64,000 nt of DNA. Source: Pararhodobacter zhoushanensis (GTDB lineage Bacteria; Pseudomonadota; Alphaproteobacteria; Rhodobacterales; Rhodobacteraceae). How positions within the stretch are numbered: the first letter of the stretch is position 1; each line of letters opens with the position of its first letter. Where the stretch lies: contig NZ_REEZ01000004.1 of NCBI RefSeq assembly GCF_003990445.1, positions 62,001 through 126,000 of the forward strand, read 5' to 3'. The notes under the pieces are model-generated. The model was not told where the DNA came from. It ran no database searches and saw only the letters and a list, made by a program, of their open reading frames with translations. Positions 1 through 64,000 of the stretch are shown one piece after another. Made by a program: the position numbers and the translations under genes.

Positions 1-698
1 CGGTTCGCCTCAAGCCCGACGGCGAGGCCATAGAGCGGGCCGACCATACGGAACGCAGCCCCGGTGATGCCCGACACCACCACACCAACCGCCCCAAGTG
101 GCGACTTGTCCCACGCCAGCTTGGGGCGCAGGCGGGGGGCGGGACCGGGTGACGGGGCCTCGGACGTGCTGAGCAGCAGGGGAAAAAGCGCGGCACACAT
201 GAATAGCGCCAGCAGGTTATAGCTGACATAGGCTGCCGGGGTCAGGAAGGCGATCATCACCTGCGCGCCCAGATTGCCGGTCACATCCACCACGCGGTAG
301 ACCCCCATCGCCCGCCCGCGCGTCTGGTTGGTGACCTTGGACTGCAGCCACGCCTCGATGATCGTGTAGCACCCGGCGACGGCCAGACCCGACGACATGC
401 GCATGATCGCCCAGGCCCAGGGATCGACCCACATCATATGCGCCAGAATGCCGATGGTCCCGGCGGCGGCAAAAGCGGCGAAGGCGCGCGAGTGGCCGAC
501 GGTGCCCATCAGGCGCGGTGCCCACCAGCAGCCGATGAAGAAGCCCAGAAAATGCGTCGAGCCCATTGCGCCGATCTGCTCGGCGGTGAAGCCCAGCTCG
601 GTGCCCGACAGCGCATCGAGCGGCACCACGCTGCCAAGGCCCAGCTGCAACAGAAAAACCGAGGCGAAGAGCGCAGCGAAGGAGATCAGCAAACTCAT
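1..698 (-). CDS. MFS transporter, 3' end outside window
   Basis: The minus-strand frame from the ATG at 698 stays open to the window edge and gives about 232 residues. The translation is a run of hydrophobic segments starting MSLLISFAALFASVFLLQLG. It has the MFS loop pattern after TM2 (GCWWAPRLMGTVGHSRAF) and an intact loop after TM4 (EAWLQSKVTNQTRGRAMGVY), as in YcaD-like members of the major facilitator superfamily. About half of a usual 390-400 residue protein is visible. The gene is divergent from the Fe-S protein starting at 796, with about 97 bp between them for both promoters. The substrate cannot be read from the sequence. Confidence 0.85.
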   Translation of the reverse strand, partial: MSLLISFAALFASVFLLQLGLGSVVPLDALSGTELGFTAEQIGAMGSTHFLGFFIGCWWAPRLMGTVGHSRAFAAFAAAGTIGILAHMMWVDPWAWAIMRMSSGLAVAGCYTIIEAWLQSKVTNQTRGRAMGVYRVVDVTGNLGAQVMIAFLTPAAYVSYNLLALFMCAALFPLLLSTSEAPSPGPAPRLRPKLAWDKSPLGAVGVVVSGITGAAFRMVGPLYGLAVGLEAN

Positions 699-795
699 GG
701 GCAACCCGGCCTTGGTGTTCTCCCCACCTTTGCGCGAAGCACCGGCGACGTCCAGAGGCTTTGACTTAGGCCGTGAGCGCCCCTAGCGTGCCGCT

Positions 796-1983
796 ATGAC
801 CAGCGTGCCCGCCAGCGGCCACAACCTGCCGCCCGATCCTTTGCTCGATGCCGCCGCCGGGATCGAGACGACGCCAGACTTCACGCGCTTTCGCCAGCGC
901 GACGATGTGTTCACCCGGGCGTTCTGGGACGACACGGTGCGCAGCAAGCAGAGCGATGCGTTCTTTGCCAGCTACCGGATGGATGCCAATCCGCGCAAAG
1001 GTGAGGGGTTCCAGCAAAAGGACTTTGCCCTGCGCAATGCGGCGTGGCTGGTCAGTGACATCATCTCGAACCGCTCGGCCGCCGAGGGCGTGCGCGAAGG
1101 CTTTCAGGCCCCGATCCGCGCCGACACGCCGGTCGCCCCCGTGCAGGTAGCGATTGATGACCCGGCGCGGATGGCGGTTGAGGTCAAGCGGATCGCGAAA
1201 TTCTTTGGCGCGGATCTGTGCGGGGTGACCGGTTTTGACGAGCGCTGGATCTATCAGACGCAGGTCGATACGCGCGACTTTTCGGAAAGCCCGGTCGAGA
1301 TGCCGCCCGGCATGACTTCGGTCATCGTGCTGGGGCATCAGATGGATCAGCCCTTGGTGCAGACCTATCCGTCCGCTTTGGCGGGGGCGGCGACGGGGCG
1401 CGAGTACAGTCACGAGGCGGCGATCGTGATGCAGGTCGCGGCCTATATCCGCAATCTGGGCTATAACGCGGTTGCGTCGATGAACGACACCGGGCTGGTG
1501 ATCCCCTTCGCGGTGAAGGCGGGTCTGGGCGAATACGCGCGCAATCAACTGGTGATCACGCCGGAGTTTGGCCCAAGGCTGCGGTTTTCCAAGATATTCA
1601 CCGACCTGCCGCTGTCGCATGACACGCCCAAACCGCTGGGCGTGAAGGCGGTCTGCGACATCTGCACCCGCTGCGCTGATGCCTGCCCGGTAAAGGCGCT
1701 GCCGTTCGGCGCACCGAGCGCCCAGACGCAGAACCGCTCGGCCATCAAGGGCGTGGTGAAATGGACCTCGGATGCCGAGAAATGCTTTGGCTACTGGGCC
1801 AAGCTCGCCTCAGATTGCGCGATCTGTCTGCGCGTCTGCCCGTTCAACCGCGACTACAGCAAGCGCCGGAACCGGTTGTGGCTGAAACTGGCACTGTCGC
1901 CGCTGCGCAGGCTGGCGTTGTGGCTGGATGACCGGTCCGGCCGCGCGGCGCGGCTGAAACCGCGTGACTGGTGGGCGGGCTGA
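796..1983 (+). CDS. Reductive-dehalogenase-like Fe-S protein (cytoplasmic)
   Basis: This 395-residue protein has two ferredoxin-type cluster motifs near the C-terminus: Cys 287/290/293/297 (CX2CX2CX3CP) and Cys 330/341/344/348 (CX10CX2CX3CP). Before them is a stretch typical of the corrinoid domain of reductive dehalogenases: GREYSHEAAI with Tyr204, AYIRNLGYNA, KAGLGEYARN, then ITPEFGPRLR and a TDLPL motif. There is no Tat signal and no RdhB membrane anchor beside it, unlike respiratory RdhA. There is also no fused reductase domain, unlike the self-sufficient catabolic type. It may be an aerobic RdhA relative or a QueG-like corrinoid reductase. The family is clear; the substrate is unknown. 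Confidence 0.8.
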   Translation: MTSVPASGHNLPPDPLLDAAAGIETTPDFTRFRQRDDVFTRAFWDDTVRSKQSDAFFASYRMDANPRKGEGFQQKDFALRNAAWLVSDIISNRSAAEGVREGFQAPIRADTPVAPVQVAIDDPARMAVEVKRIAKFFGADLCGVTGFDERWIYQTQVDTRDFSESPVEMPPGMTSVIVLGHQMDQPLVQTYPSALAGAATGREYSHEAAIVMQVAAYIRNLGYNAVASMNDTGLVIPFAVKAGLGEYARNQLVITPEFGPRLRFSKIFTDLPLSHDTPKPLGVKAVCDICTRCADACPVKALPFGAPSAQTQNRSAIKGVVKWTSDAEKCFGYWAKLASDCAICLRVCPFNRDYSKRRNRLWLKLALSPLRRLALWLDDRSGRAARLKPRDWWAG

Positions 1984-2042
1984 AAGCGCAGGTTTCGGGT
2001 CGCTTGGGTGTTGGCCGCTGCGTAGGATGGGCGACGGGGAAA

Positions 2043-2100
2043 GGGGGCCAGCCCCCCTCGCCCGTTCCGGGCTCACCCCCCGGGATATTTTCGGACAGAT
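2043..2100. repeat. Dispersed intergenic hairpin repeat, copy 1
   Basis: A short G/C hairpin (GGGGGC, two-base loop, GCCCCC at 2043-2056) is followed 18 bp later by CACCCCCCGGGATATTT (2074-2090). The same arrangement recurs at 56376-56429, where the second block matches at 16 of 17 positions. The repeat lies between the Fe-S gene and the Ada-like gene and holds no reading frame of its own. It may act as a terminator or as a REP-like element. Confidence 0.6.
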
Positions 2101-2120
2101 GATAGGGGCGCGGTTTTCGC

Positions 2121-2966
2121 ATGGATGACGAGCGGGGATACCATTACGGCGTGATGGCGCGGGCGATTGCCGAGCTGGACCAGGCGGGCGGCGAGCGTGT
2201 GGCGCTGGAGGATCTGGCCGGGCGACTGGGCATGAGTGCGGCGCATTTCCAGCGGCTGTTTACGCAATGGGTCGGGGTCTCGCCCAAGCGGTATCAGCAG
2301 TATCTGGCGCTGGGGCACGCGCGCTCGCTGCTGGCCGAGCGGTTCACCGTGCTGGAAGCGGCGCATGAGGCGGGGCTGTCCGGGCCGGGGCGGCTGCACG
2401 ATCTGTTCCTGCGCTGGGAGGCTATGACGCCGGGCGAATATGCGAAGGGCGGCGCGGGATTGGTTATTTCCTGGGGCTGGTTCGACAGCCCCTTCGGGCC
2501 TGCGCTGGTGATGGGAACCGAGAAAGGCCTGTGTGGGCTGGGCTTTGCCGCCGAGATGGGCGCGGCGGCAGCGTTTGCGGATCTGAGCGGGCGGTGGCCG
2601 AAAGCGACGTTTGTCGAGGACGCGGCGCGGCTGAAACCCTGGGTCGATGCGGCGTTCGGGATCGCGGGCGGCGCGGATGAGGCACCGCTGTACCTGATCG
2701 GCGCGCCGTTTCAGATCAAGGTCTGGGAGGCGCTGCTGACCATTCCGTCGGGCCATGTCACCTCGTACTCCGAGATCGCCCGCGTGATCGGCCAGCCCAC
2801 GGCCAACCGCGCCGTAGGGGCAGCGGTCGGGCGCAACCCGATCAGCTGGCTGATTCCCTGCCACCGGGCGCTGGCGAAATCGGGGGCGCTGACCGGCTAT
2901 CATTGGGGGCTGCCGGTGAAACGGGCGATGCTGGCGTGGGAAGCGGCGCGCGAGGATGCGGCGTGA
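2121..2966 (+). CDS. Ada-like AraC regulator fused to O6-methylguanine-DNA methyltransferase
   Basis: Residues 15-108 form an AraC-type helix-turn-helix domain (LEDLAGRLGMSAAHFQRLFTQ, then a second helix pair ending TPGEYAKG). The rest is a methylated-DNA-protein cysteine methyltransferase with the suicide cysteine in PCHRALAKSGALTGYHWG (Cys247). The protein moves alkyl groups from O6-alkylguanine onto itself. It lacks the N-terminal four-cysteine phosphotriester domain of full Ada. Its HTH therefore probably senses damage differently, or serves only in DNA binding. At 281 residues it matches the short Ada form common in alphaproteobacteria. Confidence 0.9.
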   Translation: MDDERGYHYGVMARAIAELDQAGGERVALEDLAGRLGMSAAHFQRLFTQWVGVSPKRYQQYLALGHARSLLAERFTVLEAAHEAGLSGPGRLHDLFLRWEAMTPGEYAKGGAGLVISWGWFDSPFGPALVMGTEKGLCGLGFAAEMGAAAAFADLSGRWPKATFVEDAARLKPWVDAAFGIAGGADEAPLYLIGAPFQIKVWEALLTIPSGHVTSYSEIARVIGQPTANRAVGAAVGRNPISWLIPCHRALAKSGALTGYHWGLPVKRAMLAWEAAREDAA

Positions 2967-3093
2967 TGCACCCGCATCGGTGGTAATCCGCCGATCAAGC
3001 CAACGTGACGGTGCGCTATGCGCGTGTTACTGTTGAACTCTTCGGGCTTTGGATAGTTTACCAGCAAAGCGTATTCTCAAAGGAGATTTCCAA

Positions 3094-3726
3094 ATGATGG
3101 CAACCAAGGCTTTTGCGGCCATGACCGCCCTGTCGCTGATCGCGGCCTGTACCACCAGTTCGGGCGACCCGTATCGCCAAGGCACCGGCGCGCTGACCGG
3201 CGCGGCAGTCGGCGGTTTGCTGGGCGCAGCGACCGGCAACGGCAGCAGCGAGCGCGTGTTGATCGGCGCCGGTCTGGGCGCGATCGCGGGCGGCGTGATC
3301 GGCAACCATCTGGACCAGCAGGCAGCCGAACTGCGCGGCTCGCTGGGGTCGAACGTGGGCGTGGTCAACACCGGCAACGAGATCGTCGTGACCCTGCCGC
3401 AGGACATCCTGTTCGCAACCGACAGCGCCGCCGTGCGCCCGGATCTGCAATCGGATCTGCGCACCATCGCCGCCAACCTTCAGCGCTATCCCGGCAGCAC
3501 CGTGATCGTCACCGGTCACACCGACTCGACCGGCTCGGCCAGCTATAACCAGACGCTGTCGCTGCGCCGCGCCGATGCGGTGGCGGGTGTGCTGATCACC
3601 TCGGGTGTACCGGCCAGCCGCGTGCAGGGCCGTGGCGCTGGCATGACGCAACCGGTCGCCTCGAATGACTCGGCCGCCGGTCGGGCGCAGAACCGGCGTG
3701 TGGAAATCACCATCCGCCCGAACTGA
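3094..3726 (+). CDS. OmpA-family glycine-zipper lipoprotein (YiaD-like)
   Basis: The start at 3094 is set by an AAAGGAG site just upstream; the frame is open further 5' but without such a site. The 210-residue product opens with a lipoprotein signal ending in LSLIAAC. A Gly/Ala-rich zipper follows (GALTGAAVGGLLGAATGNG and GAGLGAIAGGVIGNHLDQQ). The C-terminal OmpA domain contains DILFATDSAAV and VTGHTDSTGSASYNQTLSLR, the residues that grip peptidoglycan diaminopimelate. It probably tethers the outer membrane to the wall. It appears monocistronic, with a terminator directly after it. Confidence 0.92.
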   Translation: MMATKAFAAMTALSLIAACTTSSGDPYRQGTGALTGAAVGGLLGAATGNGSSERVLIGAGLGAIAGGVIGNHLDQQAAELRGSLGSNVGVVNTGNEIVVTLPQDILFATDSAAVRPDLQSDLRTIAANLQRYPGSTVIVTGHTDSTGSASYNQTLSLRRADAVAGVLITSGVPASRVQGRGAGMTQPVASNDSAAGRAQNRRVEITIRPN

Positions 3727-3749
3727 GGCTGTTCAGGCTGACATCTTGA

Positions 3750-3781
3750 GGGGCTGGACCTGCGGGTCCGGCCCCTTATTT
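3750..3781 (+). terminator. Rho-independent terminator of the OmpA-family gene
   Basis: An 11-bp stem (GGGGCTGGACC with GGTCCGGCCCC, one G-T pair) and a short loop are followed by TTATTT, 24 bases after the stop codon at 3726. Confidence 0.85.
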
Positions 3782-3812
3782 ACGCGCGATAGGCATTGCC
3801 CGAGGGCGGCAG

Positions 3813-3831
3813 TGGTCATATCTTTTGACCA
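3813..3831. promoter_or_regulatory. Candidate GntR/FadR-type operator
   Basis: TGGTCA at 3813 and TGACCA ending at 3831 form a perfect 6-bp inverted repeat with a 7-bp spacer, 15 bp before the GntR start codon. FadR-subfamily regulators commonly bind TGGTC/GACCA half-sites, although often more closely spaced. The position suggests autorepression. Confidence 0.5.
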
Positions 3832-3845
3832 ATCAGGGAGGGGCC

Positions 3846-4616
3846 ATGCCATTTCAACCGGTCCATCAGGAAAAACTGTCGCAAGGGGTGGTCCGCCAGA
3901 TCGAGCTGTTGATCCTGCGCGGGCTGTTGCGCCCCGGCGAGCGTCTGCCGTCAGAACGTGAACTGGCCGAGCGGATGAGCGTCAGCCGCCCGTCGCTGCG
4001 CGAGGCGATTGCCAATCTGCAGGACCGTGGCCTGCTGATCAGCCGCGCCGGGTCGGGCGTGTTCGTGGCGGATATGCTGGGCTCGGCGTTTTCCGAACCC
4101 CTGATCAAGCTGTTTGGCAGCCATGATGAGGCGGTGTTCGACTACGTCAGCTTTCGCCGCGACCTTGAGGGCATGGCCGCCGAGCGCGCCGCGCGCTTTG
4201 GCTCGGACACCGATCTGAAGGTGATCGACACCGTCTATCAGAAGATGGAAACCGCGCATCAGAAGCGCAATCCGACGGATGAAGCGGCGCTGGATGCGGA
4301 ATTCCATCTGGCAATCATCGAAGCCAGCCACAACATCATCATGCTGCACATGATGCGGGCCATGTTCGACTTGCTCAAGGAGGGTGTCTTCTATAACCGC
4401 CAGCAGATGTATCGGCAGCACGCGACCCGCGAGCAGTTGCTGGCGCAGCATCGGGCGATCAACGCGGCGATCCAGACGCGCGACCCGCTTGCCGCCCGCA
4501 TCGCTGCCGAGAGCCATATGAATTACGTCGAAAACACGCTGAGCGATCTGCGCAAGGCGGATCGCAACGAAGATATCGCCCGGCTGAGGTATCAGCACGA
4601 ACTGGCGCGAGAGTAA
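3846..4616 (+). CDS. GntR-family transcriptional regulator, FadR/FCD subfamily
   Basis: The 256-residue protein starts at ATG 3846, preceded by GGGAGGGG; an upstream in-frame TTG overlaps the operator and is unlikely. Residues of about 15-75 form a winged HTH (RQIELLILRGLLRPGERLPS, then SVSRPSLREAIANLQDRGLL). The all-helical FCD effector domain follows, with metal-binding-type residues in LDAEFHLAIIEASHN and in AQHRAINAAI plus SHMNYV. Such proteins repress organic-acid or sugar-acid genes until a ligand binds. No target operon adjoins it except the small gene at 4628. Confidence 0.88.
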   Translation: MPFQPVHQEKLSQGVVRQIELLILRGLLRPGERLPSERELAERMSVSRPSLREAIANLQDRGLLISRAGSGVFVADMLGSAFSEPLIKLFGSHDEAVFDYVSFRRDLEGMAAERAARFGSDTDLKVIDTVYQKMETAHQKRNPTDEAALDAEFHLAIIEASHNIIMLHMMRAMFDLLKEGVFYNRQQMYRQHATREQLLAQHRAINAAIQTRDPLAARIAAESHMNYVENTLSDLRKADRNEDIARLRYQHELARE

Positions 4617-4627
4617 GGAAAAGACCC

Positions 4628-4783
4628 ATGGTAGATTACGGCAAATCAGGCAACCCGCGGCGCAACAGCAAAGAGCCGCAGGACCGCACCTCCAAATCGG
4701 GCAAGCCCAGCGGCACCCCCGACAAATCCGAACTGCTGGCCCGCATGAAGGCCGCTGCCGAGAAGAACAAGAAAGACGACTAA
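4628..4783 (+). CDS. Small basic hypothetical protein (51 aa)
   Basis: This frame reads MVDYGKSGNPRRNSKEPQDR, then a Lys/Ser/Pro-rich stretch, and ends in a helical AAAEKNKKDD tail. It follows the GntR stop by 11 bp and has an AAGGA ribosome site. Its last four bases overlap the end of the convergent RES gene. The composition suggests an unstructured, highly charged protein. I do not recognise a domain. The ribosome site, spacing and absence of internal stops make it a credible gene in the GntR transcript. Confidence 0.6.
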   Translation: MVDYGKSGNPRRNSKEPQDRTSKSGKPSGTPDKSELLARMKAAAEKNKKDD

Positions 4784-5472
4784 AGCGCAGTCACGCTGTA
4801 GTCAGGCGTCCCGGTCCAGCTGATTTCCCAACTGGCACCGGGCCGCACATTGCGGATCGCTGTCGGCTCGAACAGGACCAGACAGCGGCCAGCCGGGTGG
4901 CGCACCGAGGGGTAGATCAGCCCCGCGTGCCCCTCTCGGCGGATATGCCCGGCCAACGCCTGACCCTCAGGGTAGCCCAGCGCCGGATCGGGGTTCAGCG
5001 CCGCGTGGTCCGGCTGATCGCCCAGATCGGGGAAGTCGCCGATCACATCGGCAATCAGTTCGACATAGCGCGCGGTTTCGGTGAACACGCCGACATAGCG
5101 CAGCTCGCGCGTTTTGTGCCATGCGACCTCGGCCACCGAGGTCAGCACGTCCCAGGCGCAGTACCACGCACCCCGATCCCCGTCATTGAAACGGTTGCCG
5201 CCCGCGCGGGTATAGGCGAAAGCCGCGTTGATGTGGCTGTTGCCATAGACCGCCAGATCGTGCCGCCGCCGCTGCCACGCCAGCTCGCGCCGGTCGAGAT
5301 GCAGGTTGCGCCCCCTTTCGGCGGTCAGGCGGGCCGAGGTAAGCCCTTCGATTTCCGCCAGAACAGCCAGTTCGTCATCGGTATCGACCAGCCCGCGCAA
5401 GGCAGGCGGTTTGTGATAGGTGGCCGGGATCAACCGCACCAACCCGCGTTCAGACAACGGCGTGATCTTCAC
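4780..5472 (-). CDS. RES-domain toxin (NAD+-degrading type)
   Basis: The 230-residue product shows the family hallmark residues in order: an Arg early in the core (RAGGNRFN), a Glu in LTSVAEVAWH and a Ser in LIYPSVRH. RES toxins such as MbcT and Pseudomonas Res deplete NAD+ by phosphorolysis or hydrolysis. Its ATG overlaps the stop of the Xre gene by four bases, so the antitoxin is translated first, as usual for RES/Xre pairs. The length fits the family. The far end runs into the small gene on the opposite strand. Confidence 0.88.
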   Translation of the reverse strand: MKITPLSERGLVRLIPATYHKPPALRGLVDTDDELAVLAEIEGLTSARLTAERGRNLHLDRRELAWQRRRHDLAVYGNSHINAAFAYTRAGGNRFNDGDRGAWYCAWDVLTSVAEVAWHKTRELRYVGVFTETARYVELIADVIGDFPDLGDQPDHAALNPDPALGYPEGQALAGHIRREGHAGLIYPSVRHPAGRCLVLFEPTAIRNVRPGASWEISWTGTPDYSVTAL

Positions 5473-5858
5473 ATGCCGCCCCTGAGCGCATCCAGATAGG
5501 CGCGCACGCGCAGGAACTGCGGCAGTCCGTCAGCGATCATCGTCTCAACCGGGCGCGCACCGTCGAACAGCGGGCCGGTGTTGGGCAGGGTGATCCAGCG
5601 CCGGGCCAGCGGGTCGTCGAAATAGAGCGCCAGTGCCTTGTAAATGCCGATCACCGCGCTGAGCCGCAGCAATTGGTCATGCGTCAGATCCCCGGCATAA
5701 CCGGGCTTGCGCGCGCGTTTCCACGTGCTTTCGGACATATCGGCCAGCGCGGCCGCCTGCGCCTGCGACAGACCCCAGTCCGCAATGATGCGGCCAAAGG
5801 CCTTGAGCGCCACGGCGGCGCGGCCATCACTGGGATGCAGAGTGAGCGCGGCGTCCAT
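5469..5858 (-). CDS. Xre/MbcA/ParS-family antitoxin
   Basis: The start at 5858 is preferred because AGGAG lies 7 bp upstream; an in-frame ATG at 5915 would put the likely operator inside the gene. The 129-residue protein has an N-terminal HTH-like region (WGLSQAQAAALADMSESTWKR) and the C-terminal toxin-binding part of the family (IGIYKALALYFDDPLARRW, then a segment around PLFDGARPVETM). It should neutralise the RES enzyme encoded immediately downstream and repress the shared promoter. Confidence 0.87.
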   Translation of the reverse strand: MDAALTLHPSDGRAAVALKAFGRIIADWGLSQAQAAALADMSESTWKRARKPGYAGDLTHDQLLRLSAVIGIYKALALYFDDPLARRWITLPNTGPLFDGARPVETMIADGLPQFLRVRAYLDALRGGM

Positions 5859-5882
5859 GCTGTATCTCCTGTTATCCACAGG

Positions 5883-5917
5883 ATATGGACCATATGGCCC
5901 AAATGTAAAGTCCATAT
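5883..5917. promoter_or_regulatory. Candidate operator of the Xre/RES module
   Basis: ATATGGAC (5883-5890) and GTCCATAT (5910-5917) form a perfect 8-bp inverted repeat with a 19-bp spacer, 25 bp upstream of the antitoxin start. A further CATATGG palindrome lies inside. This is the expected place for antitoxin autoregulation. Confidence 0.55.
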
Positions 5918-5980
5918 GATCGGATCGGCCGCATTTTACCCATGAACTGGCTTGACGGACTCACCCCGTCGCGGTTTGAT

Positions 5981-6008
5981 AAAAAAAACCCCCGCCACAA
6001 GGACGGGG
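5981..6008 (-). terminator. Rho-independent terminator of ccrM
   Basis: Read on the minus strand, CCCCGTCC, a TTGT loop and GGCGGGGG are followed by eight T residues. It lies about 55 bp after the ccrM stop. Confidence 0.85.
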
Positions 6009-6062
6009 ATCAAGTGGCGTCCCCGGCTTGGGGCCAAGGACGCTGGCGGTAAACTTTTGACG

Positions 6063-7267
<1,205 letters not shown>

Positions 7268-7286
7268 AGGCCCTTATTTAATGTTC

Positions 7287-7904
7287 TTAACACAACATCT
7301 TGCGCACGGGGGCAAAGGAACGGCGATGATGTGGGGTTATCCCCAGGGCCGTTAGCGCCAACAGGTGCGCCGGAGAGGGGTACCCCGCGTTCTTTTCCCA
7401 ACCATATCCGGGGTTTGTCAGCGAAAGTTCACGCATAATCGCGTCGCGTTCGACCTTGGCAAGGATCGACGCCGCCGCGATCGACACCGAGCGTGCGTCG
7501 CCCTTGACCACGGTGTCGGCGGGAATGACCAGTCCCTCGGGCAGACGGTTGCCGTCGATCAGGGCGTGCTGCGCGGCAGGCTGCAGGGCCTCAAGCGCGC
7601 GGCGCATGGCAAGGTGGCTGGCGCGCAGGATGTTGAGGCTGTCAATCTCCTCGACGCTGGCGTGGGCCACGGCATAGGCCAGAGCGCTGTCGCGGATCTC
7701 GATTGCCAGCCGGTCGCGGGCACGCTCGGTCAGCTTCTTTGAATCGTTCAGCCCTTGGGGGATACGCGCAGGGTCAAGGATCACCGCCGCAGCGGTCACA
7801 GGGCCCGCCAGAGGGCCGCGCCCCACCTCATCGACCCCCGCGACGCGCAGGGGGCTGAGGGCGGCTTCAAAGGCGAAATCGGGGGTGGTGCGGGGATTGG
7901 TCAT
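7287..7904 (-). CDS. rnhB: Ribonuclease HII
   Basis: The 205-residue protein removes RNA from RNA-DNA hybrids and single ribonucleotides from DNA. It carries the RNase HII signature [21 protein letters not shown] with the catalytic Asp-Glu, plus [13 protein letters not shown] later acidic site lies in [10 protein letters not shown], and [20 protein letters not shown] is the second conserved block. ATG 7904 and an upstream GTG at 7919 are both possible starts; neither has a strong ribosome site. The gene is upstream of ccrM on the same strand, as in many Rhodobacteraceae, with a 111-bp gap holding the ccrM promoter. Confidence 0.95.
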
Positions 7905-7953
7905 GGGCTGTTCAACCACGCTGCGCCGGACCGGGCAAGCCGGGCAAACTCAA

Positions 7954-7999
7954 GGGGCGAGCCCGGATGGGCCCGCCCCTTCCCCGGCACATGCCGGGG
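7954..7999 (-). terminator. Paired hairpins between the secreted-protein gene and rnhB
   Basis: Two hairpins stand side by side: GGGGCG...CGCCCC (7954-7979) and a perfect CCCCGGCA/TGCCGGGG (7982-7999). On the minus strand the second-read stem is followed by TTGAGTTT. This fits termination of the secreted-protein gene ending at 8128. The remainder of the 223-bp gap shows nothing else I can name. Confidence 0.5.
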
Positions 8000-8127
8000 T
8001 CGTCCATGGATTGTGATGACGCCTCAAGTCAGGATCGTGAAAGCACTCGTCACGCAGGAACAGGTAAAGGGTTTGGTGTAAGTCAGAGTTTGGTCATGGG
8101 CGTTTGGTCAATCCGGGACGAGACCTC

Positions 8128-8874
8128 TTACCGTCCGCGGCGGAAACCCGCGTTTCGCAGACATAGGGCGTTGAAGATCCGGTCCCCGTCGGTCGAGGTG
8201 ACGCGGCACTGGCCGGGCAGGTTGCGCACACCGGATTCGCGCAGGCATCGGCCCCAATAGCCATCAATCCGGCGACCACCCTGACGATAGGTCATCTCAC
8301 AATGGCCGGGCAGCCAGCTGGTGGGCGGTTCGGCGCGCGGGGGCGACATGTTGGGGGGACGACCATGCACCGGCGGACGACCATAGGGCGGGCGGTACTG
8401 CGGCGGGCTGAACTGCGGCGGGTAGCGGTCCGGCGGCGAATAGCCCCCCTGATCGCGGCCAAACCCGGCTTCGTACATACATTCGGCGATATAGCCGGTG
8501 CGGGTACGACCATTGCCGACGCGGAACTCGTACTGGCAGCGATAGGGCAGGTTCTGGTAGCCGGCGCGTTGCAGGCACCGGGCATTATACGCGTCGATGT
8601 TGCGACGGTTGACGCGAATCGTCTCAAGGCAAGCGCCGGGCAAGGCCCAGCGGCCCGCGTATTGCGGCGTGTTGTTGTCGTCGATCGCGTGAACGATGGC
8701 GCCAACCACCAACGCCCCCGCCAGAAAACGCAGAATGTCGTCAGCATCGGCCTTGGCCGGACGGGCGCCGGCGGTCATACCGCCCAGCGCCAGTGCAGCG
8801 ACGGCGACCACCATTGTCAGCCGGCGAGGCAAGAGGCCCACCCAGGCTGACGGGGGGAAAGTTCGGTGTGTCAT
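8128..8874 (-). CDS. Secreted protein with duplicated four-cysteine domain
   Basis: The start at 8874 has GAAAGG upstream and gives 248 residues. A signal-like hydrophobic segment (VVAVAALALGGMTAGARPAKA) and a second hydrophobic stretch (LAGALVVGAIVHAI) come first. Two copies of a domain follow, with cysteines at 82/100/113/132 and 192/210/223/238; the first two spacings (18 and 13 residues) are identical in both. Both copies share a NLP..C motif and end in ..C...AGF. A Pro/Tyr/Arg-rich linker (150-187) joins them. Disulfide-bonded periplasmic or surface domains are likely. I do not recognise the family. Confidence 0.75.
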   Translation of the reverse strand: MTHRTFPPSAWVGLLPRRLTMVVAVAALALGGMTAGARPAKADADDILRFLAGALVVGAIVHAIDDNNTPQYAGRWALPGACLETIRVNRRNIDAYNARCLQRAGYQNLPYRCQYEFRVGNGRTRTGYIAECMYEAGFGRDQGGYSPPDRYPPQFSPPQYRPPYGRPPVHGRPPNMSPPRAEPPTSWLPGHCEMTYRQGGRRIDGYWGRCLRESGVRNLPGQCRVTSTDGDRIFNALCLRNAGFRRGR

Positions 8875-9098
8875 GATCCAACCTTTCAAGCAAAGATCGT
8901 GGGACCGGCGCGGTCTTCTGCTGCTCGGTTCCGGTGTGGGGGAACGGTGTGCCCCACGCCCCCTGACAGGCAATATCGGCGCGTCGTTATCGGATAACCC
9001 CCCGGCGGAAACCCGGTTCCCACGGCGCGATATTGCATAGCAGGCAGCCTATCGGCATGTTCTAGCCTATGAGGAACTCTGACCCCACAGGAACATCC

Positions 9099-9389
9099 AT
9101 GCGACTGAAGCACCTGATTCTTGCCGCCGGCGCGACGCTGGTGATGGCGCTGCCGGCTTCGGCCGCGTGCTATGCCGAGTACCGCGCACAACAACAAAAC
9201 CCCGTGCAACTTGCCTTTGGCGTGGCCGAGATCCGCGGGGGATCCTGCGACGCGCAAAGCGCCGCAACCTATCTTCGCAGCGCTCTTGCCCGGTCTGGCT
9301 GGACCTTGTCCAATATTGTGTCCACAGTAAGCAGCAACTCTGCACCAGGCAATTCCGGCTACACCAATGGACACTACCTCCGATTCTGA
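9099..9389 (+). CDS. Small secreted hypothetical protein (96 aa)
   Basis: AGGAA precedes ATG 9099. A classical signal peptide (MRLKHLILAAGATLVMALPASA) should be cleaved before ACYAEY. The mature part of about 73 residues has two cysteines (in ACYAEYRA and GGSCDAQS), suggesting one disulfide, and a Ser/Asn-rich tail. The last 23 bp overlap the start of the membrane regulator-like gene, so the two are translationally linked. The function is unknown; export and coupling to the next gene are the only clues. Confidence 0.7.
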   Translation: MRLKHLILAAGATLVMALPASAACYAEYRAQQQNPVQLAFGVAEIRGGSCDAQSAATYLRSALARSGWTLSNIVSTVSSNSAPGNSGYTNGHYLRF

Positions 9390-10071
9390 CATCAGCCTGA
9401 CGCGCATCGGGTCGCGCGCCATCGTTCTGGGAATCGCGGCCATCGTCCTGATTCTGGCGCTGGCGGCGGTTCTGCTGTTCCTGAACCTGCCGGACACGAA
9501 CGAGTTCAACGCGCGTGTGCTGCAGATCTTCAACGAGAACGCCGATCTGACCGGCAACGCCGAGTTGCGGCTGCTGGAAATTCTGGCGCAATCGGGCACC
9601 ACCTTTGCCGAGGTGCTGGTCAGCTACCGGGGCGTGATCTTTGTGCTGATCCTGTTCGCGAGCCTGCTGCTGATCACATCGCTGGTGCTGGTGCTGGCCC
9701 TGATCGCGCTGAACCGCAAACTGGCGCAGGTGCAGAAGACCGGGATTCAGGTGTCGTCGCTGGTGATCAGCCGGGCTGAGCGCAAGGTCTATATCAACGA
9801 TCTGGAATTCAACCTGACCGAGGCGGCCGTCGAAGCCATGGCCGTTCTGGCCGAGGCCCGCATGGACGGCGAGATGCTGACCGGCACGCAGTTGGAATCG
9901 GTGATCTCGGGCCGTCGCGAGTCTGACTGTGAGGAGGCCGCCGGGGCCACCCGCATCAAACGCCTGCGCGATTCACTGGGCAACCAGATGGTCAGCGAAC
10001 TGCTGGTGCGCAACATCGCGCGGCAAGGCTATATGCTGGCGGTCGAGAAAGACGTCATTCGGATGATCTGA
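9367..10071 (+). CDS. Two-TM membrane protein with C-terminal OmpR-like winged helix
   Basis: The 234-residue protein has TM segments at about 18-40 and 88-115, with a short loop of about 45 residues between them. Residues 128-226 resemble the OmpR/PhoB winged-helix DNA-binding domain: LVISRAERKVYINDLEFNLT, then TRIKRLRDSLGNQMVSELLV and NIARQGYMLAVE. ToxR-type regulators have the same parts in the opposite order. With both ends cytoplasmic, the loop would face the periplasm, where the small secreted protein encoded just upstream acts. A role as a membrane-bound transcription regulator is inferred. Confidence 0.72.
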   Translation: MDTTSDSDISLTRIGSRAIVLGIAAIVLILALAAVLLFLNLPDTNEFNARVLQIFNENADLTGNAELRLLEILAQSGTTFAEVLVSYRGVIFVLILFASLLLITSLVLVLALIALNRKLAQVQKTGIQVSSLVISRAERKVYINDLEFNLTEAAVEAMAVLAEARMDGEMLTGTQLESVISGRRESDCEEAAGATRIKRLRDSLGNQMVSELLVRNIARQGYMLAVEKDVIRMI

Positions 10072-10720
10072 CCGCGCGGGGAACGGCAAGCGCCGCTCTC
10101 AACGTCTCCAGCGCCAGAGTCGAGGCGTCGAGTGTGAAGTGGTGGTTCTCGACGCTGATCAGAGCCTCCATGCGCGTCAGCCCCTCAGGCGTCAAGGTCG
10201 CCTGCGGCTGCGCAATCAACTCAACCCCATGCCCCGCCCAGAACGCCGCCACCTCCGCCGCTGTCCGGGCGATATCGGCCACGTCTGCGCGGTTGGCGTC
10301 CGTGGGCGCAAGGCGCGTGGTCAGCAAAATTCGCGCGGTACTGGTGCTGCGAATCGCCTGAGCGAAACGGTAAAGCCGCGTGGTCTGGCAAATCTCGGCC
10401 AGCGCGGCGGCGCGGAAGCGGTCGCTCATCTCTTGCTTGAGCATGCCTGCGATGGCGCCGACCGGGTGATGAGCGCCGACCAGAATGAAGCAGTCGTAAT
10501 CGGCGATCACCGCGTCAGCGCCCTTGTCTGACCGATAATACGGGAAGCCCAGAAACGCCCCCCGCACGGAATCATGCACGATAGCCTTCAGCCCGGCCTT
10601 GTCGCGAAAGCCGTTGGGAGCAACGAAAAAATCCCAGGCCGGCCGCCGGTCTTCCGGCAGCGCATCCAAGGCGCCAAGCAAGGACCCGGCGTGCGAATTC
10701 CCAATGACGCAGACCTTCAT
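10055..10720 (-). CDS. SGNH-like hypothetical protein, partner of GSCFA protein
   Basis: The 221-residue product starts MKVCVIGNSHAGSLLGALDA, where GNSHAGS resembles block I (GDS-like) of SGNH hydrolases. DYDCFILVGAHHPV sits where the Gly/Asn block would be, and ENHHFTLDAS near the C-terminus could supply the catalytic His. ATG 10720 overlaps the stop of the upstream GSCFA gene by four bases. The 3' end overlaps the membrane-regulator gene by 17 bp in the opposite direction. It may be an esterase or acyltransferase acting on a surface polymer; the specific reaction is unknown. Confidence 0.6.
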   Translation of the reverse strand: MKVCVIGNSHAGSLLGALDALPEDRRPAWDFFVAPNGFRDKAGLKAIVHDSVRGAFLGFPYYRSDKGADAVIADYDCFILVGAHHPVGAIAGMLKQEMSDRFRAAALAEICQTTRLYRFAQAIRSTSTARILLTTRLAPTDANRADVADIARTAAEVAAFWAGHGVELIAQPQATLTPEGLTRMEALISVENHHFTLDASTLALETLRAALAVPRAVRSSE

Positions 10721-11808
10721 CCGCGCGGACCAAAGGCGGCCAGCACCTCTTCCTCGCACACCACATCGGCGTCGTGCCGTCTGGTCGCCCCTTCGGAAGC
10801 CGCCGGAGCCTTGTCCTTGTCATTCGGCGCGCGGCGTGACGCGGGCATCGCGTCGGCGCCGAACTTGCGCTCGCGGGCGTCAAAGAAGCTGCGCATGACG
10901 AAATCCACACCCACCGGGTTCACCGAGCGTTGGTCAGGCTCAAAGAACATGCCCTTGAATGAGGGGGCGTTGATGATCTCGTAACTGGGGAAGTAGTCGA
11001 CGAAATCATGGCTGGCCGAAACCTCCCACGCGACCGAGCGCAGCAAGGATTTGCTCTGCATCGTGGCAACCAGGACATGCTCGCCACTGTTGGTGGCAAT
11101 CAGCGGCACGGGTGACACTGTCAGCAACACCATGAGCCGCGGGTTGTGGCGACGCATCAGCGCGATGGCTTGCTCCAACGCCTCATGCACTTGCGTAAAG
11201 CGCTGGTTAACAAAGACATGCTGCGCGCCGTCGAAGCTGCCGCCTGCCGTGCCGGGGCACATGGGGTATTCGTAGCCGTCCTTGTGAAACCAGCTTTCCG
11301 TCAGCCCCAGCGTGAAGACAAAGACCTTGGCCTTGGTGACGCAGTCACGCAGCGCCGCCAGCGTCTGATTGCGCAGGCGTACCACAGTTTCGGGGCTGTC
11401 GAACCCGTCGGGCTCGATACGCGGGCGGAAGGGATCGACAAAGCGATCACCCGTTTGCCAGACTTCGGTGGGAACCTCAGCGTCGCCAAAGGCCCAGCGC
11501 AACCACTGCAGCAACAGCGAGGGGGTATAGATGTTGGCCGTACGCGCTGAAAACGTGCGATAGCCGAAGGTCACCGCCAGCCCGTCGCTGACCGCAGCCG
11601 GGGCCGGTTCGGCGTCAAACCAGTTCATGTCGCGCTTGAGCAGTGCCTTGGCGAAATGCTGGGCGAAGCAAGAGCCAAAGGTAACGATCGGCGCGCGACG
11701 GGGGATGCGGAACTTGGGATCCCATAATTCAGTAACGTCAAACGGCGAGCGGCTGGCAATTGCCTGTTTCCAGTAGCCTTTTTCGGGAACGCTTTTGTAC
11801 GGATTCAC
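10717..11808 (-). CDS. GSCFA-domain protein
   Basis: The defining motif appears at IVTFGSCFAQHFAKALLKRD, near residue 50. It is followed by FTLGLTESWF and VLLTVSPVPL, the conserved blocks of the GSCFA family, which is related to SGNH/GDSL hydrolases. The 363-residue length is usual. The C-terminal 50 residues are Lys/Ala/Arg-rich and look disordered. Its coupled partner at 10055-10720 also looks SGNH-like, so the two may form one surface-glycan or acyl-modifying unit. GSCFA proteins have no settled biochemical role that I know of. Confidence 0.85.
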   Translation of the reverse strand: MNPYKSVPEKGYWKQAIASRSPFDVTELWDPKFRIPRRAPIVTFGSCFAQHFAKALLKRDMNWFDAEPAPAAVSDGLAVTFGYRTFSARTANIYTPSLLLQWLRWAFGDAEVPTEVWQTGDRFVDPFRPRIEPDGFDSPETVVRLRNQTLAALRDCVTKAKVFVFTLGLTESWFHKDGYEYPMCPGTAGGSFDGAQHVFVNQRFTQVHEALEQAIALMRRHNPRLMVLLTVSPVPLIATNSGEHVLVATMQSKSLLRSVAWEVSASHDFVDYFPSYEIINAPSFKGMFFEPDQRSVNPVGVDFVMRSFFDARERKFGADAMPASRRAPNDKDKAPAASEGATRRHDADVVCEEEVLAAFGPRG

Positions 11809-11885
11809 TGTCCCGGCCCCTTTCGCCCACGTGCATCAAGGCTAGACAGCCAACCATAGGTCGTCAATGGCGCAACTGTGGGTTC

Positions 11886-11925
11886 CGCAACCCCAGCCCC
11901 CGGCACGCGGCGGCTTGGGGTTGCG
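11886..11925 (-). terminator. Hairpin after the CoaBC-like gene
   Basis: CGCAACCCCA (11886-11895) and TGGGGTTGCG (11916-11925) form a perfect 10-bp stem that begins 10 bp past the stop of the CoaBC-like gene on the minus strand. No U-run follows, so termination may be weak. Confidence 0.45.
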
Positions 11926-11934
11926 ACAGAGGCG

Positions 11935-13203
11935 TTACTCAGCGGCTTTCATCATCGCCACATTGCCGGTCAGCCCCTCGAGGTAATCGGCAATCGCGTT
12001 GGCAATCGCGCGCTTGTTCTCGATGGGTGTCACCCCATCAGCCCGCACCATCAGCGCCCGCTGGTCGGTGCCGCGCGTGTCTTCGCCACGGGTGGCGACG
12101 ACCAGACCGGCGCGGTCCAGACGTTGGCCAGCGACCCGGATCAGCTCTTCCTCGCTGACTCCCTCAAGATACTTGAAGGCGACCGTGTGCATCCGGGGAT
12201 CCGCCGCCATCGCCATGTCGATGACCTTCTCGGTCGGTTCCATTTCCAGCATATAGGTCGCCTGCCCCGAGGCGATCTTGCCCTGAACCGCGACCTTGGG
12301 CCGGTAATCAGCCACGCCAGCCGAGAACACGCCCGCCCACATCCCTGCCTTGCACCGCGCTACAACCGTGTCGCGGTATTCGTCGTAGGTGCGGGTAACG
12401 GTCACCGGGATCGGTGCCTTGGGCCGCCACGCGCCATCGCCCAGAATCAGCTCGGCATCCGCGCCGCGCCAGATCAGTTCCTCGGCCACCTGCGCGCCCA
12501 GACGACCGCGGAAGCGGTTGACGATGCGGCGCACGCCGTCGATGGGCACCGGGGTCGGACCAGCCGTGACCATGACCTTGCGGCCCCGCAGCGGCGAGGC
12601 GCTCAGCGCACGCCCCACGGCAATGCATAGGGTCTCGGTGTCGGGCAGGTTATGCTTGCCGTAGGCATCGCGCGGCGCGATCATCTTGACGCCCTGCGCC
12701 GCCAGTCGCTGGGCGTTGTCGACCAGCTGACTGTTGTGCATGGTGCCGTGCATCGTCGGCGCGATCAGCACCTGGCAGCGCCCCTGCTCCATCCGGCCCA
12801 GCGCCGAGATCATCGTCGAGGTGACGACGGTGTCACCGATCCCGTGCGCGATCTTGGCGATGGTGGAATGCGTCGCCGGGGCGACCAGATAAGCGTCGAA
12901 GGGCGCGCCGTCGCTCAGATGCTCGGCCTTCCAGGTCAGCGCCGAGACCACCGGCCCCAGCGTCGCCCATTCCAGCGCATCCCGCGCGACGTAGCGCAAC
13001 GCGTCTTCGCTGGCGAAGGCGGTGACGCTGGCCCCATGCCGCCGAAGCCCGCGAGCGATCTCGGGGGCTTTCATGGCGGCAATACCCCCGGTGACCAGAA
13101 GGGCGATACGTCGCCCTTCCAGCCTGCTCGAGGCCCGCGGCACGTCATGATCGCCCATGGTCGAGGGCGTCGGCGCGCGGAAGTCCCAGTCGTAAAGGCT
13201 CAT
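11935..13203 (-). CDS. Divergent CoaBC-like flavoprotein (two-domain)
   Basis: The 422-residue protein has both halves of CoaBC. The flavoprotein half (about 30-205) shows LLVTGGIAAMKAPEIARGLR, the catalytic-type His95 in KAEHLSD, and LVAPATHSTIAKIAHGIGD. The synthetase half has VMVTAGPTPVPIDGVR and AGVADYRP with a GK following. The substrate-clamp motif, PXMNXXMW in bacterial CoaC and LanD enzymes, reads PTMHGTMH (149-156), so His152 replaces Asn. Its ATG overlaps the stop of the transglutaminase-like gene. It could be the pantothenate enzyme, but the altered motif and unusual partner suggest a paralogue with another substrate. Confidence 0.75.
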   Translation of the reverse strand: MSLYDWDFRAPTPSTMGDHDVPRASSRLEGRRIALLVTGGIAAMKAPEIARGLRRHGASVTAFASEDALRYVARDALEWATLGPVVSALTWKAEHLSDGAPFDAYLVAPATHSTIAKIAHGIGDTVVTSTMISALGRMEQGRCQVLIAPTMHGTMHNSQLVDNAQRLAAQGVKMIAPRDAYGKHNLPDTETLCIAVGRALSASPLRGRKVMVTAGPTPVPIDGVRRIVNRFRGRLGAQVAEELIWRGADAELILGDGAWRPKAPIPVTVTRTYDEYRDTVVARCKAGMWAGVFSAGVADYRPKVAVQGKIASGQATYMLEMEPTEKVIDMAMAADPRMHTVAFKYLEGVSEEELIRVAGQRLDRAGLVVATRGEDTRGTDQRALMVRADGVTPIENKRAIANAIADYLEGLTGNVAMMKAAE

Positions 13204-14297
13204 GCACGAACCTCGTTCTCGACAGCCGACTCTGCCGGGGTCGAAAGGCCGGCGGCCTCACGCGCCCAACGCAACTGCGAGCCACGCGCACGGTCCATGC
13301 GGGTGTTCAACGCCTCGAAATGGCGGGTCAGGAAGCGGCTCTTCTTGCCCATCTCGGCGGTGATCGCGGGCACCACGGTGATGTCGAACAGATCCGCATG
13401 CTGGATTTCCAGCGCGGGCATGTAGGGATGGCCTTCGGACAGCGTCGGCTCTTCGCGGTGCGCCATCCAAGGGAACATCTCAAGATAGATGCGGTAGCTG
13501 GCAACGTCATAGGACGAATCCGCCCCATGCCAGCGACCGCCCAGCTTCACCGCGGCGAAGTAGTGGCGCACGGTCGGGCGCTGCAGGGCCAGCCAGCCAG
13601 CGGGCATCAGCTTGCCCAGAACCGAGGTGGACATCGGCACTTCGGCGAAACCGGCTTCAAGACCGGCGGCGCGCATCAGCGCGACCTGCAGGTTGCTCTT
13701 GGTGGTACACATACCAACGCGGCGCTCCAGCGTATCGGACGCGCGCTCTTGCCAGGCGCCGAAACGGTACGGGAAGGAATGAACGAACTTGAGAATCGCC
13801 TCAGCGGTGCTGGCAGGCGAGGCCCGGCGCAGGCGCGCGGCTTGCCGGCGAATCGCCGGGTGATCGAAATCGCACAGGGTTTCGGGGTCCGGCAGCGACT
13901 CAGGCGGGGTCGCGTTCGACTCGGCCACATCGGCGGCAATCAGCGCCTGCGTCAGCGAGCGGCGCAGCGTGCGGCCCTGCGGCGTGGCCCAGGCTGCGGA
14001 CGAGGTGTCGGTGACCCAAACGCGCGCCGGCAGATCAACGGCCTGCAGGGTCTGGCCGGTGGGGCCAAAGTGATTCCCCGGACCAAACCAGTCGCGGGCC
14101 CCGGCCAGACGACCATCCAGAATGATAAACAACGGCGATTCACCGCGCTCATCCAGCACTTCGCCCGGCGCGAGGTGGCGAACCTCACCCATCGCAAAGA
14201 CCTGAGAGTCCTTCGAATCCAGATAGAGTCCCAGCGTTGAATCGCTGAAGAGTTCCAGCAATTCTGGGTTGAGTACCTTTGCAGCTGTGCTCGACAT
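13200..14297 (-). CDS. Transglutaminase-like protein with cNMP-binding-like N-terminus
   Basis: ATG 14297, after a GGGGGA site, gives 365 residues. Residues 36-80 resemble a cyclic-nucleotide-binding beta-roll (LAPGEVLDERGESPLFIILDG, then FGPGNHFGPTG). Residues 165-265 match the transglutaminase/protease fold, with likely triad Cys197 (RRVGMCTTKSNLQVALMRAA), His245 (VRHYFAAV) and Asp260 (WHGADSSYD). There is no signal peptide, so it acts in the cytoplasm. It is the first gene of a two-gene operon with the CoaBC-like flavoprotein. A cysteine peptidase or acyl-transfer function regulated by a ligand is plausible; nothing more specific can be said. Confidence 0.7.
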   Translation of the reverse strand: MSSTAAKVLNPELLELFSDSTLGLYLDSKDSQVFAMGEVRHLAPGEVLDERGESPLFIILDGRLAGARDWFGPGNHFGPTGQTLQAVDLPARVWVTDTSSAAWATPQGRTLRRSLTQALIAADVAESNATPPESLPDPETLCDFDHPAIRRQAARLRRASPASTAEAILKFVHSFPYRFGAWQERASDTLERRVGMCTTKSNLQVALMRAAGLEAGFAEVPMSTSVLGKLMPAGWLALQRPTVRHYFAAVKLGGRWHGADSSYDVASYRIYLEMFPWMAHREEPTLSEGHPYMPALEIQHADLFDITVVPAITAEMGKKSRFLTRHFEALNTRMDRARGSQLRWAREAAGLSTPAESAVENEVRA

Positions 14298-14665
14298 TTT
14301 TTGAGTCCCCCAATCGTGACTTTTGGCAGCAGTTGACGTCGACCCGCTCCGTAGCTGGCAGCATGCAGGAGTCGAACATTGGAAAAGTGTAACTCCGCAA
14401 CTCGCCCACAAGAAGAGTTTTGTTTCATTCGAGACAACAAATTGCCACAAAGAAGCCAGAATCTCGGAATCCGTGGCAAGGAATCCTCGATTCAGCCCTT
14501 CTGCGATGCGGCGTAAGTTGCCGTCGCGTCCGCTTTTGGGAAGCCTTGGAAAAAAGGTTGAAATACCACCGGCTTGCGGCAATCCTTTACAAAAGCGCCC
14601 GGAGGGCACCGGCACTGGCGGCAAACGCTGGGTTAGGGTTGGGCGCTGGTCTGGGAGGACCTTCC
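14298..14665. other. 368-bp divergent promoter region rich in GANTC sites
   Basis: I find no gene here. The region separates the transglutaminase-like gene (minus) from livH (plus) and is more AT-rich than its surroundings. It holds six GANTC sites at 14303, 14369, 14459, 14467, 14481 and 14489. The last four sit within 35 bp as two pairs, each with starts 8 bp apart and the pairs offset by 22 bp. About one site would be expected by chance. They are substrates for the CcrM encoded at 6063-7175 and may set expression of either operon by cell-cycle stage. Confidence 0.6.
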
Positions 14666-15541
14666 ATGGAAGTGATGCAACTGCTCTTGAGCGGTCTCGC
14701 GAACGGCTGCGTTTATGGCTTGGTGGCGCTGGGTTTCGTACTCATCTACAAGGCGACCGAAGCCGTGAATTTCGCCCAGGGCGACTTCATGATGCTCGGC
14801 GCATTTGTGATGATCGGCCTGGTCAATCCACAATATCTGGGGATGAATTTCTGGCTGGCGGTACCAGTAGCGCTGCTGATCATGGCGGCGCTCGGGTATC
14901 TGCTTGATCTCACCATCCTGCGATTCATGTTCGGACAGAGCCAGACAGCAGTGGTGATCCTGACCATCGCGCTGGGCTTCGTGATCCGTTTCGTCGCCGG
15001 GGTGATCTGGGGCCACGAGCCGCAGAGCCTGCACTCGCCCCTCGCCTTGGGCGACGTGCGCGCCGGGGGAGTCGTGCTCAGTCTGGCGGATATTTCGGTG
15101 ATCGTGGTGACGCTGCTGATGACCGTGCTGCTCTGGCAATTTTTCCAGCGCACGAAATTAGGGCTTGCCATGCAAGCTGCGTCGCAGAATCAGATGGCTG
15201 CCTATTATATGGGCATTCCGGTAAAACGGGTGCAGGGCGCGGTCTGGGCACTGGCCGGAGTCGTCGCCTGCGTGGCGGGAATCCTCTACGCGTCCAAGGG
15301 GACGCTGGATATTTCGTCCGGTTTCATTGGAATCAAGGCCTTTGCCGCCGCCGTCATCGGGGGATTCGGCAGCCTTCCCGGTGCCTTGATGGGCGGTCTT
15401 ATTGTCGGCCTGATTGAGCCTTTCGCCGCCCGCTACTTCCCCACCGGCTATTCGCAGATCGCTCCTTACGCGCTGCTCATCCTCGTCCTGGTGTTCCGCC
15501 CCAACGGGCTGTTCGCGCAGGTGCGCGTGAAAAAGGTCTGA
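14666..15541 (+). CDS. livH: Branched-chain-amino-acid-type ABC permease LivH
   Basis: ATG 14666 follows GGGAGGA; the frame is open further upstream but starts with a poor, low-hydrophobicity stretch. The 291-residue protein has about eight membrane helices with the LivH pattern: LANGCVYGLVALGFVLIYKA, AVNFAQGDFMMLGAF and, near the end, AAAVIGGFGSLPGALMGGLI, which includes the contact loop for the ATPase. It is the first gene of livH-livM-livG-livF-ligase-binding protein, all closely spaced or overlapping. The family also imports aromatic and dicarboxylic acids, so leucine is not implied. Confidence 0.93.
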   Translation: MEVMQLLLSGLANGCVYGLVALGFVLIYKATEAVNFAQGDFMMLGAFVMIGLVNPQYLGMNFWLAVPVALLIMAALGYLLDLTILRFMFGQSQTAVVILTIALGFVIRFVAGVIWGHEPQSLHSPLALGDVRAGGVVLSLADISVIVVTLLMTVLLWQFFQRTKLGLAMQAASQNQMAAYYMGIPVKRVQGAVWALAGVVACVAGILYASKGTLDISSGFIGIKAFAAAVIGGFGSLPGALMGGLIVGLIEPFAARYFPTGYSQIAPYALLILVLVFRPNGLFAQVRVKKV

Positions 15542-15545
15542 CGCC

Positions 15546-16625
15546 ATGCGGTTTCATTTCAAGACAAGCTACGATCACGACATCCGCCTGTTCCCCGACC
15601 GCTGGACCCTGTCGGTCTATGGCGCACTGCTGGTGCTGATGCTGGTGCTGCCGTGGATCATCGATTCGTTTTATCTGGGCGAAGTCACCAACGTGCTGAT
15701 CTGGGCCGTCGCGGGCCTTGGGCTGATGCTGCTGACTGGACAGACCGGACAGGTCAGTCTGGGCCATTCGGCCTTTATGGCGCTGGGCTGCTATTCCTGC
15801 GTGATCATGATGGAGAACGGCGTGCCGATCCTGCTGGCGCTGCCGCTGGCCGGGGTGCTGACCGGGGTGATCGGCGCGATCATCGCCCTGCCCGCCCTGC
15901 GGCTGCACGGCGTCTATCTCGCGATCTTCACGCTGGCGCTGGCGATTCTGGCCGACGATGTGATCGTCATCCTGTCGCCGTGGACCGGCGGCGTGAACGG
16001 CAAGTTCGCGCCCGAGATCTGGATCTTTGGCATTGAGATCAACCGCTGGGCCAACCCGGCGAGCTGGTATTTCCTCGCCCTTGGCACCGCCGTTGTCGTC
16101 ACCCTGCTCTACCGCAACCTGCTGCGCGCGCCGTTGGGCCGCGCGTTCGCCGCCGTGCGCGACTCCGAGATTTCGGCGCAGGCGATGGGCGTCGATGTGG
16201 CCCGCACCAAGACGCTGGCTTTCGGGCTGAGCTGCGCCTTTGCAGGCCTTGGCGGGGCGCTGCTGGGCCTGTTCGCCGGGGCGTTCAACAATGAGACCTT
16301 CAACTTCCTGATCTCGATCCAGCTGTTGATGATGATCATCATCGGCGGGCTTGGCTTCATCCACGGGGCGTTTCTGGGCGCGATCGTCATCGCCTTCCTG
16401 CCGCAGTTCCTGTCGATCCTGACCGACAACCTCGGCTCGGCCTCGATCCCCGGACTGGAAACGGGCGTGTTCGGCATGCTGCTGATCGCGTTTATCCTGT
16501 TCGAGCCGATGGGCCTGTACGGTCGATGGCTGAAGATGCGCACCTGGCTGGAGCTGTTCCCCTTCGCCCGCCGCGACATGTTCCGCCGGCAGAAGACCTA
16601 CCTCAAGACGGAGCGTCTGAGATGA
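15546..16625 (+). CDS. livM: Branched-chain-amino-acid-type ABC permease LivM
   Basis: The 359-residue second permease subunit pairs with LivH. Family blocks include LTGQTGQVSLGHSAFMALGC, LRLHGVYLAIFTLALAILAD, and the EAA-like LGRAFAAVRDSEISAQAMGV that docks the ATPases. A GGLGFIHGAFLGA loop follows before the last helices. It starts 4 bp after livH ends, and its TGA overlaps the ATG of livG. Confidence 0.93.
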   Translation: MRFHFKTSYDHDIRLFPDRWTLSVYGALLVLMLVLPWIIDSFYLGEVTNVLIWAVAGLGLMLLTGQTGQVSLGHSAFMALGCYSCVIMMENGVPILLALPLAGVLTGVIGAIIALPALRLHGVYLAIFTLALAILADDVIVILSPWTGGVNGKFAPEIWIFGIEINRWANPASWYFLALGTAVVVTLLYRNLLRAPLGRAFAAVRDSEISAQAMGVDVARTKTLAFGLSCAFAGLGGALLGLFAGAFNNETFNFLISIQLLMMIIIGGLGFIHGAFLGAIVIAFLPQFLSILTDNLGSASIPGLETGVFGMLLIAFILFEPMGLYGRWLKMRTWLELFPFARRDMFRRQKTYLKTERLR

Positions 16626-17422
16626 GCCTTTTGACACTGGAAAACGTGACGCTGAAATTCGGCGGCGTGACGGCGGTGAACAACCTGTCGATGTCGGTCA
16701 ATGAGGGCGAGGTTTTCGCGCTGGTCGGACCGAACGGCGCGGGAAAATCGACCGTGTTCAACATGATCTCGCGGTTCTACCGGCCGTTTAACGGCAAGAT
16801 CACCTTCGACGGCCAGAACCTGCTGGACCGCCGCCCGAATGAGGTGGCGAGCCTTGGTATCGCCCGGACCTTCCAGAACATCGAGCTGTTCGATCACGCC
16901 ACGGTCCTGCAAAACCTGCTGGTCGGTCGCCACCGCCACCGCAAGACCACGCTGGTGGAAGAGATCCTGTTCATGGGCCGCACCCGCTCGGAAGAGCGCA
17001 AGCACCGGCTGGCGGTTGAGGAGGTGATCGAGTTTCTCGATCTGCAGGCCTACCGCGACAAGATGATCATGGGCCTGCCCTACGGCGTGCGCAAAGTGGT
17101 CGAACTGGCGCGCGCGCTGGCGACCAAGCCGCGGCTGTTGCTGCTGGACGAGCCTGCCTCGGGCCTCTCGGTCGAGGAAACGCAGGACATGCGCTGGTGG
17201 ATCGACGACATCCGCCGCCAGATGGGCATCACCGTGCTGATGGTCGAGCATGACATGGGGCTGGTTTCCAAGGTCTGCGACCGGGTGCTGGCGCTGGCTG
17301 ACGGGGCCGCGCTGGCCGAGGGCACGCCGACCGAGGTGCAATCGCACCCGGCGGTGATCGAGGCTTACCTGGGCACCTCGGCCATCTCAAAAACCGCGAA
17401 TGCGAAAGGGGAGCGGGTATGA
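16622..17422 (+). CDS. livG: ABC transporter ATP-binding protein LivG
   Basis: The 266-residue ATPase has Walker A GPNGAGKST, a LivG-type insertion after the first half (SLGIARTFQNIELFDHATVL) and Walker B LLLLDEPASGLS. The ABC signature is degenerate: PYGVRKVVELARAL replaces LSGGQ, as is usual for LivG. It drives import together with LivF. The start at 16622 makes an ATGA overlap with livM; the longer upstream frame merely runs inside livM. Confidence 0.93.
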   Translation: MSLLTLENVTLKFGGVTAVNNLSMSVNEGEVFALVGPNGAGKSTVFNMISRFYRPFNGKITFDGQNLLDRRPNEVASLGIARTFQNIELFDHATVLQNLLVGRHRHRKTTLVEEILFMGRTRSEERKHRLAVEEVIEFLDLQAYRDKMIMGLPYGVRKVVELARALATKPRLLLLDEPASGLSVEETQDMRWWIDDIRRQMGITVLMVEHDMGLVSKVCDRVLALADGAALAEGTPTEVQSHPAVIEAYLGTSAISKTANAKGERV

Positions 17423-18189
17423 GCGCGCTTCTTGAGGTGCGGAACCTCGAAACCTTTTACGGCCCGATCATGGCGATCCGGGGCGTCAGTCTTGAGGTGC
17501 ACAAGGGTCAGGTCGTTGCCGTTCTGGGGGCGAATGGCGCGGGCAAGACGACGCTGCTGAAAACCATCTCAGGCATCATGAACCCCGAAAAGGGCCAGAT
17601 CCTGTTTGAGGGCGGCGAAATTCAGGGCCGTGAGCCGCATCACGTCGTGCGCCAGGGCATCGTACAGGTGCCCGAGGGGCGCGAGGTCTTCCCCCTGCTC
17701 ACGGTCGAGGAAAACCTGACGCTGGGTGCCTATACCCGCAACGACCGCGCCGAGATCGCGCGCGACCGGGATCTGGTGTTCACCTACTTTCCCATTCTGG
17801 CCGAGCGCCGCAACCAGGAGGCCGGCACGCTGTCGGGCGGCCAGCAACAGATGCTGGCCATCGGGCGCGGGCTGATGGTGCGGCCCAAGATCATGCTGCT
17901 GGATGAACCCTCACTGGGCCTGTCTCCGCTGCTGACGCAGGAAATCTTCACCATCCTGCGCAAGCTCAATCAGGATGAGGGCGTGACCATGATGCTGGTC
18001 GAGCAGAACGCCGCCGTGGCGCTGGATCTGGCCGATCAGGGCTATGTGATGGAGTTGGGCCGCATCGTCATGGCCGACACCGCCGACAAGCTGGCCGCGT
18101 CCGAGGACATTCAGAGCTTCTATCTGGGACACGCGCATGAAGGACAACGCGGCGAGCGGCGCTGGAAAAAGAGGAAAACCTGGCGATGA
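17419..18189 (+). CDS. livF: ABC transporter ATP-binding protein LivF
   Basis: The 256-residue partner ATPase shows Walker A GANGAGKTT, VQVPEGREVFPLLTVEENL (LivF hallmark), signature LSGGQQQMLAIGRGL and Walker B IMLLDEPSLGLSP. It overlaps livG by ATGA at its start and the ligase gene by ATGA at its end, so transporter and ligase must be co-translated. Confidence 0.94.
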   Translation: MSALLEVRNLETFYGPIMAIRGVSLEVHKGQVVAVLGANGAGKTTLLKTISGIMNPEKGQILFEGGEIQGREPHHVVRQGIVQVPEGREVFPLLTVEENLTLGAYTRNDRAEIARDRDLVFTYFPILAERRNQEAGTLSGGQQQMLAIGRGLMVRPKIMLLDEPSLGLSPLLTQEIFTILRKLNQDEGVTMMLVEQNAAVALDLADQGYVMELGRIVMADTADKLAASEDIQSFYLGHAHEGQRGERRWKKRKTWR

Positions 18190-20051
18190 ACGCACAGCCT
18201 GAAAAGGACCTCAAAGGCGTCCGCGTCAATGCCGAGCCGGGCATCAGCCCGATGCGCATCGACAGCCACACCACCATCCCCGCCTTGCTGCGCGCCCGCT
18301 GTCAGGAGAACGGAGCGCTGACCGCGCACCGCGAGAAAGACCTTGGCATCTGGCAGGCCTATTCCTGGGCCGACTACCTGACCAATGTGCAAGACATCGC
18401 CACCGGCCTGCGCAGCCTTGGTCTGCAACGCGGCGAGGTGATCTCGATCCTGGCTGAGGACAGCAAGGAGTGGATGTATTGCGACATGGCCGCGCAATGC
18501 CTCGGCGCAATCTCGTCCGGGGTCTATACGACCGATTCCGCCAGCCAGCTGGCCTATCTGGTCAGCGACAGCCAGACGCGGTTCCTGTTTGTCGAGAATG
18601 AGGAACAGCTCGACAAATTCCTCGAAGTCGAAGCGCAGATGCCGTCGCTGATCAAGGTGATCATCTTTGACGGCGAGGGCCTGCACGACTTTCACCACGA
18701 CAAATGCATGCTGCTGTCCGACCTCTATGATCTGGGCCGCAACAACCGCGATGACGCCGTGTTCAACGCCGCCATCGACGCGGTGCAGCCCGATGATGTG
18801 GCGGTCCTCATCTATACCTCAGGCACCACCGGGCAGCCCAAAGGCGTGATGCTCACGCAGGAAAACATCATGGCGGCGATGGAGTCGAGCCTGTACGGCC
18901 TGCCCTTCCAGAAACACGCCGAACAGCTGTGCTTCCTGCCGCTGTGCCATATCCTTGAACGGGTGGTGTCGCTCTATACACCGCTGGTGGTGTCCTCGAC
19001 GGTGAACTTTGCCGAAAGCCCTGAGACGGTGTTCGACAATTTGCGGGAAATCTCGCCGCATGGGTTCGTCGCCGTGCCGCGCGTCTGGGAAAAGATCTAT
19101 TCGCGCGTGCTGGTCATGGCGCAGGACTCCACCCTGCTGGGCCGCTGGGCCTTCAGCCGGGCGATCAAGGCCGGTGAGGCCCGCGCCGCCTATTTGCTGG
19201 ACGGGCGCGATGTGCCGGGCGGCGTGGCGCTGCGCTACCGGATCTGGGACTTTCTGGTGCTCGCCAACCTGCGCCGCATGCTGGGCATGGACCGGATCAC
19301 GCGCGGGCTGACGGGGGCCGCGCCCATCTCGCCGGAACTGCTGCGCTGGTATCACGCGATCGGCGTGCCGCTCTATGAAGGGTTCGGCATGTCCGAGACC
19401 GCCGGTGTCGGCACCATCAACCTGCCCGAGGCGAACAGGACCGGCTCGGTCGGGCGGCCAAATCCCGGCGTCGATGTGCGCATTGCGCCCGATGGCGAGA
19501 TTCAGGTCAAAGGCCTGAACGTCTTCAAGGGCTATCTGAACAAGCCCGACAAGACAGCCGAGGCCTTTACCGAAGACGGCTGGCTGCGCACCGGCGATGT
19601 GGGGCGCGTCGATGACGGGTTCACCACCATCACCGGCCGGATGAAGGACATCATCATCACGGCGGGCGGCAAGAACATCACCCCCGCCGAGATCGAAAGC
19701 CGCCTGAAGTTCAGCCACTATATCAGCGATGCCGTGGTGATCGGCGACCGGCGCAAATATCTGACCTGCCTGATCATGATCGATCAGGAAAACGTCGAGA
19801 AATACGCGCAGGACCAGAAGGTGCCGTTCAGCGACTTCCGCAGCCTGTGCCGGGCCGAGCCGGTGCTGGCGCTGATCCGGGCCGAGGTGGACGCGGTCAA
19901 CAAGGAATTCGCGCGCGTCGAACAAATCAAGGATTTCCGCCTGATCGACGTGCTTCTGACCGCCGAAGATGAGGAGTTGACGGCGACCATGAAGCTGAAA
20001 CGCGCAACCGTCGAGACACGGCACAAGCCGCTGATTGACGCGATGTACTGA
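18186..20051 (+). CDS. AMP-dependent acyl-CoA ligase in a liv operon
   Basis: The 621-residue enzyme adenylates a carboxylic acid and transfers it to CoA. It shows the P-loop-like YTSGTTGQPKGVMLTQENI, LYEGFGMSETAG, the hinge TGDVGRVDDGFTTITGRMKD and the C-terminal catalytic Lys region TATMKLKRATVE. The N-terminal layout and length match long-chain (FadD15-like) ligases more than 500-residue aryl ligases. Placement between livF and the binding-protein gene suggests that the imported acid is activated as it enters (vectorial acylation). The chain type is unresolved: fatty or aromatic acid. Confidence 0.92.
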   Translation: MNAQPEKDLKGVRVNAEPGISPMRIDSHTTIPALLRARCQENGALTAHREKDLGIWQAYSWADYLTNVQDIATGLRSLGLQRGEVISILAEDSKEWMYCDMAAQCLGAISSGVYTTDSASQLAYLVSDSQTRFLFVENEEQLDKFLEVEAQMPSLIKVIIFDGEGLHDFHHDKCMLLSDLYDLGRNNRDDAVFNAAIDAVQPDDVAVLIYTSGTTGQPKGVMLTQENIMAAMESSLYGLPFQKHAEQLCFLPLCHILERVVSLYTPLVVSSTVNFAESPETVFDNLREISPHGFVAVPRVWEKIYSRVLVMAQDSTLLGRWAFSRAIKAGEARAAYLLDGRDVPGGVALRYRIWDFLVLANLRRMLGMDRITRGLTGAAPISPELLRWYHAIGVPLYEGFGMSETAGVGTINLPEANRTGSVGRPNPGVDVRIAPDGEIQVKGLNVFKGYLNKPDKTAEAFTEDGWLRTGDVGRVDDGFTTITGRMKDIIITAGGKNITPAEIESRLKFSHYISDAVVIGDRRKYLTCLIMIDQENVEKYAQDQKVPFSDFRSLCRAEPVLALIRAEVDAVNKEFARVEQIKDFRLIDVLLTAEDEELTATMKLKRATVETRHKPLIDAMY

Positions 20052-20104
20052 GGAACCATGATTGAAACCGGGCCTGGGGAGGGCTCGATAAGGGAGGAAC
20101 GATA

Positions 20105-21271
20105 ATGAAACAGACACTCACGCTCTTTGCCGCTGCACTGGCAGCCACGGTCGCATCGGGCGCCGTCGCGCAGACCCGTGGCGTGACCGATACCGAGATC
20201 CTGATTGGCGGCGTGCATGACCTGTCGGGCGTTTTCGCGGCGGTCTCGACCCCGGCGGTCAACGGCGCGAACCTGTATTTCGATGAGATCAACGCAGCCG
20301 GTGGCGTGAACGGCCGCCAGATCCGCTATCTGGTCGAGGATCACGGCTATCAGCTGCCCCGCGCCACGCAGGGCTATAACAAGCTGATCGAGCGCGACGG
20401 CGTCTTTGCGATGCTGCTCAACCTTGGCACGCCGCATAACCTGGCGCATTACCCGCTGATGGAACGCCGGGGCGTGCCCAACATCGCGCCGCTGACCGCT
20501 GCGCGCGCCATTCTGCCCGAACCGCCGGGCATGAACTTCGTGTCCTTCTCCAGCTACTACGACCAGATCGCGGCGGGCATCCAGTACCTGCACGAGACGA
20601 CCGGCGCGACCAATGTCTGCTCGATGTATCTGCCGACCGACTTTGGCGAAGAGATCGCGCTGTCGTCGCATGAGACCGCCGAGCGTCTGGGCCTGACCTT
20701 TGTCGATGAAACCAGCCACCGTCCTGACGAGCAGGATTTTGTCGGTGCCGTCAGCCGTCTGCGCGCTGCGGGCTGCCAGATCGTCACGCAGGCACTGGGC
20801 GTCCGCGCCGGGATCACCGTGGTTGGCACCGCCAAACAGCTGGGCTGGGATGACGTCCACTTCCTGACCTCGTCTGCCGGGTTCCTTGAGCCGGTGGCGA
20901 TGGTGCCGGGTGGCGTGACTGACGGCCTGTTTGCGTCGTCCGGCTGGCAGGATCTGCGCGCCCGCGCAACCGAAGAAGAGCCCGCCGCCTTCATTGCCGC
21001 CTATGAAGAGCGCTATGGCCAGCCTGCTTCGGGCTTTGCCATGCTTGGCTATACCGCCGCGCGTCAGCTTGTGATGGCGCTGGTTGACGCAGGCCCTGAC
21101 CTGACGACCGAAGGTTTTGTCTCGGCCATGGAAGGGCTGGACTATGACGACCACCTGCTGGGCACCCACATCAACTTTGGGGCCGACCATCAGGGCGCGA
21201 ATGACATCTTCATCAGCGAAGTTGGTGGTGGTCAGTGGAACACCGTGACCAGCATCCCGGGCGACATGTAA
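20105..21271 (+). CDS. Liv-type periplasmic substrate-binding protein
   Basis: AGGGAGGA precedes ATG 20105. A cleavable signal (MKQTLTLFAAALAATVASGAVAQ) leads into the LivJ/LivK-like fold: TDTEILIGGVHDLSGVFA, VNGANLYFDEINAAGGVNGR and IRYLVEDHGYQ. At 388 residues it is in the usual range. It is the last gene of the operon and is followed by a strong terminator. It sets the transporter's substrate choice, which cannot be read without a characterised close relative. Confidence 0.93.
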   Translation: MKQTLTLFAAALAATVASGAVAQTRGVTDTEILIGGVHDLSGVFAAVSTPAVNGANLYFDEINAAGGVNGRQIRYLVEDHGYQLPRATQGYNKLIERDGVFAMLLNLGTPHNLAHYPLMERRGVPNIAPLTAARAILPEPPGMNFVSFSSYYDQIAAGIQYLHETTGATNVCSMYLPTDFGEEIALSSHETAERLGLTFVDETSHRPDEQDFVGAVSRLRAAGCQIVTQALGVRAGITVVGTAKQLGWDDVHFLTSSAGFLEPVAMVPGGVTDGLFASSGWQDLRARATEEEPAAFIAAYEERYGQPASGFAMLGYTAARQLVMALVDAGPDLTTEGFVSAMEGLDYDDHLLGTHINFGADHQGANDIFISEVGGGQWNTVTSIPGDM

Positions 21272-21292
21272 GATCGTCGCACTGAGCTAACG

Positions 21293-21322
21293 AAAAGGGG
21301 CCGCGTTTGCGGCCCCTTTTTT
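21293..21322. terminator. Bidirectional terminator between the liv operon and gltB
   Basis: A perfect 12-bp stem (AAAAGGGGCCGC with GCGGCCCCTTTT), GTTT loop and flanking A and T runs lie 21 bp after the binding-protein stop and 18 bp from the gltB stop. It can serve both converging transcripts. Confidence 0.92.
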
Positions 21323-21339
21323 ATCGCGTTGCTGTGGCC

Positions 21340-25874
<4,535 letters not shown>

Positions 25875-25878
<4 letters not shown>

Positions 25879-26336
25879 GCTAGGTCTTCCTCTTCCGAGA
25901 TCCCGAATTTTGCCAGCGTTTCCTTGCGCGTGTGGCGCGGATGGTCGCCGGTGTAGGCAAAGCTGTCGGGCTTGTGGTCGATGTAGATTTCGTTGGAAAA
26001 CGTCAGTCCGTTCGCGTCGTCAAAGAGGCCAATCGGCATCTCTATATTCTCGGCGTGCGGTCCGTCTGCTGTCACGTGGTAGAACAGCGCCGAGCCGCAT
26101 GTTCGGCAATGCGCCCGCTCCGCCCAGTCCGAGCTTTGGAAGCGCGCGATCTGCGCGTCACCCTCCCACTGCACGTTCCGGCTGGGCACCGTGATGCCCA
26201 GCAGCGCAGAACCCGTCCAGCGGCGGCACATTTCGCAATGGCAGGCGCCGAAGGCCAGCGTGGTCAGATCCGCCTTGAAGCGAACGCTTCCGCACAGGCA
26301 ACCGCCCGTGCGAGAGCCGACCGCAGCCGCGCTCAT
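25875..26336 (-). CDS. GFA/CENP-V-family zinc protein between gltD and gltB
   Basis: The 153-residue protein carries the zinc ligands of the glutathione-dependent formaldehyde-activating (Gfa) fold: Cys13/Cys15 (GGCLCGSVRF), Cys32/34/37 (ACHCEMCRRW) and Cys77/80 (HCRTCGSALF). Its ATG overlaps the gltD stop and its stop overlaps the gltB start, so it is embedded in the glutamate synthase operon. Many family members have no shown Gfa activity. The true formaldehyde pathway here is frmA-fghA at 54.4 kb. Its role beside GltBD is unknown. Confidence 0.88.
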
Positions 26337-27769
26337 TCAGCCGCCACCGCCGCAGATTGGGCCAGCTCGGTCAGGATCGCGGCGGCTGCCTCGTTCCCGT
26401 CGCGGATCGCCCAGACAACCAGCGAGGCCCCGCGCACGATGTCGCCGACGGCATAGACGCCGGGCAGGCTGGTCGCGTGGGTGGTGTGATCGCAGCGGAT
26501 GGTGCCCCAGCGGGTCACGGTCAGCTCGGGCACGCCCCACAGGGTCGGCAGCGCTTCGGGCTCGAAACCCAGCGCCTTGATCACCAGATCCGCGCCTTCG
26601 ACGTAATCCGCGCCCTCGATCAGTTCGGGCGAGCGGCGGCCCGAGGCATCCGGCGTGCCAAGGCGCATCTTCTGCACCACGACGCCGGTGACTTCGGTTT
26701 CACCCTCGAACCCGGCCGGAGCGGTCAGCCAGACGAACTCGACGCCTTCTTCTTCGGCGTTCTGTACTTCGCGCTGCGAGCCGGGCATGTTGTCGCGGTC
26801 ACGCCGGTACAGCAGCTTGACGCTGGTGGCGCCTTGCCGGATCGCCGTGCGCACGCAATCCATAGCGGTATCACCGCCGCCGATGACGACGACGCGCTTG
26901 CCCTCGGCGTTCAGCGCGCCCGAGTCATAGTCTTCAACGTCATCGCCAAAGCTTTTGCGGTTCGAGGCGGTCAGATAGTCCAGCGCCTTGACGATGCCGG
27001 GCAGTTCAGCGCCCCGCCCGTCCAGATCGCGCGACTTATAGACGCCCGTGGCGATCAGCACCGCGTCATGCTTGCCGCGGATCGCGTCAAAGCTGATGTC
27101 TTCGCCAACGGTGCAGTTCAGCACGAACTGCACGCCCGCCGCTTCCAGCTGCTCGATCCGGCGCATGACGACGGGTTTCTCCAGCTTGAAGCCGGGAATG
27201 CCATAGGTCAGCAGCCCGCCCGCGCGGTCATACCGGTCATAGACGGTGACCTGAACGCCCGCACGGCGCAGGTTGTCCGCCGCCGCCAGACCGCCGGGGC
27301 CCGCGCCGATGATGGCGACCGACTGATCACGCTCGACCGAGGGCAGGCCCGGCTTGACCCAGCCGTTGTCCCACGCGGTGTCGGTGATGTATTTCTCGAC
27401 CGCGCCGATGGTGACGGTGCCGTGGCCCGATTGCTCGATCACGCAATTGCCTTCGCACAGACGATCCTGCGGGCAGATGCGGCCGCAGATCTCAGGGAAG
27501 GTGTTGGTGGCCTGGCTCATCTCATAGGCTTCTTGCAGGCGGCCCGTCGCCGTCAGCATCAGCCAGTCAGGGATATTGTTGTGCAGCGGACAGTGCGCCT
27601 GACAATACGGAACACCGCATTGGCTGCAACGTCCGGCTTGCTCGCCAGCCTTTTCGGCGGCAAACTCGCGGTAGATCTCGGCGAAGTCTTCGCGACGTTC
27701 GCCTGCCTCCCGCTTGGTCGGCATCTCTTTGGGCTTGGTCACGAACTGAAGCATATGCTGAGTGGCCAT
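26333..27769 (-). CDS. gltD: Glutamate synthase (NADPH) small subunit
   Basis: ATG 27769, with GGGAG upstream, gives 478 residues; the longer frame lacks a ribosome site. N-terminal cysteines for 4Fe-4S clusters lie in CSQCGVPYCQAHCPL and CGRICPQDRLCEGNC. The first nucleotide fold is VAIIGAGPGGLAAADNLRRA (FAD) and the second VVVIGGGDTAMDCVRTA (NADPH). The subunit passes electrons from NADPH to GltB. It is the first gene of the three-gene operon, divergent from uppP with about 215 bp between. Confidence 0.97.
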   Translation of the reverse strand: MATQHMLQFVTKPKEMPTKREAGERREDFAEIYREFAAEKAGEQAGRCSQCGVPYCQAHCPLHNNIPDWLMLTATGRLQEAYEMSQATNTFPEICGRICPQDRLCEGNCVIEQSGHGTVTIGAVEKYITDTAWDNGWVKPGLPSVERDQSVAIIGAGPGGLAAADNLRRAGVQVTVYDRYDRAGGLLTYGIPGFKLEKPVVMRRIEQLEAAGVQFVLNCTVGEDISFDAIRGKHDAVLIATGVYKSRDLDGRGAELPGIVKALDYLTASNRKSFGDDVEDYDSGALNAEGKRVVVIGGGDTAMDCVRTAIRQGATSVKLLYRRDRDNMPGSQREVQNAEEEGVEFVWLTAPAGFEGETEVTGVVVQKMRLGTPDASGRRSPELIEGADYVEGADLVIKALGFEPEALPTLWGVPELTVTRWGTIRCDHTTHATSLPGVYAVGDIVRGASLVVWAIRDGNEAAAAILTELAQSAAVAAE

Positions 27770-27984
27770 GGCAGGGTCTCCCGGAATGTCGCGCAGGAAT
27801 ACTCTGAACCGCGCAGCAATAAAAGTCAGCAAGCGTTACCTATATCCACCTTTTTTCGGGGGCAAGCCCGGGATGGACGGGGTGTTTCCCCAAAATTAGG
27901 TCAGCATGTAATCCCTATCTTTTCACCCTTCCCCCATGGGCAAAACGGGATAAGGTGCGAAAAACCCCAGCCGGAACGCTCAAA

Positions 27985-28788
27985 ATGTCGCTAATGCACA
28001 TCTTTATTCTCGCGTTAATTCAAGGGATTACCGAGTTTCTTCCCATCTCTTCGTCGGCGCATTTGATCCTGTTTCCGCAGCTTACCGGCGTCGCCGATCA
28101 GGGTGTCGCCATCGACGTCTCCGTCCATGTGGGCACCCTGCTTGCCGTCATGATCTACTTTCGCAGTGATGTGATGATGGTGATTCGGGGCTTGCCAGAC
28201 CTCGCGCGCGGTCGACTTGATTCGCCCGGCGCGCGGATGGCGTTCCTTTTGGCGGTTGCGACGGTGCCGGTGATCGTGCTCGGACTGGTTCTCAAGCTGA
28301 CCGGCCTTGTCGACGCGATGCGCTCGGTTGCGCTGATCGGCTGGACGATGCTGGTGTTCGGTGTCGTGCTCTATGCCGCTGACAAACTGGGCACCGAGGC
28401 CCGCCGCGCCGAGGGATGGACCCTGCGCGACGCCATCATTCTGGGGCTGTGGCAGGCGATCGCTCTGATCCCCGGCACCTCGCGCTCGGGCGCGACGATC
28501 ACCGGCGCGCGGTTTCTGGGGTTCGAGCGTCACGATGCGGCGCGGCTGTCGATGCTGATGTCGATCCCGACGATCATCGCCTCAGGCGCGATCACGGCGC
28601 TGGATCTGGTGGAAACCGCCAATGCCCAAGCGGCGATCGACGGCGCGATTGGCGCGGCGATCTCGTTCGTCGCCGCGCTGTTTGCGCTCAAGGTGATGAT
28701 GCGCTTTCTGGCTGCCGTCAGCTTCACGCCCTATGTGATCTACCGGGTCGTGCTGGGCATGGCTCTGCTGTGGGTCGCGTATTCGTAA
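27985..28788 (+). CDS. uppP: Undecaprenyl-diphosphatase
   Basis: The 267-residue integral membrane enzyme recycles the lipid carrier for peptidoglycan and O-antigen by removing a phosphate from undecaprenyl pyrophosphate. The two signature blocks are present: QGITEFLPISSSAHL near residue 13-27 and IPGTSRSGATITGARFLG with the catalytic Ser/Arg. About eight TM segments are seen. Starts at 27985 or 27994 are both possible; an upstream GTG is unlikely. Loss of activity would cause bacitracin sensitivity in related species. Confidence 0.95.
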   Translation: MSLMHIFILALIQGITEFLPISSSAHLILFPQLTGVADQGVAIDVSVHVGTLLAVMIYFRSDVMMVIRGLPDLARGRLDSPGARMAFLLAVATVPVIVLGLVLKLTGLVDAMRSVALIGWTMLVFGVVLYAADKLGTEARRAEGWTLRDAIILGLWQAIALIPGTSRSGATITGARFLGFERHDAARLSMLMSIPTIIASGAITALDLVETANAQAAIDGAIGAAISFVAALFALKVMMRFLAAVSFTPYVIYRVVLGMALLWVAYS

Positions 28789-28791
28789 CCC

Positions 28792-29781
28792 TCAGCCCTG
28801 CGAGCGCAGGCCCTTCGCAGATTCCTTGATCAGCTCATACTGACCCGCCGGGCGGAAGCGCCACAGGTAGGTCGGAAGGATCAGGTCCATCGGCGCCGGG
28901 TCGATCCCGAGATCGGCCAACCCCTTGGCACCCTCGGCCACCACATTATCGTGGCTCAGGTTGCGCAGTTGATCGACCGTCAGCACGGTATTGGTGAACA
29001 GGCCCGCCGTCAGGAACTGCGCCAGCCCCAGGCCACGCGCGGTCAGACCGGCCATCCAGCGCGGCATGTTCAGGATCACGCGGTTGCGCCGGATCTCGGT
29101 CAGCATCATCGTCATCAGCGCGTGGAAGGTGGCGACGTCGGGGCCACCCAGCTCATACACGCCCGGCGCAGCCTGACCCATCGCAGCTTTCGCGGCAGCC
29201 AGAGCCACGTCGTCAACATAGACCGGCTGGAATTTGCTCGACCCGCCGGCAATCGGCAGGATCGGCGAAAAGCGGGTCATCGCGGCGAAGCGGTTGAAGA
29301 ACTCGTCTTCGGGGCCGAAAATGATCGAGGGGCGCAGGATCACCGCGTTGGGGAAGGCTTCAAGCACAGCGGCCTCACCCTGTGCCTTGGTGCGGGCGTA
29401 TTCGCTGTCGGACTGCGCGTTCGCACCGATTGCCGACAGGTGCACCAGCGCGGACACACCCGATTCAGCCGCAACGCGGGCAACCATGCCTGCGCCCTCA
29501 GCCTGAACGGCCTTGAAGCTGTTCTTCTTGCTCTGCGTCAGAAGACCGGCGCAGTTCACCACAGCGTCCGCGCCCGCCATCACCGCGCGGACCGAAGCCT
29601 CGTCGCGGATGTTGCACAAGATCGGTTCGACCTGACCCACCGTGCCATAGGTGCGGACATAGATCCGCTCGTTCGGCCGCCGCGTCGCAACGCGAACGCG
29701 CCACCCGGCCTGAGCCATGCGCCGCGCTATATAGCGCCCGACAAAGCCAGAACCGCCCAGGATCGTGACCAGTTTCGTCAT
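28792..29781 (-). CDS. NDUFA9-like NAD(P)-binding complex I-associated protein
   Basis: ATG 29781 is preceded by GGAGG. The 329-residue atypical short-chain dehydrogenase starts with the Rossmann motif VTILGGSGFVGRYIARRMA. It also shows VNCAGLLTQSKKNSFKAVQA, VHLSAIGANAQSDSEYARTKAQGE and ILRPSIIFGPEDEFFNRFA. These match the NDUFA9/39-kDa complex I family, which binds NADPH structurally rather than catalysing turnover. The YXXXK pair is present (EYARTK). It converges with uppP with only 3 bp between the stops. Confidence 0.87.
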   Translation of the reverse strand: MTKLVTILGGSGFVGRYIARRMAQAGWRVRVATRRPNERIYVRTYGTVGQVEPILCNIRDEASVRAVMAGADAVVNCAGLLTQSKKNSFKAVQAEGAGMVARVAAESGVSALVHLSAIGANAQSDSEYARTKAQGEAAVLEAFPNAVILRPSIIFGPEDEFFNRFAAMTRFSPILPIAGGSSKFQPVYVDDVALAAAKAAMGQAAPGVYELGGPDVATFHALMTMMLTEIRRNRVILNMPRWMAGLTARGLGLAQFLTAGLFTNTVLTVDQLRNLSHDNVVAEGAKGLADLGIDPAPMDLILPTYLWRFRPAGQYELIKESAKGLRSQG

Positions 29782-29974
29782 TTTGACCTCCGCGCCAAGC
29801 ATCGCTTTGTCTTGCTCAATACCCCTGCCCCCTTGTCACGACAAGACTAAAGCAAGGTTAGCACCAGCGGCATGCTGCGCCGCAGCGAAAGATTTTTCAC
29901 GTCGCCGCGCGATTTTTCATCGGGGGCCGTTGACAGTGGATTGGGCTACGGATAATCCACCGCTCACGCAACCG

Positions 29975-30061
29975 GCCCAGGTGGCGGAATTGGTAGACGC
30001 GCTAGCTTCAGGTGCTAGTTTCCGTAAGGAAGTGGAGGTTCGAGTCCTCTCCTGGGCACCA
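29975..30061 (+). tRNA. tRNA-Leu (anticodon CAG)
   Basis: The acceptor stem GCCCAGG (29975-29981) pairs with CCTGGGC (30051-30057), followed by A and an encoded CCA. The anticodon stem CTAGC/GCTAG encloses TTCAGGT, giving anticodon CAG. A long variable arm (class II) and a GGTTCGAGTCC T-loop arm confirm tRNA-Leu. The 193 bp between the NDUFA9-like start and this gene hold no other gene that I can see. Confidence 0.97.
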
Positions 30062-30072
30062 TTGCTTCAAGT

Positions 30073-30112
30073 AAAAGCCGCGTAGCTCGAATGAGTTACG
30101 CGGCTTTTCTCT
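30073..30112 (+). terminator. Terminator of the tRNA-Leu gene
   Basis: A perfect 12-bp stem (AAAAGCCGCGTA with TACGCGGCTTTT), a 12-base loop and a T-rich tail (CTCTTTTC) lie 11 bp after the tRNA. Confidence 0.9.
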
Positions 30113-30209
30113 TTTCTGATCCCCCGATGCTCAAAACCTCAGCTTTCCAGCATCCCGCGCCGCTCGGGACGCATTTTTGTTGACGCGCTGCTATAGCAAC
30201 TGTCAATAT

Positions 30210-30235
30210 ATGAATAACATGATCATATATGAACA
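30210..30235. promoter_or_regulatory. Candidate IclR operator before the FAD monooxygenase gene
   Basis: This 26-bp element matches the one at 32317-32342 at 20 of 26 positions. It contains ATGAATA, an inverted TGATCAT and ATGAACA in the same spacing as in the other copy. Three half-sites, one inverted, resemble binding sites of PcaU/PobR-type IclR activators. It ends 17 bp before the chosen start codon. Confidence 0.65.
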
Positions 30236-30252
30236 AATCTCGCGGGGAATCC

Positions 30253-31374
30253 ATGCTTAAGATTGCAGTGTGCGGCGGCGGTGTCGGCGGTCTGTGTGCC
30301 AGCATCGCGCTGCACAAAATGGGCCATCAGGTCACGGTGTTTGAACAAACACAGCAGTTCGCCCGCGTCGGCGCCGACATCAACCTGACCCCGAACGCCG
30401 TCCACGCGCTGGACCGGCTGAGCGCCAGCGAAGATCTGCGGGTGAACGCCGCCCGCCCGACGCATCGCATCAGCCGGACATGGGACACGGGGGAAGAAAC
30501 CTCGCGCATGCCCCTGAGTGAGGCCGCCGAGACCCGCTATGGGGCGCCGTCGCTGACCGTGCACCGCGCCGACCTGCTGAAAGCGCTTGAGGTGTTGCTG
30601 CCTGAAGGGGCGCTGCGGTTTGGGGCCAAGGTTGCAGAGGTCGGGCAGGACGCTGACGGCGCGTGGCTGGTGCTGGCTGACGGCACCACGCACCGCGCGG
30701 ATGTGGTGATCGGGGCCGATGGTATCCATTCCCCCGTGCGCACCGCCGTCTTTGGCCCTGATTCGCCGCAGTTCACCGGGCTGGTGTCCTGGCGCGCGGT
30801 CTTCCCGCGCGAGCGTGGCGGGGATCTGCCGAACCTCGACGCCTTCACCAAATGGTGGGGGCCGACCAGCGACCTGCAAATCGTCACCTTCCCGCTGACC
30901 CGCGGCGAAGAGATTTTTGTCTTTGCCACCCACCGTCAGGACGACTGGGCGGAAGAGGGCTGGACGCTGCCCGGCGACATCGAAGAGCTGCGCGCCCATT
31001 ACGCCGATTTCCACCCAGAGGCCCGCGCGCTGCTGGCGGCCTGCGAAAGCGCGACGCGCTCGGCGCTGCATGTGCGCGAGCCGATGGCGCACTGGTCGCA
31101 GGGTCACATCACCCTTCTGGGCGACGCGGCGCATCCGATGGTGCCGTTCATGGCGCAGGGGGCCTGCATGGCGATCGAGGATGCGGTGGTGCTGGCGCGC
31201 GCGCTGGAAGGCGTCGATGCTGCCGGCGTCCCCGCTGCACTGACCCGGTATGAAGAGGCGCGCATCCCTCGCACCTCGGAAATCCAGCGCTCGTCTCTGG
31301 CGAATGAGTGGCTCAAGACTCAGGGCAATGCCGACTGGGTCTATGGCTATCAGGCGTGGACCGCCCCGCTTTAA
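30253..31374 (+). CDS. FAD-dependent aromatic monooxygenase, NicC/salicylate-hydroxylase type
   Basis: ATG 30253 follows GGGGA; an ATG at 30229 lies inside the operator element and is less likely. The 373-residue flavoprotein has GGGVGGLCAS (8-17, FAD), VVIGADGIHS (151-160) and LLGDAAHPMVPFMAQGACMAIEDA. The latter part, and the C-terminal DWVYGYQAW, closely recall 6-hydroxynicotinate 3-monooxygenase (NicC) as I remember it. NicC replaces a ring carboxylate with a hydroxyl. A hydroxylated aromatic or pyridine acid is therefore the probable substrate. The gene's stop overlaps that of the convergent iclR gene. Confidence 0.88.
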   Translation: MLKIAVCGGGVGGLCASIALHKMGHQVTVFEQTQQFARVGADINLTPNAVHALDRLSASEDLRVNAARPTHRISRTWDTGEETSRMPLSEAAETRYGAPSLTVHRADLLKALEVLLPEGALRFGAKVAEVGQDADGAWLVLADGTTHRADVVIGADGIHSPVRTAVFGPDSPQFTGLVSWRAVFPRERGGDLPNLDAFTKWWGPTSDLQIVTFPLTRGEEIFVFATHRQDDWAEEGWTLPGDIEELRAHYADFHPEARALLAACESATRSALHVREPMAHWSQGHITLLGDAAHPMVPFMAQGACMAIEDAVVLARALEGVDAAGVPAALTRYEEARIPRTSEIQRSSLANEWLKTQGNADWVYGYQAWTAPL

Positions 31375-32171
31375 GGCTGTTCCGTGAACCCCAGCGCCGC
31401 CGAGATTTCGGCGGCGGCTGCCTTGACCGCCTCTTCGATCCGCAGCGCCAGCGGCGTGTCGGGGGTGAACTGCGTCTCAGGCCCGGTCACGTTGATCGAC
31501 GCCACCGTGCGCCCCTGATGGTCAAAGATCGGCGCGGCGCAGGATCCGATCCCGCGCTCGAAATTCCCCGAACTCCACGCCACCCCGCGCGCCCGGTCGG
31601 CGGCGGTCTGGGCGGTCAGCGCTTCCAGCGAGCTTGCCGTCTTTTCGGTGAAAGTTTTCAGCGCGTCACCGACGTAGAGCCGCTCGATCTCGCCCTCGGG
31701 CAGCCAGCCCAGCAGCACGCGGCCGATGGTGGTGGCATGGGCAGGCAGGCGCGAGCCTTCGCGGACGTTGCTGATCAGGTGCGAATTGGGCGTTTCGCGC
31801 AGCAGGTAGATCACCTCGGTCCCGTCCAGAATGCCCAGATGCGAGGACAGCTCAAGCTGGGCCACCAGCCGCGACATCACCGGGCGCGCCACCTTGAGCA
31901 CATCGCGGGATTTGAGCGCATCGGCGGCCAGCGCGATCATGCCCGGGCCCAGCTGCCAGCTCAGCCCGTCATCCATCGACTCGATCATCCGTTCGGCCTC
32001 AAGCGTGTGCAAAAGGCGGATCAGCGTCGTGCGGTTGATGCCCAGTGCGCGCGAGGTGGCGCTGGCATTGTTGCACCGGCCCCCCGCCGCGATATGGCGC
32101 AGCAACGTAAAGGCCCTGTGAACCGGTGGCACAGAATAGTTGGTGCCGTCGCCGTCGTTCTCTTCCGTCAC
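31371..32171 (-). CDS. IclR-family transcriptional regulator
   Basis: The 266-residue protein has an N-terminal winged HTH (RAFTLLRHIAAGG, then ASATSRALGINRTTLIRLLH) and the C-terminal IclR effector domain (ATTIGRVLLGWLPEGEIERL, RGVAWSSGNFERGIGSCAAP). IclR proteins control aromatic degradation, acetate and sugar-acid genes. It sits between the monooxygenase gene and the catabolic operon. Both of those targets carry the shared 26-bp element, so it is the likely local regulator. The divergent gap to the operon is 217 bp. Confidence 0.92.
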   Translation of the reverse strand: MTEENDGDGTNYSVPPVHRAFTLLRHIAAGGRCNNASATSRALGINRTTLIRLLHTLEAERMIESMDDGLSWQLGPGMIALAADALKSRDVLKVARPVMSRLVAQLELSSHLGILDGTEVIYLLRETPNSHLISNVREGSRLPAHATTIGRVLLGWLPEGEIERLYVGDALKTFTEKTASSLEALTAQTAADRARGVAWSSGNFERGIGSCAAPIFDHQGRTVASINVTGPETQFTPDTPLALRIEEAVKAAAAEISAALGFTEQP

Positions 32172-32316
32172 GTCATGCCCCCCAAAGCTGCCTGCTCAAT
32201 AGCGGTGCCTTCGGTCTGCCGCAATTCTCGCCCGGCTGCTCAGGAACCGCGCATTGCGTGTTCCGCCAACGGCTGCACGAAAATTCTGCTTGACCGAATC
32301 CCTCGTTGCTCCAATA

Positions 32317-32342
32317 ATGAACAGCATGTTATAATATGAACA
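32317..32342. promoter_or_regulatory. Candidate IclR operator before the importer/catabolic operon
   Basis: It contains ATGAACA, an inverted TGTTAT and a second ATGAACA. It aligns without gaps to the element at 30210-30235 (20 of 26 identical) and lies 46 bp before the first gene of the operon. The rest of the 217-bp gap between iclR and 32389 shows no gene. Confidence 0.68.
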
Positions 32343-32388
32343 GTTGTGCAAGCCTGATCTGCTCGACACGCACCAAAGGAGCCACCCC

Positions 32389-32691
32389 ATGGACGCCTTC
32401 AAAGACCGCCTCTCGCAGCGTGCCCGCGATACGAGCCGTCCGGCGCTGGCCCACCAGTCTCTGGGCCGCCCGCTGACCGACGCCGAGACTGCACTGTCGC
32501 AGGCGCTGATGGCGATCATGGGCGAACGGGTGCATGACTTTGCCGAGGTTGCCAAGGAACTGGCCGCCCGCGGCGTGACAGCGCCGATCTCGGGGCGCAC
32601 CGATTGGGATCTGGCGCTGCTGACGGACGAGCTGTCGGCGCTGAACAAGGATCTGGACGCTGCCTACGCGGAGGCCGGTTATGGCGCTTGA
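32389..32691 (+). CDS. Small hypothetical protein at the head of the catabolic operon
   Basis: AAAGGAG lies 8 bp before ATG 32389. The 100-residue product is soluble and mostly helical: MDAFKDRLSQRARDTSRPAL, then LTDAETALSQALMAIMGERV, HDFAEVAKELAARGVTAPIS and an acidic end. The central FAEVAKELAARGVTAPISGR looks like a small helix-turn-helix of the kind found in resolvase C-termini. Its 3' end overlaps the ATPase gene by 11 bp, tying it to the transporter. I do not know its function; a regulatory or chaperone role is possible. Confidence 0.7.
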   Translation: MDAFKDRLSQRARDTSRPALAHQSLGRPLTDAETALSQALMAIMGERVHDFAEVAKELAARGVTAPISGRTDWDLALLTDELSALNKDLDAAYAEAGYGA

Positions 32692-33451
32692 GTTCAAAGG
32701 CGTCTCGAAAAGCTTCAACCTGGACACGGGTCAGGAGCTGACGGCGGTTCGCGACATCAATTTCAAAGTCGAAAAGGGCGAGTTCGTCTCGGTCGTCGGC
32801 CCCTCGGGCTGCGGCAAATCGACCATCCTGAGCATGACGGCGGGGCTGTACCAGCCGACCACCGGCGAGGTCCGGGTTTCGGGCGAGCTGGTCACCAAGC
32901 CCAATCCGCATGTCGGCTTCATGCTGCAAAAAGACCTGCTGTTGCCGTGGCGCACGATCATCAAGAACGTCGAATTCGGGCTGGAATCGCGCGGCGTGCC
33001 CCGCGCCCAGCGCCGCGAACGCGCCATGGCGGAACTGGAGCGCTGCCATCTGGCGGGGTTTGAGAACCACTACCCCTATCAGCTGTCCGGCGGCATGCGC
33101 CAACGCGCCGCCCTGGCCCGCACGCTGGCGATTGATCCCGACATCATTCTGCTCGACGAGCCGTTCTCGGCGCTGGACGCACAGACCAAGCTGCTGATCC
33201 AGAACTCGTTCGCCGAGACGATCATGGAAGCGGGCATCACGACGCTGCTGATCACCCATGATCTAAGCGAGGCGGTGATCATGTCGGACCGCGTTCTGGT
33301 GCTGTCCGAGCGCCCCGGCACGGTGATGTGCGAAATGCCCATCGACCTGCCCGACCGTGCGCATCCGCTCAAGCGCCGTCAGCTGCCCGAAGTGCACCAG
33401 CACGCCGCTGAAATCTTCACCTTGCTGCGCCTCGACCAGCGCGCGGCGTGA
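32681..33451 (+). CDS. ABC importer ATP-binding protein, NitT/TauT (SsuB) type
   Basis: The 256-residue ATPase has Walker A GPSGCGKST (40-48), Q-loop MLQKDLLLPWRT, signature LSGGMRQRAALARTLA and Walker B IILLDEPFSALD, followed by the switch His in LLITHDLSEA. The sequence type is that of nitrate/sulfonate/taurine importers, which also serve thiamine precursors and aromatic acids. Binding protein and permease genes follow. No thiamine biosynthesis genes or thi-box are seen, so an aromatic or N-heterocyclic substrate fits the neighbours better. Confidence 0.94.
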   Translation: MALEFKGVSKSFNLDTGQELTAVRDINFKVEKGEFVSVVGPSGCGKSTILSMTAGLYQPTTGEVRVSGELVTKPNPHVGFMLQKDLLLPWRTIIKNVEFGLESRGVPRAQRRERAMAELERCHLAGFENHYPYQLSGGMRQRAALARTLAIDPDIILLDEPFSALDAQTKLLIQNSFAETIMEAGITTLLITHDLSEAVIMSDRVLVLSERPGTVMCEMPIDLPDRAHPLKRRQLPEVHQHAAEIFTLLRLDQRAA

Positions 33452-33489
33452 TCCACCACGACCATAATAAAACCAACGGGAGTATCTCT

Positions 33490-34467
33490 ATGAAGACGCG
33501 CATTCTGGGCCTTGCCGCCGCTGCCGGCCTTGCCTTTTCCAGCCTCTCGGCCATGGCACAAACGCCGCTGACCTATCTGTTCCCGGCCCCTGACTTCCTG
33601 CCCGCCTTCGCCCCGTTCCAGCTGGCGCTGGGCAAAGGGTATTACGCCGACGCCGGTCTGGACGTGACCTTCCGCATCGGTCAGGGCGGCGCTGACGTGG
33701 CGACGCAGGTTGCTGTCGGCAACGCCCAGCTGGGCGGCGGCATGGGCGATACCGCGCTGATCGTGCGCGCCAACGGGCTGGAAGTCCGCGGCGTGGCGCT
33801 GCTGGGTGGTCAGGGCATCACCCAGATCGCGTGGCGCAATGACCGCGACATCAACGGGATCGCCGATCTGGAAGGCCGCTCGATCGGCGTCATCGGCTTT
33901 CAGGACACCACGTTCTACAACCTGCTGGCTGTTCTCGCCTCGGAAGACATCGGCCGTTCGGATGTCGATATTCAGGCGCTTGGACCGGGCGGCATCATCC
34001 AGAACATGATCGGCGGCTCGATTGACGCGATGTCGGGCGTGCCCGAGTGGATCGTCGCCATCGAAGACGCAGGCGTGCCGCTGACCGTCACCCCGGCGCG
34101 CGACTATTTCGCCTCGCAGGCGCAGGCGATCATCGCGTCGGACGCGTACATCGCTGAAAACCCCGAAGCCGTGCGCGGTTTCGTTCAGGCCACCCTGCGC
34201 GCCATCGACGACATCATCGCTGACCCGGCACAGGCCGCGCAGGACTACGTCGGCTTCCTGCCGCGCCACGCTGAAAACGTCGCCCAGATCGAGCGGATCA
34301 TGCAGATGTATGTCTCCAACGTCTATGCTCAGGATGGCGATCGTCCGATCGGTGCGTTTGACCCGGCACAGCTGCAGACCGCCGAAGACTTCTATGTCGC
34401 CAACGAATTGGTGAACGACGTCGTGCCGGTTGAAGACGCCTATACGAACGACTTCGTCACCGAATAA
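33490..34467 (+). CDS. NMT1/THI5-like periplasmic substrate-binding protein
   Basis: A signal peptide (MKTRILGLAAAAGLAFSSLSAMAQ) precedes a 301-residue mature domain of the NMT1/SsuA type: PAFAPFQLALGKGYYADAGL, VTFRIGQGGADVATQVAVGN, and DLEGRSIGVIGFQDTTFYNL. The usual order ATPase-binding protein-permease is seen. A strong hairpin follows its stop and may raise its mRNA level over that of the permease. The ligand should be the growth substrate of the pathway encoded downstream. Confidence 0.92.
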   Translation: MKTRILGLAAAAGLAFSSLSAMAQTPLTYLFPAPDFLPAFAPFQLALGKGYYADAGLDVTFRIGQGGADVATQVAVGNAQLGGGMGDTALIVRANGLEVRGVALLGGQGITQIAWRNDRDINGIADLEGRSIGVIGFQDTTFYNLLAVLASEDIGRSDVDIQALGPGGIIQNMIGGSIDAMSGVPEWIVAIEDAGVPLTVTPARDYFASQAQAIIASDAYIAENPEAVRGFVQATLRAIDDIIADPAQAAQDYVGFLPRHAENVAQIERIMQMYVSNVYAQDGDRPIGAFDPAQLQTAEDFYVANELVNDVVPVEDAYTNDFVTE

Positions 34468-34492
34468 CCACCGCCTGACACTCTCAACCCTT

Positions 34493-34531
34493 CCGGTCGC
34501 TGCACCGTCACCCCTTTGGGGCGGCGACCGG
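34493..34531 (+). terminator. Intercistronic hairpin after the binding-protein gene
   Basis: CCGGTCGC (34493-34500) pairs with GCGACCGG (34524-34531) around an inner CCCC/GGGG stem, followed by AGCCTTCTT. Such hairpins between binding protein and permease genes usually protect the upstream mRNA or terminate part of transcription. Confidence 0.55.
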
Positions 34532-34566
34532 AGCCTTCTTGCCCAGCCACAAGGACCAGACCTCTC

Positions 34567-35334
34567 ATGAGCCTTGCCAAAAGCCATACCTTAGCCGGGA
34601 TCGTGATTCTGGGCGTTGTCCTGCTGATCTGGCAATTCCTGCCGCCCGCGATGGATGTGCCCAAATTCATCATCCCCACGCCGATGGACATGCTCAAGGA
34701 ACTGGGCCGGATGTACCGGCGCGAGGATCTGATCACCAACACCCTGTCCACAGCGCTTTATACCACGCTCGGCTTTGCCATCGGCTCGGCAATGGGGGCC
34801 ATCATTGGCTACCTGCTGGGCATGTCGGAATTCTGGGAGCGCGTGCTCTCGCCCTATATCCTTGCGCTGCAGATCGCGCCGAAAGTCGCCTTCGCCCCGC
34901 TGTTCATCATGTGGTTCGGTTATAACGCCACGCCCAAGCTGCTGGTCACCGTGCTGATCGTCTTCTTCCCGGTGCTGGTGAACGTGCTCGCCGCGATGAA
35001 GACCGTCGACCGCGACATGGTGAACCTGGCCCGCGCCTATTCGCTCAGCCGCTGGGAGATCTTCCTCAAGGTCGAATTCCCCTCGACCCTGCCCAACCTG
35101 ATGGCCGGTCTGCGCATCGCCTCGACCCTCGCCGTGATCGGCGTGACGGTGGGCGAGCTGGTCGGCGGCAACACGGGCCTTGGGTTCCTGATCAGCTACG
35201 GCGGCGGGCAGGCCAATGCCGCGATGGTGTTCAATTCCATCGTGCTGCTGACGCTCATCGGCATCGTGCTCTACTCGGTGCTCGCCTGGGCTGAAAAGCG
35301 CCTGCTCCATTACATCCCGAAAAAAGAACACTGA
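34567..35334 (+). CDS. ABC importer permease, NitT/TauT (SsuC) type
   Basis: The 255-residue membrane protein has about six helices. The BPD_transp_1 coupling loop is ARAYSLSRWEIFLKVEFPSTLPNLMAGLR. Other family blocks are IAPKVAFAPLFIMWFGYNATPK and VGELVGGNTGLGFLISYGGG. ATG 34567 is used because the upstream extension is polar and lies within the hairpin region. It works with the ATPase and NMT1-like protein encoded just before. Confidence 0.93.
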   Translation: MSLAKSHTLAGIVILGVVLLIWQFLPPAMDVPKFIIPTPMDMLKELGRMYRREDLITNTLSTALYTTLGFAIGSAMGAIIGYLLGMSEFWERVLSPYILALQIAPKVAFAPLFIMWFGYNATPKLLVTVLIVFFPVLVNVLAAMKTVDRDMVNLARAYSLSRWEIFLKVEFPSTLPNLMAGLRIASTLAVIGVTVGELVGGNTGLGFLISYGGGQANAAMVFNSIVLLTLIGIVLYSVLAWAEKRLLHYIPKKEH

Positions 35335-35386
35335 CCCGCGGCCAGCCATCCTAGCCCGCCGCATTCCCCAACCGCAGGAGACCTCC

Positions 35387-35956
35387 ATGAGCACCGCTCC
35401 GATGAAATTCCCCTCGATCGAACCCGATGACGTGGTCATCCCCGAGGGCAAGACGCTGGACAGCTGGATCGAAAGCCGCGTCGCACGCTATGCCTCGCGC
35501 ACGCTGGACTGGGACGCGCTGAAGTTTCAGGCCGATTTCGACCCCAAATACCGCCGCGCCCAGATGCGCTATGTCGGCACCGGCGCGACCGGCGTGTCGG
35601 ACGATGAGAACGTCGTGCCGGCCGGGCATTTCACCTTCTCGACGATGGTTCTGCCCGCCGGCTGCGAAGGCCCGCTGCACATCCACCGTGACGCCGAGGA
35701 AATCTTCTTTGTCCTCAAAGGCCACGCGATCCGCCTGTTCATCGAGCACAAGGGCGAGATGGTCGAAACCGTCCTGACCGAGCGCGACCTCCTGTCGGTG
35801 CCGCCGGGCGTCTACCGCGGACTGCGCAACGAGGGCATCGAAGAGGCCCTGCTCTGCGTGATGATCGGCAACCCCAAGCCGGTAACCCCGACCTATCCGC
35901 CCGAGCACCCGGTGTCCAAGATCCCCCGGCCCAAGGGTTCCAAAGCCGCCGGCTGA
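35387..35956 (+). CDS. Cupin-domain protein of the catabolic operon
   Basis: The 189-residue protein has one cupin barrel with the metal motif in GPLHIHRDAEEIFFVLKGHA, and a second motif around LLSVPPGVYRGLRNEG in which the usual second His is replaced. An N-terminal extension (EGKTLDSWIESRVARYASR) and a Pro-rich tail flank it. ATG 35387 follows AGGAGACCTCC. It may be a dioxygenase, isomerase or decarboxylase acting on a pathway intermediate. The missing second-motif His makes dioxygenase activity less certain. Confidence 0.82.
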   Translation: MSTAPMKFPSIEPDDVVIPEGKTLDSWIESRVARYASRTLDWDALKFQADFDPKYRRAQMRYVGTGATGVSDDENVVPAGHFTFSTMVLPAGCEGPLHIHRDAEEIFFVLKGHAIRLFIEHKGEMVETVLTERDLLSVPPGVYRGLRNEGIEEALLCVMIGNPKPVTPTYPPEHPVSKIPRPKGSKAAG

Positions 35957-35963
35957 ACCGCCT

Positions 35964-35990
35964 GTAGGGTGGGGTTCAACCCCACCTTAC
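35964..35990. repeat. Intergenic palindrome between cupin and Rieske genes
   Basis: A near-perfect hairpin built on GGTGGGGTT and AACCCCACC with a one-base centre, flanked by GTAG/TTAC. Repeats of this GTAGGGTGGG type are widespread in proteobacterial intergenic regions. It could attenuate or stabilise the operon mRNA. Confidence 0.55.
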
Positions 35991-36020
35991 GCCCCCGCAA
36001 GATTACCGAGGTTTGATCCC

Positions 36021-37067
36021 ATGACCGCTCCTGCCATCGACAAGAAAGCCCTGATCGAGGATCGCGTGAACACTGGCCTCTTGGGCCAATGGTATCCCGT
36101 CGCCAAATCGGTCGAGGTCAAGACGACCAAGCCCTACGGTACCAAGCTGCTGGGCCAGAAGCTGGTCCTGTGGCGCAAGGCGGACGGCTCTATCGCCTGC
36201 GTTGAGGATTTCTGCCCGCACCGTGGCGCGCCGCTGTCGTATGGCGAGATCCACGAGGGCAATATCGGCTGCCGCTATCACGGCGTTGTTGTCAACGGTG
36301 AGGGCGTCGTGGTCCGCGTTCCCGCCATGCCCGAATGCGCGATGGAGGGCCGCAAGGCGCTGAAGAACTTCCACGTCACCGAGCATTCGGATGCCGTCTT
36401 CGTCTACATCCCCAGCCTGACCCAGCCCGAGCCGCCCGAACTGGTGATGCCGCCGGAATTGGTGGGCGATGAATGGACCGGCTTTTTGTGCACCAGCGTC
36501 TGGGAAACCAACTACCGCTACGCGCTCGATAACCTCGCCGACCCGATGCACGGCTGTTACCTCCACTCTGAGAGCTTCACGCTGGCCTTTGGCTCAAAGC
36601 AGGACCTGATGAAGCTCGACAAGACCGACAATGGTTTCCACGTCACGCGCGTGGGACAGGTCGGCGACAATTTCGACTGGGCCGAATTCGCCGTCTTCCC
36701 CGGCAACATGTACTGCTTCCTCGACATCCCCTACCCGCCCGCCGCTGGCCCCGGTGGCAACATGCGCATCGTCGGCTTCACCACCCCGGTGGATGAGACC
36801 ACCTGCAAGGTGTTCTTCTGGCGTCTGCGCAAGGTCGAAGGGCTGGCGCGCGAAGCCTGGCGTTTCCTCTACCGCACCAAGCTGGAAGCGAACCACTGGC
36901 ACGTGCTGGAACAGGACCGCGTCATGCTGGAAGGCATGCCCGACGACGCCCGCAAGCGTGAGATGCTGTACCAGCACGATCTGGGCGTGTCGCGCATCCG
37001 TCAGGTTCTGACCCGCGCCGCCAAGGAACAGGTCGAGGCCGAGCTGAAGCAGGTGGCTGCGGAATGA
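36021..37067 (+). CDS. Rieske non-haem iron oxygenase, large subunit
   Basis: The 348-residue oxygenase has the Rieske motif CPHRG (Cys65, His67) with CRYHG (Cys84, His87). The mononuclear iron site is DNLADPMHGCYLHSE: His177, His182 and the bridging Asp174; LEQDRVML later should supply the third ligand. It belongs to the ring-hydroxylating/demethylase group that works without a beta subunit (vanillate-demethylase or phthalate-oxygenase-like). No ferredoxin or FNR-type reductase is adjacent. The adrenodoxin-like reductase and flavodoxin at 44.3-45.9 kb are the only local electron carriers. Confidence 0.93.
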   Translation: MTAPAIDKKALIEDRVNTGLLGQWYPVAKSVEVKTTKPYGTKLLGQKLVLWRKADGSIACVEDFCPHRGAPLSYGEIHEGNIGCRYHGVVVNGEGVVVRVPAMPECAMEGRKALKNFHVTEHSDAVFVYIPSLTQPEPPELVMPPELVGDEWTGFLCTSVWETNYRYALDNLADPMHGCYLHSESFTLAFGSKQDLMKLDKTDNGFHVTRVGQVGDNFDWAEFAVFPGNMYCFLDIPYPPAAGPGGNMRIVGFTTPVDETTCKVFFWRLRKVEGLAREAWRFLYRTKLEANHWHVLEQDRVMLEGMPDDARKREMLYQHDLGVSRIRQVLTRAAKEQVEAELKQVAAE

Positions 37068-37804
37068 TGCTGTCCGGTCGCACCATTCTGATCACCGGCG
37101 CTGCGCGCGGTCTGGGCCGTGCGCTGGCGCAGGGCTGCGCGGCCGAGGGCGCGCGGCTGGTGCTGGCGGACATCGACGCCGAGGGCGTCGCCGCCGCTGC
37201 CGCCGAGCTGGGCGCACGCGCCGTGACGGTGGATCTGGGCGATCCGGCCAGCATCACCGCGCTGGCCGACGATATCGCCGCGACCGAGGGCGAGTTGCAG
37301 GGGCTGGTGAACAATGGCGCGGTGGCGACCAATGTGGGCGGCATGGCGTTCGAGGATATCGAGCTGGAGCTGTGGGACCGCGTTCAGCGCGTCAATGTGC
37401 GCGGCACCTGGCTGATGACCCGCGCCTGCTCGGCGATGCTGCGCGCCAGTGGGTCGGGCCGGGTGGTTAACGTCGCCTCGGACACTGCCCTGTGGGGCGC
37501 ACCGCGCCTGCTGGCCTATACCGCCTCGAAAGGTGCGGTGATGGCGATGACCCGCTCGCTGGCGCGCGAGATGGGTTCGGACCGCGTGGGCGTGACCTGC
37601 ATCGCGCCGGGCATCCTGACCACCGAAAGCACCGAATACGTCCCCACCGCGCGTCATTCCCTTTACCAAGATGGCCGCGCCGTCCCCGGCCCCCAATCGG
37701 CAGCCGAAGTAACGGGCACCGTCGCGTTCCTGCTGTCCGAGGCCGCCCTGACGCTGACCGGGCAAGTGATGCCGGTCAACAACGGCTACGTGTTCGTCAC
37801 ATGA
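37064..37804 (+). CDS. Short-chain dehydrogenase/reductase (first)
   Basis: The 246-residue classical SDR has the cofactor motif TILITGAARGLGRALAQGCA, an acidic Asp at the end of strand 2 (LVLADIDAEG) favouring NAD+, NNGA, and the catalytic Ser-Tyr-Lys in NVASDTALWGAPRLLAYTASKGA. It overlaps the Rieske gene by ATGA and the hydrolase gene likewise. It may rearomatise a Rieske cis-diol product or oxidise a side-chain alcohol. Confidence 0.92.
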   Translation: MMLSGRTILITGAARGLGRALAQGCAAEGARLVLADIDAEGVAAAAAELGARAVTVDLGDPASITALADDIAATEGELQGLVNNGAVATNVGGMAFEDIELELWDRVQRVNVRGTWLMTRACSAMLRASGSGRVVNVASDTALWGAPRLLAYTASKGAVMAMTRSLAREMGSDRVGVTCIAPGILTTESTEYVPTARHSLYQDGRAVPGPQSAAEVTGTVAFLLSEAALTLTGQVMPVNNGYVFVT

Positions 37805-38610
37805 GCGCGCGCGACCATATCACCGCCGGGATCGGCTGGCGCGAGCATCAAGGGGATGGCCCGGTGCTGGTGGCGCTGCATGGCATCGGCTCCGAAGCGC
37901 GCGCTTTTGACGGGGTGGCCGAAGCCCTGCCCGGCTGGCGCGTGATTGCGTGGGAAGCGCCGGGGTATGGTCCCTCAACCCCGCTGGCGATGGATTGGCC
38001 CGTTGCTGCCGATTACGCGACCGCGCTGGCCGGGTTTCTGGACGCTCTGTCGCTGCCGAAAGTTCACCTCCTCGGCCATTCCCTCGGCACCCTGATCGGT
38101 GCCGCCTTCGCCCGCGCCCATCCGCAGCGGGTTAGCACCCTGACCCTCGCCTCCTGCGCGCAGGGTGGCGGTGCCCAGCCCGGCACCCTGCCCGCCAAAC
38201 AAGCGGCACGGCTGGACGACCTCGCCGCCCTCGGCGCGCCCGAGTTCGCCCGCGCCCGCGCACCCCGGCTGATCTTTCAGCCCGACCAGAACCCTGCGCT
38301 GGTTACTGCTGTCTTTGACGGCATGAGCAAGGTCCAGCTGCCCGGCTACGCTCAGGCCGTGCGGATGCTCGCCTCTGGCGACCTTGCCGCCGACTGCGCC
38401 GCGCTGAACGTGCCGACCGCCGTTGTCGTGGGCGCCGAAGACATCGTGACCCCGCCCGCCCAATCAAAGACCGCCCATGCCGCCTTGCCCGCCGCCCAAC
38501 GGGGCGCGCTGACGCTGATCCCCGGCGCGGGCCATGCCCTGCACCAACAAGCCCCCGCCGCGCTGGCAGCCGCCATCCGCGCGCAGGCCCACCAAGGAGT
38601 GACCCCATGA
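37801..38610 (+). CDS. Alpha/beta-hydrolase
   Basis: ATG 37801 overlaps the SDR stop; the longer upstream frame lies inside that gene. The 269-residue enzyme has the oxyanion region VALHGIGSEA, nucleophile elbow LLGHSLGTLIGAAFA (Ser), an Asp in VVVGAEDIVTPP and the His in PGAGHALHQQAP. The size and position next to the extradiol dioxygenase gene fit a meta-cleavage-product C-C hydrolase. An enol-lactone hydrolase is an alternative. Confidence 0.9.
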   Translation: MSARDHITAGIGWREHQGDGPVLVALHGIGSEARAFDGVAEALPGWRVIAWEAPGYGPSTPLAMDWPVAADYATALAGFLDALSLPKVHLLGHSLGTLIGAAFARAHPQRVSTLTLASCAQGGGAQPGTLPAKQAARLDDLAALGAPEFARARAPRLIFQPDQNPALVTAVFDGMSKVQLPGYAQAVRMLASGDLAADCAALNVPTAVVVGAEDIVTPPAQSKTAHAALPAAQRGALTLIPGAGHALHQQAPAALAAAIRAQAHQGVTP

Positions 38611-39521
38611 CCCAGGAAATCCGAGTAGGCGCGCTGCGTGGCCTCGTCATGCGCGCACCGGGCATCACCGCGACCAAGGGCTTTTACGAACAGAACTGGG
38701 GCTTGACCCTGGCCTATGAGGAACCCGGCGCGGTCTATTTCCGGGGCACCAGCGCCGAGCCGATCTTGTATGGGCTGAAAGACGGCCCGGTCTACGGCAT
38801 CGAATACATCCATTTCGCCATGGCGGACCGCGCCACCACCGACGCGCTTTATGCGCAACTGGTGGCACAGGGTGAGGCCGTCGTGGGCGAACCCGCCGAG
38901 TTCGACGATTTCGCCGGGGGCTATGGGTTCGAGGTGCTGGACCCCGACAACCGCCGCCTGCGCCTGCGCACCGATACCGTCAAACTGCCGCCGCAGGATC
39001 AATGGGCCCGCCCGCGCAAGGTCAGCCATGTGGTGCTCAACACCGCCAATATGGCGGATGTACAGGACTGGTATTGCCGCGTGCTGGGTTTCCGTGTGTC
39101 CGACTACAGCGCCGACCAGATGGTGTTCATGCGCAGCGCCACGGATCACCATTCCATCGCGCTGGTGCAGGGGCATTACCCGTCGGTCAACCACGTCGCG
39201 TTCGAGCTGCCGACGATCAACGAGTTCATGCGCTCGATAGGGCGGATGAAGGAAAAGGGCATCATGGCAACCTGGGGGCCGGGCCGTCACGGGCCCGGGG
39301 ATAACCCGTTCGCCTATTACGTCTCGCCCACCGGCTTTGTGATCGAGTTCACCGCCGAAGTGCAGCAGATCGACGAGGCCACGCACGAGGCGCAGGTCTG
39401 GCCGCGCGATGTGCCCGAGAAGATGGACCAGTGGATGACCGCCGGAGCCCCCACCGCCGCCCAGCGCGCGGTGATGCAAGGCCGCCCCGATCCGGGTTTC
39501 CCCGAGCTGAGGAAGAAATAA
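38607..39521 (+). CDS. Extradiol dioxygenase, two-domain VOC type
   Basis: The 304-residue protein has two VOC modules. The second holds the iron ligands His141 (KVSHVVLN), His196 (SVNHVAFE) and Glu247 (FVIEFTAE). The acid-base His181/182 (TDHHSIAL) and the GPGRHGPG plus YYVSPTG residues of type I extradiol enzymes are present. It should open a catechol-like ring beside the two hydroxyls using O2. Its stop is 1 bp from the next SDR gene. This is the central ring-cleavage enzyme of the cluster; the ring it cleaves is not known. Confidence 0.9.
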   Translation: MTQEIRVGALRGLVMRAPGITATKGFYEQNWGLTLAYEEPGAVYFRGTSAEPILYGLKDGPVYGIEYIHFAMADRATTDALYAQLVAQGEAVVGEPAEFDDFAGGYGFEVLDPDNRRLRLRTDTVKLPPQDQWARPRKVSHVVLNTANMADVQDWYCRVLGFRVSDYSADQMVFMRSATDHHSIALVQGHYPSVNHVAFELPTINEFMRSIGRMKEKGIMATWGPGRHGPGDNPFAYYVSPTGFVIEFTAEVQQIDEATHEAQVWPRDVPEKMDQWMTAGAPTAAQRAVMQGRPDPGFPELRKK

Positions 39522-39522
39522 G

Positions 39523-40311
39523 ATGACCAAACCGTATGAAGGACAGGTTGCCGTCGTTACCGGCGGTTCCTCGGGGATCGGGCTGGCCGCGGTGCGGCTG
39601 CTGCTGGAACAGGGCGCGAAAGTGGCCTTCTGTGCGCGCGGCGAGGGGCGTCTGGCTGATGTCGCCGCCGTGCTGGAACGCGATTTCGGCGCGGACCGCA
39701 TTCTGTGGCAGGCGTTCTCGGTGCTCGATGCCGAGGCCGTCAACGGCTTTGCGGCGGCGGTTCAGGCCCGGTTCGGCACCTGCGACCTCTTGGTGAACAA
39801 CGCAGGCCAAGGACGGGTCAGCACGTTCGAGACCACCTCGGACGACGACTGGCGCGCGGAATATGACCTTAAGCTGTTCAGCCAGATCAACCCGACCCGC
39901 GCCTTTCTGCCGATGCTCAAGGCGTCCAACGGAGCCATCGTCGCGGTCAACTCGCTGCTGGCCTACCAGCCTGAGAAACACATGGTCTGCACCGCATCGG
40001 CCCGTGCCGGTGTGCAGAGCCTGCTGAAATCGCTGAGCATCGAGTTCGCCCCGCATGTGCGCGTTAATTCGGTGCTGATCGGACTGATCGGCTCGGGCCA
40101 ATGGACCCGCCGCTTTGCCGAGCGCCCCGACCAATCCGTCAGCCGCGAGGTCTGGTACGCCGATCTCGCGCGCAACAAGGGCATCCCCTTGGGCCGCCTG
40201 GGCGACGCCAGCGAAGCCGCTGCCGCCATTGCTTTCCTCGGCTCTCGGGCCGCCAGTTACATCACCGGGGCTCAGCTTGAAGTCTCGGGCGGCCTGTCGC
40301 GCCATATTTGA
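39523..40311 (+). CDS. Short-chain dehydrogenase/reductase (second)
   Basis: The 262-residue SDR has VAVVTGGSSGIGLAAVRLLL, CARGEGRL at the end of strand 2 (Arg, so NADP(H) is possible), NNAG and AVNSLLAYQPEKHMVCTASARAG. In the catalytic region the usual YXXXK reads with TASAR, so Tyr and Lys are not in their standard places. It may be catalytically altered or use another residue. It lies between the extradiol dioxygenase and the ThDP enzyme. Confidence 0.87.
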   Translation: MTKPYEGQVAVVTGGSSGIGLAAVRLLLEQGAKVAFCARGEGRLADVAAVLERDFGADRILWQAFSVLDAEAVNGFAAAVQARFGTCDLLVNNAGQGRVSTFETTSDDDWRAEYDLKLFSQINPTRAFLPMLKASNGAIVAVNSLLAYQPEKHMVCTASARAGVQSLLKSLSIEFAPHVRVNSVLIGLIGSGQWTRRFAERPDQSVSREVWYADLARNKGIPLGRLGDASEAAAAIAFLGSRAASYITGAQLEVSGGLSRHI

Positions 40312-40329
40312 TTGCCAAGGATCATGGAC

Positions 40330-42003
40330 ATGAAACTCGAACCCATTGCCCAGACGGAAACCGTTGGCGACTTCATCGCGCGCTATCTGGCCGAGATCGG
40401 CGTGACCACGATGTTCGGCGTGATCTCGATCCACAACATGCCGATTCTGGACGCGATAGCACGGCAGGGCGTCATCCGCTTTGTGCCCGCACGCGGCGAA
40501 TCCGGCGCGATGAGCATGGCGGATGCCTGGGCGCGGGTATCGGGCGAGATGGGCGTGGTGATCACCTCGACCGGGACCGCTGCGGGCAATGCCGCTGGCG
40601 CGCAGGTCGAGGCGCTGACGGCAGGCACGCCGCTGTTGCACATCACCGCCACCGTCGATCTGGGCTTTGCCGACCGCGACCGCGCGCCGATCCATGACGT
40701 GCCGCGCCAGCCGGATATGCTCAAGGGCATCTCAAAGGCCTATTACCGCCTGTGGAGCGCCGATTCCGCCATTGGCACCCTGACCGCTGCGGTTTCGGCG
40801 GCGATCAGCGCGCCCACCGGCCCGGTGACGCTGGAAATCCCGGTCGATGTGCAACGCGCCAAGGCCGCCGGGGCGACCCGCATTTTCAAGCCGCAACCCC
40901 AGCGGCCGCAAGCGAGCGACGACGCCGTGGCCGCACTCGCTGCCTTGCTGATCGAAGCCAAGCGCCCGATCCTGTGGCTGGGCGGCGGCGCGCGCCACGC
41001 CAGCGCCGAGGCGACCGAACTGGTGCGGCGTGGCTGCGCCGTGGTCACCTCGACCAACGGGCGCGCCACGGTGTCCGAACAGAATCCGGCCAATCTGGGT
41101 GCGTTCAACATGACGCCCGAGGCGCAGGCACTCTATGCCTCGTCCGATCTGATGATCGTCGTCGGCTCGCGCCTGCGCGGCAACGAGACGCTGAACAACG
41201 CGATGCGCCTGCCGCGCCCGCTGGCGCAGATCGACGCCGAGGCCTCACAGGGTGGCCGCAACTACCCGGTCGAGCTGTTCGTGCATGGTGATTCCGCCGA
41301 CACGCTGCGCCGCTTGCTGGCGCTGTTGCCCGAGAAACTGGACGTCGATCCGCAACTGAGCTTCGACGTCGCCACCGCCCGCGCCACAGCTGAGGGGCGT
41401 CTGCGCGCGCAGATGGGGCCGTATCAGGTGGTTGCCGATGCGTTGCTGGAGCGTGTCGCGCCCGGTCGCCATGCGTGGGTGCGTGATGTGACGATCTCGA
41501 ACTCGACCTTCGGCAACCGCTACGTCGGCTTTGCCGAGCCGCGTCACGGCGTTCACGCGCTGGGCGGCGGCATCGGTCAGGGCGTGGCCATGGGGGTCGG
41601 CGCGGCGCTGGCCAGCGACGGGCCCAAGGCGATCACGCTTCTGGGTGACGGCGGCACGCAGCTGGGCATCGCCGAGATGATCACCGCCGTACAGGAAAAC
41701 GCGCCGGTGGTATTCCTGCTGATGAACGATCAGGCGTATGGCGTGATCAAGAACATCCAGGACGCGCAATACGACAGTCGCTATCACTATTCGGCGCTGC
41801 AAACCCCTGATTTCAAGGCGCATTGCGCCTCGATCAACCTGCCGCATACCCTCGTTTCGGATGTGAACGACTTCGCTGCGACGCTGGATGCCGCGCTTGC
41901 TGCCCCCGGCCCGCGCCTGATCGAAGTGGACATGATCGCCATCGGTCCGTTTGGCGAGACCTTCTCGGGCCCGCCCGCAGGCGCTGCCGGAAACAAGGTC
42001 TGA
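40330..42003 (+). CDS. Thiamine-diphosphate-dependent lyase/decarboxylase
   Basis: ATG 40330 is chosen because AAGGA sits 8 bp upstream; the nearer ATG at 40324 would leave only 2 bp. The 557-residue enzyme follows the acetolactate synthase/benzoylformate decarboxylase plan. The catalytic Glu57 is in FVPARGESGAMSMADAWAR and the ThDP-Mg motif runs from GDGGTQLGIAEM to LLMNDQAYG. It probably decarboxylates a 2-oxo acid released after ring cleavage, giving the aldehyde for the dehydrogenase encoded downstream. Confidence 0.9.
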   Translation: MKLEPIAQTETVGDFIARYLAEIGVTTMFGVISIHNMPILDAIARQGVIRFVPARGESGAMSMADAWARVSGEMGVVITSTGTAAGNAAGAQVEALTAGTPLLHITATVDLGFADRDRAPIHDVPRQPDMLKGISKAYYRLWSADSAIGTLTAAVSAAISAPTGPVTLEIPVDVQRAKAAGATRIFKPQPQRPQASDDAVAALAALLIEAKRPILWLGGGARHASAEATELVRRGCAVVTSTNGRATVSEQNPANLGAFNMTPEAQALYASSDLMIVVGSRLRGNETLNNAMRLPRPLAQIDAEASQGGRNYPVELFVHGDSADTLRRLLALLPEKLDVDPQLSFDVATARATAEGRLRAQMGPYQVVADALLERVAPGRHAWVRDVTISNSTFGNRYVGFAEPRHGVHALGGGIGQGVAMGVGAALASDGPKAITLLGDGGTQLGIAEMITAVQENAPVVFLLMNDQAYGVIKNIQDAQYDSRYHYSALQTPDFKAHCASINLPHTLVSDVNDFAATLDAALAAPGPRLIEVDMIAIGPFGETFSGPPAGAAGNKV

Positions 42004-42007
42004 GCGG

Positions 42008-42799
42008 ATGCATCTGGGCCTGATCGGATACGGCAACATCACCCGCGCGCTGCTCGACGTGCTGGCGCGTGAGGGAGCGATGCCTGCGCGCGTCACCGTC
42101 CTGCTGCGCCCCGCACAGGCTGACGCGGCGCGCGCGGCGGGGTTTGAGGTGGTCACCGACACCGACGCCCTGCTGGCCGCGCGCCCCGATCTGATCGTGG
42201 AATGCGCCGGGCATTCGGCGGTGGCGGGAACCGTGGTGTCTGCGCTCAAGGCCGGGATCGAGTGCGTTGTGGTGTCGATTGGCGCGCTGGCGGATGCCGA
42301 TCTGCACGACACGGTGCGTGCGGCGGCCAAGGCTGGACACACGCGGATCGTGCTGCCTGCCGGGGCAATCGGCGGGGTGGATCTGTTGGCGGCGCTGAAA
42401 CCGTCGGGGATCACGTCGGTCATCTATACCTCACGCAAGCCGCCGCTGGCGTGGAAAGGCACACCCGCCGAGGGTCTGCTCGACCTGCCCGCGCTGACCG
42501 AACCGGCGACCTTCTTCACCGGCACCGCGCGCGAGGCTGCGCTGCAATACCCCAAGAACGCCAATGTCGCCGCGACGCTGGCGCTGGCGGGTCTGGGGTT
42601 CGAGGCTACGCAGGTGCGGATGGTGGCCGACCCCACGGTGGGCCAGAACATCCATGAATACCGCGTGACCTCCGGGGCGGCGGATTACACCATGCGGATT
42701 GAGGGGAAACCCTCGCCCGACAACCCCAAGACCTCGCTCGCCACGGTGTATTCGGTGGCGCGTGAAGTGATGAACCGGCTGAATGAGGTGGCGATATGA
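42008..42799 (+). CDS. Aspartate-dehydrogenase-like (NadX family) enzyme
   Basis: ATG 42008 lies 4 bp after the ThDP gene stop. The 263-residue protein has the NAD motif LGLIGYGNITRALLDVLA, VECAGHSAV, VLPAGAIGGVDLLAALKPSG and YPKNANVAATLALAGLGF with the NadX catalytic-site His in IHEYRV. NadX enzymes make iminoaspartate for NAD synthesis, but no nadA or nadC is near. In this operon it more likely deaminates or aminates a nitrogen-bearing intermediate. I recall a related AspDH-ThDP-ALDH grouping in Pseudomonas, which should be checked. Confidence 0.88.
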   Translation: MHLGLIGYGNITRALLDVLAREGAMPARVTVLLRPAQADAARAAGFEVVTDTDALLAARPDLIVECAGHSAVAGTVVSALKAGIECVVVSIGALADADLHDTVRAAAKAGHTRIVLPAGAIGGVDLLAALKPSGITSVIYTSRKPPLAWKGTPAEGLLDLPALTEPATFFTGTAREAALQYPKNANVAATLALAGLGFEATQVRMVADPTVGQNIHEYRVTSGAADYTMRIEGKPSPDNPKTSLATVYSVAREVMNRLNEVAI

Positions 42800-44286
42800 C
42801 CCATGATTTGCCCGACGGGCGGCTGTTCATCGGCGGCGAATGGGAGATCGGCACCGGGGCCGAGATCACCTCGATCTTTCCCGCCGATGGTTCGGTCAAC
42901 CGCGTACTCAAAGGGGCCAGCCGTGCCGATGGCGAGCGGGCGATTGCGCGGGCACTCAAGGCGCAGGCAGACCCGGCGTGGCGCGGCCTGAAACCGCATG
43001 AGCGTGCGCGCTATCTGCACCGCATCGCGGACGGTATCGACGCCAACGCCCAGCGCATCGCCTTTATCCAGACCCGCGACACTGGAAAGACGCTGCGCGA
43101 AACCTCGGCGCTGGTGGCCAGCGCGGCGGCGACGTTCCGCTACATGGCGGCAGCGTTAGAGACGCTTGACGACAGCCTGACCAGCCCGCGCGGCGATTAC
43201 CTGACGATGTCGGTACACGAGCCGCTGGGTCTGGTCGCCGCGATCACGCCGTGGAATTCGCCCATCGCCTCGGACGCGCAAAAGGTCGCGCCGGCGCTGG
43301 CGGCGGGCAACGCGGTGCTTCTGAAACCCGCCAGCTGGTCGCCGCTGGTCTCGCTGGAGCTGGCGCGCATCGTGGAAGAGGCCGGCCTGCCCAAGGGCCT
43401 GTTCTCGGTCCTGCCCGGCGCGGGGCGTGAGATCGGCAATCTGCTGGTCGAGCATCCCTCGATCGCCAAGGTCAGCTTCACCGGCGGCACCTCGACCGGC
43501 CGCACGCTGGCCCGGCAGGCCGCCGAAAAGCTGATGCCCGTGTCGCTTGAGTTGGGCGGCAAATCGCCCACCATCGTGTTCTCGGATGCCGATCAGGAGC
43601 TGGCCGTGGCCGGGATCCTGTTCGGGGTGTTCTCGTCTTCGGGCCAGAGCTGTATCGCCGGCTCACGCCTGTTCGTGCAGCGGGCGATCTATGACCAGTT
43701 CGTCACCCGGCTGGTCGCCGCGACCAAGGCGCTGGTCGTTGGCGATCCGCTGGACCCGGCGACTCAGGTCGCGCCGCTGGTGCATCCTGACCACCGCTCT
43801 GCCGTCGCTGCGCATGTCGCGCAGGCGGTGGAAGACGGCGCGACGGTGCTCTGCGGTGGCTTTGCGCCCGAGGGCGGGATTTACGACACGGGCAGCTATT
43901 ACATGCCCACGATCCTGTCGAATGTGACCAACACCGACCGCATCTGCCGCGAGGAAGTGTTCGGCCCCGTGCTGGTCGTCCTGCCCTTTGACGATGAGGC
44001 GGACGTGATCGCACAGGGCAATGACAACGATTATGGGCTTGCCTGCGGCCTCTGGACGCGCGATTTCCCCCGCGCGTACCGCGTCGCGCGGGCGATCACC
44101 ACGGGGACGGTCTGGATCAACACCTACAAGCAATTCTCGATCTCGACGCCCTTTGGCGGGGAAAAGGATGCTGGTATGGGGCGTGAAAAGGGACGCGAGG
44201 GGATCCGCGCCTATATGGCGCAAAAGTCGCTGTATGTGGATTTGACGGGCCGCCCGCACCCCTGGGCACGCCTGCAGGAGGGCTGA
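42796..44286 (+). CDS. NAD(P)-dependent aldehyde dehydrogenase
   Basis: The 496-residue enzyme has the catalytic Cys286 (SSSGQSCIAGS), the general base Glu252 (SLELGGKSPTIVF), the oxyanion Asn in AITPWNSPIA and the cofactor motif FTGGTSTGRTLA. The type is betaine/hydroxymuconic-semialdehyde dehydrogenase-like. It overlaps the AspDH-like gene by ATGA. It should oxidise the aldehyde made by the ThDP enzyme to an acid that enters central metabolism. Confidence 0.94.
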   Translation: MTHDLPDGRLFIGGEWEIGTGAEITSIFPADGSVNRVLKGASRADGERAIARALKAQADPAWRGLKPHERARYLHRIADGIDANAQRIAFIQTRDTGKTLRETSALVASAAATFRYMAAALETLDDSLTSPRGDYLTMSVHEPLGLVAAITPWNSPIASDAQKVAPALAAGNAVLLKPASWSPLVSLELARIVEEAGLPKGLFSVLPGAGREIGNLLVEHPSIAKVSFTGGTSTGRTLARQAAEKLMPVSLELGGKSPTIVFSDADQELAVAGILFGVFSSSGQSCIAGSRLFVQRAIYDQFVTRLVAATKALVVGDPLDPATQVAPLVHPDHRSAVAAHVAQAVEDGATVLCGGFAPEGGIYDTGSYYMPTILSNVTNTDRICREEVFGPVLVVLPFDDEADVIAQGNDNDYGLACGLWTRDFPRAYRVARAITTGTVWINTYKQFSISTPFGGEKDAGMGREKGREGIRAYMAQKSLYVDLTGRPHPWARLQEG

Positions 44287-44287
44287 G

Positions 44288-45478
44288 ATGGTGTCGATTG
44301 CAATCCTTGGGACCGGCCCGTCGGGCTGCTTTACCGCGCAGGCGCTGGTCAAGGCGCTGCCCGACGCGCGCATCGACATGATCGACGCGCTGCCGGTTCC
44401 CTATGGGTTGATCCGCTACGGTGTGGCGGCGGACCATCAAGGCACCAAGGCAGTGATCCGCCAGTTCGAGCGGCTGTTCGAGCGCAGCGATGTGCGGTTT
44501 TTCGGCAATGTCAGGGTCGGTTCCGACATCGCGCTGGATGACCTGACCGGGATGTATGACGCCGTGGTCATGGCCTTTGGCCTGCGCACGGATCGCTGTC
44601 TGGGCATTCCGGGTGAGGGGCTGGCCGGGGTCTATGGCTCGGGTCAGGTGACGGGCGCGTGGAACGATATGCCGGGTGTGGAGCCTGCGCAGATCGGCAA
44701 GCGGGTGGTGGTGATCGGCAACGGCAATGTCGCCGTCGATCTGATCCGCGTGCTGGCCAAGGGGCCGGAAGAATTCCACGGCTCGGACCTGTCGCTGGCC
44801 CATACGCAGGCGCTGATGGCGGCGGGGGTCGAGCGGATCGACGTCGTGGGCCGCTCGCCCGCCGATCAGGCCAAGTTCGACCCGGTGATGCTGCGCGAAC
44901 TGGGGCGGCTGACGCAGGCGCGTATTTCGGTTCAGGGTGCTGAAGGTGAGGGCAAACTGATCGAGGCGCTGCAAGGCATCGACGGCCACGCACCCGAGGG
45001 GGCGACGCGCGAGATCGCCTTTCGCTTCGGCTGGACGCCTGAGGCGCTGGACGGCACTGACCATGTCACCGCCGCGCGTTTCCGGCGGGGGGATGAGCAG
45101 CTGACCCTGCCCTGCGATACCGTGCTCACCGCCATCGGCTTCACTGGCGACACGCCCGCCACCGACGACGCGGGCGCGGTCAGCCCCGGACTTTATGCGA
45201 CTGGCTGGTATCGCCGGGGACCGCGCGGCACGATCCCCGAAAACCGCGCCGATGCGCAGCAGGTTGCGGCGCGGATCGCCGCTGACCTCGCCGGGACCGC
45301 GACCACCAAACCGGGCCGCGATGCGCTGAGCGCGCGCGTCCCGCAAGCCGTGACCTATGCCCAATGGCAGGCTATCGACGCCGCCGAGCGCGCCGCCTGC
45401 CCCGCCGACCGCTGCCGCCAAAAGCTGACCACCACCGAACAGATGCTGGCGACCGCGCGCCAGACAGGAGACCTCTGA
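44288..45478 (+). CDS. Adrenodoxin/ferredoxin-NADP+ reductase-like flavoprotein
   Basis: The 396-residue protein has an N-terminal FAD fold (AILGTGPSGCFTAQALVKAL), the family mark VPYGLIRYGVAADHQGTKAV, and an NADP fold VVVIGNGNVAVDLIRVLAKG. ATVDxGG-type C-terminal GWYRRGPRGTIPENRADA is the adrenodoxin-reductase signature. Its last base is shared with the flavodoxin gene start (TGATG). It probably moves electrons from NADPH to that flavodoxin and on to the Rieske oxygenase. A C-terminal tail rich in Ala and Arg is unusual. Confidence 0.9.
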   Translation: MVSIAILGTGPSGCFTAQALVKALPDARIDMIDALPVPYGLIRYGVAADHQGTKAVIRQFERLFERSDVRFFGNVRVGSDIALDDLTGMYDAVVMAFGLRTDRCLGIPGEGLAGVYGSGQVTGAWNDMPGVEPAQIGKRVVVIGNGNVAVDLIRVLAKGPEEFHGSDLSLAHTQALMAAGVERIDVVGRSPADQAKFDPVMLRELGRLTQARISVQGAEGEGKLIEALQGIDGHAPEGATREIAFRFGWTPEALDGTDHVTAARFRRGDEQLTLPCDTVLTAIGFTGDTPATDDAGAVSPGLYATGWYRRGPRGTIPENRADAQQVAARIAADLAGTATTKPGRDALSARVPQAVTYAQWQAIDAAERAACPADRCRQKLTTTEQMLATARQTGDL

Positions 45479-45924
45479 TGCAGATCGCCCTTCTCTACGG
45501 CACCGAAACCGGCAACGCTGAAATGCTGGCCGAAGACATCGCCGCGCACCTGTCGGACCACGACGCCAGCGTGACCAACCTGTCGGATTTCGACCCTGCC
45601 GATTTCGACACGGACACATTCTATATCGTCGTCTGCTCGACCTATGGCGACGGCGAGCTGCCCGCCTCGGCCCAGCCCTTTGCCGAGAAGATGGAGGCGC
45701 AGAAACCCTCGCTCGACGGGATCCGCTTTGCCGTCTTTGGCATGGGCGACAGCGAATATCCTGAGACCTACAACTTCGGCGGCAAGCGGATGGAAGAGCT
45801 GCTGGCCGGGGCCGGGGCCGAGCTGGTGGGCGAGCGCGTGACGCATAATGCCTCGGGCGACGATATGGCCGATGATCTGGCCCTGCCGTGGGTCGATGAC
45901 ATCCTCGCACAGGCGGACGCGTGA
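45478..45924 (+). CDS. Flavodoxin (MioC/CPR-type)
   Basis: The 148-residue FMN protein has the phosphate loop LYGTETGNAEMLAED, the ring-stacking loop CSTYGDGELPASAQP and FGMGDSEYPETYNFGGKRME. These resemble the flavodoxin domain of cytochrome P450 reductase and MioC more than nitrogen-fixation flavodoxins. Coupling to the reductase gene by TGATG argues for a reductase-flavodoxin pair. The track's longer frame starts inside the reductase gene and has no ribosome site. Confidence 0.92.
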   Translation: MQIALLYGTETGNAEMLAEDIAAHLSDHDASVTNLSDFDPADFDTDTFYIVVCSTYGDGELPASAQPFAEKMEAQKPSLDGIRFAVFGMGDSEYPETYNFGGKRMEELLAGAGAELVGERVTHNASGDDMADDLALPWVDDILAQADA

Positions 45925-46520
45925 TGCAGTCCGCACAGGTCCGCGACGCGCTGCAACGCCCGTGGAAACACGGCGAGGCGCTGGAGCTGGCAGGGCTGAC
46001 CCTGACCGAGCCGCTGGACCTGCGCGGGCTGACGCTGTGCGGCGTCGATTTCACCGGCGCGCGGTTTGACGGCGGCGTGCTGGCCGCAGGCGCGGTGTTC
46101 GAGGGGCTGAGCTGGTTCACCGGCGCGACCTTTGCCAGCGCCGATTTCTCGGGCGCGCTGTTCACCAATGATGCGCGCTTTGACCGGGTGCGGATCGACG
46201 GCCCCGCCCGCTTTGATCACGCCGAGTTCCGCGGCACCGCCGGGTTCCGCGCCGCCCGCTTCGCGCAGCGCGCCGACCTGTCCGCCGCGATCTGCTACGG
46301 CAACGCCGATCTGGCCGAGGCGCGCTTTGACGGCCCGACCACGCTGGTGGGAACCGAGTTTCTGGGGGGGCTGTGGGCGCAGGACACCCTCCTGCCCGCC
46401 GACGCTGACCTGTCAGGCACCGAGGTGCATGGCCGCCTCTGGCTGCGCGGCGCGCGGATCGGCAATGCCAAACTGTCCGACCGCGCCTTTGGCATGGCCT
46501 TCGGCTACACGTTTTACTGA
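45924..46520 (+). CDS. Pentapeptide-repeat protein
   Basis: The 198-residue protein is made of A(D/N)LXX-like five-residue units, for example LDLRGLTLCGVDFTGARFDG, ATFASADFSGALFTNDARFD and GRLWLRGARIGNAKLSDRAF. It would fold as a right-handed quadrilateral beta-helix. Its ATG shares a base with the flavodoxin stop, so it is part of the catabolic operon and its last gene. Some such proteins mimic DNA and protect gyrase; many have no known role. There is no signal peptide. Confidence 0.88.
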   Translation: MQSAQVRDALQRPWKHGEALELAGLTLTEPLDLRGLTLCGVDFTGARFDGGVLAAGAVFEGLSWFTGATFASADFSGALFTNDARFDRVRIDGPARFDHAEFRGTAGFRAARFAQRADLSAAICYGNADLAEARFDGPTTLVGTEFLGGLWAQDTLLPADADLSGTEVHGRLWLRGARIGNAKLSDRAFGMAFGYTFY

Positions 46521-46627
46521 AGGAAAACGGCCCCCGGCACGCAGCGTTTCACGGGTTTGACCCTGTTCAACAGGGCCTTGGCCCGGTATTGGAGCCTCAA
46601 CCGCACGCGACAAAGCCCGAGGACATC

Positions 46628-47239
46628 ATGGCCATTACCCTCTACCAGAACGATCTGCCCGATGGTCTGGATCTTGGCCCCGTGGTGGCCATCGACTGCG
46701 AAACCATGGGTCTGAACCCGCACCGCGACCGGCTGTGTCTGGTGCAGCTGTCGGGCGGCGACGGCAACGCCTGTCTGGTGCAGATCAGCCAGGATCAGAC
46801 CGAAGCGCCAAACCTGACAAAGCTGCTGGCCGATCCGACGGTGCTCAAGCTGTTCCACTATGGCCGCTTCGATATCGCGGTGATGTACCACCGCTTCGGC
46901 GTGCTGGCCGCGCCCGTCTGGTGCACCAAGATCGCCTCGAAACTGGTGCGCACCTATACCGACCGGCACGGGCTGAAGAACCTGCTGACGGAACTGCTGA
47001 ACGTCGACATCTCGAAACTGCAGCAGTCCAGCGACTGGGGGGCGGAAAAGATCACCCCGGCGCAGCGCGATTATGCGGCCTCGGATGTGCTGTACCTGCA
47101 CAAGCTGAAGGCCGGGCTTGAGGTCATGCTGAAACGCGAGGGTCGCACCGAGGTCGCGCAGGCGTGCTTCGATTTCCTGCCGCACCGCGCCAAGCTGGAC
47201 CTGATGGGCTGGCCCGACATGGACATCTTCTCGCACTGA
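46628..47239 (+). CDS. RNase D-like 3'-5' exonuclease
   Basis: ATG 46628 gives 203 residues with the DEDDy exonuclease residues: Asp23 and Glu25 in AIDCETMGL, Asp in FHYGRFDIAVMYH, and Tyr plus Asp in RDYAASDVLYL. There is no HRDC domain, so this is the short exonuclease-only form found in alphaproteobacteria, about half the length of E. coli RNase D. It likely trims structured RNA 3' ends. It is 1 bp from lptC, so it opens the following operon. Confidence 0.92.
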   Translation: MAITLYQNDLPDGLDLGPVVAIDCETMGLNPHRDRLCLVQLSGGDGNACLVQISQDQTEAPNLTKLLADPTVLKLFHYGRFDIAVMYHRFGVLAAPVWCTKIASKLVRTYTDRHGLKNLLTELLNVDISKLQQSSDWGAEKITPAQRDYAASDVLYLHKLKAGLEVMLKREGRTEVAQACFDFLPHRAKLDLMGWPDMDIFSH

Positions 47240-47240
47240 T

Positions 47241-47864
47241 ATGGCGATGAGCGAGCAAAGCATCGGCCGACCGGGACACAGCAGGGTGGTGGGCATCCTG
47301 AAGGTGGTGCTGCCGCTGACCGCGCTGATCCTGTTGTCGCTGGTGTTCATGCTGGCCCGCACGATCGACCCGACCGCCGCCATCTCGAACGCCGAGATCG
47401 ACGTCGAGGACCGCGCCCGCGATCCGCGCCTGTCGGGTGCCCATTTCGCCGGGGTCACCGACGATGGCGCGGCGCTGACCATCATCACCCAGACCGCCCG
47501 CTCGGACCCTAACGCCACGATGCGGCTTGAGGTCACCGGGCTGCACCTGCGGCTTGAGGGGCGCGACGGTGAAAACCTGACCGCCAGCGCGACCAACGGC
47601 ACCATTGACCGGGGGCGCGGCACCTTTGACATGACCGGCGGGCTGGAACTGACCGCGACGCCCGGCTACGATCTGACGGCACAAAGCATGGTCGGTCTGC
47701 TGGATTCCACCCGTGTCACCATTCCCGGCAGGGTCAGCGGCACCGCTCCGGCGGGCGAGATTACCGCCGGTTCCATGGAGATGCGGGTCGATTCCGGGGA
47801 TGGTACGGGTTATCTGCTTGTTTTCGGGGGCGGTGTGCGGTTGAACTATCAGCCTGACAATTGA
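47241..47864 (+). CDS. lptC: LPS export protein LptC
   Basis: The 207-residue protein has one N-terminal membrane anchor (VVGILKVVLPLTALILLSLV) and a periplasmic beta-jellyroll that hands lipopolysaccharide from LptB2FG to LptA. Sequence conservation in LptC is weak. The call rests on the anchor, the size, motifs such as LTASATNGTIDRGRGTFDM, and its place before lptA and lptB. Confidence 0.88.
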   Translation: MAMSEQSIGRPGHSRVVGILKVVLPLTALILLSLVFMLARTIDPTAAISNAEIDVEDRARDPRLSGAHFAGVTDDGAALTIITQTARSDPNATMRLEVTGLHLRLEGRDGENLTASATNGTIDRGRGTFDMTGGLELTATPGYDLTAQSMVGLLDSTRVTIPGRVSGTAPAGEITAGSMEMRVDSGDGTGYLLVFGGGVRLNYQPDN

Positions 47865-47874
47865 GGACTCTCAA

Positions 47875-48372
47875 ATGCCGCGTCTCTTGCTCCGCCTGAT
47901 CATCGTGTCGCTGTTCGCCGCCTCTCCCGTGCTGGCGCAGCAGGGGGTGCAGATCAGCTTTGGTCAGTCCCTCCAACTGGAAGGGACCGCGCTGGAAGTG
48001 ACGGCGGACGATCTCACCGTCGACCAGACGACCGGGGCCACCGAATTCACCGGCAATGTTGTGGCCGAACAGGGCGACCTGCATATTTCGGCTCAATCAC
48101 TTCGGCTGGTGTATACTCAGGACACGCAGACCGGCAGCCAGCGGATCGCTCGGCTGGTGGCCTCTGGCGGGGTGACGATGGCCACGCCGACCGAAGCGCT
48201 GGAAGCCCGCGAAGCGGTCTACGACATGGACGCGCAAACGCTGGAAATGACCGGCAGCGTGATGCTGGTGCAGGGTGCCAACATGCTGTCGGGTGAACGC
48301 TTTGTTGCCGATCTGCGCTCGGGCTCGGGTCGCATGATGGGCCGTGTGCGCACCATCATCCGGATGGAATGA
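47875..48372 (+). CDS. lptA: LPS transport periplasmic protein LptA
   Basis: The 165-residue protein has a signal peptide ending VLAQQ and an OstA/LptA jellyroll: LEVTADDLTVDQTTGATEFT, GNVVAEQGDLHISAQSLRLV and MATPTEALEAREAVYDM. It bridges inner and outer membranes for LPS transport. It lies 10 bp after lptC and 6 bp before lptB. Confidence 0.92.
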   Translation: MPRLLLRLIIVSLFAASPVLAQQGVQISFGQSLQLEGTALEVTADDLTVDQTTGATEFTGNVVAEQGDLHISAQSLRLVYTQDTQTGSQRIARLVASGGVTMATPTEALEAREAVYDMDAQTLEMTGSVMLVQGANMLSGERFVADLRSGSGRMMGRVRTIIRME

Positions 48373-48378
48373 CACCTT

Positions 48379-49119
48379 ATGAGTTCTGCCGAACCGCTGG
48401 CCGACGGCCTGCGCATCCAGGGGCTGCGCAAAAGTTACAAGCGTCGCCCGATCCTCAAAGGCATTGATCTGGACCTGCGCCGCGGCGAGGTTGTCGCGCT
48501 GCTGGGGCCGAATGGCTCGGGCAAGACGACGTGCTTTTACTGCGTCGCCGGGCTGGTCCCGGCGGACGGCGGGCGCGTCAGCATCGACGGTATCGACGTG
48601 ACCGGCTGGCCGATGTACCGCCGTGCGCGCATGGGTATCGGCTATCTGCCGCAAGAGATGTCGATCTTTCGCGGGTTGTCGGTCGAAGACAATATCAAGG
48701 CCATTCTGGAAATCGCCGAGCCTGATCGCGGCACCCGTGAGGCCCGGCTGGAAGAGCTTCTGTCCGAATTCCACATTGAAGGCCTGCGCAAATCCCCGGC
48801 GCTGGCCCTGTCGGGCGGCGAACGGCGGCGGGCCGAGATCGCGCGCTGTCTGGCCTCGAACCCGGCCTTCGTGCTGCTCGATGAACCGTTTGCCGGCGTT
48901 GACCCCATTGCGGTGGGCGACATCCGCGCGTTGGTCGGCGATCTGACCGCACGGGGTATCGGCGTGCTGATCACCGATCACAACGTGCGCGAAACGCTTG
49001 AGATCGTGGACAGGGCCTATATCCTTCACGACGGGACCGTGCTGATGACCGGCACACCCGAAGAGGTGGTGGCCAATGATGACGTGCGCCGCGTCTATCT
49101 GGGTGACAGCTTCCGCTAA
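48379..49119 (+). CDS. lptB: LPS export ABC ATPase LptB
   Basis: The 246-residue ATPase has Walker A LLGPNGSGKTT, Q-loop YLPQEMSIFRGLSVEDNIKA, signature LSGGERRRAEIARCLA, Walker B FVLLDEPFAGVDPIAV and switch His in ITDHNVRETL. The YLPQ and FRGLSV stretch is typical of LptB. It powers LPS extraction with LptF and LptG, which are encoded elsewhere. Confidence 0.97.
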   Translation: MSSAEPLADGLRIQGLRKSYKRRPILKGIDLDLRRGEVVALLGPNGSGKTTCFYCVAGLVPADGGRVSIDGIDVTGWPMYRRARMGIGYLPQEMSIFRGLSVEDNIKAILEIAEPDRGTREARLEELLSEFHIEGLRKSPALALSGGERRRAEIARCLASNPAFVLLDEPFAGVDPIAVGDIRALVGDLTARGIGVLITDHNVRETLEIVDRAYILHDGTVLMTGTPEEVVANDDVRRVYLGDSFR

Positions 49120-49137
49120 GATCCGGGGGCACAGCCC

Positions 49138-50412
49138 GTGGGGATGAGCCCGCGGCTTGAGCTGCGGCTTGAGCAGCGCCTCGCCCTGACGCCCGAGCTG
49201 CGCACCCGGCTGGCCATCCTGCGCATGTCGCCGTCCGAACTGGCCGACGAACTGGCGCGCGAAGCCGGGCGCAATCCGTTCCTGCTGGTCGAAAGCCGTA
49301 GCGCCGGGCAGGCGGTGACCTTGTCGGTCGAAGACCGCCAGACCGCGCACGCCGCACCCTTTCAGGACGACCTGCGCCGCCAGATCGGGCGTATGGCGCT
49401 GCCCGAACGCATCGCAGCGATGGCGCTCTTGCTGATCTCGGAGCTGGGGCCAGACGGGTTGCTGGACACCGACCTTGCCACGCTGGCCGAGGAATACGCG
49501 CTGGACGAGGACGAACTGGCCGAGGCCCTCACCGCGCTGCAACGCTGCGAGCCAGCCGGTATCGGCGCGCGCACGGTGGGTGAGGCGCTGTCCCTGCAAC
49601 TGATCGACAAGGGGCTGAGTGCCGATCAGGCGGCGACGACGGTCGGGCAGCTTGCCGCCTTTGCCCGTCAGGACTGGAAGAGTATCGCCACCGCCCTGGG
49701 CCTGTCGCAAAGCGAGGCGCGGGACCGCGCCGACCTGTTGCGCAGTCTCACGGCGCATCCGATCCATGATGATGGCCGGGACGCGGCAACCATCCTGTCG
49801 CCCGACCTGAAACTGCTGCGCAAAGCGGGTGAGATCAGCGTTGTGCCGGTTGATTCGAATCGCCCGGTGGCGGCGCTCGATCACGCCATGGTGCGCAAGG
49901 CCGAGACCGAAAACTTCGCACCCGAGCTGCTGGCCCGTGCCCGCGCGATGCTGGCGGCACTGGAGCAGCGCGGCAAGACGCTGGGACGGATCGGGACATG
50001 GCTGGCGCAAACGCAGGCCGGGTTCTTTGATCACGGACCGCTGGCGATGGTTCCCGCCACACAACAGGATCTGGCCGCCGAACTGGGCCTGCATCCGTCG
50101 ACGGTCAGCCGCGCCCTTGCTGGCAAGGCGATTGACGTGGACGGAAGGCTCTGGCCGCTGAGCATTTTCTTCTCGGCCACGCTGCAAAGCGCCGGCGGCC
50201 CGGTGTCGGCCCGCGCGGTGCAGCGTCAGATCGCCGAGCTGATCGCCGCCGAGCCCGCAGCCAAGCCGCTGTCGGACGATGCGATCACTAGAATGTTGCA
50301 TGATCGAGGCGTTGACATCGCCCGTAGAACTGTCGCCAAATACAGACAAGGCCTGCGAATTCCCCCGTCCTCGACGCGGCGCAGACTGGCCGCTTCTAAA
50401 CGCGGGGGATGA
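49138..50412 (+). CDS. rpoN: RNA polymerase sigma-54 factor
   Basis: The frame starts with GTG 49138, with an ATG two codons later. The 424-residue factor has the activator-contact region I (LELRLEQRLALTPELRTRLA, QxLxMT-like), a core-binding domain, an HTH at LGLHPSTVSRALAGKAID and the RpoN box ARRTVAKYR near the end. It is shorter than the 470-500 residues of most RpoN proteins; the acidic region II is nearly absent. In Rhodobacteraceae it serves nitrogen, motility or transport genes. The order lptB-rpoN-hpf-ptsN is classical. Confidence 0.95.
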   Translation: MGMSPRLELRLEQRLALTPELRTRLAILRMSPSELADELAREAGRNPFLLVESRSAGQAVTLSVEDRQTAHAAPFQDDLRRQIGRMALPERIAAMALLLISELGPDGLLDTDLATLAEEYALDEDELAEALTALQRCEPAGIGARTVGEALSLQLIDKGLSADQAATTVGQLAAFARQDWKSIATALGLSQSEARDRADLLRSLTAHPIHDDGRDAATILSPDLKLLRKAGEISVVPVDSNRPVAALDHAMVRKAETENFAPELLARARAMLAALEQRGKTLGRIGTWLAQTQAGFFDHGPLAMVPATQQDLAAELGLHPSTVSRALAGKAIDVDGRLWPLSIFFSATLQSAGGPVSARAVQRQIAELIAAEPAAKPLSDDAITRMLHDRGVDIARRTVAKYRQGLRIPPSSTRRRLAASKRGG

Positions 50413-50493
50413 GTACGCAACGACAGGCCGAGCTGGCGGAAACGCCCGGTGCCGTGTTGGCTCAGGGGTGTCCGTCGTAAGAAGGAGAGGCCC

Positions 50494-51060
50494 ATGCGGT
50501 ACCAGATCAGTGGAAAACAGATCGATGTTGGCGAGGCGCTCCAGTCGCATGTGAAAAGCGAACTGGGCAACGTGATGGAGAAATACTCCCAGCGGCCGAC
50601 CGACGCGAATATCGTGTTTTCCCGTGAAGGCCACACCCATGTCTGCGAATCAACCGTGCACTTGTCGACCGGGCTCACGGCCCAGGCCAAGGGTCAGGCC
50701 AACGACATCTACGCTGCCTTTGATGCCTGTTGCGAGCGCATGGACAAGCAGTTGCGCCGTTACAAGCGGCGTCTGAAGGACCACCACCGCGATCGGGTTG
50801 CCCCGGTTGAATTCGGTGAGGGTTCCTCGTATATCCTCGCTTCTGACGAAGGGTCGGATGCGGATGAGCCCGATACTCTGCAACCCATGATCATCGCCGA
50901 GATGGAAGCGCGTATTCCATCGATCTCGGCCGGTGAAGCGGTGATGCAGATGGAGCTTGCCCATTCACCAGTCCTGGTGTTCCGCAACGAGCGTCACGGG
51001 GGGATCAATGTGGTCTACCGACGCGAAGATGGGAATGTCGGCTGGATTGACCCGCAATAA
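50494..51060 (+). CDS. hpf: Ribosome hibernation promoting factor, long form
   Basis: AAGGAGAGG sits just before ATG 50494. Residues 1-105 are the S30AE/HPF fold (MRYQISGKQIDVGEALQSHV, ERMDKQLRRYKRRLKDHH). Residues 130-188 are the long-form C-terminal dimerisation domain (EAVMQMELAHSPVLVFRNER, VVYRREDGNVGWIDPQ). The 188-residue long form pairs 70S ribosomes into 100S dimers in stationary phase. A GC hairpin (51069-51097) follows before ptsN. Confidence 0.95.
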   Translation: MRYQISGKQIDVGEALQSHVKSELGNVMEKYSQRPTDANIVFSREGHTHVCESTVHLSTGLTAQAKGQANDIYAAFDACCERMDKQLRRYKRRLKDHHRDRVAPVEFGEGSSYILASDEGSDADEPDTLQPMIIAEMEARIPSISAGEAVMQMELAHSPVLVFRNERHGGINVVYRREDGNVGWIDPQ

Positions 51061-51130
51061 TTCGGTTCGGCCCCCTGCGCAGCGCGCGCGGGGGGCCAGA
51101 CCTATCGCGAAGACGGAGCAGGAGCACTGC

Positions 51131-51595
51131 ATGGAATTGGCTGATCTGTTGACGCCCGGGGCAATCCGGGTCTGCAACGCTGTGAAAAGCAAGAAACGCC
51201 TGTTCCAGGATCTCGCTGAAATCGCTGCGGCCGCCCATGGGATCGATGAATCGATCGCCATCGACGCGCTGCAGGAACGTGAAAGCCTTGGCCCGACCGG
51301 GGTTGGACATGGTGTCGCCCTGCCCCACGCCCGTATCGACAGCATCGAACGCGTGCGCGGGATCTTCATCCGTCTGGACCGCCCGCTCGACTATGGCTCG
51401 GTTGACCGCGCGCCGGTCGATCTGGTGTTTGCGCTGTTCGCGCCCCGCGATGCCGGGGTTGAGCATCTCAAGGCGCTGGCGCTGGTCTCGCGCACGCTGC
51501 GCGACGCGTCGGTTTGCGCCAAGCTGCGCGCCAACGAAGACCCCGACAAATTGTTCGCCATCCTGACGGAAACCGCCGACAGCAAGGCCGCCTGA
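51131..51595 (+). CDS. ptsN: Nitrogen-regulatory PTS enzyme IIA
   Basis: ATG 51131, after GGAGCA, gives 154 residues. The phosphorylated His is in GVGHGVALPHARIDSI. Flanking family blocks are LFQDLAEIAAAAHGIDESI and PVDLVFALFAPRDAGVEHLK. EIIA-Ntr links carbon/nitrogen status to potassium transport and regulators. It ends the rnd-lptC-lptA-lptB-rpoN-hpf-ptsN run and converges with the pseudouridine synthase gene, 3 bp apart. Confidence 0.96.
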   Translation: MELADLLTPGAIRVCNAVKSKKRLFQDLAEIAAAAHGIDESIAIDALQERESLGPTGVGHGVALPHARIDSIERVRGIFIRLDRPLDYGSVDRAPVDLVFALFAPRDAGVEHLKALALVSRTLRDASVCAKLRANEDPDKLFAILTETADSKAA

Positions 51596-51598
51596 GGC

Positions 51599-52249
51599 CT
51601 AGAACGGCGCGGTTGACCGAAAGGTCATCTGCGCCCCCGTGCGCGGGTGACGCAGCCGCAGCTCTTCGGCATGCAGCATCAGGCGCGGGTAGTCCAGCGC
51701 AGCACCCGTCGCATAGAGCGGATCGCCCAGAATAGGGTGCCCCATCGCCAGCATATGAACGCGCAGCTGGTGGCTGCGCCCGGTCAGCGGCTTCAACGCC
51801 ATGCGCGTGGTGTCGCCCTCATGGCGCAGGACACGCCAGTCGGTCTGTGACGGCCGCCCGTTCACCGTATCGACCATCTGGCGCGGGCGGTTGGGCCAGT
51901 CTACGCCCAGCGGCAGATCAACCTGGCCTTTTTGCTCTTCGGGGTGACCCTGCACGCGGGCGATATAGCGCTTCTGCGTCTTGCGCTCTTCGAACTGGCG
52001 ACCCAGATGCGCCTGCGCCTGCTGCGTCAACGCAAAGATGATCACGCCCGAGGTGTCCAGATCCAGCCGATGCACGAGCAGCACTTCGGGATACTCTTCC
52101 CGCAGGCGCGCAATCAGGCAATCCGCCCGATCCTCACCCCGACCGGGGACAGACAGCAGACCAGAGTCCTTGTCCGCCACCAGCAGATCGTCATCCAGAT
52201 GCAGGATACGCGGGGCTCCCGGCGGCGGGGCATAGATGAATTCACTCAT
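51599..52249 (-). CDS. RluA-family pseudouridine synthase (no S4 domain)
   Basis: ATG 52249 gives 216 residues. The catalytic Asp is in LLVHRLDLDTSGVIIFALT; KRYIARVQGHP, LKPLTGRSHQLRVHML and HPILGDPLYA are the other family motifs. With no S4 RNA-binding domain and this size, it resembles RluA, which modifies 23S rRNA U746 and tRNA U32. The upstream reading frame to 52450 has no ribosome site and a poor composition. Confidence 0.93.
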   Translation of the reverse strand: MSEFIYAPPPGAPRILHLDDDLLVADKDSGLLSVPGRGEDRADCLIARLREEYPEVLLVHRLDLDTSGVIIFALTQQAQAHLGRQFEERKTQKRYIARVQGHPEEQKGQVDLPLGVDWPNRPRQMVDTVNGRPSQTDWRVLRHEGDTTRMALKPLTGRSHQLRVHMLAMGHPILGDPLYATGAALDYPRLMLHAEELRLRHPRTGAQMTFRSTAPF

Positions 52250-52364
52250 ACCCTTGCGGATAGACCTGTGCGCAGGGTCAGTCCAGCGGAACTGCTGGTG
52301 GCAGTGCTCTTCGATCCGCTCACCCGGCTCAACACCTTTCCGGGACACGCGCCGAAGTTCGCGT

Positions 52365-52721
52365 TCACGATCGGCCCAAGTCGTCCAGATACAGGCGCAC
52401 TGCGTCTTGCACATGGCGGAAACGATCGCCGCCCAGATGTTTGCCCCCATACCAGCGGGTGACCACGATGATATGGTCGCGCAGCCCCTCGCGCTCGAGC
52501 ATGCGCACGATCAACATGCCCGCCCCGGCCTCGCCGTCGTCGTTTTTCACCGGTGCGTCGGCGGTCAGCAAGGCCCAGGTGTTATGCGTTGCCTTGGCGA
52601 ATTTCTTCTTGCGGCACAGCTCCTTGATGAACGCCTTCGCGTCATCCTCACTGGTGCAAGGCCCGCCCGAAACCGCATATTTCGACCCGCGGTCGCTGAT
52701 GACATTCTCAAGGATACGCAT
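52365..52721 (-). CDS. YigZ/IMPACT-family protein (UPF0029-like)
   Basis: The 118-residue product has the family core KATHNTWALLTADAPVKNDDGEAGAGMLI... split into NDDGEAGAGMLIVRMLE and IIVVTRWYGGKHLGGDRFRH, the DDGE and RWYGGxxLG marks of YigZ/IMPACT. It is short: the C-terminal ferredoxin-like domain of YigZ is absent. The family role is uncertain; eukaryotic IMPACT affects translation control. Confidence 0.82.
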   Translation of the reverse strand: MRILENVISDRGSKYAVSGGPCTSEDDAKAFIKELCRKKKFAKATHNTWALLTADAPVKNDDGEAGAGMLIVRMLEREGLRDHIIVVTRWYGGKHLGGDRFRHVQDAVRLYLDDLGRS

Positions 52722-52795
52722 GCTTCAGGCTTAGGCCGCGGCAACAACAGGGGCAAGCCTGTGCGCGGCGCTATCCATGGGAAGCGCCGCGCCGA

Positions 52796-53134
52796 TCAGT
52801 CCAGCGTACGGATGAGTTTGCGCTCTAGCGGGGCCAGAACGCTGCGCAGCGTGCTGCCGCGTTTCAGCACCTGTCCCTCTGCCCCGATCAGCGCATAGAG
52901 CTGCTGGCGCTGGCGCAGGGCCGGAATCTTTTCGACGCGATAGAGCGGGTTTTCGGCGGCACGCCGAAAGATGCAGAACACAGCCCGGTCGCGCAGCGCC
53001 GAAATGCCGTAGTCGCGCCACTCACCGGCTGCAACGAACCGGCCATAGACCGAGAGGATCTGACCCAGCTCGAACCGATCATAACTCACCTGCTCGGTGT
53101 AAGACGGCGCAGAGCCGAAATTTTGCACATTCAT
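52796..53134 (-). CDS. DUF2794 protein
   Basis: ATG 53134 gives 112 residues matching the alphaproteobacterial DUF2794 pattern: SYDRFELGQILSVYGRFVAA, GEWRDYGISALRDRAVFCIF, RRAAENPLYRVEKIPALRQR and a QVLKRGSTLRSVLAPLERKL tail. Function is unknown. It stands alone between the IMPACT-like and I78 genes. Confidence 0.88.
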   Translation of the reverse strand: MNVQNFGSAPSYTEQVSYDRFELGQILSVYGRFVAAGEWRDYGISALRDRAVFCIFRRAAENPLYRVEKIPALRQRQQLYALIGAEGQVLKRGSTLRSVLAPLERKLIRTLD

Positions 53135-53332
53135 GAGAAAAATCGTGTCTCTCGCCCGTCGATAAATCAAGCCTTACACCGGCGTTGCGGCAAAATTTTC
53201 GGACTTCCCACCGTCTTTGCCCCGTTCTGCCCGCGAATCGCCATGATCCTGCTCGATACTCCACGCCATCGCATGACCGTTCCGGGCCTCGTTGGGCCCC
53301 CACCCGACGGGAGCAAACCCCGGCAAAGCGAA

Positions 53333-53360
53333 GGACCGGGTGCTGCAAGGCACCCGGTCC
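53333..53360 (-). terminator. Terminator-like hairpin after the I78 gene
   Basis: A perfect 11-bp stem (GGACCGGGTGC with GCACCCGGTCC) with a six-base loop lies 21 bp after the I78 stop on the minus strand, followed by TTCGCTTT. The 247-bp gap around it (53135-53381) shows no gene. Confidence 0.6.
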
Positions 53361-53381
53361 GGCTTTATTGCGGCTGACAGC

Positions 53382-53768
53382 TTATCCGCAGCTAAGCGAC
53401 ACCACGCGCCGACGCGTTTCGCGATCAACCGTCACGTTCAGGCGTTGTGGGTTGTGGTCCATCGTCACCGGGTCGCCCTGACCGATAACCCGCACCGGTC
53501 CGGGGGCCGGGAAAGGTTGCGGCGCGACGCTGCCGACAAAATGCTGCAAACTGTTCGCGCCACAGGTATCCGACGGGTCCGTGCTGATCGGCGCGACCGG
53601 CGGTGTAACGCGCGGCGGCTGGGCCATGGGGGGAGACATCGGCGGCGCTTCGGGCACAACTGGCTCCATCGGCGGGGCGGGCCGGTAATACGGGCCCGAT
53701 GACATCGGTGGCATCGGCTCGCACGCTGCGAGCAACACGATGCCTGCAAGGGCTAGGATGGGTCTCAT
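53382..53768 (-). CDS. Lipoprotein with peptidase-inhibitor I78 domain
   Basis: A lipobox (LAGIVLLAAC, Cys16) is followed by a Pro/Met-rich linker of about 45 residues. The I78 inhibitor pattern follows: DTCGANSLQHFVGSVAP, VRVIGQGDPVTMDHNPQRLN and a final RVVSLSCG with the second Cys. The protein is probably an outer- or inner-membrane-anchored inhibitor of serine proteases. It is 128 residues long and divergent from smpB. Confidence 0.85.
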   Translation of the reverse strand: MRPILALAGIVLLAACEPMPPMSSGPYYRPAPPMEPVVPEAPPMSPPMAQPPRVTPPVAPISTDPSDTCGANSLQHFVGSVAPQPFPAPGPVRVIGQGDPVTMDHNPQRLNVTVDRETRRRVVSLSCG

Positions 53769-53853
53769 AAACGGACATTCCTCCTGGGTAGGTGGGCAGC
53801 GCGAAACAGCGCCACCACTGGACAGGCTCTAATCAAACCAATAGATCGCGAGA

Positions 53854-54330
53854 ATGGCCCAGAAAAAGCACGATCCCAACAGCAAAGTGATCGCCGAGAA
53901 CCGGCGTGCCCGCTTCGATTACTTCATCGAGAACGATCTCGAATGCGGAATCGTCCTGTACGGGTCGGAAGTGAAATCGCTGCGCCAGGGCGGTGCCAAC
54001 ATCGCCGAAAGCTATGCCACCGTCGAAAACGGCGAGCTGTGGCTGATCAACTCGGCCATCGCGCCTTACCTGCAGGCAAAGACCTGGGGCCATGAAGAAC
54101 GCCGCAAACGCAAGCTGCTGGTCAGCCGAAAAGAGCTGTCCCGTCTGTGGGCGGCAACCGCGAAAGACGGCATGACGCTGGTGCCGATGGTCATGTACTT
54201 CAACGACAAAGGCCGCGTGAAGATCAAGATCGGCGTCGGCAAAGGCAAGAAGCTGACCGACAAACGCGAGACCTCGGCCAAGCGCGACTGGGACCGCCAG
54301 AAGCGCCGGTTGCTCAAAGAGCACGGCTGA
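53854..54330 (+). CDS. smpB: SsrA-binding protein SmpB
   Basis: The 158-residue tmRNA-binding protein has [60 protein letters not shown] and a basic [16 protein letters not shown] tail that enters the ribosome A site. It rescues stalled ribosomes with tmRNA. No ssrA gene is seen in the window. Confidence 0.98.
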
Positions 54331-54405
54331 CACTTCGGGTTACCGATTGCATCCAGACTGCCCGACGGGCAAATTGGCGCAAACGTTCTGACCTGGAGCT
54401 TACCG

Positions 54406-55515
54406 ATGAAAACCCGCGCCGCCGTTGCCTTTGAGGCGAAGAAACCGCTCGAAATCGTTGAACTTGATCTGGAAGGCCCCAAGGCGGGCGAAGTCCTGGT
54501 CGAGATCATGGCGACCGGCATCTGCCACACCGACGCCTACACGCTGGACGGTCTGGATAGCGAGGGAATCTTCCCGTCGGTGCTGGGCCATGAGGGTGCC
54601 GGTATCGTGCGCGAAGTCGGCGCGGGCGTCACATCGGTGAAGCCGGGCGACCACGTGATCCCGCTCTACACCCCCGAATGCCGCCAGTGCAAAAGCTGCC
54701 TGAGCGGCAAGACCAACCTTTGCACCGCGATCCGCGCCACGCAGGGCAAGGGCGTGATGCCCGACGGCACCACGCGTTTCAGCTACAAGGGTCAGCCGAT
54801 CTATCACTACATGGGCTGCTCGACCTTCTCCAACTTCACCGTCCTGCCCGAGATCGCGGTCGCCAAGATCCGCGACGACGCGCCCTTCGACAAGGCCTGC
54901 TACATTGGCTGCGGCGTGACCACCGGCGTGGGTGCCGTGATCAACTCAGCCAAGGTCGAGCCCGGCGCGAATGTCGTGGTCTTCGGTCTGGGCGGCATTG
55001 GCCTGAACGTCATTCAGGGCGCGCGGATGGTCGGGGCCGACAAGATCATCGGCGTCGATATCAATGACGACAAAGCGCAGTGGGGCAAGATGTTCGGCAT
55101 GACCCATTTCGTGAACCCCACCAAGATCGACGGCGACATCGTCAGCCATCTGGTCGCGCTGACCGACGGTGGCGCGGATTACACCTTCGACTGCACCGGC
55201 AACACCACCGTGATGCGTCAGGCGCTTGAGGCCTGCCACCGTGGCTGGGGCGTCTCGACCGTGATCGGCGTGGCCGAGGCGGGGAAAGAAATCTCTACCC
55301 GGCCGTTCCAATTGGTTACCGGGCGCGTCTGGCAAGGTTCGGCCTTCGGTGGCGCGCGCGGGCGCACGGATGTGCCGAAAATCGTCGACTGGTACATGAA
55401 CAAGAAGATCGAAATCGACCCGATGATCACCCACACGCTGTCGCTGGAAGAGATCAACAAGGGGTTCGAGCTGATGCACGCCGGCGAATCGATCCGCTCG
55501 GTCGTGGTGTTCTGA
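54406..55515 (+). CDS. frmA: S-(hydroxymethyl)glutathione dehydrogenase (class III ADH)
   Basis: The 369-residue zinc enzyme oxidises the glutathione adduct of formaldehyde with NAD+. The catalytic zinc is bound by Cys in [10 protein letters not shown], His in [13 protein letters not shown] and Cys in YIGCGVTTG. The structural zinc cysteines lie in [15 protein letters not shown]. The NAD fold is [19 protein letters not shown]. It shares a base with the start of fghA, giving a two-gene detoxification operon. Confidence 0.97.
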
Positions 55516-56348
55516 TGGAACGCATCAACCGCTGGCGTTCGCATGGCGGCTGGCAGGAAGTCTGGCGCCATGACAGCGCCGAGACCGGCACGCCGATGGA
55601 GTTCTCGATCTTCCTGCCCGATGGCGAGGGGCCGATGCCCGTGGTCTGGTTCCTGTCGGGGCTGACCTGCTCCTGGGCGAATGTCACTGAAAAGGGCGAG
55701 TTCCGCGCGGCCTGCGCGGAACACGGGGTGATCCTGATCGCCCCCGACACCTCGCCACGCGGCGAGGGCGTGCCGGATGATGCCGAGGGCGCCTATGACT
55801 TTGGCCTCGGTGCCGGGTTCTATGTCGATGCGACGCAAGCCCCCTGGGCCGCGAACTACCGCATGCGCAGCTATATCGAGACGGAACTGCCCGCGCTGGT
55901 GGCGCAGCACTTCCCGGTCGACGTGTCGCGGCAGGGGATTACCGGGCACTCGATGGGCGGGCATGGCGCGCTGACCATCGGGTTGCGCAACCCGGAACGC
56001 TTCCGCTCGGTCAGCGCCATCGCCCCGATCTGCGCGCCCAGCGACTGCCCTTGGGGGCACAAGGCGTTGGGGCTGTATCTGGGCGACGACCGGGCAACCT
56101 GGGCCGAATACGACGCCTGCCGCCTGATCGATGCGGGCGCCCGGCTGCCGGCGCTGAAGGTGGATCAGGGCGCGGCGGACGGGTTTCTGGAGAACCAGCT
56201 GATGCCCGAGCGGCTGAAGGCAGCCTGTGACGCTGCCGGCCAACCGCTGGAGCTGACGATGCATGAAGGCTACGATCACTCGTACTACTTCATCTCCAGC
56301 GTTCTGCCCGCTCAGATCGCCTGGCACGCGCAGCATCTGAACGGTTGA
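55515..56348 (+). CDS. fghA: S-formylglutathione hydrolase
   Basis: The 277-residue serine hydrolase releases formate and glutathione after FrmA. The nucleophile is in ITGHSMGGHGALTIGL; an Asp in LPALKVDQGAADGF and His in HEGYDHSYYFISS complete the triad. LSGLTCSWANVTEKGEFRA is the esterase-D oxyanion region. The gene begins at the TGATG junction with frmA. Confidence 0.97.
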   Translation: MERINRWRSHGGWQEVWRHDSAETGTPMEFSIFLPDGEGPMPVVWFLSGLTCSWANVTEKGEFRAACAEHGVILIAPDTSPRGEGVPDDAEGAYDFGLGAGFYVDATQAPWAANYRMRSYIETELPALVAQHFPVDVSRQGITGHSMGGHGALTIGLRNPERFRSVSAIAPICAPSDCPWGHKALGLYLGDDRATWAEYDACRLIDAGARLPALKVDQGAADGFLENQLMPERLKAACDAAGQPLELTMHEGYDHSYYFISSVLPAQIAWHAQHLNG

Positions 56349-56375
56349 GGTTTCGCGCCGTGGTGGCACGGATCA

Positions 56376-56497
56376 GGGGGGCGTTGCCCCCCTCTTCGGC
56401 TGCCGCCGAATTCACCCCCCAGGATATTTAAGGCATAAAGTTGCAGGGTTCACGGACCGTTAAAGCCCAACTTTATGCATCAAATATCCACGGGGGT
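56376..56497. repeat. Dispersed hairpin repeat copy 2 and a large inverted repeat
   Basis: GGGGGGC/GCCCCCC (56376-56392) is followed by CACCCCCCAGGATATTT (56413-56429), matching the element at 2043-2090. Beyond it GGATATTT (56422-56429) and AAATATCC (56482-56489) enclose GCATAAAGTTG (56433-56443) and CAACTTTATGC (56468-56478), a nested perfect inverted repeat. The motif thus occurs twice here, head to head. It lies between convergent genes and could end both transcripts. Confidence 0.65.
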
Positions 56498-56567
56498 TTC
56501 CAAAGGGGGCGCGTGCGCCTCCTTTGGCGGGGGAGCGCGAGGGGCGAGGAGCCCCTCGCTTTGCCTG

Positions 56568-57167
56568 TCACGCTTGCGCGTCGATTTCGGCCAAAAGCTG
56601 TGCGTGCCGCGCGATATAGTCAGCGCGCACCTCGCGCGGGGGGCGCGGCGTGATGGTGATACCGACGATCTCAGGCGTGGGGCGCCCAAAGAAACGGTCA
56701 GCTTCTGCCCGGGTGAAGCCCGCGATCTGCGTCGCTTCCAGCCAGGCGCTGAGCGTATCGGCCTTTTTAATCAGCGTTTTCACGGATTTGGGCAGGATCG
56801 CTGGCAAGCCAAATCGCAAATGGATCGCAGCGGTCAGCCGCGTGTCCAAGGCGCCATAGCTGGGCCCGACTGCCGCTTTGACCGGCGAGATCATATCGCC
56901 GATGACGTATTCCGGCGCGTCATGCAGCAAGGCGGCCAGGCGCCAGCGCGGCTTGAAGCGGGGGTCCAGTCGACCGGCAAGCGTTTCCACCAGCAGCGAA
57001 TGTTCGGCCACGGAGTAGGGCCAGTCACCCGTCGTCTGCCCGTTCCATCGCGCGACAAAGGCCAGCCCATGCGCGATGTCTTCCAGCTCGATGTCCATCG
57101 GTGTGGGGTCGAGCAGATCCAGCCTGCGCCCCGAGAGCATCCGTTGCCAGGCCCGTGGCTGTTTCAT
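56568..57167 (-). CDS. HD-domain phosphohydrolase (YfbR-like)
   Basis: The 199-residue protein has the HD residues His in YSVAEHSLLVETLAG and His-Asp in LAALLHDAPEYVIGDMISPV, with a later Asp in IKKADTLSAW. This matches YfbR-type 5'-nucleotidases and HD hydrolases acting on nucleotides. Metal dependence is expected. The second gene (57231) lies upstream, 63 bp away, on the same strand. Confidence 0.85.
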   Translation of the reverse strand: MKQPRAWQRMLSGRRLDLLDPTPMDIELEDIAHGLAFVARWNGQTTGDWPYSVAEHSLLVETLAGRLDPRFKPRWRLAALLHDAPEYVIGDMISPVKAAVGPSYGALDTRLTAAIHLRFGLPAILPKSVKTLIKKADTLSAWLEATQIAGFTRAEADRFFGRPTPEIVGITITPRPPREVRADYIARHAQLLAEIDAQA

Positions 57168-57230
57168 CGCTATCCCCGTCTGTGGCGCCAGTTCGCAGAT
57201 AGCGAATGCGGCCCAAGGGGTAAAGGCGAC

Positions 57231-57845
57231 TCAAACGGTGGTCCAACCGGGAACAAGAACAGCGATGGCGAGCGCCACAACCAGGCCGATCAGCGCAATC
57301 CACAGGCCGGTGCGTGATCGCCGAGCCGGCGGAGCGGGTTGCGCATCGGGCGCGTGTTTGGCCGCCTCGAATGCGATGGCGAGGGGGTCGTCATCTTCAT
57401 CCGCATCATCGGCCCAGGCTTCTGCGGACAAGATCGAGGGCGGTCTGCGCCTTTTGGGCACGTCAGGGGCGCTTTCGCCATCCGCGCGCATGGTGGCCGC
57501 ATAGGCCACCCGAACCGGCGGATCCGTGCCCACCCCATCGACCGAGGCCATCAGTCCGTCGATGTCGATGCGTCGCACCCGCCCGTCGGGGCTGCGATCC
57601 ACGGCGTTGTGTGTTTCTGCAGGGGCCGGTTTTTCAGCGACGTCAGGACGCGGCACCACATCCGACACAGTCGCTGCCGCCTTGCGGCGCGCGCTGCGCA
57701 AGCAAGGCCAGCGCCCCGTCAAGGCAGGGCGACGCGCCGGTGGGCGCGGCACGGGGTTGAGATTGCGCAGGATGCCTACCCGCGTCTGGCGATCCTGCCG
57801 CGATATCCGCGCGGGCGCGGGTTGATCAAGGTCAGGCGGATGCAT
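57231..57845 (-). CDS. Tail-anchored hypothetical protein
   Basis: ATG 57845 is the likely start of a 204-residue protein; a longer frame has weak start signals. The body is rich in Pro, Arg, Ala and Asp, looks disordered, and contains an acidic patch (WADDADEDDDPL). One C-terminal TM segment (TGLWIALIGLVVALAIAVLV) would anchor it with the body in the cytoplasm. I recognise no family. It follows secB by about 140 bp on the same strand, past a terminator. Confidence 0.6.
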   Translation of the reverse strand: MHPPDLDQPAPARISRQDRQTRVGILRNLNPVPRPPARRPALTGRWPCLRSARRKAAATVSDVVPRPDVAEKPAPAETHNAVDRSPDGRVRRIDIDGLMASVDGVGTDPPVRVAYAATMRADGESAPDVPKRRRPPSILSAEAWADDADEDDDPLAIAFEAAKHAPDAQPAPPARRSRTGLWIALIGLVVALAIAVLVPGWTTV

Positions 57846-57933
57846 GCTGGCCACGTCCAACACCCCTTGCCGGTCAGAACTGTTTCCCTGCCGCCGACTC
57901 TGCCACGAAATTCTTAACAATCCGCAAATGCAA

Positions 57934-57959
57934 ACGGCCGGACCCGAGGGTCCGGCCGT
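57934..57959 (-). terminator. Terminator of secB
   Basis: A perfect 11-bp stem (ACGGCCGGACC with GGTCCGGCCGT) and a CGAG loop start 24 bp after the secB stop on the minus strand, followed by TTTGCATTTG. Confidence 0.8.
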
Positions 57960-57982
57960 CAAATCTGATGCGCAACAACCGA

Positions 57983-58519
57983 TCAGGAAGCCAGCGGCGC
58001 GCCCGGCTGGCCAGCCTGGCCTTGCTGACGTTGCAGCTGCTGGCGGTACATGCCCATGAAATCGATCATGTCCAGGTTCAGCGGCGGGAAGCCGCCGTCA
58101 CGGGTTGCGTCCGAGATGATGCGGCGCGCGAAGGGGAACACGATGCGCGGGCATTCGATCAGCAGGAACGGGTGCAGCTGGTCGGCGGGAAGCCCGTCGA
58201 TCAGGAAGATGCCGCCGTATTCCAGCTCGATCAGATACAGGGTCTGACCGGTTTCCTTGTTCTTCGACTCGACCTTGTACTTCGAGATCACCTCGTAATG
58301 CCCGTCGGTTTCACGCTTTTTTGCGTCGAGGCTGACCTGCACCTGGATGTCGGGCTGACCCGGAGGCAGCACGCCATTGCCGCGCACGATCACGTTCTCG
58401 AACGACAGGTCGCGCACGAATTGCGCCAGAACCTGAAACTTCACCTGCGGTTGGGCGCCATTCTGCGCCCCGTTCGGCGCAGCCGGTTGCGGCGCGGCGC
58501 CGTTGCCATTCTCGGCCAT
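57983..58519 (-). CDS. secB: Protein-export chaperone SecB
   Basis: The 178-residue tetrameric chaperone holds preproteins unfolded and passes them to SecA. It has the family blocks KFQVLAQFVRDLSFENVIV, LYLIELEYGGIFLIDGLP and LLIECPRIVFPFARRIISDA, followed by GGFPPLNLDMIDFMGMY. The N-terminal 25 residues are Ala/Gln/Asn/Gly-rich, a common alphaproteobacterial extension. AGGAGA precedes the start. Confidence 0.97.
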   Translation of the reverse strand: MAENGNGAAPQPAAPNGAQNGAQPQVKFQVLAQFVRDLSFENVIVRGNGVLPPGQPDIQVQVSLDAKKRETDGHYEVISKYKVESKNKETGQTLYLIELEYGGIFLIDGLPADQLHPFLLIECPRIVFPFARRIISDATRDGGFPPLNLDMIDFMGMYRQQLQRQQGQAGQPGAPLAS

Positions 58520-58587
58520 GAAACTCTCCTGTTTTCGCTAAGTCTTGTGTTGGTTGCGACGGGTTCTAGCAGGTGAAACCCTGCGCC

Positions 58588-59043
58588 TCAATGGCGCTGG
58601 TCGTCGATCCGGCGATCAGGGTCCAGCGGCTCGCGACCGGGTTCGCGCACGGTAAACTCGCCCTCAACCACGTCATCGTTGCGGTACACATGCGCCGTTG
58701 ACACGGTTGCTCTGGCCCCGATCGCGCGCACCACGGCGCGTTGCAGGGCCGGGATCAGCAGGGCAAGCCCCACAACATCGGTCAGAAAACCCGGCAGGAT
58801 CAGCAACAACCCGGCAAAGGCGCGAAACGCCCCCTGCGCCAGAAACGTGCCCGGCTCTATCCGCAGACCGCCCTGCATCATCGCCACCGCGCGGGCCTGC
58901 TGGCCGCGCAGGATGGACGCGCCCAGCAGTGCGGACAACAAGATGAGCGCAAGTGTCGCACCGACCCCGATCTGACCGCCGATGGCAATGAAAAGCGCGA
59001 TTTCGATCAACGGCAGAGCGATGAACAGCAGCAAGATGGGCAC
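58588..59043 (-). CDS. fxsA: FxsA-family inner-membrane protein
   Basis: GTG 59043 opens a 151-residue protein (MPILLLFIALPLIEIALFIA, with Val codon read as Met). About three or four TM segments include VGATLALILLSALLGASILR and FAGLLLILPGFLTDVVGLAL, the FxsA core. In E. coli FxsA overproduction relieves phage T7 exclusion by F plasmid. The longer frame to 59343 crosses the promoter of the divergent Tim44-like gene and is rejected. It sits beside secB as in many Rhodobacteraceae. Confidence 0.9.
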   Translation of the reverse strand: MPILLLFIALPLIEIALFIAIGGQIGVGATLALILLSALLGASILRGQQARAVAMMQGGLRIEPGTFLAQGAFRAFAGLLLILPGFLTDVVGLALLIPALQRAVVRAIGARATVSTAHVYRNDDVVEGEFTVREPGREPLDPDRRIDDQRH

Positions 59044-59145
59044 GAGGCGATTTCCCTTTCGGCGTGATGGTGGACTTAGGCGACAACGCACCCTACATAA
59101 GCAACACTCGTTTGAAACCAAGGCCGCCGTCTGCCCGAGGACATT

Positions 59146-59811
59146 ATGGATTCCGCTGTGATACAACTTCTGGTTCTCGCTGGCATTGCGATTTTCCTCA
59201 TTGTGAAGCTGCGCAATGTGCTGGGCACGCGCGACGGGCATGAACGCCCGGCTGCGCCGATCCCGGGCGCTGCGTCGCCTGCGCGTCAGCGTGCCGGCTT
59301 TGAGGTCATCGAAGGGGGCGAGGATCACGATATCACCGACCACGCCCCGGCGGGTTCGGAAACCGCTGTCGCGCTAGCGGCAATGAAGCGGATCGAGCCT
59401 GACTTTAACGTGACCGAGTTTCTGGGCGGTGCGCGCGGGGCTTATGAGATGATCCTCATGGGGTTCGAGCGCGGCTCGATGGACGATCTGGTGCCGTTCC
59501 TGTCCCGTGACGTGTTCGAAAGCTTCGACGAGGTTGTGCAGCTGCGCGAACGCGAGGGTCTGCAAGTCGAGGCGACCTTTGTCGGCGTGCGCGAGATTAC
59601 GCTGTCGAGCGCCCGGTTCAACCCCGACACGCGCGAAGCCGAAGTCAGCGTGCGCTTTATCGGTGAGCTGACCAGCGTGGTGCGCGACCGTGAAGGCAAG
59701 ATCGTTGAAGGTGACGCGAACACCGTGAAGCAGGAACGCGACACCTGGACCTTTGCCCGTGTCATGGGCTCGGACAACCCGAACTGGCGGCTTGTCGCCA
59801 CCGACGACTGA
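59146..59811 (+). CDS. Tim44-like domain protein (TimA-type)
   Basis: The 221-residue protein has an N-terminal membrane anchor (VIQLLVLAGIAIFLIVKLRN), a variable linker and a Tim44/TimA domain: FNVTEFLGGARGAYEMILMG, FLSRDVFESFDEVVQLRERE, and VSVRFIGELTSVVRDREGK. Alphaproteobacterial relatives of mitochondrial Tim44 are found in this secB-fxsA neighbourhood. A role in the cell envelope or membrane insertion is inferred. The usual MltA gene before the Smr gene is absent here. Confidence 0.9.
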   Translation: MDSAVIQLLVLAGIAIFLIVKLRNVLGTRDGHERPAAPIPGAASPARQRAGFEVIEGGEDHDITDHAPAGSETAVALAAMKRIEPDFNVTEFLGGARGAYEMILMGFERGSMDDLVPFLSRDVFESFDEVVQLREREGLQVEATFVGVREITLSSARFNPDTREAEVSVRFIGELTSVVRDREGKIVEGDANTVKQERDTWTFARVMGSDNPNWRLVATDD

Positions 59812-59832
59812 TCCCGACAGCGAGGCCCGCGC

Positions 59833-60459
59833 ATGGCTCGCCGCCGCCTGACAGACGACGAGCGTGAGCTGTGGCAGCGCGTGGCGCGTAGCGCGCGTCA
59901 GATGCGACCGGAACCTGCGCCCGAGACGCGCGCGAGCCCGGTCCCTGACGCCAAGCCCGCCTTCCCCGAACCTTCCCGCCCGGTTGGCGCCAGCCGGCCG
60001 CTGCCCATGCCGCAGGTGATCAAGCGCCCCGGCATCAGCACCCCGACCCCCACCATCAAACTGGACCTTGCCGAAACCGTCAGCGAGCGACTGGCGCGAG
60101 AGCCTGTGCGCATGGACCGCAACCTGCACCGCACCATGACGCGCGGCAAGATGGAGCCCGAGGCGCGCATCGACCTGCACGGCATGACCGTGGCGCAGGC
60201 GCATGGCGCGCTGATCGGGTTTATCCTGTCGGCGCATCAGCGCGGGTTGCGGCTGGTGCTGGTCATCACCGGCAAGGGCCGCAAAAAGGGCGAGGATCAC
60301 GTCGCGCCGATGCCGGTACGCGCCGGGGTGCTGAAACACGAGGTCCCGCACTGGCTGCGCTCGGCTCCACTGGGGCCGATGGTCATGGAACTGCGCGAGT
60401 CACACCGCAGCCACGGCGGCAGCGGCGCCTATTACGTCTATCTGCGCAAACGTCGCTGA
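59833..60459 (+). CDS. Smr-domain protein
   Basis: The 208-residue protein has a disordered, Pro-rich N-terminal half. Its C-terminal Smr domain contains the ARIDLHGMTVAQAHGALIGF motif (LDxHG), LVLVITGKGRKKGEDHV (TGxGxxS-like), and SHRSHGGSGAYYVYLRK at the end. Smr domains are nucleases or RNA-binding modules linked to ribosome rescue. It starts 21 bp after the Tim44-like gene. Confidence 0.92.
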   Translation: MARRRLTDDERELWQRVARSARQMRPEPAPETRASPVPDAKPAFPEPSRPVGASRPLPMPQVIKRPGISTPTPTIKLDLAETVSERLAREPVRMDRNLHRTMTRGKMEPEARIDLHGMTVAQAHGALIGFILSAHQRGLRLVLVITGKGRKKGEDHVAPMPVRAGVLKHEVPHWLRSAPLGPMVMELRESHRSHGGSGAYYVYLRKRR

Positions 60460-60462
60460 GCG

Positions 60463-61647
60463 TCAGCGCGACGATCCGTCCGTCTCGGCCAGCGTCTCGT
60501 CGCCGGTCACCAGCCGCCGCATCCACCACGGCAAGACCGCACGGCCTCCGCGCCGGGTTTCGCCGCTCAGCGGGTTCAGGATGATCTCGGTGGTGTTCTG
60601 CAGGGTCAGGATCGTTGCCGGCAGCAGCGGAACCGAACCCGAGGTTTCCTGCCCCAGCGCCAGATTGAACGCGTTCATCTGCGCAAAGAGCCCGATCAGC
60701 GCAGGCGACGACCCGGCGGTGAAATGGCCCGCCCCGGTGCCAAAGGCACTGACATCGACCAGGGTGACGCCCAGTCCGGCCACGTCCTCGGCGCTCGACA
60801 GGTTGCCCAGCCGCGACCGCTCGCCGGTCAGGCTGGCGGACAGGGTCAGAACCCGGTCGCGCTGCGAGGTGACGATCATGAAGGTCTCGGGCAACGGACC
60901 GATCGCGCGGACCTGCTGGCGAAACAGCTCCACGTCGATATCGGGCGAAATCAGGATCACCCCGCCGATTGCCGCCATCGCCGGATCACGGGTCAGGGCC
61001 AGCTGTCGCAGCACCTCCATCGTCAGATGCGCGCCCATCGAATGGCCGATCAGGATGATGCGGCGCGGCCCCGCGGCGCGCACCTGATGCAGCATGTCGA
61101 TCAACCCGTCGCGCGCAAACAGCGCGCTGTCGCGGTCATGCGCATAGGCCAGCGGAGCACCCAGCGACGGCCACGAGTAATGCAGCATCACGCCTGGAAT
61201 GTGCAGATCGTAATCCAGCTGTGCGGTTCGGTAGACGCCTTCGATAAAGGCGGTGTTGAAGCCATGCACGAACACCACGGCCTCGCGTTGGGCCGACGGC
61301 TGTTCGGCCAGCTCGGCGCGCAGGGCGCGGACGAAACCGGGGGCGTTCAGCGCCTCGGTCCCGGCGAGCATGAAGTGCCGCTGCGGATCAGCCTGCGAAC
61401 GCGGGCGCTGACGCGGGATCGCACCGGGTTCGCGGTCCGGCGGAATTGACACCACATACCGCCCATAGGTCACCTCGGGCGAGCGGCTCCAGCCGGGCAC
61501 CGGCTGCGTCGGGTCCGCCCCGCGCGTGGTACCGACCAGCACATCTTGCCTGACCGTCCCCTCGGCCGGGCCTTGCACGAAGTCGACCTCTTCGCGCACG
61601 GCGCAGGCGGCGAGCAGTATGAGGGATGCAAAGAGAAACAGGCGCAT
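60463..61647 (-). CDS. Alpha/beta-hydrolase lipoprotein (DUF900-like)
   Basis: ATG 61647 gives 394 residues beginning with a lipoprotein signal (MRLFLFASLILLAAC). The hydrolase core has VVFVHGFNTAFIEGVYRTAQ, the nucleophile elbow IILIGHSMGAHLTMEVLRQ, an Asp in GVILISPDIDVELF and a His near GTGAGHFTAG. It resembles DUF900 esterase-like proteins. A frame extending to 62274 runs across ilvA and is a shadow. It converges with the Smr gene with 3 bp between. Confidence 0.88.
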   Translation of the reverse strand: MRLFLFASLILLAACAVREEVDFVQGPAEGTVRQDVLVGTTRGADPTQPVPGWSRSPEVTYGRYVVSIPPDREPGAIPRQRPRSQADPQRHFMLAGTEALNAPGFVRALRAELAEQPSAQREAVVFVHGFNTAFIEGVYRTAQLDYDLHIPGVMLHYSWPSLGAPLAYAHDRDSALFARDGLIDMLHQVRAAGPRRIILIGHSMGAHLTMEVLRQLALTRDPAMAAIGGVILISPDIDVELFRQQVRAIGPLPETFMIVTSQRDRVLTLSASLTGERSRLGNLSSAEDVAGLGVTLVDVSAFGTGAGHFTAGSSPALIGLFAQMNAFNLALGQETSGSVPLLPATILTLQNTTEIILNPLSGETRRGGRAVLPWWMRRLVTGDETLAETDGSSR

Positions 61648-61764
61648 GGGGTATCTGTCCGGCTCGGGTGCCCCGTGTTGATACACGACCCCTGTAACAA
61701 GGTCATGGGGGGTCTGCGCAGAATGTCCTTTGCCCGTGGCTGCGTTGCGCAGTAGACGGAGAGC

Positions 61765-63012
61765 ATGCGCGATATCCTCACCCCTGCCCGCACCGCCGCT
61801 GCTGAACTGCGCCGCCTGTTTGAACCGACGCCGCTGCAACGCAATGACCATCTGTCCAACCGTTTCGGTGCCGATATCTGGCTCAAACGTGAGGATCTGA
61901 CGCCGGTACGCAGCTACAAGATCCGCGGGGCGTTCAACGCCATGCGGCGGGTATTGGACACGACACCGGATCAGGACACTTTCGTTTGCGCCAGCGCGGG
62001 CAACCACGCGCAGGGCGTGGCCTTTGCCTGCCGCCACTTCGGCCGCAAAGGCGTGATCTACATGCCGGTGACGACACCCCGGCAAAAGATCGACAAGACG
62101 CGGATCTTCGGCGGCGATTTCGTCGAGATCCGGCTGACCGGCGATTATTTCGATCAGGCACTCTCGGCCGCACAGGCGTTCTGCACCGAAGCGGGCGCGC
62201 ATTTCCTGTCGCCCTTCGATGACGAAGACGTGATCGAAGGTCAGGCCAGCGTCGGCGTCGAGATTGTCGAGCAACTGGGCCGGATGCCCGACATGATCAT
62301 CCTGCCCGTGGGCGGCGGCGGGCTGTCGTCAGGCGTAAAACGGTTCTTTGAGGGGCTGGGCGCGCAGGTCGCCTTTCGCTACGTCGAGCCGCTGGGCGGT
62401 GCCAGCCTGACCGCCGCGCTGCAAGCGGGCGCGCCGGTGACGCTGCCCAAGGTTGACAGCTTCGTGGACGGCGCTGCCGTCGCCCGCATCGGCGCCCGCC
62501 CGTTCGAGGCGCTGGCCGACGTGGACCCGGCGCATGTGCTGCTGGCCCCCGAGGATCGGATCTGCATCACCATGCTGGAGATGCTCAACGTCGAGGGGAT
62601 CGTGCTGGAACCCGCGGGCGCGCTGTCGGTCGATGTCCTGCCCGATCTTGCCGATCAGATCGCGGGCAAGACGGTGGTTTGCCTGACCTCGGGCGGGAAT
62701 TTTGACTTCGAGCGTCTGCCCGAGGTCAAGGAACGCGCCATGCGCTTCGCCGGGCACAAGAAATACTTCATCCTGCGCCTGCCCCAGCGCCCCGGCGCGC
62801 TGCGAGATTTCCTTGAGATTCTGGGCCCTGACGACGATATCGCCCGGTTCGAATACCTCAAGAAATCGGCGCGGAACTTTGGCTCGGTGTTGATCGGGGT
62901 CGAAACGACACGCGCCGACAACATCACGGCGCTCTTTACGCGGATGGAAACAGCGGGCTTCGATTTCCGCGATGTGACCATCGACGAAACGCTGGCGAAT
63001 TTTCTGGTTTAG
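61765..63012 (+). CDS. ilvA: Threonine dehydratase (threonine ammonia-lyase)
   Basis: The 415-residue PLP enzyme makes 2-oxobutyrate for isoleucine synthesis. Lys52 in VRSYKIRGAFNAM binds PLP, the phosphate loop is VGGGGLSSGV and CASAGNHAQGVAFACRHF is the substrate loop. The C-terminal 85 residues (YFILRLPQRPGALRDFLEIL onward) form one ACT-like domain, so isoleucine feedback is expected. This one-ACT form is shorter than the 514-residue E. coli IlvA. Confidence 0.96.
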   Translation: MRDILTPARTAAAELRRLFEPTPLQRNDHLSNRFGADIWLKREDLTPVRSYKIRGAFNAMRRVLDTTPDQDTFVCASAGNHAQGVAFACRHFGRKGVIYMPVTTPRQKIDKTRIFGGDFVEIRLTGDYFDQALSAAQAFCTEAGAHFLSPFDDEDVIEGQASVGVEIVEQLGRMPDMIILPVGGGGLSSGVKRFFEGLGAQVAFRYVEPLGGASLTAALQAGAPVTLPKVDSFVDGAAVARIGARPFEALADVDPAHVLLAPEDRICITMLEMLNVEGIVLEPAGALSVDVLPDLADQIAGKTVVCLTSGGNFDFERLPEVKERAMRFAGHKKYFILRLPQRPGALRDFLEILGPDDDIARFEYLKKSARNFGSVLIGVETTRADNITALFTRMETAGFDFRDVTIDETLANFLV

Positions 63013-63017
63013 GCGGC

Positions 63018-63344
63018 TCAGGCCGCCTGGCGCGACAGGCCGCTCACGAAGGCGGCGCGCGTGTCTTCAAACGACTGGATCAGCTCTGACAGCGTAACCT
63101 CGCCCCGGCGACCGGCCATCGCACTGTCTTCCCCACGCGCGCAGCGTGCGGCGAAATCCTGAAACCCAAGGTTCAACGCTGCGCCTTTGAGGAAATGCAG
63201 GTCTGCCGCCAGGGTTTGCAGATCGGCATCGACATCCACACGCGCGAGCCGGTCGCTGACTTCCTGCAGAAAGACCTCAACAATATCATCAAACCCATCG
63301 CCCACATCTGTGCGCAATTGGTTAACGTGCACCCAGTCGATCAT
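63018..63344 (-). CDS. Histidine phosphotransfer (Hpt) protein
   Basis: The 108-residue all-helical protein has the phospho-accepting His50 in DLHFLKGAALNLGFQDFA, the HxxKG(A/S)A Hpt signature, and an acidic N-terminal helix. It should shuttle phosphate between a sensor kinase and a response regulator. The gene is divergent from a response regulator (155 bp gap), which could be its partner. It converges with ilvA with 5 bp between. Confidence 0.9.
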   Translation of the reverse strand: MIDWVHVNQLRTDVGDGFDDIVEVFLQEVSDRLARVDVDADLQTLAADLHFLKGAALNLGFQDFAARCARGEDSAMAGRRGEVTLSELIQSFEDTRAAFVSGLSRQAA

Positions 63345-63394
63345 GTCGGCACCTCACTCAGATCGTTTTTGACCGCATTTTTTATCTTCAACCT

Positions 63395-63409
63395 TTAAGA
63401 GAACACTAA
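63395..63409. promoter_or_regulatory. Possible CtrA-like site between Hpt and response-regulator genes
   Basis: TTAA, seven bases, then CTAA, followed by C, is one base from the CtrA consensus TTAA-N7-TTAA. It lies in the 155-bp divergent gap. The match is imperfect and the gap is AT-rich, so the call is tentative. Confidence 0.25.
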
Positions 63410-63499
63410 CGCAAAATGGCAAGAAAAAACAATTGCCGGTTTGAGCAGTTGTTAACCTTCTAGGCGGCAAAACTAGAGAACTGTCCTCAAAGGTGTCCC

Positions 63500-64000
63500 G
63501 TGCCCGCCTTCGCCCCAACATCCGACACGCTGCCGCTACCGGCGGTTTCCGACCAGGCGATTCAGCATGTTCTGATCGTGGATGACTCACGCGGGCAACG
63601 CATGGTGGTTGAGGCCGGGCTGCGCGGACGCGGGTTTATCGTGCACCACGCTGCCTCGGGGCAAGAGGCGTTGGCACTCTGCGCAGAGTTGCCGATTGAT
63701 CTGGTCCTGTCCGACTGGATCATGCCGGGCATCACCGGGATCGAGTTTTGCCGTGCCCTGCGGGCAACGCCGATGGATCGCTACGTCTACTTCATCCTGC
63801 TCACCTCGAAATCCGACAAGACGGCCGTAACCGAAGGGCTGGATGTCGGGGCCGATGACTTTCTGGCCAAACCCGTCGATCCCGGCGAATTGCGCGCGCG
63901 GATCAACGCCGGGGAACGCGTGCTGGCGATGGAACGCACCCTGCGCGGCAACAACGCTCTGCTCAGCGACACGCTGCACAAGCTGCGCGCGCTGTATGAC
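63500..64000 (+). CDS. Response regulator receiver protein, 3' end outside window
   Basis: GTG 63500 follows AAAGG. The visible 167 residues contain a complete receiver domain: VLIVDDSRGQRMVVEAGL, phospho-acceptor Asp72 in LVLSDWIMPGITGIEF, and LLTSKSDKTAVTEGLDVGAD followed by the switch Lys in FLAKPV. A helical linker (RVLAMERTLRGNNALLSDTL) continues off the window. Related regulators carry a phosphatase or GGDEF domain after such a linker; the output domain is not visible here. Confidence 0.88.
   Translation, partial: MPAFAPTSDTLPLPAVSDQAIQHVLIVDDSRGQRMVVEAGLRGRGFIVHHAASGQEALALCAELPIDLVLSDWIMPGITGIEFCRALRATPMDRYVYFILLTSKSDKTAVTEGLDVGADDFLAKPVDPGELRARINAGERVLAMERTLRGNNALLSDTLHKLRALYD

What the first reader, a model, noticed from the sequence alone, without database searches (positions are those of the whole stretch)
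30210..46520. Unassigned aromatic/N-heteroaromatic degradation island with importer, ring hydroxylation and cleavage
A NicC-like monooxygenase, an IclR regulator and a sixteen-gene same-strand run provide import, Rieske hydroxylation, extradiol cleavage, C-C hydrolysis, decarboxylation and aldehyde oxidation. The complete set does not match protocatechuate, gentisate, phenylacetate, homogentisate or nicotinate routes that I know. The combination of an AspDH-like enzyme, a cupin and a flavodoxin chain is unusual. I recall a partly similar grouping near an aspartate dehydrogenase gene in Pseudomonas aeruginosa, which is unverified and would suggest a widespread pathway of unknown substrate.
Basis: partly seen in the sequence, partly recalled or inferred. 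Interest (0 to 1): 0.75.

Follow-up and report, generated by a model that had tools for sequence, protein, structure and literature searches.

The report
Likely kynurenate-breakdown gene island
An inserted block of 18 genes, whose core recurs together in many unrelated bacteria, looks like a kit for breaking down a nitrogen-containing ring acid, most likely kynurenate from tryptophan, a route known from 1960s biochemistry for which I found no genes in print.

Summary
In detail: an FAD monooxygenase, a convergent IclR gene and 16 tightly packed same-strand genes (30253-46520). The block is a true island: in two same-genus genomes its flanks abut and about 16.5 kb is missing. Nine enzymes (Rieske oxygenase, two SDRs, VOC dioxygenase, cupin, alpha/beta hydrolase, ThDP enzyme, aspartate dehydrogenase, ALDH) recur together: 55 of 66 full-flank loci found by the Rieske gene alone carry at least 8 of them.

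The gene list maps step for step on the classical bacterial kynurenate pathway as I recall it: dioxygenation, diol dehydrogenation, extradiol cleavage, side-chain reduction, decarboxylation, aldehyde oxidation, ring opening. My proposed end products, glutarate and iminosuccinate, balance atomically and explain the aspartate dehydrogenase. Ten searches of an open-access library (capped listings) showed no paper assigning these genes.

Genomic support for kynurenate itself is thin. Tryptophan dioxygenase abuts the cluster in one genome and lies about 10 kb away in another (2 of 40). Its genome-wide enrichment is not specific: a control gene is equally enriched. No activity was measured. Kynurenate/xanthurenate: about 0.5; some aromatic N-compound: about 0.9.

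The parts
30063..46627 (.). extent of the island, absent from the same site in two same-genus genomes
   Evidence: blastn of window flanks against L169 and L170 stops at about 30062 and resumes at about 46627; NDUFA9-like and rnd ORFs 227 and 211 bases apart there
30253..31374 (+). FAD aromatic monooxygenase, closest solved relative NicC; proposed second entry enzyme (xanthurenate to 7,8-dihydroxykynurenate)
   Evidence: 5eow 3.5e-76; relatives at 55-84% identity in 16 fetched loci
31371..32171 (-). IclR-family regulator
   Evidence: Pfam IclR_C 1.7e-39
32389..32691 (+). HTH_62 small protein, near-constant companion of the Rieske gene
   Evidence: Pfam HTH_62 3.8e-07; found in 77 of 80 loci (76 of 80 by the other criteria)
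32681..33451 (+). ABC transporter ATPase
   Evidence: Pfam ABC_tran
33490..34467 (+). periplasmic binding protein, NMT1/SsuA-like
   Evidence: Pfam NMT1 1.5e-36
34567..35334 (+). ABC permease
   Evidence: Pfam BPD_transp_1
35387..35956 (+). cupin; H98, H100, E104 and E105 invariant, usual fourth metal His (motif recalled) replaced by R144; proposed ring-opening step
   Evidence: 22-sequence alignment
36021..37067 (+). Rieske oxygenase, VanA_C type; proposed kynurenate 7,8-dioxygenase
   Evidence: Pfam Rieske 2.3e-23, VanA_C 5.7e-15; Cys/His and Asp/His positions invariant in 11 sequences
37064..37804 (+). SDR1; proposed dihydrodiol dehydrogenase
37801..38610 (+). alpha/beta hydrolase, PcaD/BphD-like, S94-D214-H245; proposed hydrolytic C-C or amide cleavage
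   Evidence: 15-sequence alignment
38607..39521 (+). VOC type I extradiol dioxygenase, H141/H196/E247 plus H182; proposed 7,8-dihydroxykynurenate 8,8a-dioxygenase
39523..40311 (+). SDR2 (PRK07062 family, above cut-off); proposed side-chain reductase
   Evidence: NCBIfam NF005468, 380.7 bits against cut-off 266
40324..42003 (+). ThDP enzyme (PRK07064 family, above cut-off); proposed 2-oxo-acid decarboxylase
   Evidence: NCBIfam NF005470, 757.2 bits against cut-off 495
42008..42799 (+). aspartate dehydrogenase family; proposed iminosuccinate to L-aspartate
   Evidence: NCBIfam NF009827, 260.9 bits against cut-off 226; TM1643 alignment; motif positions at least 95% conserved with 62 relatives
42796..44286 (+). 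aldehyde dehydrogenase
   Evidence: Pfam Aldedh 1.5e-160
44288..45478 (+). FAD reductase, weakly GltD-like; proposed electron donor chain
   Evidence: Pfam Pyr_redox_2 9.2e-12; NCBIfam
45478..45924 (+). flavodoxin; proposed electron carrier to the Rieske oxygenase
   Evidence: Pfam Flavodoxin_1 2.7e-30
45921..46520 (+). pentapeptide-repeat protein, role unknown
   Evidence: Pfam Pentapeptide_3 3.8e-30

Best explanation
The island is a catabolic operon for kynurenate (4-hydroxyquinoline-2-carboxylate) and probably xanthurenate. The ABC transporter imports the acid. The Rieske oxygenase, fed by the FAD reductase and flavodoxin, makes the 7,8-dihydrodiol; SDR1 rearomatises it to 7,8-dihydroxykynurenate; the FAD monooxygenase may make the same catechol directly from xanthurenate. 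The VOC enzyme cuts the 8,8a bond, giving a dihydroxypicolinate with a carboxy-oxopropenyl side chain. SDR2 reduces the side chain, the ThDP enzyme decarboxylates it and ALDH oxidises the aldehyde. The cupin and the alpha/beta hydrolase open the pyridine ring to glutarate and iminosuccinate, and AspDH reduces iminosuccinate to L-aspartate. Shown here: the gene families, the conserved motif positions listed in parts, conservation as a unit, and the island edges. Inferred: every substrate, the step order, the flavodoxin role and the ring-opening products.
For: Nine core enzymes recur together: at least 8 of 9 in 55 of 66 full-flank loci. All 13 ThDP-positive genomes among 339 are also in the Rieske-positive list, 12 of 13 with both genes on one contig within 12 kb. 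The enzyme list matches the classical pathway step for step, as I recall it from KEGG; its first part is named in the title of Taniuchi and Hayaishi 1963, seen as a reference in PMC5610271. The atom balance closes through glutarate plus iminosuccinate, which gives AspDH a substrate. Extradiol ligand positions are complete. AspDH-family motifs are kept. RidA, an imine hydrolase family (role recalled), sits in one relative (L035). Tryptophan 2,3-dioxygenase abuts the cluster in G702 and lies about 10 kb away in G009.
Against: No activity or growth data. TDO proximity is 2 of 40 TDO-bearing cluster genomes; in drafts with the two genes on different contigs the distance cannot be told. No other cluster locus held has TDO in its flanks. 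TDO enrichment in cluster-positive genomes (7 of 8 against 83 of 141 in the window's order; 25 of 30 against 173 of 269 in the Acidovorax soli family sample) is matched by a control gene, homogentisate dioxygenase, in the second sample (17 of 30 against 100 of 269, p 0.03). The acyl-CoA dehydrogenase beside the Pseudosulfitobacter cluster is not closest to glutaryl-CoA dehydrogenases, so glutarate gets no neighbour support. AspDH was not found in the Streptomyces locus. In Acinetobacter baumannii three cluster genes respond together with sulfur-starvation genes, which kynurenate does not explain.
Confidence: 0.5

Rival explanations
1. Meta-cleavage of a phenylalanine-like aromatic amino acid: Rieske and SDR1 make a 2,3-dihydroxyphenyl amino acid, VOC cuts next to the side chain, the alpha/beta hydrolase releases L-aspartate and 2-hydroxypentadienoate, AspDH oxidises aspartate, and ThDP, ALDH, SDR2 and cupin handle the C5 acid.
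For: BphD/MhpC-type enzymes are among the solved relatives of the hydrolase; accounts for AspDH without a heterocycle (inference).
Against: No hydratase or aldolase for the C5 acid among the 18 genes in the listed family results; gives no natural job to ThDP plus ALDH; gives no reason for TDO beside the cluster in G702.
Confidence: 0.12
2. A sulfur-containing substrate (aryl sulfonate, sulfate ester or cysteate-like amino acid) is used under sulfur limitation; AspDH, ThDP and ALDH act on a cysteate to sulfopyruvate to sulfoacetaldehyde line and the Rieske enzyme desulfonates.
Against: No sulfite-handling gene inside the 16-gene run in the family results; NMT1 proteins are broad in ligand (recalled); the extradiol cleavage set is not needed for this chemistry.
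Confidence: 0.1
3. Catabolism of some other bicyclic or monocyclic N-aromatic acid (quinaldate, indole or pyridine carboxylates) by the same chemistry.
For: A xanthine-dehydrogenase-family hydroxylase set lies next to Rieske, ThDP and VOC copies in Caballeronia NK8, as expected for quinaldate entry; FAD monooxygenase closest to NicC.
Against: AspDH and ThDP-ALDH trimming fit a 4-oxo-quinoline-2-carboxylate best (inference); the NK8 hydroxylase is closest to 4-hydroxybenzoyl-CoA reductase (9.5e-130), with quinoline oxidoreductase further off (2.3e-78).
Confidence: 0.25

Closest known systems
Classical kynurenate (quinoline) pathway of Pseudomonas, Taniuchi and Hayaishi 1963 and Horibata 1961 (seen only as references in PMC5610271 and PMC11354673; steps recalled from KEGG)
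   Same: Dioxygenation, diol dehydrogenation, extradiol cleavage, side-chain reduction, decarboxylation and aldehyde oxidation each have a candidate gene here.
   Different: The pathway was defined by enzymology; I found no gene assignment; the ring-opening products here are my proposal.
Lumichrome (lum) pathway of Nocardioides (PMC12746152)
   Same: Also a ThDP decarboxylase, Rieske dioxygenase and extradiol dioxygenase on a fused N-heterocycle.
   Different: P450, several hydrolases for the pyrimidine ring and a xanthine-oxidase-type hydroxylase, none of which is in the island (abstract, outline and first of six parts read).
Naphthalene and 3-phenylpropionate type meta pathways (nah, hca/mhp; recalled)
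   Same: Rieske, diol dehydrogenase, extradiol enzyme, alpha/beta hydrolase.
   Different: No hydratase-aldolase or C5-acid pathway found here; the side chain appears to be trimmed by reductase, ThDP and ALDH.
Nicotinate nic pathway (gene set recalled)
   Same: NicC-like FAD monooxygenase.
   Different: No 2,5-dihydroxypyridine dioxygenase, maleamate amidohydrolase or maleate isomerase model in the listed Pfam and NCBIfam results of the 18 genes (NCBIfam lists capped at 25).

Membership tests
classical kynurenate pathway | oxygenase able to dihydroxylate the benzo ring | tested here: inconclusive
   Rieske oxygenase with conserved ligand positions present; substrate not assayed
classical kynurenate pathway | dihydrodiol dehydrogenase | tested here: inconclusive
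   SDR1 next to the Rieske gene; SDR substrate cannot be told from sequence
classical kynurenate pathway | extradiol dioxygenase | tested here: met
   VOC with H141, H196, E247 and H182 conserved; bond cut not tested
classical kynurenate pathway | side-chain reductase, decarboxylase, aldehyde dehydrogenase | tested here: inconclusive
   SDR2, ThDP and ALDH genes adjacent or near in window and relatives; family level only, reactions not tested
classical kynurenate pathway | genetic link to tryptophan-kynurenine catabolism | tested here: inconclusive
   TDO near the cluster in 2 of 40 genomes; genome-level enrichment not specific
classical kynurenate pathway | growth on or turnover of kynurenate | not testable with these tools
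   needs experiment
nicotinate nic pathway | 2,5-dihydroxypyridine dioxygenase and maleamate pathway genes | tested here: not met
   not in the listed family results of the 18 island genes
meta pathway with hydratase-aldolase (nah, hca/mhp) | hydratase and aldolase genes | tested here: not met
   not in the listed family results of the 18 island genes; a DapA-like ORF (by eye) lies in L155, with no relative in the other loci scanned
aspartate dehydrogenase family | sequence family and active-site motifs | tested here: met
   above NCBIfam cut-off; motifs shared with TM1643 and kept with 62 relatives
lumichrome lum cluster | P450 and pyrimidine-ring hydrolases | tested here: not met
   no P450 or amidohydrolase family

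The most novel reading that the evidence does not exclude
This island and its relatives in Klebsiella, Enterobacter, Serratia, Acinetobacter, Burkholderia and marine alphaproteobacteria are the missing genes for bacterial kynurenate and xanthurenate breakdown, including the gene-less enzymes EC 1.14.99.2, 1.3.1.18 and 1.13.11.10 (EC numbers and their gene-less status recalled); AspDH works here as an iminosuccinate reductase that recovers the ring nitrogen; and in some alphaproteobacterial versions, this one included, a flavodoxin replaces the ferredoxin that serves the Rieske oxygenase.
Probability: 0.42. Interest if true: 0.82.

Novelty: new variant of a known kind. Interest (0 to 1): 0.66.

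Why it matters
Kynurenate and xanthurenate are tryptophan metabolites of hosts and microbes; kynurenate has immune and neural activity. One paper states that the fate of kynurenate is not known in yeast or higher eukaryotes and that a degradation route was suggested in Pseudomonas fluorescens (PMC5610271 passage). A named gene set, present in several opportunistic and environmental genera but without a megablast match to the Klebsiella version in 5,426 Escherichia coli genomes, would make the route directly testable, give sequences to old enzyme activities, and suggest a physiological role for the AspDH of these bacteria.

Tried and rejected
Riboflavin/lumichrome pathway: gene set differs. Glutaryl-CoA genes beside the Pseudosulfitobacter cluster: the acyl-CoA dehydrogenase is closer to other acyl-CoA dehydrogenases (best 8.7e-86) than to glutaryl-CoA dehydrogenases (8.1e-58 and 4.5e-36), so rejected as support; the CoA transferase is undecided. 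TDO genome enrichment as evidence: dropped after the homogentisate dioxygenase control behaved alike. NK8 molybdenum hydroxylase as a quinaldate oxidoreductase: closest to 4-hydroxybenzoyl-CoA reductase, undecided. Double TDO loci of two cluster-positive genomes (L166, L167) showed no cluster genes and nothing that helped. Viral contigs with the ThDP query: none of 6 pattern matches encoded a relative. Shared repeats of 8 bases or more at the island edges: none. Promoter and terminator counts are at chance level (3 found against a mean of 2.4; 10 against 9.9). AspDH genes elsewhere (Phaeobacter, Rhizobium, Paracoccus versutus) sit in other contexts, so AspDH alone is not a marker. The cupin model is of medium confidence (mean pLDDT 69.4) and its fold search did not run.
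Full report
WHAT IS THERE. An FAD monooxygenase (30253-31374, +) converges on an IclR gene (31371-32171, -). From 32389 to 46520 follow 16 genes on the + strand. From the Rieske gene onward they overlap by 1-4 bases or are at most 12 bases apart. Pfam and NCBIfam give the families listed under parts. Among the listed NCBIfam results only SDR2, the ThDP enzyme and AspDH pass a curated cut-off; the others are named at family level.

IT IS AN ISLAND. Ten relatives were searched for the right-hand neighbour, ribonuclease D; five of the ten sites were fetched. In two same-genus genomes (G825, G826; L169, L170) the flanking NDUFA9-like gene and ribonuclease D lie 227 and 211 bases apart. Alignment of the window flanks stops at about 30062 and resumes at about 46627. 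A third, G830 (L168), has about 18 kb of other DNA at the site. The other two (L171, L172) have no NDUFA9-like gene in the stretch fetched. No shared repeats of 8 bases or more mark the edges. The FAD monooxygenase and IclR gene thus lie in the same insert as the 16-gene run.

IT IS A CONSERVED UNIT. In the plasmid collection the Rieske protein finds annotated clusters of similar gene order in Paracoccus sp. MA, Pseudosulfitobacter and Nitratireductor (77.5-81.3% identity). Rearranged clusters occur in Caballeronia, Novosphingobium, Acinetobacter baumannii and Klebsiella pneumoniae (44-48%). Of the 80, 66 have full flanks. By identity and coverage thresholds set in the script, 33 of the 66 hold all nine core enzymes, 22 hold eight and 11 hold fewer. 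The HTH_62 gene is in 66 of 66, and in 77 of all 80. In a phylum sample 15 of 398 genomes have the Rieske gene at E <= 1e-100. In a later phylum sample 13 of 339 have the ThDP gene at E <= 1e-150, and all 13 are in the Rieske-positive list. In 12 of these 13 the two genes are on one contig within 12 kb; in the 13th, a draft of about 160 contigs, they are on two contigs. Two Rieske-positive genomes, G021 and G504, are not in the ThDP list; I cannot tell whether they were in that sample (G021 does hold the ThDP gene). Frequencies: 8 of 149 genomes of the window's order (unnamed, probably Rhodobacterales judging by its named relatives) and 30 of 299 in the family sample around Acidovorax soli, G521. 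A Streptomyces chartreusis plasmid has ALDH, VOC, hydrolase, cupin, SDR1, SDR2, ThDP, a VanB-like reductase and Rieske; no AspDH was found there. Megablast of the Klebsiella cluster finds no match in 5,426 E. coli genomes.

ELECTRON SUPPLY VARIES. Of the 80 loci, 50 carry a ferredoxin, 10 a VanB-like reductase, and 20 neither by these thresholds. None of the 80 carries the flavodoxin. It occurs in the window, in six of 16 separately scanned loci (L017, L018, L023, L024, L025, L034), all alphaproteobacterial, and in L146. That flavodoxin feeds the Rieske enzyme is inference from this replacement pattern.

ACTIVE SITES. In the 10 aligned VOC proteins, nine of which share only 24-28% identity with the window's, H141, H196, E247 and H182 are invariant. 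The window's VOC has its best solved match in 3b59, named only by its superfamily (1.4e-51), followed by homoprotocatechuate dioxygenases. The hydrolase keeps S94, D214 and H245 in 15 sequences. The cupin is strongly conserved (61-69% in 21 relatives) with H98, H100, E104 and E105; where I expect the fourth His of the cupin motif (recalled) stands an invariant Arg, R144. In six of the 16 separately scanned loci (L017, L018, L024, L025, L029, L034) a cupin nearly twice as long, at about 30% identity, is found instead. AspDH shares the motifs of TM1643, at least 95% conserved with 62 relatives. The Rieske family's closest solved relatives include phthalate and carbazole dioxygenases and DdmC.

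WHY KYNURENATE. The core gene list is a ring-hydroxylating oxygenase, two SDRs, an extradiol enzyme, a ThDP enzyme of the 2-oxo-acid decarboxylase and acetolactate synthase type, an aldehyde dehydrogenase, two candidate ring-opening enzymes and AspDH. No hydratase or aldolase family was listed. The kynurenate route, as I recall it from KEGG, runs from kynurenate to the 7,8-dihydrodiol, to 7,8-dihydroxykynurenate, then by 8,8a extradiol cleavage to a carboxy-oxopropenyl dihydroxypicolinate. The side chain is then reduced, decarboxylated and oxidised to 5-(2-carboxyethyl)-4,6-dihydroxypicolinate. Each step has one candidate gene here. Hydrolytic opening of that pyridine by two waters balances exactly to glutarate plus iminosuccinate. 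Iminosuccinate is the imine of the AspDH reaction. Assignment of the last two steps to cupin and hydrolase is a guess. The formation of 7,8-dihydroxykynurenate from kynurenate is stated in the title of Taniuchi and Hayaishi 1963, seen only as a reference in PMC5610271; Horibata 1961 was seen only as a reference in PMC11354673.

GENOMIC TESTS OF THE KYNURENATE IDEA. (a) Distance: in G702 tryptophan 2,3-dioxygenase lies about 10 bases or less from the cluster's VanB-like reductase gene, on the opposite strand. In G009 TDO and kynureninase lie about 10 kb from the hydrolase gene, with other ORFs between. After removing two genomes that appear under two handles each (same coordinates), 53 cluster genomes or records were searched for TDO and 40 have it; these two are the only ones that I found near, and in many drafts the two genes are on different contigs, so distance is unknown. 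About 0.2 would be expected at random (my rough estimate, not computed). No other cluster locus held has TDO or kynureninase in its fetched flanks. (b) Genome-level enrichment: the window's order 7 of 8 against 83 of 141 (p 0.10); the Acidovorax soli family sample 25 of 30 against 173 of 269 (p 0.03); Mantel-Haenszel odds ratio 3.1, one-sided p 0.008, not corrected for phylogeny or genome size. The control, homogentisate dioxygenase, run in the second sample only, is enriched alike (17 of 30 against 100 of 269, p 0.03). So (b) is not evidence for kynurenate. (c) The window's own genome has TDO next to a kynureninase-like ORF on another contig; that ORF was named by eye, and a relative of it at 46% is annotated kynU in Phaeobacter. 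(d) A look for glutaryl-CoA genes beside one cluster failed.

ENTRY BY TWO DOORS. FAD monooxygenase relatives (55-84%) occur in 16 of the fetched cluster loci. In Vibrio nigripulchritudo no Rieske or SDR1 was found beside the cluster, and the FAD monooxygenase is the only visible entry enzyme, but it matches in two or three pieces and is unannotated in both records, so it is probably interrupted. This fits a parallel entry to the same catechol, such as hydroxylation of xanthurenate; it is one weak case.

EXPRESSION DATA FROM OTHERS. In A. baumannii the AspDH, ALDH and ThDP genes A1S_0956-0958 have values of 2.2-2.4 in a table of genes induced by mucin (PMC5757984, passages; unit not checked). 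ALDH, AspDH and cupin genes (ABUW_2942, 2943, 2946) rise with log2 values of 2.0-2.3 under vitamin B12, listed together with sulfur-starvation genes (PMC12892962, passages). I matched these tags to the cluster by gene order, not by sequence. The sulfur co-response is unexplained and is the main support of the sulfur rival. P. aeruginosa releases kynurenate, up to 100 uM in a kynU mutant (PMC4938989, passages), which would not fit if it held the whole pathway; its locus was not examined here.

LITERATURE. None showed a paper assigning genes to kynurenate degradation or characterising this cluster; addressed this directly. Listings were capped (for example 25 of 70, 20 of 51), and the library holds open-licence PMC papers only, so other papers may exist. 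Read: PMC12746152 (abstract, outline, first of six parts); passages of PMC5757984, PMC12892962, PMC11354673, PMC5610271 and PMC4938989. Others were seen as search listings only.

VERDICT. The island is real, variable in presence among close relatives, and part of a widespread catabolic unit. That it degrades an aromatic N-compound is about 0.9 likely; that kynurenate or xanthurenate is the substrate about 0.5. The case is directly testable.

Noticed in passing
L025 and L143 (one genome), L026, L027: Sulfatase-like ORFs (identified by eye) and transporter genes lie within or near the clusters of three genomes of the window's family, perhaps to release a sulfated form of the substrate.
   Followed up: partly
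L020 166-8375: In Novosphingobium resinovorum the ThDP-AspDH-ALDH genes follow a TonB receptor and a GH3 glycosidase, as if a glycosylated substrate were used.
   Followed up: no
L033 and L149 (Caballeronia NK8 pNK84) and L019 (pNK83): Caballeronia NK8 carries more than one copy of the cluster genes on two plasmids; on pNK84 one copy lies beside an IS21 element and a partial one beside a molybdenum hydroxylase gene set.
   Followed up: partly
L030 about 19238-20104: FAD monooxygenase of the Vibrio nigripulchritudo cluster matches in pieces and is unannotated in both records.
   Followed up: partly
L022 20158-20920: AspDH is split into two frames in Klebsiella pneumoniae strain 176 but intact (255 aa) in strain ATCC 13883 (L090).
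   Followed up: yes
window 32389-32691: The HTH_62 'recombinase-like' protein is a near-constant partner of this Rieske oxygenase (77 of 80 loci); its role is unknown and it might be a small subunit.
   Followed up: partly
L168: About 18 kb of other DNA lies between the NDUFA9-like and rnd genes in the same-genus genome G830, so the site may be a hotspot.
   Followed up: no
L163: A Phaeobacter inhibens plasmid has AspDH, a dihydrodipicolinate synthase family gene, transporters and kynureninase in one region, unrelated in gene order to this cluster.
   Followed up: no
window 14420-21271: A branched-chain-type ABC transporter set encloses an acyl-CoA ligase-like gene (identified by eye).
   Followed up: no
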